A DNA stretch of 25,274 nucleotides from an uncultured Oscillospiraceae bacterium (GTDB taxonomy: Bacteria; Bacillota_A; Clostridia; Oscillospirales; Oscillospiraceae). The translations under genes were made by a program, and so were the position numbers. The stretch is from contig CALXGD010000087.1 of NCBI GenBank assembly GCA_944387745.1, positions 1 to 25,274 of the forward strand, written 5' to 3'. This document shows, one piece after another, positions 1 to 25,274 of this stretch; the stretch's first letter is position 1; every line of letters begins with the position of its first letter. The notes beneath the pieces are model-generated. The model was not told the origin of the DNA and made no database searches. It saw nothing but the letters and a program-made list of their open reading frames with translations.

Positions 1-698
1 ATATAGGACATGAGCTTCAGGGTTTTCAGACGGGGCTGGAGCACGCCGCGGACAAAATCAAAGATGTCATGGGCGGCGCAGTAGTCCACCATGTCCAGCA
101 GCAGCTTCTTGGAGAGAATATAGATGCCCAGACTCTCCAGAGTCTTGTCTGCGGCCACGGGGTGAACGGACAGATCGGTGACCCGGCCCTCCTCGTCCAC
201 CTCCACATACTCGGAGAAGCGGGGGGCGCCCTTCAGGGTGGGAGTGCACACCATGGTCACGTCCGCCCCGGCATCCAGGTGCCGCTGGAGCACTTCGGTC
301 ACTGGCAGATTCACTGCCATATCGCCCCAGGCCAGGATCACATACTCCTGACGGATGTTTTCCAGGTAGTCGGCCACGCCGGCCAGGGCGTCCATACTGC
401 CCCGGTACTCGCCGCCCCGCTCCGCATAGCCAAAGGGAGGCAGGATGCGCAGACCGCCGTGGCGGCGGGACAGATCCCAGTCCTTGCCGGAGCCCAGGTG
501 GTCTAACAGGGACTGATAGCTCTGGTGTACGATAACGCCCACGTCGGTAATGCCGGCATTGACGTAGTTGGACAGCATGAAATCCACCAGGCGGTAACGG
601 CCGCCGAAGGGCAGGGAGCAGGTATTTCGGGGGCGGGTCAGCTCCCCCAGGTTGGCGTCAGACCGGTACGCAAAAATAATGCCGTGCAGGTCATTCAT
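1..698 (-). CDS. glgD: GlgD, glucose-1-phosphate adenylyltransferase regulatory-type subunit (5' part only)
   Basis: This is the second, GlgC-like subunit of ADP-glucose pyrophosphorylase in Firmicutes; it partners GlgC in the cytoplasm to make ADP-glucose for glycogen. The first 232 codons are present and the gene continues past the left edge. The N-terminus reads [17 protein letters not shown], followed by a nucleotidyltransferase core with [16 protein letters not shown]. The glycine-rich AGGxGxRL signature seen in GlgC is replaced by [12 protein letters not shown], which is the usual sign of the GlgD paralogue and implies it is not the main catalytic subunit. The ATG overlaps the glgC stop as ATGA, so the two are probably translationally coupled, consistent with a defined subunit ratio. 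The C-terminal beta-helix domain is not visible. Confidence 0.93.
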
Positions 699-1903
699 GC
701 CTGCTCACCTCCTTTCACATCTTCCCGAATCATGGCGTGGGGTTTGACCGTGGCCTTGTCCCCGATGGATACGCCGCTGCCCACTACGGCGATGCCCCAA
801 TCCGGGTCCTCGCTGGGCGGGGCGCCCACCGCAGCTTCCTCGCCGATGACAGCGTTCTCCGCCACGATGGAGTAGGCTACAGTTGCACCCTTCTTCACCA
901 CGGCCCCGGGCATGAGAATGGAGTACTGCACGTCAGCTCCCTCCTCCACGGTGACAGAGTGGAAGAGCACCGAGTTTTCCACCGCGCCATCCACCCGGCA
1001 TCCGCCGGTAACCAGGGAGTGGGAGACCTGCGCGTTGGGACCGGTGACGTGAGGCGGTTTGATGGGCGTACGGGCATAGATGGGCCAGCTGGGGTCGTAG
1101 AGGTCAATGCCGCTGTGAGGAGCCAGCATGTCCATGTTGGCGTCCCACAGAGACTCGATGGTGCCCACGTCCTTCCAGTAGCCGTGGAAGCGGTAGGCCA
1201 TCAGCTTCTCCTTGGCGGCCAGCATAGTGGGGATAATGTTTTTGCCGAAGTCATTGGAGGAGTTAGGGTCGGCCTCGTCGTCGATAAGGTACTGGCGCAG
1301 CTTAGACCAGGTAAACACATAGATGCCCATGGAGGCCAGATTGCTCTTGGGGTGCTTGGGTTTCTCCTCAAACTCATAGATCTGGTCATTTTCGTCCACG
1401 TTCATAATGCCGAAGCGAGTGGCCTCCTCCAGAGTCACCTCCAGCACGGAGATGGTGCAGGCGGCCTCCGCCTTCTTGTGCTGGGCCACCATGTCGGAGT
1501 AGTCCATCTTATAGATGTGATCGCCAGAGAGGATCACTACATAATCCGGATTATACATGTCTAGAAATCCGATGTTCTGATAGATGGCGTTGGCGGTGCC
1601 CTTGTACCAGGTGCCCTGGTCCCCCTCCCGCATGTAGGGGGGGAGGATATGCACGCCGCCGTCGGACCGGTCCAGATCCCAGGGCTGGCCCGGGCCGATG
1701 TAGCTGTTCAGCGCCAGGGGGCGGTACGGAGTGAGCACGCCCACTGTATCGATGCCGGAGTTGACGCAGTTGGAAAGGGGAAAGTCAATGATGCGATACT
1801 TCCCACCGAAGGGGACGGCGGGTTTGGCCACCTGGCTGGTGAGGGCGTACAGACGGCTGCCCTGTCCGCCCGCCAACAGCATGGCCACAACTTCTTTTTT
1901 CAT
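695..1903 (-). CDS. glgC: GlgC, glucose-1-phosphate adenylyltransferase (ADP-glucose pyrophosphorylase)
   Basis: The enzyme makes ADP-glucose from ATP and glucose-1-phosphate, the committed step of bacterial glycogen synthesis. The 402-residue protein has the usual family length. The N-terminal nucleotidyltransferase signature [14 protein letters not shown] (residues 9-22) and [18 protein letters not shown] are intact, [10 protein letters not shown] marks the metal/substrate site and FEEKPKHP a sugar-phosphate contact. A C-terminal left-handed beta-helix region follows from about residue 290 with hexapeptide-like repeats. The ATG is preceded by AGAGGTGA at a good distance. It lies 55 bp after glgB and overlaps glgD by 4 bp, so it is the middle gene of a glgBCD operon. 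Confidence 0.97.
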
Positions 1904-1958
1904 ATGTCGTTCACCTCTGTTGTAGTGTAAACTCCCCGATTGGGAGGACTACGCCGGA

Positions 1959-4034
1959 TCAGGTCTCTGTTTTGCCGGATTTGGGGGCGGGCCGGGCCGC
2001 GGCCTTGGATTTTCGGGCGGCGGTCTTGGCGGCGGCGGATTTGCCGCTCTCACTGGATTTTTTGCCCTTTGCCGGCTTTTTCTTATCGGAGGACTTCTCC
2101 CCTGCCTCCTTCTTTTTCCGCACCGGACTGCGGCGGGTGCACTGATAGATCATAGCGGACATGGGGGGCAGGTCGATGGACAGGGCCTGTTCCTGGTCGT
2201 GGCAGGGGGTGTTCACCGTCTTGAGGGGGGATGTATCCCCCAGGCCGCTGCCGCCGAACTCCGCCGCGTCGGTGTTGAAGATGGGGGTCCATGTACCCGC
2301 AAAGGGGGCGCCCACATAGTAGCCCTTCCGGTGGACGGGAGAGAAGTTGCACACCACGATGAGTGGGGTTCCCTTCCGGTCCCAGCGGAGGAAGGCGATG
2401 GTATCCGCCTTGTTGTCGTCAGCGCACAGCCACTGGAAGCCCTGCCAGGAGTCGTCCTGTTCCCACAGGGGGGGCTGGGCCAAATAGAGGGCGTTGGCCG
2501 CCTTGAAGAAGGCGTGGATCTGGCGGTGGGGTTCGTACTGAAGCAGATGCCAGTCCAGAGAGTACTCGTAATGCCACTCGTTCCACTGGCCGATCTCAGC
2601 CCCCATAAAGGAGAGCTTCTTGCCCGGATGGGTGAGCATGTAGGTGTAGAAGGCCCGGACACCGGCGAATTTCTCCTGGTTATCCCCGGGCATCTTTCCC
2701 AGGAAGGAGCCCTTCATGTGGACCACCTCGTCATGGGAGAGGGGGAGAATGTAATTCTCTGAGAAGGCGTACATGAGGGAGAAGGTGATGTCCCGGTGGT
2801 TAAACTGCCGGAAGTAGGGATCCAGCTTGATATAGTGGCAGATATCGTTCATCCAGCCCATGTTCCACTTGAAGTTGAAGCCCAGCCCCCCATCGTCCAC
2901 CGGATACGTAACTTTGGGCCAGGCGGTGGATTCCTCCGCAATCATCAGCACGTCCGGGTGGGCGGCAAAGACGGTGGTGTTCAGCTTCTGGAAAAACTCG
3001 ATGGCCTCCAGATTCTCCTTGCCGCCGTGGATATTGGGCATCCAGGCCCCGTCCTGCCGGCCATAGTCCAGGTACAGCATGGAGGACACTGCGTCCACCC
3101 GCAGGCCGTCGGCGTGGTACTCCTCCAGCCAGAACATGGCGTTGGAGAACAGGAAGGAGCGCACCTCACTGCGGCCAAGGTCAAAGACCTGGGTGCCCCA
3201 GTCCGGGTGCTCCCCCTTTCGGGCGTCGGCATACTCATAGGTGGGACCGCCGTCAAAGTGATACAGCCCGAAGGCGTCTCGGGGGAAGTGGGCGGGAACC
3301 CAGTCCAAAATGACCCCCACTCCGGCCTGGTGGAGCTGGTCGATGAGGTATTTCAGATCGTCCGGTGTGCCAAAGCGGCTGGTGGCCGCAAAGTAGCCGG
3401 TGACCTGGTAGCCCCAGGAGGCGTCCAGGGGGTGCTCCATCACCGGGAGCAGCTCCACATGGGTGTAGCCCATCTCCTTGACATAGGGAACTAGGTATCG
3501 GGCGGTGTCTCGGTAGGAGAGAAACTCCCCCTCGCCAGTGCGCCGCCAGGAGCCCAGGTGACACTCATAGATGTTCATGGGCCGGCGGTAGGGTGGATTC
3601 TTGGCCCGGTAGTCCAACCAGCTTTGATCCTCCCAGGGGTAGTCCTCCAGCTCATAGTTCTTGGAGGCGTTGCCCGGGCGGGTCTCTGCGTGGAAGGCGT
3701 AGGGGTCCGCCTTGGCCACGACCTCCCCGTTCTGGCCGTGAATGGCGTATTTGTAAGTATCATACCGTTTCAGGCCGGGTACAAAGCCCGTCCAGATGCC
3801 GCCCTCCTGCTTCTCCAGGGGATCGGCGTTTTCGTCCCATCCGTTAAAGTCACCAAAGACACACACCTGCGCGGCGTTGGGCGCCCAGACCCGGAAGGTG
3901 CAGCCGCTCTGGCCGTCTACCTCATCCATATGAGCGCCGAAACACCGCCAGGCGTGGCAACTGCGCCCCTCGGAAAAGGCCTCCAGCTCTAAATACAGGT
4001 CAAAATCGGATAGTTTTTCATGGTTCTTGACCAA
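1959..4034 (-). CDS. glgB: GlgB, 1,4-alpha-glucan branching enzyme with a Lys/Ala-rich C-terminal tail
   Basis: The enzyme introduces alpha-1,6 branches into glycogen. An N-terminal CBM48-like domain (FRVWAPNAAQVCVFGDFNGW) precedes a GH13 TIM barrel. The nucleophile Asp is in GLRVDAVSSM (about residue 314), the acid/base Glu in MIAEES, and the third acidic residue in LPLSHDEVVH (about 435). I chose the TTG at 4034, giving 691 residues, because GAGGTG lies 6 nt upstream. An in-frame ATG at 4109 would start only a few bases after the predicted transcription start and has no ribosome site. The odd part is the last ~58 residues, a very basic Lys/Ala/Ser tail (KKKEAGEKSSDKKKPAKGKK and onward) outside the normal branching-enzyme fold. 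First gene of the glgBCD operon. Confidence 0.95.
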   Translation of the reverse strand: MVKNHEKLSDFDLYLELEAFSEGRSCHAWRCFGAHMDEVDGQSGCTFRVWAPNAAQVCVFGDFNGWDENADPLEKQEGGIWTGFVPGLKRYDTYKYAIHGQNGEVVAKADPYAFHAETRPGNASKNYELEDYPWEDQSWLDYRAKNPPYRRPMNIYECHLGSWRRTGEGEFLSYRDTARYLVPYVKEMGYTHVELLPVMEHPLDASWGYQVTGYFAATSRFGTPDDLKYLIDQLHQAGVGVILDWVPAHFPRDAFGLYHFDGGPTYEYADARKGEHPDWGTQVFDLGRSEVRSFLFSNAMFWLEEYHADGLRVDAVSSMLYLDYGRQDGAWMPNIHGGKENLEAIEFFQKLNTTVFAAHPDVLMIAEESTAWPKVTYPVDDGGLGFNFKWNMGWMNDICHYIKLDPYFRQFNHRDITFSLMYAFSENYILPLSHDEVVHMKGSFLGKMPGDNQEKFAGVRAFYTYMLTHPGKKLSFMGAEIGQWNEWHYEYSLDWHLLQYEPHRQIHAFFKAANALYLAQPPLWEQDDSWQGFQWLCADDNKADTIAFLRWDRKGTPLIVVCNFSPVHRKGYYVGAPFAGTWTPIFNTDAAEFGGSGLGDTSPLKTVNTPCHDQEQALSIDLPPMSAMIYQCTRRSPVRKKKEAGEKSSDKKKPAKGKKSSESGKSAAAKTAARKSKAAARPAPKSGKTET

Positions 4035-4120
4035 TGGGATCACCTCATTCCTATCGGGGCAGCCGCTTTTGCGTGCAAAATGACAAGCGCATAAAAACGA
4101 CACCCCCAATATTTATATAA

Positions 4121-4149
4121 ATTATACAACAGGTATCCAACACCGTCAA
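4121..4149 (-). promoter_or_regulatory. Sigma-A-type promoter of the glgBCD operon
   Basis: On the minus strand TTGACG (4149-4144) and a perfect TATAAT (4126-4121) are separated by exactly 17 bp. Transcription would begin near 4114, giving an ~80-nt leader before the TTG start of glgB. This spacing also argues against the upstream ATG at 4109 as the start of glgB. Confidence 0.85.
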
Positions 4150-4198
4150 GTCAAAAGGACGTGAAATGGAATTTTATAGGCAGATACAGTCCAAAGGT

Positions 4199-4240
4199 GC
4201 CCCGCCCCGAGCGCCGATACGCTCCTTCCAGGGGCGGGGC
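4199..4240 (-). terminator. GC-rich inverted repeat downstream of dacF, possible terminator
   Basis: Perfect 10-bp arms (GCCCCGCCCC at 4199-4208 and its complement at 4231-4240) enclose a second small stem, GAGCG/CGCTC (4209-4213 and 4220-4224). It starts 15 bp after the dacF stop and lies upstream of the glgB promoter, the right place to end dacF transcription. No clear U-tract follows on the minus strand (ACCTTTGG), so intrinsic termination would be weak. Confidence 0.45.
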
Positions 4241-4255
4241 AGCCTTCGATTGTCC

Positions 4256-5410
4256 CTATTCTGCCATCAGAAGCTGCTCTAGCAGGCGGGAAAAAATCTT
4301 TGGCACGGTGAGGCGCTCCACCCCCTGCGCTGCCAGAATCGGAATGGACGCCCGCACCTGACCGTCCACAGAGACGACCATCTCTCCCACGGTCTGGCCC
4401 GGCTCCACCGGCGCGGCCAGATCCTGGGCCAAGGTTACCTGGGAAGTGATCTGCCCCTCCTGGCTCTTCTGCACCAGCAGGTGGCAGTCCCGCGCCAGGC
4501 GGGGCTGGACCTGCTCTCGCTCCCCCAGGAGGACGGGGATGGGTGACAGGGGGGCATCTGGATACACACTGACCAGGGTATAGGTGGCAAAGCCGTAGTC
4601 CAGGAGCTTTTTGGCGTCCTCAAACCGGTGGGCGGAGGTGGGGGATTTCATCACCACTGCAATGAGCTCCATGCCGTCTCGCTCCGCCGTGGCGGACATG
4701 CAGTAGAGGGCTGAGTCGGTGGAGCCGGTTTTCAGACCGGTGGCCCCGGGATAAAACCGCACCAGGCGGTTGGTGTTGGTGAGGCCGAAAGTCCCCTCCC
4801 GGATGGAGTCCATCCAGATTGTGGAATATTCCCGAATCCCAGGGTGCCGGAGAATCAGCTCCCGGGACATAAGGGCGATGTCGTGGGCGCTGGTCACATG
4901 CTCCCGAGCGGGCAGGCCGGTGCAGTTGCAAAACGTAGTGTCCTCCATCCCCAGCTCCCGGGCCCGCTGATTCATTTGGGCCACAAAGGCGGTCTCGCTG
5001 CCGGCCAGATACTCCGCCATTGCCACGGCTGCGTCGTTGCCGGAGACCACGGTGATGCATTTCACCAGCTCCGCCACCGTCATCTGCTCCCCCTCTCTTA
5101 AATAGACCTGGGAGCCTCCCATGCCGGCGGCGTTGGCAGATACTGTGACAACATCTTCTCGGCTGATGCGGCCGGAGTCCAGGGCCTCAAAGATCAGCAG
5201 CAGGGTCATAACCTTGGTGACGCTGGCCGGCTCCAGCTTTTGGTGGGACTCCTTCTCATAGAGCAGCTCTCCGGTCTCCTTCTCCATCAGTACCGCGGAT
5301 GCGGCGGAGAGCTCCAAACCAGGCTGGACCGCCCCAGTGTCTGTCCCCACCGCCGAGGCGGGGACAGCGAGGAGCACAATGGTCAGCGTCAGAGCCAAAA
5401 CTCGCTTCAT
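4256..5410 (-). CDS. dacF: D-alanyl-D-alanine carboxypeptidase (DacF/PBP5 family, peptidase S11)
   Basis: A secreted low-molecular-weight penicillin-binding protein that removes the terminal D-Ala from peptidoglycan stem peptides. The start is placed at the ATG at 5410 (384 aa), giving a typical signal peptide (MKRVLALTLTIVLLAVPASA) with GGGAGG about 10 nt upstream; an in-frame ATG 14 codons earlier would bury the signal sequence. The S11 active-site set is complete: SVTK (63-66), SGN (123-125) and KTG (227-229). After the catalytic domain comes a beta-rich PBP5 C-terminal domain and a final amphipathic segment (IFSRLLEQLLMAE) that could anchor it to the membrane. It is divergent from the phage-like cluster and unrelated to its structural genes. 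Confidence 0.93.
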   Translation of the reverse strand: MKRVLALTLTIVLLAVPASAVGTDTGAVQPGLELSAASAVLMEKETGELLYEKESHQKLEPASVTKVMTLLLIFEALDSGRISREDVVTVSANAAGMGGSQVYLREGEQMTVAELVKCITVVSGNDAAVAMAEYLAGSETAFVAQMNQRARELGMEDTTFCNCTGLPAREHVTSAHDIALMSRELILRHPGIREYSTIWMDSIREGTFGLTNTNRLVRFYPGATGLKTGSTDSALYCMSATAERDGMELIAVVMKSPTSAHRFEDAKKLLDYGFATYTLVSVYPDAPLSPIPVLLGEREQVQPRLARDCHLLVQKSQEGQITSQVTLAQDLAAPVEPGQTVGEMVVSVDGQVRASIPILAAQGVERLTVPKIFSRLLEQLLMAE

Positions 5411-5648
5411 AGGACAAATGCCTCCCTCTCCAAATTGATTGCAGCTGTGCATTCAGGATGTGGAGGCGCAGGAGCTTCTATACCAGAGCGGGCTCCGGTA
5501 AATTTTTGTTTTCCGCCGGGCGCGTCTTTTACCATACCTCCTGACAAGAGCTTTTTTTGTAAAATCACGCCGCCGCAAAAGAAATTTTTCTATGCGTGGA
5601 CGAAAGGATGCAACTTTTGCCCTCTGCCCGCCCAGGGTGAGGAGGGAT
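5411..5648. other. Divergent intergenic region between dacF and the phage-like cluster
   Basis: These 238 bases are more AT-rich than the flanking genes in the 5500-5600 part (runs of A and T). On the minus strand TGGTATAGA (TATAGA at 5482-5477) resembles an extended -10 element that could serve dacF, but has no good -35. On the plus strand I found no pair of boxes with acceptable spacing, so how the phage-like cluster is switched on is not evident. A reading frame starting at an ATG at 5592 enters the terminase gene but has no ribosome site. Confidence 0.3.
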
Positions 5649-5951
5649 ATGGTGAAACAGGAAACTAAAAAACTGGACCGGGCACTGCTGCTGGAGCAAA
5701 TGCGGAAGCTAGCCTGCGCCAAGGTAAACGACGCTGTCAAGCTGGCCTTCCTCCCGGAGGAGGAGCGGGACACCATCGGGCGGCTGGATCTGTCTGCCCT
5801 AACTGAGTTCCGGCGCAGCGGCGCGGGGACGGTGGAGATGAAGTTTACCGACCGGATGCGGGCTCTGGAGCGGCTGCTGGAGCTGAGCGGCCCCGGTGGA
5901 GAGGACCAGCTGGAGGACTTTCTCCGGCGTATGGAGGGGCTGGAGGATTGA
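5649..5951 (+). CDS. Putative phage terminase small subunit
   Basis: A small acidic, helix-rich protein of 100 residues immediately before the large terminase gene, where the DNA-recognition subunit of the packaging motor normally sits. The segment KVNDAVKLAFL followed by LTEFRRSGAGTVEMKFTDRM resembles small proteins annotated as terminase small subunit in clostridial prophages, but I see no clear helix-turn-helix, so the call rests largely on position. Start choice: ATG at 5649 or the adjacent in-frame GTG at 5652; the GAGGAGGG just upstream is better spaced for the GTG. The stop overlaps the TTG start of the large terminase gene. Confidence 0.6.
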   Translation: MVKQETKKLDRALLLEQMRKLACAKVNDAVKLAFLPEEERDTIGRLDLSALTEFRRSGAGTVEMKFTDRMRALERLLELSGPGGEDQLEDFLRRMEGLED

Positions 5952-7204
5952 AGGGATTGAAATTTTCTCCCAAGCAGAGGAGAGTCCTCACCTGGTGGCG
6001 GCCCAGCTCCCAGGACAGCTGCTACGACGCCATCCTCTGCGACGGGGCGGTGCGCAGTGGAAAAACACTGTGTACCGGACTGTCCTTCTTCTGTTGGGCC
6101 ATGACCTGTTTTTCGGGGAAAACCTTTGCCCTGTGCGGTAAATCCGTCCCGGCGGTGCGGCGGAATCTTCTACAGGAGTTGCGGCCGCTGCTCCGAAAAA
6201 TGGGCTTTCGATTGGATGAGCGCAGCTCACAAAATCGAATCGAAGTCACCCTGGGCCGGCGGCAGAACACCTTTTACCTGTTCGGCGGTCTGGACGAGCG
6301 GTCCGCCGCCCTGGTCCAGGGAATCACCCTGGCGGGGGCGCTCCTGGACGAGGCGGCGCTGATGCCCCGCTCCTTTGTGGAGCAGATGTGCGCCCGCTGC
6401 TCGGTGGAGGGGAGCCGGCTGTGGTTCTCCTGCAATCCAGAGAGTCCGGCCCACTGGTTTTATCGGGAGTGGGTGCAGAAGGCCACCGAGAAAAACGTCC
6501 TACGGCTGACTTTTACCATGGGAGACAACCCGGGGCTCTCCCCGGAGATCGTACAGCGGTATGAGTCCTTGTTTCAGGGGGCCTTCTACCGGCGGTTTAT
6601 CCTGGGGGAGTGGACGGAGGCGGAGGGGCTGGTCTACGATTTCTTTGGGCCAGAGCTGGTACGAAAGGTCCCGGAGGATTTGGCCGGGCCCTGGTATATC
6701 TCCTGCGACTACGGGACCGTGAACCCTACCTCTATGGGACTGTGGGGACAAAAGGGCGGGGTGTGGTATCGGGTAAAGGAGTTTTACTACGACTCCCGAA
6801 GGGAGCGGCGGCAGAAAACAGACGGGGAGTACGCCCGGGACCTGGCGGAGCTGGCCGGTGGGCGGACCCTGAGCGGCGTGATCGCAGACCCATCAGCGGC
6901 CAGCTTTTTGGAGCTGCTCCGCCGGGAGGGGTGGCCGGTGTACAAAGCTCAAAATGACGTGCTCTCTGGCATCCGTATTACAGCGGAGCTGCTGCGGTCG
7001 GGAAAGCTGGTCATCTGCTCCCCCTGTGAGGACGCCATTCGGGAGTTTGGCCTGTACCGGTGGGATACCTCCGGAACCGCAGGCGACCGGGTCATCAAAG
7101 AACACGACCACGCCATGGATGAGATCCGCTACTTTGCCGCCACGGTGGCGGCAAAAAGTGGCGGCGGTTTTTTTGCCGGAAGCGTGGAGCGGAACATCGG
7201 ATAA
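5948..7204 (+). CDS. terL: Phage terminase large subunit (ATPase/nuclease)
   Basis: The motor protein that cuts and pumps DNA into proheads. The 418-residue protein has both domains. In the ATPase, Walker A is GAVRSGKT (33-40) and Walker B ALLDEAA (131-137), with the catalytic Glu at 135. In the RNase H-like nuclease the three metal-binding aspartates are in SCDYG (D254), VIADPS (D314) and HAMDEIRY (D391). All key residues are intact, so the enzyme looks functional. It starts with TTG overlapping the stop of the preceding gene (TTGA); an in-frame TTG at 5957 is an alternative, with GGAGG about 10 nt upstream. It resembles the PBSX XtmB/Terminase_6 type. Confidence 0.93.
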   Translation: MKGLKFSPKQRRVLTWWRPSSQDSCYDAILCDGAVRSGKTLCTGLSFFCWAMTCFSGKTFALCGKSVPAVRRNLLQELRPLLRKMGFRLDERSSQNRIEVTLGRRQNTFYLFGGLDERSAALVQGITLAGALLDEAALMPRSFVEQMCARCSVEGSRLWFSCNPESPAHWFYREWVQKATEKNVLRLTFTMGDNPGLSPEIVQRYESLFQGAFYRRFILGEWTEAEGLVYDFFGPELVRKVPEDLAGPWYISCDYGTVNPTSMGLWGQKGGVWYRVKEFYYDSRRERRQKTDGEYARDLAELAGGRTLSGVIADPSAASFLELLRREGWPVYKAQNDVLSGIRITAELLRSGKLVICSPCEDAIREFGLYRWDTSGTAGDRVIKEHDHAMDEIRYFAATVAAKSGGGFFAGSVERNIG

Positions 7205-7280
7205 AAAATAGCCAGGCACGCCCTCTCTTACCGTTTGGACGCGCCGGACGTGGAGATCCGAGAAACGGAGGAAGGTAATT

Positions 7281-8423
7281 TTGAAATGGTTTGCGAAGAA
7301 AAAACCGGAGGTCCGACTCCCCCAGGTACAGCTGCGGGACACGGCGCATCACCCCTTTGGGGCGGTGGACCGGTACGTCCCGCTAGGCCGGGGAGAGCTG
7401 GACCTGTACCGCTCCATCCGGGAGGCGGTGCCCATTGTGGACGCCGCCATTCTCAAGCTGGTGCGGCTGTGCGGGGGTGTGTTGGTCCGGTGCCCAGACC
7501 CAGCGGGCCAGGAGGAATTGGATCGTTTTTTGCTCCAGGTGGACACCGGGAGGGGCCAGACAGGGATCCAGTCCTTTTTGGACCAGTATCTGGACTCCAT
7601 GTTTACCTGCGGCCAGGGGGTGGGTGAGATGGTCCTGACCCCAGACGGGCGGGACATCGCCGCCCTGCTGTGCGCCGACCCCGGCCAGGTGGAGGTCCAG
7701 GAAGGGGACACCCCCCTGGATTTCCGGCTGTGCGCACGGGACCGGGGCGGACAGCTCCAGGAGCTACCCTGGCAGGAACTCCTATTGTTCACCCCCTTTC
7801 AGCCGGGGACGGACTTCCCCTATGGGGCGTCACTGCTCCGGTCCATGCCCTTCTTGTGTGGCATCCTGCTGAAAATCTATCAGGCCATTGGCCAGAACTG
7901 GGAGCGGGCGGGCAGCCTGCGCTTTGCGGTGGTGTGCAAACCCGGCGAGGGGGACGGCCTGTCCGCCCAGGAGCGGGGGGAGCTGGTGGCCAGGGAGTGG
8001 TCCTCTGCTATGGGCTCTACCCGACAGGGGGCGGTGAGGGACTTTGTGGCGGTAGGGGACGTGGACATTAAAGTCATTGGGGCGGACAGTCAGATCCTAG
8101 ACAGCGAGGTGCCGGTGCGGCAGATTTTGGAGCAGCTCATTGCCCGGACGGGGATTCCCCCCTTTCTGCTTGGACTATCCTGGTCGTCCACCGAGCGCAT
8201 GAGCGCCCAACAGGCCGACCTGCTCACCAGCGAGATCACTGCCATCCGGCGGAATGTGGAGCCTGTGATACGGAAAATTAGTTCTCTGTGGATGCGCCTC
8301 CACGGGATCCCGGGCCAAGCCACCGTGGACTGGGAGGATATCAATCTCCAGGACCTGGTAGAGGAGGCCAGAGCCGCCCTCTATCGGGCCCAGACAGAAC
8401 AGATCAGAAGGGAGAACACATGA
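7281..8423 (+). CDS. Phage portal protein (PBSX/XkdE-type)
   Basis: Portal proteins form the dodecameric ring at the unique capsid vertex through which DNA enters and leaves. The 380-residue protein follows the large terminase and precedes the protease, the standard portal position. Portal-like features are the N-terminal SIREAVPIVDAAILKLVRLC helix, LLLFTPFQPGTDFPYGASLL in the body, and IARTGIPPFLLGLSWSSTER followed by a long C-terminal helical region, typical of the clip/wing/crown arrangement. The start is a TTG at 7281 preceded by GGAGGAAGG at 5-6 nt. A weak pairing CCGTTT/AAACGG (7231-7236, 7263-7268) touches the ribosome site. The stop overlaps the next ATG as ATGA. Confidence 0.88.
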   Translation: MKWFAKKKPEVRLPQVQLRDTAHHPFGAVDRYVPLGRGELDLYRSIREAVPIVDAAILKLVRLCGGVLVRCPDPAGQEELDRFLLQVDTGRGQTGIQSFLDQYLDSMFTCGQGVGEMVLTPDGRDIAALLCADPGQVEVQEGDTPLDFRLCARDRGGQLQELPWQELLLFTPFQPGTDFPYGASLLRSMPFLCGILLKIYQAIGQNWERAGSLRFAVVCKPGEGDGLSAQERGELVAREWSSAMGSTRQGAVRDFVAVGDVDIKVIGADSQILDSEVPVRQILEQLIARTGIPPFLLGLSWSSTERMSAQQADLLTSEITAIRRNVEPVIRKISSLWMRLHGIPGQATVDWEDINLQDLVEEARAALYRAQTEQIRRENT

Positions 8424-9355
8424 AAGTCATCAAAACGAATCAAGAACATCCATCCCCTCTGCCTCCTGAACATCTGGAGGCCATTAACCGGCTCAGCCGC
8501 ACACAGCTGACGGCGGAGCAGATATACACCTTCTCCGTGCGGCTGTGTGACAACGAGGTAGACCGGGACGGGGAGCGCTTTGCCCCGGGGACATTGGAGC
8601 AGCTGGCCCCCCTGTTTGCGGGCAAGAGCGGACTCTTTGACCACAACTGGAGCGCCAAAGGCCAGGCGGCCCGGCTCTACCGCACCGAGGTTGTGGCGGA
8701 GTCTGGACGGTTCACTCAGGCCGGGGACCCCTACCGCTGGCTAAAGGGGTACGCCTATATGGTCCGCACCCCGGATAACCAGGGCTTGATCGCCGAAATC
8801 GAGGGCGGCATCAAAAAGGAGGTCAGCGTGGCCTGCGCCGTGGAACGGGCGGTGTGCTCCATCTGCGGCGCGGCCAAGGAGGAAAACTGCGGCCACAGGC
8901 CCGGCGAACGGTACGACGGGAAGCTGTGCTATCTCAGTCTGGAGGGGGCATCCGACGCCTATGAGTTCTCCTTTGTGGCGGTGCCTGCCCAACCCGGCGC
9001 CGGGGTGGTAAAGGGCTTTATGTCCGGCCGGAAACCCACCGCGCTGAGAGAGCTGGTCCAGGGAAACACCGCCTGTACAAAGGAGCTGGAGACTTTGGAG
9101 CGGCAAGCGCTGGCGGGCCGGAGGTGGCTGGCCGCCCTGCGGGCCGATGTGGTGCGGCTGGGAGGGCTGGCCGACCCCAATCTGGATTTACAGGTGCTGA
9201 AAGCCATTGCGGACAAGCTTGATGAGGGGGAGCTGCTGGAGCTGAAGGGAGCCTATGAGGCCCGAGCCCGGGAGCGCTACCCCCTGGCGGCGCAGCTGAG
9301 CTACCGGCAGGAGGGTGAAAAAAGGTCTGAGGAGGACGGGGCCTTCCTAGTGTAA
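8420..9355 (+). CDS. Phage prohead protease with zinc-knuckle-like insert and possible fused scaffold region (XkdF-like)
   Basis: Proposed capsid maturation protease, 311 aa from the ATG overlapping the portal stop (ATGA; GGGAG upstream). The N-terminal half resembles the HK97 prohead protease fold: DRDGERFAPGTLEQL, GLFDHNW with a candidate catalytic His75, KKEVSVA with candidate Ser136, and YEFSFVAVPAQPGAG. Between the last two sits CSICGAAKEENCGH (C146, C149, C157, H159), with another Cys at 170, an arrangement that could bind a metal. From about residue 205 the protein is charged and helical (ELETLERQALAGRRWLAAL), as expected of a scaffolding domain; no separate scaffold gene exists before the capsid gene. 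The catalytic assignment is by analogy. Confidence 0.78.
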   Translation: MKVIKTNQEHPSPLPPEHLEAINRLSRTQLTAEQIYTFSVRLCDNEVDRDGERFAPGTLEQLAPLFAGKSGLFDHNWSAKGQAARLYRTEVVAESGRFTQAGDPYRWLKGYAYMVRTPDNQGLIAEIEGGIKKEVSVACAVERAVCSICGAAKEENCGHRPGERYDGKLCYLSLEGASDAYEFSFVAVPAQPGAGVVKGFMSGRKPTALRELVQGNTACTKELETLERQALAGRRWLAALRADVVRLGGLADPNLDLQVLKAIADKLDEGELLELKGAYEARARERYPLAAQLSYRQEGEKRSEEDGAFLV

Positions 9356-9359
9356 GGTC

Positions 9360-9390
9360 CAGCGGGAGAGGAAATCTCTCCCCTACGCTG
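9360..9390 (+). repeat. Short palindrome between protease and decoration genes (CCCCTAC-flanked hairpin)
   Basis: GGGAGAG (9364-9370) and CTCTCCC (9376-9382) form a 7-bp stem with loop GAAAT, extended outward by CAGCG/CGCTG (9360-9364, 9386-9390) across a small bulge. The 3' side reads CTCCCCTAC, matching the layout of a second hairpin at 23955-23971 that is also followed by CCTAC. It could be a small dispersed repeat or a hairpin that shapes mRNA levels ahead of the capsid genes. No U-tract follows. Confidence 0.5.
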
Positions 9391-9422
9391 TGTATATCAA
9401 AAAAATAAGAGGAGGAAAACAC

Positions 9423-9767
9423 ATGAGTAAGGTCTCTTTTGAGGACATCGGCGCGGCAGTGGTTACCTTTGCCGCAAAGGACGACGTAAAACCTGGACAG
9501 GTGGTGAAGGTCACGGCCAACGGCCAGGTGGGAGCGTGCAGCTCAGGCGACGCCTTTGCAGGCCTAGCCCTCTCCACCCGGAACGGCTTTGCTGGAGTAC
9601 AGGTGAAGGGATTCCTGACGGTAGCCACCACCGGCACGGTGAATCTGGGCCGGGTCAATCTGTCCGCCGACGGCAGCGGCGGAGTGCAGGCCGCCTCCGC
9701 CGGCGGAGTACCTGCCCTGGTGGTCAGTGCGGACAGTACGGCCAAGACCGCGGTTATTTGTCTGTAA
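9423..9767 (+). CDS. Putative capsid decoration/stabilisation protein
   Basis: A 114-residue, beta-rich, Gly/Ala/Val-rich protein placed between the protease and the major capsid gene, where many phages encode a head decoration protein. Features are the short beta-strand pattern VKPGQVVKVTANGQVGAC, DAFAGLALS and VQVKGFLTVATTGTV, similar in style to gpD-like or DUF2190-like decoration proteins. The ATG at 9423 has AGGAGGAAA upstream. No enzyme motif is present. The function is inferred from position and composition. Confidence 0.6.
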   Translation: MSKVSFEDIGAAVVTFAAKDDVKPGQVVKVTANGQVGACSSGDAFAGLALSTRNGFAGVQVKGFLTVATTGTVNLGRVNLSADGSGGVQAASAGGVPALVVSADSTAKTAVICL

Positions 9768-9789
9768 AAGAATAAGGAGGTTTTACAAG

Positions 9790-10830
9790 ATGGCAAATCA
9801 ATTCGATACCATCCGCCTGGAGAAGGGGATGTATCAGGAGGCGGGCCGCTCCTTTACCCAGGTGCTGGAACGGCTGGATCCCTCGGAACAGTACAAGGGG
9901 ACCAGCCTGGAGGGGCTGGACGCCTTTCAGCGGCAGCTCAAGCGCTTTGACATCAAGGTGAAGGGGGTGGCCTCCGACCCGGTGGAGAAATTCTTCCGCA
10001 CGGCGGACTCGGCGGTGCTCTTCCCCGAATACATCGCCCGGTCGGTGCGCCCGGGGATGGAGGAGGCCAACCTGCTTCCCGCTATCACCGCCGCCACCAC
10101 CCGCTTTGAGGGGATGGACTACCGCTCTATCACCGCCGAGGCCGGGGGCGGTGAGAAAGAGCTGAAGGCGGTAGACGAGGGGGCGGCCATTCCCGCCACC
10201 ACTATCAAGGTGCAGGCCAACCTGGTGAAGCTCCACAAGCGGGGCCGGATGCTGGTGGCCTCCTATGAGGCGGTGCGCTATCAGAAGCTGGACCTGTTCT
10301 CCGTCACCCTGCGACAGATGGGGGCCCACATCGCCCGGATGCTCCTGTCCGACGGGGTGGAGGTGCTGATGAACGGGGACGGCAACGGGAACGCCGCCGC
10401 CGTGGACGAGACTTCCACCGCCTCCGCCCTCACCTATGACGAGCTGGTGGAGTTCTGGGGCAAGTTTGACCCCTATGAGATGAACACCATCCTGGTCAGC
10501 CCCGACGTGATGCTGAAGATGCTCAAGCTCAGCGAGTTCAAGGACCCCCTCACCGGCCTAAACTTCCAGGGCACCGGCAAGCTCACCACCCCCTTGGGGG
10601 CCACTCTGCTGCGCACCTCTGCAGTGCCCGAGGGCACCGCCATCGGCCTGGACCACCGGTATGCCCTGGAGCTGGTCCAGGGCAGCGACGTGATGGTGGA
10701 GTACGACAAGCTCATCGACCGGCAGCTGGAGCGGGCAGCCATCACCACCCTGTGCGGCTTTGCTAAGCTGTTCCCCGCCGCCTCCCGGGTTCTGAAGATC
10801 AAGGCGGCTTCAGCCGGCGGGGACAGCTGA
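9790..10830 (+). CDS. Major capsid protein (HK97-fold, XkdG-like)
   Basis: The predicted shell-forming protein, 346 aa. It has a helical N-terminal arm (residues 1-85), then FFRTADSAVLFPEYIARSVR, a pattern typical of N-arm/P-domain entry in this family, a variable E-loop region around EAGGGEKELKAVDEGA, and a C-terminal part with NTILVSPDVMLKMLKL and TPLGATLLRTSAVPEG, typical of HK97-type capsid A-domain strands. ATG at 9790 with AAGGAGG upstream. No internal stops or frameshift. The length is normal for a small HK97-type capsid, consistent with an intact head gene. Confidence 0.85.
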   Translation: MANQFDTIRLEKGMYQEAGRSFTQVLERLDPSEQYKGTSLEGLDAFQRQLKRFDIKVKGVASDPVEKFFRTADSAVLFPEYIARSVRPGMEEANLLPAITAATTRFEGMDYRSITAEAGGGEKELKAVDEGAAIPATTIKVQANLVKLHKRGRMLVASYEAVRYQKLDLFSVTLRQMGAHIARMLLSDGVEVLMNGDGNGNAAAVDETSTASALTYDELVEFWGKFDPYEMNTILVSPDVMLKMLKLSEFKDPLTGLNFQGTGKLTTPLGATLLRTSAVPEGTAIGLDHRYALELVQGSDVMVEYDKLIDRQLERAAITTLCGFAKLFPAASRVLKIKAASAGGDS

Positions 10831-10831
10831 G

Positions 10832-11182
10832 ATGACGGAAAAGATCGTAGCCCTGGCCAAGGCTCTGGGGGCGGAGACAGACCAGGAGGAGCTGCTGTCC
10901 GTTCTGTGTCAGGCGGCTCAGCAGGAGCTGGAGGGCCGGCTGAGGCCGGGTGTGACGCCGGATGACTGTGAGAGTGCCTTTGTGCCCGCTGCGGCCTGGA
11001 TGGCCCTGGCGTGGTTGAACACGGGGAACGGGGGCGAGGGCGTCACTGCCTTCACCGCCGGAGACGTGACCATCCGGAAGGAGGGCGGTCGGGAAACGGC
11101 CGCCCTCCTGGACCAGGCTGGGCGGATTATGGCCCCCTATCTCCAGGACAGCGGCTTTGCCTTTCTGGGGGTGGGGGGATGA
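10832..11182 (+). CDS. Head-tail connector protein (gp6/YqbG-like adaptor)
   Basis: A 116-residue helical protein directly after the capsid gene, starting one base after its stop. Connector adaptors of this kind form the ring below the portal. The alpha-helical N-terminal half (MTEKIVALAKALGAETDQEE) and SAFVPAAAWMALAWLNTG resemble head-tail connectors of the gp6 superfamily. Assignment rests on gene order (equivalent to PBSX xkdH position) and size. The stop overlaps the next start (ATGATG). Confidence 0.6.
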   Translation: MTEKIVALAKALGAETDQEELLSVLCQAAQQELEGRLRPGVTPDDCESAFVPAAAWMALAWLNTGNGGEGVTAFTAGDVTIRKEGGRETAALLDQAGRIMAPYLQDSGFAFLGVGG

Positions 11183-11514
11183 TGGAGCGGACGTGGTCCG
11201 CACTGCTGGCCCGATATGGACAGGAGGTGACGCTGCACCGGGGGGAGACGGAGACGAACGGAAGGGCCTTCCTCCAGCCCATCCGGGAGACCGGGCGGGA
11301 GCAGCAGGTCCCCAGTCCCCTGGGCCTGCGGCGGGAGGACCGGTTTTTATATCTGGGAGAGGCGGGGCAGCCGCTGGCCCGGACAGACTGGGTGGAGTGG
11401 AACGGAGCAGCCTATACCGTACAGTCCGTTCACCTGGTCTATGTGGGGCAGACGGGCCTGTACACCTGGGCAGTGCTCCGGCCGCGGGATCCAGAACAGG
11501 AGGGAACGCTGTGA
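11179..11514 (+). CDS. Head-closure / head-tail joining protein (YqbH/XkdI-like)
   Basis: A 111-residue beta-rich protein in the head-closure slot between adaptor and tail terminator. It begins with MMERTWSALLARYGQEVTLH; WVEWNGAAYTVQSVHLVYVG and YTWAVLRPRD resemble the small beta-barrel stopper proteins of myovirus and siphovirus necks. Two adjacent ATGs (11179 and 11182) are possible starts; the first overlaps the preceding stop. The next gene starts at a GTG overlapping this stop (GTGA). Confidence 0.55.
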   Translation: MMERTWSALLARYGQEVTLHRGETETNGRAFLQPIRETGREQQVPSPLGLRREDRFLYLGEAGQPLARTDWVEWNGAAYTVQSVHLVYVGQTGLYTWAVLRPRDPEQEGTL

Positions 11515-12014
11515 GCAGAGAATTGGATACCGTCCGGGAGGCAGTAGCGGACTATCTCAACCGCCTGGGCGTCCCTGCGGCGGTGGCATGGCCCGCCCAA
11601 GAGCGGCTGCACCGGGAGAAGGCGGTGGCTGTGGTGACGCTCAGGGCCTTTCAGTGGGGCCCGGCAGGCTTTCAAACCTATCTGGGCGAGCGGTACAACC
11701 AGGAGACCGGACAGTGGGAGGAATTGTACGGACACAGGGCCCGGCTCACCTTCGGCCTGGACCTGTATGCGCCGGCTCAGGCAGGAGAGACGGCCCTGCA
11801 AACCGCCCTGGATGACCTGGCCCTGGCCTGCGCCGGAGGAGGACCGGACGGCCTCACCTTTCAGGAATTTTCCAGTGGAGAGACTGTATATGACCAGGAC
11901 AGCCGCCTGCTGCGCAAGCCGGCTCAGGCGGTGTGCACCGTCTGTCTGTACGCTGCGGCTCAGCCGGGCGGCACATTCCTGGACTTTGAGATCAGAGGGG
12001 AGCAAATTTTATGA
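11511..12014 (+). CDS. Tail terminator / tail completion protein (XkdJ-like position)
   Basis: A 167-residue protein between the head-closure gene and the tail sheath, where tail terminators are encoded. The N-terminus (SRELDTVREAVADYLNRLGV) and a central AVAVVTLRAFQWGPAGFQTY followed by LTFGLDLYAP are compatible with the alpha/beta fold of tail terminators (gpU-like). The start is GTG at 11511, with AGGAGGG 6 nt upstream, overlapping the previous stop. The stop overlaps the sheath ATG. Function is inferred from position. Confidence 0.55.
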   Translation: MSRELDTVREAVADYLNRLGVPAAVAWPAQERLHREKAVAVVTLRAFQWGPAGFQTYLGERYNQETGQWEELYGHRARLTFGLDLYAPAQAGETALQTALDDLALACAGGGPDGLTFQEFSSGETVYDQDSRLLRKPAQAVCTVCLYAAAQPGGTFLDFEIRGEQIL

Positions 12015-13069
12015 GTATGACCACGCACGAGCGCCCAGGGGTGTATTCCTCCTATGGCGCGTCCTCCCTTGTCCGCGGAAGCGGAGGGAGAAAGACCGTA
12101 GGGCTGGTGGCGGTGAACGCCAAGGCCACCGCCAACACGGTCTATACCATCACCAGCTACGAGGATGCGGTGACGATTTTTGGCAGCGCCGGCGGTCAGG
12201 ACATGTCCGAGCTGATCCGGGTAATTCTGCTCAACGGGGCCGCCGCCGTCGCGGCGGTCCCCGTGGCCAGCGCCGACGGGTATGAGGCCGGCTTTGCCGC
12301 CCTGGCCGCTTTGGAAAATATCAGCGTGGTGGTGTGCGACAGCACCACCCAGAGTGATCAGCAGGACCTGCGGGACAGTGTGGTCTCCGCCTCCGCTGCC
12401 CGGCGGGAGCGGATCGCTGTGGTGGCCGGGGCGGCCGGTGAGACGGTAGCCAACCTGGTGGAACGGGCAGAGGCCCTCAACAGTGAACGGGTGGTGCTGG
12501 TGGCCCCCGGCGGGACCGACAGCGACGGGACCGCTCTGTCCGGCCTCACCGCCGCCGCGGCGGTGGCGGGGGCCATTGCCGCCCAGACAGACCCGGCTCT
12601 CCCCTTGAGCGGGGCGGAGCTGATGGGGCTGAAGGGCCTCTCCCAGGGGTACAGCGACAACGATGTGGACCTTCTGGTTCGAGGCGGCGTGACCCCTCTG
12701 GAGAGCGTATCGGGTGTCATTTCCGTAGTGCGGGGTATTACCACCCGCACCACCACCGGGAGCTCTCCCGATTCCACATGGCGGGAGCTGTCCACCATTT
12801 TGATTGTAGATGACGTGATTCCCGCAATTCGGGACGCTCTGCGATCCAAGTTCCGCCGGGCAAAAAATACTGAACAGAGCCGGGGGGCCATCCGCTCCCA
12901 GGTGGTGCTGGAGCTGGAGAACAAGCTCAGCCGTGAGATCATCACCGGCTATGAGCATGTGACGGTGACAGCGGACCCAGAAAACCCCACTGTGTGCCTG
13001 GTGGAGTTCTCCTTCACCGTGGCTCACGGTCTCAACCAGATCTGGCTGACGGCCAGCATCACCATCTGA
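12011..13069 (+). CDS. Contractile tail sheath protein (XkdK-like, compact)
   Basis: The contracting outer tail layer, which makes this a myovirus-type particle. N-terminal HERPGVYSSYGASSLVRGS is the usual sheath opening in which the Pro-Gly-Val-Tyr segment links subunits. ITSYEDAVTIFGSAGG and MSELIRVILLNGAAAVAAVP follow, and the conserved C-terminal domain ends with LELENKLSREIITGYEHVTV and VEFSFTVAHGLNQIWLTASI. At 352 residues it is shorter than many sheaths, which often exceed 400, suggesting a minimal version without extra surface domains. ATG at 12011 overlaps the previous stop. Confidence 0.92.
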   Translation: MSMTTHERPGVYSSYGASSLVRGSGGRKTVGLVAVNAKATANTVYTITSYEDAVTIFGSAGGQDMSELIRVILLNGAAAVAAVPVASADGYEAGFAALAALENISVVVCDSTTQSDQQDLRDSVVSASAARRERIAVVAGAAGETVANLVERAEALNSERVVLVAPGGTDSDGTALSGLTAAAAVAGAIAAQTDPALPLSGAELMGLKGLSQGYSDNDVDLLVRGGVTPLESVSGVISVVRGITTRTTTGSSPDSTWRELSTILIVDDVIPAIRDALRSKFRRAKNTEQSRGAIRSQVVLELENKLSREIITGYEHVTVTADPENPTVCLVEFSFTVAHGLNQIWLTASITI

Positions 13070-13077
13070 CCAACTGC

Positions 13078-13102
13078 GGGCCGCCCGGGAACCGGACGGC
13101 CC
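13078..13102 (+). repeat. GC-rich hairpin between sheath and tube genes
   Basis: GGGCCGCCCGG (13078-13088) and CCGGACGGCCC (13092-13102) pair over 11 positions with one C-A mismatch and a GAA loop. It lies in the 58-bp gap between sheath and tube. Without a U-tract it is more likely an mRNA processing or stability element than a terminator; it could help set the different amounts of sheath and tube. Confidence 0.45.
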
Positions 13103-13127
13103 GGATGAAGCAAGGAGGGAGTTTTCA

Positions 13128-13517
13128 TTGAGCATTGCAGGATTTCCAACCAGCAGCGACATCTATCTGGAGGTGGACGGCACCAAGGTGGCTGTAGTAC
13201 AGAGCTATACAGCCAAGGCCGCCAAGACCAGCCGGGCAGTGGAGGCCTTCGGCGAATCGGAGCCCGTGGCCACCGTCCCGGGACAGGCCACCCATGTGCT
13301 GGAGCTGACCCGGCTGTACGCCACCGACGAGGCCATCCGGGACGGTATTGATTTTTACAGTCTGAGTGACTTCTCTCTGGTGATCTGCAAACCGGATCGA
13401 AAGGTGATCTACTCCAACTGTCAATGGAGTGGGATCCAGGAGACCGGCACCCTGGGAGACATGGTACTGGAGCAGGTGACCATTGTGGCCGGCAAACGGC
13501 TGGAGACGGAGGTGTAA
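13128..13517 (+). CDS. Tail tube protein (XkdM-like)
   Basis: The inner tail tube subunit, 129 aa, immediately after the sheath gene. MSIAGFPTSSDIYLEVDGTK, FGESEPVATVPGQATHVLEL and GTLGDMVLEQVTIVAGK match the beta-barrel layout of PBSX-type myovirus tubes. Start is TTG at 13128 preceded by AAGGAGGGA. The stop is followed after 3 nt by the chaperone ATG. Confidence 0.83.
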   Translation: MSIAGFPTSSDIYLEVDGTKVAVVQSYTAKAAKTSRAVEAFGESEPVATVPGQATHVLELTRLYATDEAIRDGIDFYSLSDFSLVICKPDRKVIYSNCQWSGIQETGTLGDMVLEQVTIVAGKRLETEV

Positions 13518-13520
13518 GCA

Positions 13521-13862
13521 ATGAGCATATCTATTTTGGCCCGCCGGGACTGGATGGATCTTCAAAACGGGATGCGGCTGCGGCTGCTGTCCGCCTTGGA
13601 AGTGCTCCAGGCCCGGAGAGAGGCTGAGGAGTTGGCCCAGGGAGAGCGGGAGCGGGCCCTGTGCTCCAACGCCTGCCTGCTGGCCCGGGCGCTGGAGACT
13701 GCGGAGGGAAAACCGGTCTTTTCCAGTGGCCGCCAGGTACTGACCGGTCTGAGAGTGGAGGAGATCGACGCCCTGATTGGAACCTGGAGCCGGTTCAACC
13801 GGGAGGAGAATCCACCTCTGGGTATGGAACAGGCTCAGGCGGAGGATGTAAAAAAAAACTAA
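13521..13862 (+). CDS. Tail assembly chaperone, short form (XkdN-like)
   Basis: A 113-residue helical, charged protein between the tube gene and the tape-measure position, where phages encode the tape-measure chaperone. LSALEVLQARREAEELAQGE and CSNACLLARALETAEG form an amphipathic core, as in XkdN-like proteins. ATG at 13521 with GGAGGTG upstream. The frame ends GAT GTA AAA AAA AAC TAA, with an A AAA AAC heptamer directly before the stop, so a fraction of ribosomes should shift to -1 and make a longer protein of about 210 residues using the frame up to 14152. Confidence 0.75.
   Translation: MSISILARRDWMDLQNGMRLRLLSALEVLQARREAEELAQGERERALCSNACLLARALETAEGKPVFSSGRQVLTGLRVEEIDALIGTWSRFNREENPPLGMEQAQAEDVKKN
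13853..13859 (+). promoter_or_regulatory. Programmed -1 ribosomal frameshift site (A AAA AAC)
   Basis: Nine A residues (13850-13858) followed by C place the canonical slippery heptamer A AAA AAC in the zero frame of the chaperone gene, with AAC as its last sense codon and TAA (13860-13862) next. Slipping back one base joins the long open -1 frame running to 14152. This matches the G/GT-type frameshift of tail chaperone genes in many tailed phages. Confidence 0.82.
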
Positions 13863-14152
13863 GTGAGAACGGAGAGGAGCGGCTGCGCTGGAAGGTGCTG
13901 AAGGCCTTTCACGCCCTGCCCACCGAGGAACGGTCCAGGGCCATGCGGGACCGGGACTTTGTTTGGTGCCTGACTCATATGGCCCTGGACCAGGAGGAGA
14001 AGCTGTCACGGCTGTGCCCCAGCTGCCGCGTCAAGGCGGAGGAGCCACGCTGTCCCGTATGTGGACGCCCCACGTCTCTGGGGGAGGGGGCGGTCAACCC
14101 CGCCTTTGATGAGGACCGATTTATACGGCTGAAACAGGGGAGGGCGCAATGA
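13859..14152 (+). CDS. Frameshift extension of the tail assembly chaperone (GT-type), with zinc-ribbon-like motif
   Basis: The -1 frame adds 97 residues to the chaperone after the slippery site. The segment starts LSENGEERLRWKVLKAF and continues with EERSRAMRDRDFVWCLTHMA, a helical region, then CPSCRVKAEEPRCPVCGRPT, two CxxC pairs that look like a zinc ribbon. It lacks a well-placed start codon of its own; a GTG at 13895 is possible but without a good ribosome site. Frame arithmetic (0 to -1), the slippery heptamer and the gene order all favour a fusion product. The stop overlaps the ATG of the next gene. Confidence 0.75.
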   Translation, partial: LSENGEERLRWKVLKAFHALPTEERSRAMRDRDFVWCLTHMALDQEEKLSRLCPSCRVKAEEPRCPVCGRPTSLGEGAVNPAFDEDRFIRLKQGRAQ

Positions 14153-14820
14153 GAGATTATTTGGAGGAACTGCTGGAGCTGTTGCCCCCGGAGGAAGAGA
14201 CAGCTCCGGCCCGGTGGCTGTCTGAGACAGAAGCTGGCTTTTTCCAGCAGGAAGAGGCCGTGGAACAGGGAATTTTCTCAGAGGAAAGCGACGTCTGGAT
14301 GAAACTGCCGACTTTTCCAGATGCCCGTGATACAGCAGAAACGCCTCTGGAGCTGCTCCCGGGGCAAGAGGCGGCAACCCAGCAGCCGAAAGGGGACACC
14401 GTACTTCTTTCAGAGAGCGGACAGGATCCGGCTCTCCCACAGGAGTCAAAGGGTGAAACAGAGGGCTTCTCCCCTGCGCCAGCGCCCCTCTCCACAGAGA
14501 GGGGTGGCCTGGAGCAGCTGGCCCGGCAGGAACAGCTGCGGAGACGGCCCGCTATGTTGACACAGGCCCAGTCCCTGACCCGCGCGCTTGCTCAGGCCCA
14601 GGTGTTCGCGCGGGAGGGCCGCAGAGAGGGAAGGGCGCTCAGGCAATCTGGCGGAGGCGGAGAGGTGGCCCACATTCTCCCTCCCTCCGCTGGCGAAAAC
14701 GGACAGAGGCAGACCGCTCCAGAGGACCGACTTCCCCAGGAGGAGGCCCAGGCCCGATCCGTGGATCGGGCCTTTCAGCGGGACAGCCGGCGCTATGACC
14801 GGGGGTTCTCCCTGTACTAA
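14149..14820 (+). CDS. Unrecognised 223-aa protein in the tape-measure position
   Basis: In PBSX-type phages this position holds a tape measure protein of many hundred residues. Here there is only a 223-residue, low-complexity protein. The first half is acidic and Pro/Glu/Gln-rich (LPPEEETAPARWLSETEAGF) and likely disordered. The second half is basic and helical (MLTQAQSLTRALAQAQVFAR, then many Arg), ending RRYDRGFSLY. It could be a very short tape measure for a short tail, or an unrelated assembly factor replacing it. No transmembrane segment is present. ATG at 14149 overlaps the frameshift-product stop (ATGA), so it is translated with the chaperone. Confidence 0.5.
   Translation: MRDYLEELLELLPPEEETAPARWLSETEAGFFQQEEAVEQGIFSEESDVWMKLPTFPDARDTAETPLELLPGQEAATQQPKGDTVLLSESGQDPALPQESKGETEGFSPAPAPLSTERGGLEQLARQEQLRRRPAMLTQAQSLTRALAQAQVFAREGRREGRALRQSGGGGEVAHILPPSAGENGQRQTAPEDRLPQEEAQARSVDRAFQRDSRRYDRGFSLY
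14750..14773 (+). repeat. Perfect 11-bp inverted repeat inside the tape-measure-position gene
   Basis: AGGCCCGATCC (14750-14760) and its exact complement (14763-14773) are separated only by GT, and are followed by TTTC. It lies within codons near the 3' end of the 223-residue gene, about 65 bp before the LysM gene. It could be an RNA hairpin that lowers or separates expression of the baseplate genes, or a dyad protein-binding site. Confidence 0.6.
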
Positions 14821-14837
14821 AAAGGAGGAATACAGCT

Positions 14838-15416
14838 TTGATTCTGACGCCAATGCGATATAAGGGGTACACCTGGCCCCACAATCCCAGAGTGTACTCC
14901 ATTGACTATGAGCGAAAAATGGCCGTCAATAAGGTGCCCTTCGGGCTCTACTATCTTCAGGATTTGGGGCGAACTCGGAGAGTCATGGAGGGCGAGGGGG
15001 AATTTGTAGGGCCAGAAGCCTACTCCCAGTTTGGACAGCTGGCTAACGTGTTCTATGAGGAGGGGCCCGGCCTGCTGGTCCATCCCATCTGGCAGGCGGC
15101 CAGCGCCTATTTTATATCCCTGCGGGTGGAGCAGGAGCCGCTTCCCGACTATGTGCGGTACTCCTTTGTGTTTTGGGAGGAGTCCACCTGCTACAGCGGG
15201 GAGCTTCAGAGCGAAAATGTTTCTCAGCCCGGCGGCGCGGCCTCCGCCGCGCCTGCTCGTCCTGTCTCCAGCAGTCAGTATCGGGTGGTACAGGGGGATA
15301 CTCTGTGGGACATCGCCCGAAAATTTGGTCTCTCCCTGGAGAGCTTGATTGCCCTCAACCCCCAGATCAAGAATCCCAATCTGATTCATCCGGGAGACGA
15401 GGTGAGGGTGGCGTGA
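14838..15416 (+). CDS. LysM-domain tail protein (XkdP-like)
   Basis: A 192-residue protein at the xkdP position. The N-terminal ~120 residues match the tail protein part of XkdP/gp53-type LysM proteins (NPRVYSIDYERKMAV, then VFYEEGPGLLVHPIWQ). A Pro/Ala/Ser linker (131-146) leads to one LysM domain (about 148-191: YRVVQGDTLWDIARKFGLSL to HPGDEVRV) that can bind glycan chains. In particles of this type it sits at the tail tip or baseplate centre. Start is TTG at 14838 with AAGGAGGAA upstream. The stop overlaps the next GTG (GTGA). Confidence 0.85.
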   Translation: MILTPMRYKGYTWPHNPRVYSIDYERKMAVNKVPFGLYYLQDLGRTRRVMEGEGEFVGPEAYSQFGQLANVFYEEGPGLLVHPIWQAASAYFISLRVEQEPLPDYVRYSFVFWEESTCYSGELQSENVSQPGGAASAAPARPVSSSQYRVVQGDTLWDIARKFGLSLESLIALNPQIKNPNLIHPGDEVRVA

Positions 15417-16363
15417 CCGGATATGTGTTTTCCGCCCAGGGAGAGAGAATCTCCCTGCCCATGCCGGTGGCCTGGACATTTCAGTATACTGCCGGGGTCC
15501 CCTGCGACAGCTTTCGGCTTCGGTGCATCTGGGAGGGAGAGAATGAGGTGCAGCCGGGCGAGTGGAGCACCTTTCAGGCGGTAGAGGGCAACGAAGTAAA
15601 ATTCACCGGGGTGGTGGACGAGTGTGAGACCGTGCGGGAGCCAGAGGGCTCCTACTTCGAGGTAAGCGGGCGAGGGATGGCCGCCCGGTTGCTGGACAAC
15701 GAGGCCCTGAGCCAGGACTATGAGGCGGCCACCCTGGAGGACATTCTGCGGGACCACGTGACGCCCTATGGAATCCAGGTGGGGGAACAGAGCTCTATGG
15801 GGGCGGTCTCTCAGTTCTCTGTAGCTGCAGGCAGCAGCGAGTGGTCGGTGCTCTATGACTTTACCCGATATTATCACGGCGTGTCCCCCCGCTTTGATCA
15901 GCTGGGCCGGCTGATCCTATCCCCCTGGGACAACAGCGAGGAGCTCATTTTAGACAGCACGGTTCCCGTTCGGCGCCTGGTGTGCCGAGACAAGCGGTAT
16001 GGAGTGCTGTCTCAGGTTGTGGTGCGGGACCGCTATCAGAACCGGGCCACCACCGTGGAGAATCCGGCCTTTCAGGCCCTAGGCGGGCGGCGGCGGCAGG
16101 TAGTTACCATGCCGGGCAAAAGCCAGTATCAGGCCATGCGGTACAGCGGGCAGTTTCAGCTGGACCAATCCGCAGCGGATCAGCTGCGCCTGGAGGTGGA
16201 GATTCCCAAGCTGTTCTTTGCCAAGCCGGGGGATCTAGTGCGTCTAGAGCAGCCGCGATGGGGGCGCAACGGCCAGTACCGAGTGGCGGAGGCCCAGGTG
16301 GGACAGGACAGCCAGGGGGCATGGACCAGGCTGGAGCTGACGCCGCCGGAGACAACTTTGTGA
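15413..16363 (+). CDS. Baseplate hub protein (XkdQ-like, gp27/late-control-D family)
   Basis: The central baseplate hub connecting tail tube and spike; 316 aa from the GTG at 15413, which overlaps the LysM gene stop and has GAGGTGA upstream. The reading frame extends upstream, but no better start exists. N-terminal beta-rich part (LPMPVAWTFQYTAGVPCDSF, GVVDECETV, FEVSGRGMAARLLDNEAL) is the OB/beta-barrel arrangement of XkdQ; the C-terminal part QLRLEVEIPKLFFAKPGDLV with YRVAEAQV resembles the second hub barrel. Close in length to PBSX XkdQ. Confidence 0.8.
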   Translation: MTGYVFSAQGERISLPMPVAWTFQYTAGVPCDSFRLRCIWEGENEVQPGEWSTFQAVEGNEVKFTGVVDECETVREPEGSYFEVSGRGMAARLLDNEALSQDYEAATLEDILRDHVTPYGIQVGEQSSMGAVSQFSVAAGSSEWSVLYDFTRYYHGVSPRFDQLGRLILSPWDNSEELILDSTVPVRRLVCRDKRYGVLSQVVVRDRYQNRATTVENPAFQALGGRRRQVVTMPGKSQYQAMRYSGQFQLDQSAADQLRLEVEIPKLFFAKPGDLVRLEQPRWGRNGQYRVAEAQVGQDSQGAWTRLELTPPETTL

Positions 16364-16373
16364 GGTGACAGAG

Positions 16374-16808
16374 ATGTGGACATCCAATCGAAAAGCAGAG
16401 GGGCGCACAGAGGAGTGCGCCGCGGATCAGGGCACCGTAACTTTGGGAGGTGACCCGGCCGGAGTGTATCTGGGCGGGGAGCGACGCTGGGTCTCTCTCT
16501 ATGCGCCGGGGGGCTACCAGTGGCGGCCGAAGGCCGGCGACAAGGTGCTGGTGGTGAAGGCGGGAGGCCAGAGGGAGCTCCCCTGTCTGGTGGGGATGCG
16601 TCCGGAAGAAATAGAGGGGGAGGAGGAGCTCCCCCCGGGCTCAGTGCGCATCCACAGCGGCACTGGGGCCCTGCTGCTGTCTGAGGAGGGGGCCGCTTTG
16701 AAGGGAGACAGCGTGGCCCTGGAGGGAGAGGTCACAGTCAACGGCCAGGAGCTGACCTCCTTAATTCAGGCCATTGTATATGAGGTGCTGGCCGCTATAC
16801 TGGGATAG
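16374..16808 (+). CDS. Baseplate spike/assembly protein (gpV/XkdR-like)
   Basis: A 144-residue beta-rich protein between hub and wedge genes. The first part (GTVTLGGDPAGVYLGGERRW to GDKVLVVKAGGQ) looks like the OB fold of baseplate spike proteins; the second (GSVRIHSGTGALLLSEEGAA, KGDSVALEGEVTVNG) has the short beta repeats of a trimeric spike. It ends with a helical LTSLIQAIVYEVLAAILG. The ATG at 16374 is chosen because GAGGTGA lies 5-6 nt upstream; a GTG at 16365 lies inside that ribosome site. Confidence 0.65.
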   Translation: MWTSNRKAEGRTEECAADQGTVTLGGDPAGVYLGGERRWVSLYAPGGYQWRPKAGDKVLVVKAGGQRELPCLVGMRPEEIEGEEELPPGSVRIHSGTGALLLSEEGAALKGDSVALEGEVTVNGQELTSLIQAIVYEVLAAILG

Positions 16809-16819
16809 GAGGCAGGGAA

Positions 16820-17173
16820 ATGGAACTGAAGCTTGAGCAGGGGGACTATGTCCCAGACAGCGCGGGAGGGCTTGAGAGCCTGACAGGGGCCCAGGCGCTG
16901 CTGGCCCGGGTGCTGTTCCGCCTCACTGCCCGGCGGGGGCAGTTCCCCTTTCTGCCGGAGCTGGGCAGCAGGCTCTATCAGCTGGGACGGGAGCGGCCCT
17001 CCGCACGGGAGGCGATGGCCCTGCAATATGTGGCGGAGGCCCTCACTCCAGAGGCGGATCTGGCCGTTTTATCTGCCCAGCTGGAGGAAAAATCGGACGG
17101 CCGGGCCGGACTGTACGTACAGATGGAGTGGCGGGGCACGCCCCTTGCCGTCCAGCTGGACCTGACGCTGTGA
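16820..17173 (+). CDS. Baseplate wedge protein (gp25/XkdS-like, GPW_gp25 family)
   Basis: A 117-residue protein with gp25-like features: GAQALLARVLFRLTARRGQF as the entry helix, then FPFLPELGSRLYQL (the family's G-S-x-L/I pattern), AMALQYVAEALTPEADLAVL and a terminal strand LAVQLDLTL. gp25 proteins nucleate the sheath on the baseplate. ATG at 16820, 11 bp after the spike gene, with GGAGGCAGGG upstream. A further contractile-tail marker. Confidence 0.78.
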   Translation: MELKLEQGDYVPDSAGGLESLTGAQALLARVLFRLTARRGQFPFLPELGSRLYQLGRERPSAREAMALQYVAEALTPEADLAVLSAQLEEKSDGRAGLYVQMEWRGTPLAVQLDLTL

Positions 17174-17185
17174 GGAGGGGTACAA

Positions 17186-18241
17186 GTGAAAACAGTAGAT
17201 GAAATTTTTCAGGAGATGCTCGCCTGCTTTGGGGAAAAGACCGGAATGGCTCTGGAGGAGGGGTGCGATCTGGCGGTGCGCCTCTATGCGGCGGCAGCCC
17301 AGGTATACGCCCTCTATGTCCAGGCGGAGTGGGTAACGCGGCAGGCATTTCCCCAGACGGCGGAGGGAGATTATCTGGATCTCCACGCTCAGCTGCGCAG
17401 CCTGGAACGAAAGCCCGCCACCTGTGCGGTGGGCACGATCCGCTTTACCGCCGGAGAGACCAGTGAGAGCGACCGCCCCATCCCTTTGGGCACGGTATGT
17501 ATGACCGCAGGACTGGTGCGTTTCGAGACCACACAGGCTGCTGTCCTATCGGCCGGGAGCACCCAGGTAGATGTGCCCGCACAGGCTCTGGTCGCCGGAA
17601 GCTCCGGCAATGTGCCCGCCCACGAGATTCTCACGATGGCGGTGGCCCCGGTGGGAATCCAGAGCTGTGACAATCCAGCTCCCTTTCTGGGAGGGAGCGA
17701 CAGGGAGAGCGATCAGGAGCTGAGAGTCCGGGTGATGGACACCTTTCAGCGGCTGCCCAACGGGGCAAATGCCGCCTTTTACCAGCAGGAGGCCCTGTCC
17801 TTTGATCAGGTGGCGGCCGCCTCTGTGCTTCCCAGGAGCCGAGGGGTGGGCACCGTGGATGTGGTAGTGGCTGCCAAAAGCGGACAGCCAGACCAGGAAC
17901 TGCTGGAGGAGCTGGAGAATTATTTTCAGCAGCGGCGGGAGATCGCGGTGGACGTGCAGGTGCTGGCTCCGGAGGAGGTGGACCTCACTGTGTCCGTCCA
18001 GGTGAAGGCTGAGGCCGGGCGCGACAGTACTGAGGTCTGTACAAAAGTTAAAGATGTCCTTCAGGCTTGGTTTTCAGGGGAGCGCCTGGGACAGGACGTC
18101 CTTCTGGCCCAGCTGGGTAGCCTCATCTACGGCTGTGAGGGGGTGGCCAATTACAAAATCCTGTCCCCCGCCGCCGATGTATCCATTGATCCGGACCAGC
18201 TTCCGGTCTCCACATCTGTAAGCGTGGAGGCGATGACATGA
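17186..18241 (+). CDS. Baseplate J-like protein (gpJ/XkdT)
   Basis: The baseplate wedge component gp6/gpJ, 351 aa, the family's usual length. Conserved landmarks are TRQAFPQTAEGDYLDLHAQL (the 'G..LD..A...G/L' entry motif), VDVPAQALVAGSSGNVPAHE (typical A..aG..GNv sequence), PFLGGSDRESDQELRVRVMD (GG.d.EsDe.lR.R), RGVGTVDVVVAA and LTVSVQVKAEAG. The start is GTG at 17186 with GAGGAGGGG upstream. The stop overlaps the next ATG. Confidence 0.92.
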   Translation: MKTVDEIFQEMLACFGEKTGMALEEGCDLAVRLYAAAAQVYALYVQAEWVTRQAFPQTAEGDYLDLHAQLRSLERKPATCAVGTIRFTAGETSESDRPIPLGTVCMTAGLVRFETTQAAVLSAGSTQVDVPAQALVAGSSGNVPAHEILTMAVAPVGIQSCDNPAPFLGGSDRESDQELRVRVMDTFQRLPNGANAAFYQQEALSFDQVAAASVLPRSRGVGTVDVVVAAKSGQPDQELLEELENYFQQRREIAVDVQVLAPEEVDLTVSVQVKAEAGRDSTEVCTKVKDVLQAWFSGERLGQDVLLAQLGSLIYGCEGVANYKILSPAADVSIDPDQLPVSTSVSVEAMT

Positions 18242-18819
18242 GCTACGCCCAATACCTGCGGACTTTGCTGGCTCCCCTGGGGGTCTACGATCTGAACGCC
18301 CCCTTCCAGGGAGGTGAGCTGGAGGCACTGGGGGAGGCCTTTGACCTGGCGGAGGCGGATCTGGAGGAGCTGTGCCGGGAGTCCTGCCTGGCCACGGCGG
18401 AGAGCTGGGGTCTGGAGCAGATCGCCGCGCTGTTCCGCCGCCGGCCCCCCGCCTCCACAGTGAAAGCTCTGCGGGAGGCTCTGGCTGCCCTGCTGCGCAT
18501 CGGCGGAGACAGCTTCACCCTGGCGGCCATCAACGACACCATCTCCGGCTGCGGTGTCAACGCCAAGGTGGAAGAGACTCAGCAGGCGGGAACTGTGGAG
18601 GTCTCCTTCCCCCAAGTGCCGGGGATTCCTCCAAACTTTGAGGAGATTCGAGTCATCATTGAGGACATCATCCCCGCTCACCTGGCAATTCAGTACCACT
18701 ACTGGTATCTCACCTGGGAACAGCTGGAGGAAAAGTTCTCCTGCTGGCAGGATATTGAGGACAAAAATTTGACTTGGTACGGCCTGGAGACCTACGTGGA
18801 GCCGGAGGATGAGACATAA
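18238..18819 (+). CDS. Tail protein I / YmfQ-like baseplate protein (XkdU, DUF2313)
   Basis: A 193-residue protein, the same length as PBSX XkdU, encoded directly after gpJ with ATGA overlap. MSYAQYLRTLLAPLGVYDLN and LGEAFDLAEADLEELCRESC followed by STVKALREALAALLRIGGDS fit the DUF2313/YmfQ layout; the C-terminal DIIPAHLAIQYHYWYLTWEQ is also typical. In phages this gene is followed by tail fibre genes; here it is the last gene before a terminator. Confidence 0.85.
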   Translation: MSYAQYLRTLLAPLGVYDLNAPFQGGELEALGEAFDLAEADLEELCRESCLATAESWGLEQIAALFRRRPPASTVKALREALAALLRIGGDSFTLAAINDTISGCGVNAKVEETQQAGTVEVSFPQVPGIPPNFEEIRVIIEDIIPAHLAIQYHYWYLTWEQLEEKFSCWQDIEDKNLTWYGLETYVEPEDET

Positions 18820-18820
18820 G

Positions 18821-18872
18821 AAGAGGTCCGTCTGAGGAGATAATATCCTCAGGCGGACCTCTTTTATTTTTT
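18821..18872 (+). terminator. Strong intrinsic terminator ending the phage-like cluster
   Basis: Arms of 18 bp (18821-18838 and 18846-18863) pair completely apart from one G-U, around loop GATAATA, followed by TTATTTTTT (18864-18872). It begins 1 bp after the last baseplate stop. The convergent dehydrogenase ends 37 bp away, so the hairpin may also stop transcription from that side, though with a poor U-tract. Confidence 0.92.
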
Positions 18873-18908
18873 GTCGCTGTGCCCCTGCGGGTGAGCTTCC
18901 TGGAAAGC

Positions 18909-19847
18909 TCACCGGAACACCAAGTTTTGGAGAGGTTCTCCGCTCATATAGCGGTGCAGGTTGTCCAGGGCCAGCTGAATACAGTTGTGGCGGGTGACCT
19001 CCAGCCTCATTCCCCCTGCCACATGGGGTGTCAGCAGCAGATTGGGGATCCCCCACAGGGGACTGTCCCCAGGGAGTGGTTCCGGCTCCGTCACATCCAG
19101 GGCGGCCCCCCACAGCTTTCCCCCCTGCATCACCTGGGCCAGGGCCTCCTGGTCCAGCACCGTGCCCCGGCCGGCGCTGAGCAGGACGGCGTCGTCCTTC
19201 ATAAGCTCCAGCCGTCTCCGGTCCATAAATCCCACCGTCGCGGGGGAGTGGGGCAATACAAGGGCCACCACATCCGCCTGGGGCAGCAGCTGATCTGCCT
19301 TTGCCATGGGAAACACCTCGTCAAAGCCCGGCACCGGACCGCCCACCGTTCGCTTCAGGCCCACGGTAATGCCGGCTCCCAGAGCCTTGCACAGCTGAGC
19401 AAAGGCGGAACCCACGTGTCCCGCCCCCACCACCAGCACTGCGGCCCCGGCCAGGGACTTCATGTTCCCCACGTCTGCCCAGAGGCGGTCCCGCTGCTGG
19501 TCACGGCACTGGGGGAGCTTTCGGTACAGGGCCAGCAGACTGGCCAGCATATGCTCGGAGACGGACTGGCTGTTGGTGCCGGCGGAGGAGGTGAGCAAAA
19601 CAGAGGGCGGGAGCACGTCCACATACGCGTCGGTGCCCGCCCACATACAGTGGAACCAGCGCAGTCGGGATGCTTGGGCCAGCATCTCCGGCCTGGGCCA
19701 CCCCATGATGATGGTTGCCTGGGCAAACTGCTCCGGAGTGGCGGTGCGCCGCCCGGCGTAGAGATGGATGGCATCAGGGGCCGCCGCCTGGAACGCGGCT
19801 TTCTCTTCCTCGTGGACGGGGAGAAGGTTGAGAATCACATCAGACAT
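18909..19847 (-). CDS. D-isomer-specific 2-hydroxyacid dehydrogenase family protein
   Basis: A cytoplasmic NAD(P)-dependent reductase interconverting 2-keto acids and D-2-hydroxy acids. The 312-residue protein has the Rossmann motif GAGHVG (141-146) after the VLVV strand, and the family's catalytic trio: Arg227 in LSAGRGTVLD, Glu256 in ALDVTEPEPL and His275 in LTPHVAGG. It resembles the GhrA/glyoxylate-reductase branch; the exact substrate cannot be told. ATG at 19847 with AAGGAGG 7 nt upstream. Monocistronic, convergent with the phage-like cluster and divergent from recG. Confidence 0.9.
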   Translation of the reverse strand: MSDVILNLLPVHEEEKAAFQAAAPDAIHLYAGRRTATPEQFAQATIIMGWPRPEMLAQASRLRWFHCMWAGTDAYVDVLPPSVLLTSSAGTNSQSVSEHMLASLLALYRKLPQCRDQQRDRLWADVGNMKSLAGAAVLVVGAGHVGSAFAQLCKALGAGITVGLKRTVGGPVPGFDEVFPMAKADQLLPQADVVALVLPHSPATVGFMDRRRLELMKDDAVLLSAGRGTVLDQEALAQVMQGGKLWGAALDVTEPEPLPGDSPLWGIPNLLLTPHVAGGMRLEVTRHNCIQLALDNLHRYMSGEPLQNLVFR

Positions 19848-19885
19848 GGGAAGGCCTCCTTGCTGGTTGATCTGGATTCTAGCCT

Positions 19886-19914
19886 AGGATATCATATCCC
19901 CGGCGGCGTTTCAA
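19886..19914 (-). promoter_or_regulatory. Promoter of the 2-hydroxyacid dehydrogenase gene
   Basis: On the minus strand TTGAAA (19914-19909), a 17-bp spacer and TATCCT (19891-19886), with TGA immediately before the -10 as an extended element. The start codon lies about 30 nt after the expected transcription start. Confidence 0.55.
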
Positions 19915-19945
19915 CATGGAAACTGTGAATTCTGCCGCTTCCGCC

Positions 19946-19974
19946 TTTACGCCTGGGAAAACTTGTGCTACAAT
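19946..19974 (+). promoter_or_regulatory. Promoter of recG
   Basis: TTTACG (19946-19951), a 17-bp spacer and TACAAT (19969-19974), with TGC before the -10 (extended -10). The leader to the GTG start of recG would be about 40 nt. It is back-to-back with the dehydrogenase promoter. Confidence 0.65.
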
Positions 19975-20019
19975 GACTGGTACAAAATTTAGAAGTGGCC
20001 ACGGAGAGGAGGCGGCGGG

Positions 20020-22104
20020 GTGCTGACGTTACATTCTCCCCTGACACAGTTCCCCGGCGTGGGAGAGGCCCGGGCCAAAAAGCTGAAAAAACTAGGGTTG
20101 GAGCAGTGCCGCGATCTGCTCTCCTATTTTCCCCGGGACTATGAGGACCGCAGGCAGGTGTACTCTATTTCGGCGGCCCCCCTGGGGCGGAAGGTGTGCG
20201 TCTCCGCTGTTGTCCGCAGCTCCCCCTCCTTCACCTTTACCCGTGAGGGGCAGGAGCTGGTGCGTGCCGCTGTGGAGAACCAGGGAGCGGTCCTGGAGCT
20301 GGTCTTTTTCAACCAGAGCTACGTGTGCCGCGCCCTTCGGCCCGGGGTGGAGTATATCTTTTTCGGGGAGATCGAGGAGCGGCGGAACAGCCTCACTATG
20401 GTCAACCCCATTTTTGAGATGGCCGGCAGCCAGGCCATAACCGGCCTCATTTTTCCGGTCTATCCCCTCACCGCAGGGATCACCAACCATTTGCTGGCCT
20501 CCCTCACCCGGAAGGCGGTATCCGAGTGCGCCGGGGAGATGCCGGAGACTCTCCCAGGCTGGGTGCGTCTGGAGTATCAGCTGGCCCAGGTGGAGTTCTC
20601 CTACCAAAACATCCACTTTCCCGCCTCCCCTGAGGCGCTGGAGCAGGCAAAAAGGCGCCTCACCTTTGAAGAGCTCTTCTACCTGTCAGTGGGCCTCTCC
20701 GCCCTGAAGGGGCGGCGGGAGGAGCGGTTTGGACGTCCCATCCCTGAGAGACCGGCGGCGGAGTTCCAGAAGCTGCTGCCCTTTGCTCCCACTCAGGCCC
20801 AGGTGCGGGTGATGAGAGAAATCGCCCGAGATATGGCCTCCGGCCGGCCCATGAGCCGCCTGGTACAGGGGGATGTGGGCTCCGGCAAGACGGCAGTGGC
20901 CGCATACGCGGCCTGGCTCGCCGTGGGGGCGGGATATCAAGCCGCCCTGATGGCCCCCACCGAGGTCCTAGCGGAGCAGCACTTCCGCTCCCTGTCCGCG
21001 CTGCTCGCCCCCGCCGGGATTGCGGTGACACTGCTCACCGGGGCGGCGGCGCCGGCGGAGAAGAGGCGGATACGCCAGGGGCTGGCCTCTGGGGAGATTG
21101 ACCTGATTGTAGGCACCCACGCCCTCTTCTCCAAGGGGGTGAAATTCCGCAGCCTGGGTCTGATGGTGGCGGATGAACAGCACCGCTTCGGCGTGGCCCA
21201 GCGGGCCGCCTTGGCCGCCAAAGGGGAGTCCCCCCATGTGCTGGTCATGTCTGCCACCCCTATTCCCAGGACCTTGGCCCTGATCGCCTACGGCGACCTG
21301 GACATATCCGTCATTGACCAGCTTCCGCCGGGCCGCACGCCGGTGGAGACCTATGTGGTGGGGGAGGACAAGCGGGCCCGCCTGTACAATTTTGTCCGCA
21401 AGCTGGTGGGGGAGGGCCGCCAGGTCTATATCATCTGCCCCGCGGTGGAGGAGCAGCCCTCCTGGCCCACCCAGCCGGAGTGGGAGGGGCCTCCCCCCAT
21501 GAATCTGAAGGCGGTGACCTCCTATGCCAGGCAGCTTCAGACTCAGGTGTTCCCTGAGCTTCGGGTGGCCTTTCTCCATGGGAAAATGAAGTCCAGGGAG
21601 AAGGAGGAAGTGATGGGGGCCTTTTCCGCCGGAGAGATTCACGTGCTGGTGTCCACCACCGTCATCGAGGTAGGGGTGGACGTGCCCAACGCCGCCCTAA
21701 TCATCGTTGAAAACGCGGAGCGCTTCGGCCTCAGTCAGCTCCACCAGCTCCGCGGCCGGGTGGGACGGGGGAAGCACCGGTCCTACTGCGTGCTGATGAC
21801 TGGCACCCGCAGCCGGGAGGCAGTCCGGCGGCTGCACATCCTAGCCTCTACCACGGACGGGTTCCAGATCTCCGAGGAGGACTTGAAGCTCCGGGGGCCG
21901 GGCGACTTCTTCGGCAGCCGACAGCACGGCCTACCCAAGCTGAAACTGGCGGATTTGACGGGGGACCTGGGCCTGTTCCTGAAAGCCAGGGAAGCCGCCG
22001 GCCGGCTGCTGGACAAGGACCCCGGTCTCTCCCAGCCGGAGAATCGGCCCGTACTTGAGCAGGTGCGGCGCCTCTTTGCCGATACTCCGGATATTTTTAA
22101 CTGA
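20020..22104 (+). CDS. recG: ATP-dependent DNA helicase RecG
   Basis: A branched-DNA helicase that remodels stalled replication forks and Holliday junctions. The 694-residue protein has the usual length. The N-terminal wedge/OB region includes FPGVGEARAKKLKKLGL and LLSYFPRDYEDRR. In the helicase core, Walker A is GDVGSGKT (about 284-291), motif II DEQHRFG (about 385), motif III SATPIPRTLAL and motif VI QLRGRVGRG; VIDQLPPGRTPVET is RecG-specific. The C-terminus DGFQISEEDLKLRGPGDFFG carries the TRG-like segment. Start is GTG at 20020 with GAGGAGG upstream. It is probably co-transcribed with the small redox-family gene 32 bp downstream. Confidence 0.97.
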   Translation: MLTLHSPLTQFPGVGEARAKKLKKLGLEQCRDLLSYFPRDYEDRRQVYSISAAPLGRKVCVSAVVRSSPSFTFTREGQELVRAAVENQGAVLELVFFNQSYVCRALRPGVEYIFFGEIEERRNSLTMVNPIFEMAGSQAITGLIFPVYPLTAGITNHLLASLTRKAVSECAGEMPETLPGWVRLEYQLAQVEFSYQNIHFPASPEALEQAKRRLTFEELFYLSVGLSALKGRREERFGRPIPERPAAEFQKLLPFAPTQAQVRVMREIARDMASGRPMSRLVQGDVGSGKTAVAAYAAWLAVGAGYQAALMAPTEVLAEQHFRSLSALLAPAGIAVTLLTGAAAPAEKRRIRQGLASGEIDLIVGTHALFSKGVKFRSLGLMVADEQHRFGVAQRAALAAKGESPHVLVMSATPIPRTLALIAYGDLDISVIDQLPPGRTPVETYVVGEDKRARLYNFVRKLVGEGRQVYIICPAVEEQPSWPTQPEWEGPPPMNLKAVTSYARQLQTQVFPELRVAFLHGKMKSREKEEVMGAFSAGEIHVLVSTTVIEVGVDVPNAALIIVENAERFGLSQLHQLRGRVGRGKHRSYCVLMTGTRSREAVRRLHILASTTDGFQISEEDLKLRGPGDFFGSRQHGLPKLKLADLTGDLGLFLKAREAAGRLLDKDPGLSQPENRPVLEQVRRLFADTPDIFN

Positions 22105-22136
22105 ATCAAAACCATCATCAGAGGAGGAATTTCCAC

Positions 22137-22532
22137 ATGACCCATTTGAAAGAAGTACAGTACCTGCGCACTGAGCCCGGCGGCCGCCACTATAACTGCG
22201 CCCAATCTCTGCTGGTTCCCTTTGGACCGGAGGTTGGGTTGGAGAAGGACCAGGCGGACGCCCTGGGCTTTCCCTTTGGCGCCGGCATGAAGATGGGCGG
22301 CACCTGTGGCGTGCTCACCAGCGCCCTGATGCTCCTGGGCATGAAGGGCTGTACCCAGCAACAGACCTCAGAGCTCATTCGGCGCTTCCGGGAGAAGCAC
22401 CAGTCCACAGACTGCGCCGTCCTGCTAGCCGCAGCCAAGGAGGCGGGAATCCCCCGGAAGGCCCACTGCGACGCACTGGTGATGGAGATGGCCAAAATCC
22501 TGGAGGATGAGTTTTTCACTCCGGAGCCGTAA
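22137..22532 (+). CDS. C_GCAxxG_C_C family protein (putative redox protein)
   Basis: A 131-residue cytoplasmic protein with conserved, spaced cysteines: NCAQSLL (Cys21), GGTCGVLTSALML (Cys57), GCTQQQ (Cys72), STDC (Cys93) and AHCD (Cys111). This matches the C_GCAxxG_C_C family, a group of small proteins presumed to be redox-active or metal-binding but without a settled function. The central GGTCGVLTSA replaces the GCA element with TCG. ATG at 22137 with GAGGAGGAA upstream. It probably shares the recG transcript and is followed by a terminator hairpin. Confidence 0.82.
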   Translation: MTHLKEVQYLRTEPGGRHYNCAQSLLVPFGPEVGLEKDQADALGFPFGAGMKMGGTCGVLTSALMLLGMKGCTQQQTSELIRRFREKHQSTDCAVLLAAAKEAGIPRKAHCDALVMEMAKILEDEFFTPEP

Positions 22533-22566
22533 CTTGGGGAGTGCCACAGCTCCTTTCAGATACGCC

Positions 22567-22598
22567 AAAAGGGGAAGCCCCGCCGGGCCTCCCCTTTT
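22567..22598 (+). terminator. Terminator of the recG transcript
   Basis: AAAAGGGGA (22567-22575) pairs with TCCCCTTTT (22590-22598), with an inner GCCC/GGGC stem and loop CGCC. The T-rich side TTTTGACTGTTTG is an imperfect U-tract. It lies 34 bp after the stop of the C_GCAxxG_C_C gene. Confidence 0.65.
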
Positions 22599-22665
22599 GA
22601 CTGTTTGTGAGAAGGAAGGAATGGAAAATCGAGTCGCAAAGGCTAAATTTGGAGCCAACCGGTAA

Positions 22666-22696
22666 GAGCGGCCACCTGCCGGCTCGTTAATTTTTT
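22666..22696 (+). terminator. Second terminator-like hairpin with T-tract
   Basis: GAGCGGC (22666-22672) pairs with GCCGGCTC (22678-22685) with one bulged base and loop CACCT, followed by GTTAATTTTTT (22686-22696). It begins right after the stop of a 14-codon frame, an arrangement reminiscent of leader-peptide attenuation, though it may simply be a back-up terminator. Confidence 0.5.
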
Positions 22697-22788
22697 AACC
22701 TTTTGCTGAAACAAACTTTACCACCAAACCCCTAAAAAAGCCATTCCCAATTTCATTATACATACAATAAGTAAATGCCTATATTTCA

Positions 22789-22864
22789 GCGGCTCCTCCT
22801 GCGGGAGGCAGGAGGCCGCAGATTGTCGTACCCTGGGCCGAGTTCCCTTCGGGCCCGGACCAGG
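22789..22864 (+). promoter_or_regulatory. Structured leader upstream of mutY
   Basis: Hairpin A pairs GCGGC (22789-22793) and CTCCTGC (22796-22802) with GCAGGAG and GCCGC (22808-22819) around loop GGGAG, with a 2-nt bulge. Hairpin B pairs CCTGG (22832-22836) with CCAGG (22860-22864), enclosing a GCCGA/TCGGGC stem. The mutY ribosome site (AGAGAGGTGA) follows. I do not recognise a known riboswitch. Confidence 0.4.
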
Positions 22865-22884
22865 CCGACCAGAGAGGTGACGTT

Positions 22885-23934
22885 ATGGACGAATTGGAAC
22901 AGCTGCCCCTTCCCCTTCTGCTCTGGTTTCGAGAGCACGCCCGGACGCTCCCCTGGCGGTCAAGTCCCACCCCTTACCACGTCTGGATCTCTGAGATCAT
23001 GCTGCAGCAGACCAGGGTGGCGGCGGTTTTGGACTATTACCGCCGGTTTCTGGAGGCAGTGCCTACCGTGGCGGATCTGGCCGCTCTGCCCCAGGATGCC
23101 CTGATGAAGCTGTGGCAGGGTCTGGGCTACTACAGCCGGGCCCGGAACCTGCAAAAAGCCGCTCAGCAGATCATGGAGGAGTTCGGCGGGATATTCCCAA
23201 ATACTTATGAGGAAATCCGCTCCCTGGCCGGGGTGGGGGACTATACTGCCGGAGCCATCGCCTCCATCGCATTCGGAATTCCGGTCCCGGCAGTGGACGG
23301 GAACGTGCTGCGTGTGGTGGCCCGGATTACCGGAGATTCTGGGGACGTCTCATCCCTCGCCATGAAGAAAAAAGTCACCGCCGCTTTGCAGGAAATCATC
23401 CCCAAGCAGGAGCCGGGGACCTTCAATCAGGCCATGATGGAGCTGGGGGCCACTGTCTGCCTGCCCAACGGGGCGCCCCTGTGCGGGCAGTGCCCCGCCG
23501 CTGCCTTCTGTCGGGCCTTTCAAGAGGGGCGCACCGGAGAGCTGCCAGTAAAAGCCCCTAAAAAAGCCCGCCAGGTGGAGAGCCGCACCGTCTACCTCCT
23601 GTTTTCTGGAAAAACTGTGGCCCTGCGGCGCAGGCCGGAAAAGGGCCTGCTGGCCGGACTGTGGGAGTACCCCAATGAGCCCACCCTGGAGCATACCATC
23701 CCCGCCGCTCTGGGGCTGGACCTGGAGGCCATGGAGCGCGTGGGGACCGGGAAGCACATCTTTACCCACATTGAGTGGCACATGACCGCCTACTCCGCCC
23801 AGGCGGAGGACCTGGCGCTCCCGGAGGGCTGGGTGTGGGTGGATCGGGCCGCCCTGGACTGGGAGTACGCCGTCCCCAACGCCTTTCAAGCATTCTCGGA
23901 GTATGTCAAAGGGAAATTGGGGTACTTTTCTTAG
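22885..23934 (+). CDS. mutY: A/G-specific adenine DNA glycosylase MutY
   Basis: A repair enzyme that removes adenine mispaired with 8-oxoguanine. The 349-residue protein has the catalytic Glu37 in SEIMLQQTR, a helix-hairpin-helix LAGVGDYTAG (114-123) and the catalytic Asp138 in VDGNVLRV. The iron-sulphur cysteines are C192, C200, C203 and C209, spaced C-x7-C-x2-C-x5-C, one residue more than the textbook C-x6 in the first gap. A C-terminal NUDIX-like domain (about 230-349) contains LLAGLWEYPNE and FTHIEWHM for 8-oxoG recognition. ATG at 22885 with GAGAGGTGA upstream. Confidence 0.96.
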   Translation: MDELEQLPLPLLLWFREHARTLPWRSSPTPYHVWISEIMLQQTRVAAVLDYYRRFLEAVPTVADLAALPQDALMKLWQGLGYYSRARNLQKAAQQIMEEFGGIFPNTYEEIRSLAGVGDYTAGAIASIAFGIPVPAVDGNVLRVVARITGDSGDVSSLAMKKKVTAALQEIIPKQEPGTFNQAMMELGATVCLPNGAPLCGQCPAAAFCRAFQEGRTGELPVKAPKKARQVESRTVYLLFSGKTVALRRRPEKGLLAGLWEYPNEPTLEHTIPAALGLDLEAMERVGTGKHIFTHIEWHMTAYSAQAEDLALPEGWVWVDRAALDWEYAVPNAFQAFSEYVKGKLGYFS

Positions 23935-23954
23935 CGGGAGTTTCACTGCCCACA

Positions 23955-23971
23955 GGCGCGCATAGCGCGCC
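23955..23971 (+). repeat. Short GC palindrome followed by CCTAC, between mutY and the radical SAM gene
   Basis: GGCGCGC (23955-23961) and GCGCGCC (23965-23971) form a 7-bp stem with loop ATA, followed by CCTACAC. Layout and flank resemble the hairpin at 9360-9390. There is a T-rich stretch (CTTTTATTT) 10 bp further on, too distant for a good terminator. Confidence 0.5.
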
Positions 23972-24052
23972 CCTACACACCTTTTATTTGGAATTTTAGG
24001 GTGACCCACTGGGCTGCCCGCCCAAATGAAAACCAATGAGGAGGGAATCACT

Positions 24053-24928
24053 GTGCTCTGTAATCTATGTCCCCGCCGGTGCAACGCCCTGCGGACTGAG
24101 ACGGAGGGGAACGGCTTCTGCCGGATGCCCGCCACCCCGGTGGCCGCCCGGGCAGCCCTCCACCAATGGGAGGAGCCCCCCATCTCCGGCACGCGGGGTT
24201 CGGGGACGGTTTTCTTCTCCGGGTGCTCCCTGAGATGCGTGTTCTGTCAGAACGAGAAGATCAGCCACCGGGATTTTGGAAAACCCCTCACTCTGGATAG
24301 GCTGCGGGCCGCCTGCCAGTCCCTGGTGGACCAGGGCGCCCACAACCTAAACTTTGTCAACCCCACCCACTATGCCCATGTGGTCCGCACCCTCTTGGAG
24401 GCTCCCTTTCCTGTCCCCGTCGTGTGGAACTCTGGCGGGTACGACCGGGTGGAGACGCTGAAAACCCTGAAGGGAAAAATTGACATCTACCTCCCGGATT
24501 TTAAGTATCTGGACTCCGGCACCGCCCGCCGCTACTCCGCCGCACCTGACTATCCTGAGGCCGCCCAGGCCGCCATCCTGGAGATGGTCCGCCAGACCGG
24601 CCCTTATGAGCTGGATGAACAGGGCCTGCTGCGCCGAGGGACGGTGATCCGCCACCTGATCCTACCCGGTCAGGTGAACCAGGCCAAGGCTGTCATGGAC
24701 TGGGTGGCCAGAGAATTCCCGCCCCATACTGTCTTGTTCTCCCTGATGAGCCAATACACCCCCTGGGGCGACCTGAGCCGCACCCCCGAGCTGAACCGAC
24801 GCCTGCGCCGGGGGGAGATGACCGCCGCCGTGGAATATATGCGGAATCTGGGGCTGGATGGCTTCTGCCAGGAGCGCACCAGCGCCCGGGAGGAGTACAC
24901 GCCCCCCTTTGACCTCACTGGTGTGTGA
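24053..24928 (+). CDS. Radical SAM protein, PflA-like (putative pyruvate formate-lyase activating enzyme family)
   Basis: A 291-residue radical SAM enzyme of the PflA-like family often annotated as putative pyruvate formate-lyase 1-activating enzyme; the true substrate is unknown. Radical SAM cysteines are C58, C62 and C65 in SGCSLRCVFCQNEKIS. An N-terminal CNLCPRRC plus GFC (C3, C6, C10, C23) adds a second cysteine cluster. Further landmarks are NFVNPTHY, VVWNSGGYD, YLPDFKYLD and LFSLMSQYTP. I start at GTG 24053 because GAGGAGGG (24038-24045) lies 7 nt upstream; an ATG at 24026 adds nine residues but has no ribosome site. No pyruvate formate-lyase gene is nearby. Confidence 0.88.
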   Translation: MLCNLCPRRCNALRTETEGNGFCRMPATPVAARAALHQWEEPPISGTRGSGTVFFSGCSLRCVFCQNEKISHRDFGKPLTLDRLRAACQSLVDQGAHNLNFVNPTHYAHVVRTLLEAPFPVPVVWNSGGYDRVETLKTLKGKIDIYLPDFKYLDSGTARRYSAAPDYPEAAQAAILEMVRQTGPYELDEQGLLRRGTVIRHLILPGQVNQAKAVMDWVAREFPPHTVLFSLMSQYTPWGDLSRTPELNRRLRRGEMTAAVEYMRNLGLDGFCQERTSAREEYTPPFDLTGV

Positions 24929-25101
24929 GGCTCGGGGCGGAACTGTACAAGAATTGTTCACAAAATTCCCCACTGTTTGCAAAAAATTCATAATGTTTTC
25001 ACGATTCTGCCTTAATTATCCGGTATGATATGGGTGTATCAAGGAATGATACATATCTCCCATTTCTCCCTCTCCTTTACAACTTTACAACACACACAGG
25101 C

Positions 25102-25136
25102 AAAGGACCTCGGCGTGAGCCGGGGTCCTTTGTCGT
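25102..25136 (+). terminator. Intrinsic terminator in the 3' intergenic region
   Basis: AAAGGACCTCGGC (25102-25114) pairs with GCCGGGGTCCTTT (25119-25131) over 13 positions with one wobble pair and loop GTGA, then GTCGTTTTT. It is 174 bp after the stop of the radical SAM gene, so it either ends that transcript late or ends a small RNA made from the AT-rich segment before it. Confidence 0.75.
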
Positions 25137-25224
25137 TTTTGAAAATTCCGCCCTCCCTTTCATCCTTACCCGGGGTGCCCGGACGGGGGCTGCTTTGTTC
25201 GTGGAATTTCACCGCGGAGGCCAT

Positions 25225-25252
25225 GTGACTTTCTGGACGGCCAGAAAGTCAC
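25225..25252. repeat. Perfect 12-bp inverted repeat near the window edge
   Basis: GTGACTTTCTGG (25225-25236) and CCAGAAAGTCAC (25241-25252) are exact complements around ACGG, followed by CAAAGAGCCGCCAAGGGG to the edge. The style resembles dispersed extragenic repeats in bacterial genomes. Only one copy is visible here. Confidence 0.55.
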
Positions 25253-25274
25253 CAAAGAGCCGCCAAGGGGTGGC

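Follow-up and report, generated by a model that had tools for sequence, protein, structure and literature searches.

A contractile phage-derived particle cluster in Oscillospiraceae chromosomes as a candidate domesticated gene transfer agent

In the passages cited here, the recognised gene transfer agents (GTAs) have tails that are either non-contractile or not visible (PMC9662315, PMC12946183). RcGTA and the related alphaproteobacterial type I GTAs (Rhodogtaviriformidae) are described as co-evolving with their hosts (PMC9662315), with genes that are spread over several operons (PMC12946183), a tape measure of approximately 216 residues (PMC7296036) and a small terminase (TerS) that lacks a DNA-binding domain (PMC6854486). 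A putative TerS without this domain is also reported for BaGTA of Bartonella, the production of which is tied to a replication origin (PMC11841831) and the tails of which are short, or long and non-contractile (PMC9662315). FpGTA of Faecalibacterium is a podovirus-like system of 10.5 kb, PBSX of Bacillus subtilis packages host DNA of approximately 13 kb (13.4-kb fragments) and is reported not to inject it, and a 2026 study observed GTA-like packaging in the Oscillospiraceae genus Onthomonas, for which the operon was not found (PMC12946183).

The window analysed here is a stretch of 25,274 nucleotides from an Oscillospiraceae bacterium near Pseudoflavonifractor, and not from a gut Clostridium as the initial annotation had proposed. 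It contains a phage-derived structural and packaging cluster of approximately 13 kb, which is embedded in the chromosome with host genes on either side and is similar in size to the structural cluster of RcGTA. Its general gene order is like that of PBSX and of other contractile phages of Firmicutes; in PBSX itself, lysis genes and a long tape measure belong to one and the same element. On one side, the cluster is flanked by glgD, glgC, glgB and dacF (named by reading, with Pfam families matched), and on the other side by genes for a 2-hydroxyacid dehydrogenase, recG, a C_GCAxxG_C_C protein, a mutY-like gene and a radical-SAM protein (Pfam). Genes for packaging, head, sheath, tube and baseplate are all present with open reading frames between TerS (5649) and a gp48-like gene (18819). 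The complete gene set and the strong final terminator of the initial annotation were both confirmed, the former by Pfam and PHROG matches in combination with gene position. The features are:

5597..5614, + strand: operator-like element TGGACGAAAGGATGCAAC, degenerate, approximately 50 nt 5' of TerS, in the same place in relatives
5649..5951, + strand: TerS, 100 aa, without N-terminal HTH domain (partial Terminase_2 profile match)
5948..7204, + strand: TerL, large terminase (PF03237, phrog_2)
7281..8423, + strand: portal protein (phrog_30703, E 3e-155)
8420..9355, + strand: probable head maturation protease/scaffold slot (phrog_16951, function unknown; protease role from position)
9423..9767, + strand: small virion structural protein, decoration-like (phrog_4588)
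9790..10830, + strand: major capsid protein, MCP (PF25209, phrog_3922)
10832..11182, + strand: head-completion slot 1, by position (in 78/80 loci; no family match)
11179..11514, + strand: head-completion slot 2, by position (in 74/80 loci; no family match)
11511..12014, + strand: putative neck/tail-terminator slot (phrog_25177, function unknown)
12011..13069, + strand: contractile tail sheath (PF04984, PF17482)
13128..13517, + strand: putative tail tube, from its place 3' of the sheath (phrog_27038, function unknown)
13521..13862, + strand: putative tail assembly chaperone, part 1, by position, with an A-run before the stop
13868..14152, + strand: tail assembly chaperone, part 2, zinc-ribbon-like (PF18912 below cut-off)
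14149..14820, + strand: putative short tape measure slot, 223 aa, between the chaperones and the LysM protein (no family match)
14838..15416, + strand: LysM tail protein (PF01476, PF07157)
15413..16363, + strand: baseplate hub (phrog_177)
16365..16808, + strand: baseplate spike-like OB protein (PF04717 below cut-off; phrog_25991)
16820..17173, + strand: gp25-like baseplate wedge (phrog_43 and phrog_975, both weak matches)
17186..18241, + strand: baseplate J (PF04865, E 2e-54)
18238..18819, + strand: gp48-like tail protein, final gene of the cluster (phrog_521; PF10076 below cut-off)
18819..18865, + strand: intrinsic terminator, 20-bp stem followed by a T tail

The packaging motor is intact. 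TerL of the window contains a Walker A motif (GAVRSGKT), a Walker B motif (DE) and the acidic residues D254, D314 and D391, which we take to be the nuclease triad; the catalytic residues are intact, as first annotated, and are likewise intact in 105 of 105 aligned TerLs. The match of TerS to the Terminase_2 profile is below the curated cut-off and starts only at position 57 of 141, and the protein lacks the N-terminal DNA-binding domain, the absence of which is used as a GTA criterion in the passages cited (PMC6854486, PMC11841831). In relatives, 61 TerS copies are 95-106 aa long and one further copy is cut short by the contig end; some relatives (L247, L238) retain a TerS with an HTH-like part. 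The predicted TerS structure is of modest confidence (pLDDT 72.5), and a fold search with this model against the PDB gave zero matches. A TerS match of 17 residues in L282 was rejected as a gene, because it is the operator-like site itself.

The initial annotation reported the full-length tape measure as absent. A long one is indeed not present, but the slot itself exists and is short, and the reading of a missing tape measure was dropped. The slot comprises 423-863 bp across 69 loci, window included, which is the safer figure because the ORF lengths (132-289 aa, median 196) follow a longest-ORF rule that probably gives a few wrong frames. In part 1 of the chaperone pair, the A-run at 13850-13858, just ahead of the stop (13850-13862 for run and stop together), appears to resemble a programmed frameshift site.

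With RcGTA, the cluster shares the TerS without a DNA-binding domain, a tape measure slot of similar length, the signs of co-evolution with the host and perhaps, judging from its relatives, a distribution of genes over several operons; in contrast to RcGTA, for which the passages cited mention no sheath, it encodes a sheath and a myovirus-type baseplate and resides in a Gram-positive host. FpGTA, compared by description, differs by its podovirus-like particle. BaGTA comes from an unrelated host and differs in its tails, but its link to replication has a counterpart in replication-type genes that have the same operator-like site in relatives of the window. PBSX is alike in contractile tail and gene order, but here TerS is truncated and lysis genes are found elsewhere in relatives.

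The cassette is recurrent in the Oscillospiraceae, with both ends present in 55 of 80 fetched loci and a span of 12.3-13.6 kb. Among 400 sampled genomes of the family, the MCP gene was found in 144, nearly always as a single copy and never with internal stops, and the sheath gene in 132; the sheath copy number was one in 12 of 12 genomes. Carriers include Flavonifractor plautii ATCC 29863, Flintibacter muris DSM 110149 and Pseudoflavonifractor strains. Approximately 63% of the sampled family genomes, some of them partial MAGs, gave no match, which suggests frequent loss. The sporadic presence that the initial annotation considered as an argument against domestication is seen in one clade (4 of 17 genomes) and in the overall patchiness; in another clade 24 of 28 genomes carry the cluster, 19 of those having been picked as carriers. 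Synteny is conserved within clades; dacF is located upstream in 29 and recG downstream in 4 of the 80 relatives' loci. A minority of relatives have a holin or carbohydrate-binding gene immediately 3' of the cluster, clustering of the ORFs at these loci revealed no recurrent cargo gene beside it, and in L238 the baseplate genes were not detectable.

The divergence of the cluster genes correlates with that of host rpoB: Mantel r is 0.71-0.94 when 15 genes are compared across 16-19 genomes, and 0.80-0.91 in a second comparison of 9 genes across 23-26 genomes. Moreover, 14 of 23 splits are common to the cluster and rpoB trees, and the cluster is thus inherited vertically with its host. The structural genes are under purifying selection, as had been predicted for a domesticated element, with median dN/dS values for disjoint close pairs of 0.09 (tube), 0.12 (MCP), 0.14 (TerL) and 0.14 (portal), compared with 0.21 from 6 pairs for the neighbouring dacF; these NG86 values are crude at the GC content of these genomes. 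Inactivating mutations, named initially as a sign against domestication, are absent from the MCP of the 144 genomes in the form of stops, but the sheath match of two genomes falls into two close pieces, perhaps a broken gene.

Integrase, repressor, replication and holin families were not matched among the 20 cluster and 9 flanking genes scanned, the similarity of the LysM tail protein to PHROG endolysin families is confined to its LysM domain, and direct repeats of at least 16 nt do not bracket the cluster; the lack of these functions, of an endolysin and of attachment repeats in the window thus agrees with the initial annotation. An integrase close to related copies, which would have spoken for a prophage, was not seen among the matches listed for 10 genomes: in 8 of them, a distance of at least approximately 46 kb separates the nearest one from the sheath gene, and in 2 none is on the sheath contig. 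The 3 matches from a crude scan of 100 loci for recombinase motifs lay in implausible frames and were given no weight.

The palindrome upstream of TerS in the window deviates by 3 mismatches from the consensus of its relatives, and the window contains 2 matches to the operator pattern compared with 0.13 expected, the second one inside mutY. In relatives, 48 of 62 TerS upstream regions match within 3 mismatches, compared with 1 of 1240 shuffles. Genome-wide, 34 sites were found versus 5 in the control (12 genomes) and 21 versus 0 (20 genomes); of 20 further genomes that carry the cluster, 9 yielded no site for the pattern, and the clade of the window gave only 40 versus 16, with 10 of the 40 belonging to one repeat family. 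The sites TGTATG(C/G)AAACGTGCAAT, 10 in G761 and 1 in G001, look like a separate repeat family and were set aside. Twelve cluster-free genomes contain 2 matches, both in mutL-like genes; matches inside such genes (L360-L362, L366) were attributed to chance, L360 being assigned by MutL families and L361, L362 and L366 by likeness. In the genomes of relatives, the palindrome also precedes unlinked holin/endolysin, carbohydrate-binding, fibre-like and replication-type genes, and lysis operons with the operator-like site were seen in G278, G006, G191, G202, G009 and G004, in line with the earlier suggestion that lysis is encoded elsewhere. The cluster and the unlinked lysis and fibre genes may therefore be co-regulated via this site, which provides a handle for locating further unlinked parts and the regulator.

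These data are probably best explained by a domesticated contractile phage particle that is vertically kept in the Oscillospiraceae and acts as a GTA. Domestication, as initially proposed, is supported by synteny within clades, congruence with rpoB, selection, single copy and the lack of a nearby integrase, while the GTA function itself we infer from the genes. A regulator at the operator-like site would turn on all units in a subset of cells, and the motor with its non-selective TerS would pack host DNA into small heads, to which the short contractile tail would then be joined. Holin and endolysin encoded at another locus would free the particles, which would inject host DNA into kin. More tentatively, and with somewhat less than an even chance in our estimation, this contractile-tailed GTA would be ancient, and a single palindromic operator would control its scattered genes: the structural cluster, an operon for holin and endolysin, genes for CBM5/12 and fibre proteins, and RepA_N together with DnaC-like, DnaB-like or DUF6291 genes, which would amplify host DNA ahead of its packaging. 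It could then be the source of the GTA-like packaging in Oscillospiraceae faecal particles.

The main rival is a PBSX-like element that packages host DNA but kills in a tailocin-like manner, domesticated for warfare instead of DNA delivery. The contractile tail, the PBSX-like gene order, the carbohydrate-binding and fibre-like genes behind the same operator-like site, and the precedent of PBSX, which is reported not to inject its cargo, all fit this reading. It is nevertheless unlikely in our view: TerS has no recognition domain, only a short tape slot is present and the site also precedes replication-type genes in relatives, features with which killing would still be compatible, and the window cluster contains no lysis genes, with a holin right behind the cluster in just 4 of 68 relatives. 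Intact genes for the portal, the capsid, TerS and TerL led us to reject a particle that is only a tailocin. The missing lysis and replication genes would also suit a helper-dependent satellite or a protein-delivery particle, whose head holds the DNA of another element or nothing; intact TerS and TerL genes within the operon, the operator-like site that ties in lysis genes at host loci and the lack of a recurrent cargo gene beside the cluster make this very improbable. Least credible, with hardly any probability left, is that the cluster belongs to an ordinary temperate phage or is what remains of a decaying prophage. Every gene is phage-derived, IMG/VR contains many contigs of such clusters, a number of them approximately 13 kb long, and patchy presence and the split sheaths would fit such an origin, but synteny, host-congruent trees for every tested gene, purifying selection, single copy, stop-free MCPs and the lack of integrases nearby among the matches listed led us to discard it. 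Moreover, in 50,697 phage records the sheath and capsid are approached by unannotated faecal scaffolds only.

If the GTA reading is correct, a contractile GTA family would be present in about a third of the sampled genomes of a gut family, and host-controlled gene exchange in the gut would be directly testable because isolates such as F. plautii ATCC 29863 carry the cluster. A search by title and abstract of the open-access literature, with subscription papers and preprints outside its scope, found no paper that describes the cluster. It is a candidate for the packaging seen in Onthomonas without a gene cluster (PMC12946183). The IMG/VR contigs show that a virus catalogue can contain many entries of what is a host locus. 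The MT83xxxx 'Bacteriophage sp.' scaffolds, which were not used as evidence, may derive from a study of virus particles in Mexican children (PMC8361208), although such accessions are absent from the passages cited. These scaffolds resemble chromosome in part, and in L196 of this set, ribosomal-protein genes (by reading) adjoin a head-only cluster.

The window (25,274 bases, 62% GC) carries 20 tightly packed plus-strand genes. TerS, the first, starts at 5649, and a gp48-like gene, the last, ends at 18819; several roles are inferred from position in the cluster:

Head part, plus strand, 5' to 3': TerS, TerL, portal, protease-like protein, small head protein, major capsid protein (MCP), three head-completion/neck slots
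Tail part, plus strand, 5' to 3': sheath, tube, two chaperone parts, short tape-measure slot, LysM protein
Baseplate part, plus strand, 5' to 3': hub, spike-like, gp25-like, baseplate J, gp48-like

A terminator with a 20-bp stem follows. These genes and this terminator bear out the full packaging, head, sheath and baseplate set and the strong final terminator of the initial annotation. Host genes adjoin the cluster on both sides, and a search of the window for bracketing direct repeats of at least 16 nt found none, in line with the claimed absence of attachment repeats. The LysM protein also resembles PHROG endolysin families, but the similarity is confined to its LysM domain.

A sheath-alignment scan of genome contigs yielded 97 loci. 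The best 80 of these carry titles of Oscillospiraceae genera (Flavonifractor, Pseudoflavonifractor, Lawsonibacter, Flintibacter, Evtepia and others) or of broad groups, and a few are MAGs titled Clostridium or Ruminiclostridium. Both cluster ends are present in 55/80 loci, spanning 12.3-13.6 kb, and gene lengths are conserved across relatives. The proposed synteny held in part for dacF, which lies upstream in 29/80 loci, but not for recG, found downstream in just 4/80; other neighbours are common to some of the remaining loci. Most genes were also found in 18 of another 20 loci (best sheath identity 23-64% in this set), over spans of 11.5-13.8 kb; in L248 the cluster is truncated by the contig, and L238 extends over 8.9 kb and has no detectable baseplate genes. 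In 400 sampled genomes from the GTDB family of CCNA10, sheath was detected in 132 and MCP in 144 (either one in about 148, compared by hand), nearly always as a single copy per carrier and with no internal stops reported in these matches. An order-level sample contained 23 carriers among 394 genomes; 17 of these carriers had been counted in the family sample too. Two sheath matches (G066 C30 and G314 C10) are each split into two neighbouring pieces, perhaps through breakage or assembly error.

The cluster is almost certainly domesticated, and its particle genes are conserved, under purifying selection and vertically inherited. For 15 cluster genes, protein distances are correlated with those of rpoB (r 0.71-0.94, permutation p 0.001, 16-19 genomes), as do those of nine genes compared over 23-26 genomes (r 0.80-0.91). 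The concatenated cluster tree has 14 of 23 splits in common with the rpoB tree, and nine disagree. In an rpoB tree of 45 genomes, 19 of them picked as carriers, the cluster is present in 24/28 genomes of one clade and in 4/17 of its sister. Thirty random family genomes gave usable rpoB in 26, including nine carriers. Three of the four non-carriers in the first clade (G025, G029, G039) have truncated rpoB and therefore may be partial MAGs. Thirty disjoint close pairs, of which 1 to 30 were usable for a given gene, gave median dN/dS values (Nei-Gojobori, a crude estimate at this GC) of 0.09 for tube, 0.12 for MCP, 0.14 for TerL and portal and 0.23 for sheath; small head proteins reached up to 0.43. 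Neighbouring dacF gave 0.21 (six pairs), and dN/dS over all pairs was higher. No integrase sits just outside the related copies in the matches listed: in 8/10 genomes, 46 to 286 kb separate the sheath gene and the nearest tyrosine integrase among them, and the other two have none listed on the sheath-gene contig.

The packaging motor is intact, as the initial annotation had read from the TerL catalytic residues, and both Walker motifs and three acidic residues are kept in 105/105 sequences. The full-length tape measure is absent, as also stated there, but a short slot is present, which measures 423-863 bp across 69 loci and encodes 223 aa in the window. RcGTA similarly has a short tape measure of 113 + 83 + 20 residues in a tail with five tube discs, according to the available text of PMC7296036, and the particle tail here would likewise be short. 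TerS (95-106 aa in 61 relatives) is without a recognition domain: in the window and the related locus L001, the Terminase_2 profile gives a match that stays below the cut-off and begins only at position 57 of 141. Five phages with related TerL were compared: the TerS of four matches from position 1, and that of R10.1 has matches to HTH families alone. Among the relatives, the TerS of L247, whose sheath is the least similar, also matches from position 1, and that of L238 more weakly from position 6. The lack of the full N-terminal part is shared with RcGTA, whose TerS binds DNA non-specifically, and with the known GTAs, whose putative TerS are all described in a review as being without this domain (available text of PMC6854486 and PMC11841831). 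Together, the TerL motor, the form of TerS and the short tape-measure slot point to a GTA.

An imperfect palindrome, TGNACGNAAACGTRCAAC, occurs within three mismatches upstream of TerS in 48 of the 62 loci with enough upstream DNA (window included), versus 1/1240 shuffled versions. Its window copy lies at 5597-5614, and best matches within four mismatches start 41-93 nt (median 56) before TerS. A related pattern (≤2 mismatches) gave 34 sites in 12 cluster-bearing genomes versus 5 for the reversed control; 20 further carriers had 21 versus 0, confined to 11 genomes, and 12 cluster-free genomes had two, both inside mutL-like genes. The window's clade (eight genomes) had 40 versus 16, with a site at the cluster in seven genomes and 10 of the 40 belonging to one repeat family in G761. 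The repeated element at these 10 places carries TGTATG(C/G)AAACGTGCAAT and looks like a separate family. Recurring before unlinked phage-type genes, the palindrome is a candidate operator of the whole system.

In relatives, this co-occurring site links lysis, binding and replication-type genes. Eight of the 34 sites precede the cluster (six confirmed by TerS match, two by place; sorted by hand) and eight have no assigned target. In G278, G006 and G191, the site lies ahead of a holin/endolysin operon whose amidase and holin genes follow some 3-5 kb further on (matched by Pfam in G278 and G006); in G202 and G009, it precedes a small membrane protein plus C39 peptidase on the palindrome's other strand. 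A ~360-aa protein inside a lysis operon (L310:1668-2744; relatives in L311 and L312) has a sigma-70 region 4-like segment, which makes it a possible regulator of the system. CBM5/12 or fibre-like genes follow the site in G191, G006, G011 and G765 (PF02839 matched in G006, others by likeness), and RepA_N genes in G278, G191 and G006, and on the other strand in G202, with a DnaC/IstB-like ATPase alongside in three genomes. In the loci L314, L315, L319 (by likeness) and L324, the RepA_N gene stands beside the site between host-type genes, followed by such an ATPase in three of the four. This arrangement suggests that particle production is coupled to a replication step. In G278, G101 and G006 (by likeness), DnaB-like genes are found 1.2-4.5 kb downstream, the last link being weak because opposite-strand genes intervene. 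DUF6291 genes, possibly encoding a regulator or replication factor, follow the site in G011 and, at 58-61 nt, in G002, G762 and G763 of the window's clade; in all, five genomes (loci L322, L341, L346, L351, L370) show them 58-61 nt behind the site, and all five genes match PF19808. A 135-aa gene behind the site in G011 had no family match. In G004, also of the window's clade, the site precedes small membrane proteins and an Amidase_2 gene; beyond the cluster, Amidase_2 and DUF6291 genes, most sites of this clade have no assigned target. Among the 21 sites of the further carriers, six precede TerS, five precede CBM5/12-like, DUF6291, fibre-like or amidase-like genes (Pfam for DUF6291 only), and ten are inside other genes or without assigned target. 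Of 15 CBM, DUF6291, RepA and fibre-like targets, 14 have their start codon 58-63 nt from the site and the other 83 nt; in three lysis operons this spacing is 125-158 nt.

Lysis encoded elsewhere, as initially proposed, agrees with these unlinked operons but not with every relative: a PF05105 holin directly follows the cluster in 4/68 loci with gp48, and likewise in G088. A CBM5/12 protein does so in 8/68; neither gene is present in the window.

A dedicated regulator may bind the site, host DNA would be packaged at random, and unlinked holin and endolysin would release short contractile particles that might inject DNA into kin. We consider it probable that the cluster acts as a GTA by packaging host DNA, and lean slightly towards delivery of that DNA. 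As far as the available text of PMC12946183 goes, GTA-like packaging was seen in Onthomonas (Oscillospiraceae; 3/25 events), and only the Faecalibacterium MAG among four searched had a strong candidate operon. The GTA kind is already known; new here are the contractile tail, the host range and the dispersed site-linked genes.

Among 50,697 phage records, sheath matched two and MCP nine, the close ones all unannotated faecal scaffolds. TerL matched 1399, the closest named phage among the 20 matches listed being 48.9% identical. The cluster is filed many times in IMG/VR as viral contigs (L081-L160), a number of them about 13 kb, though it is a host locus. A scaffold filed as bacteriophage (L196, MT835508) carries a head-only version adjoining ribosomal-protein genes, with TerS (full Terminase_2 match), TerL, portal, protease-like protein and MCP.
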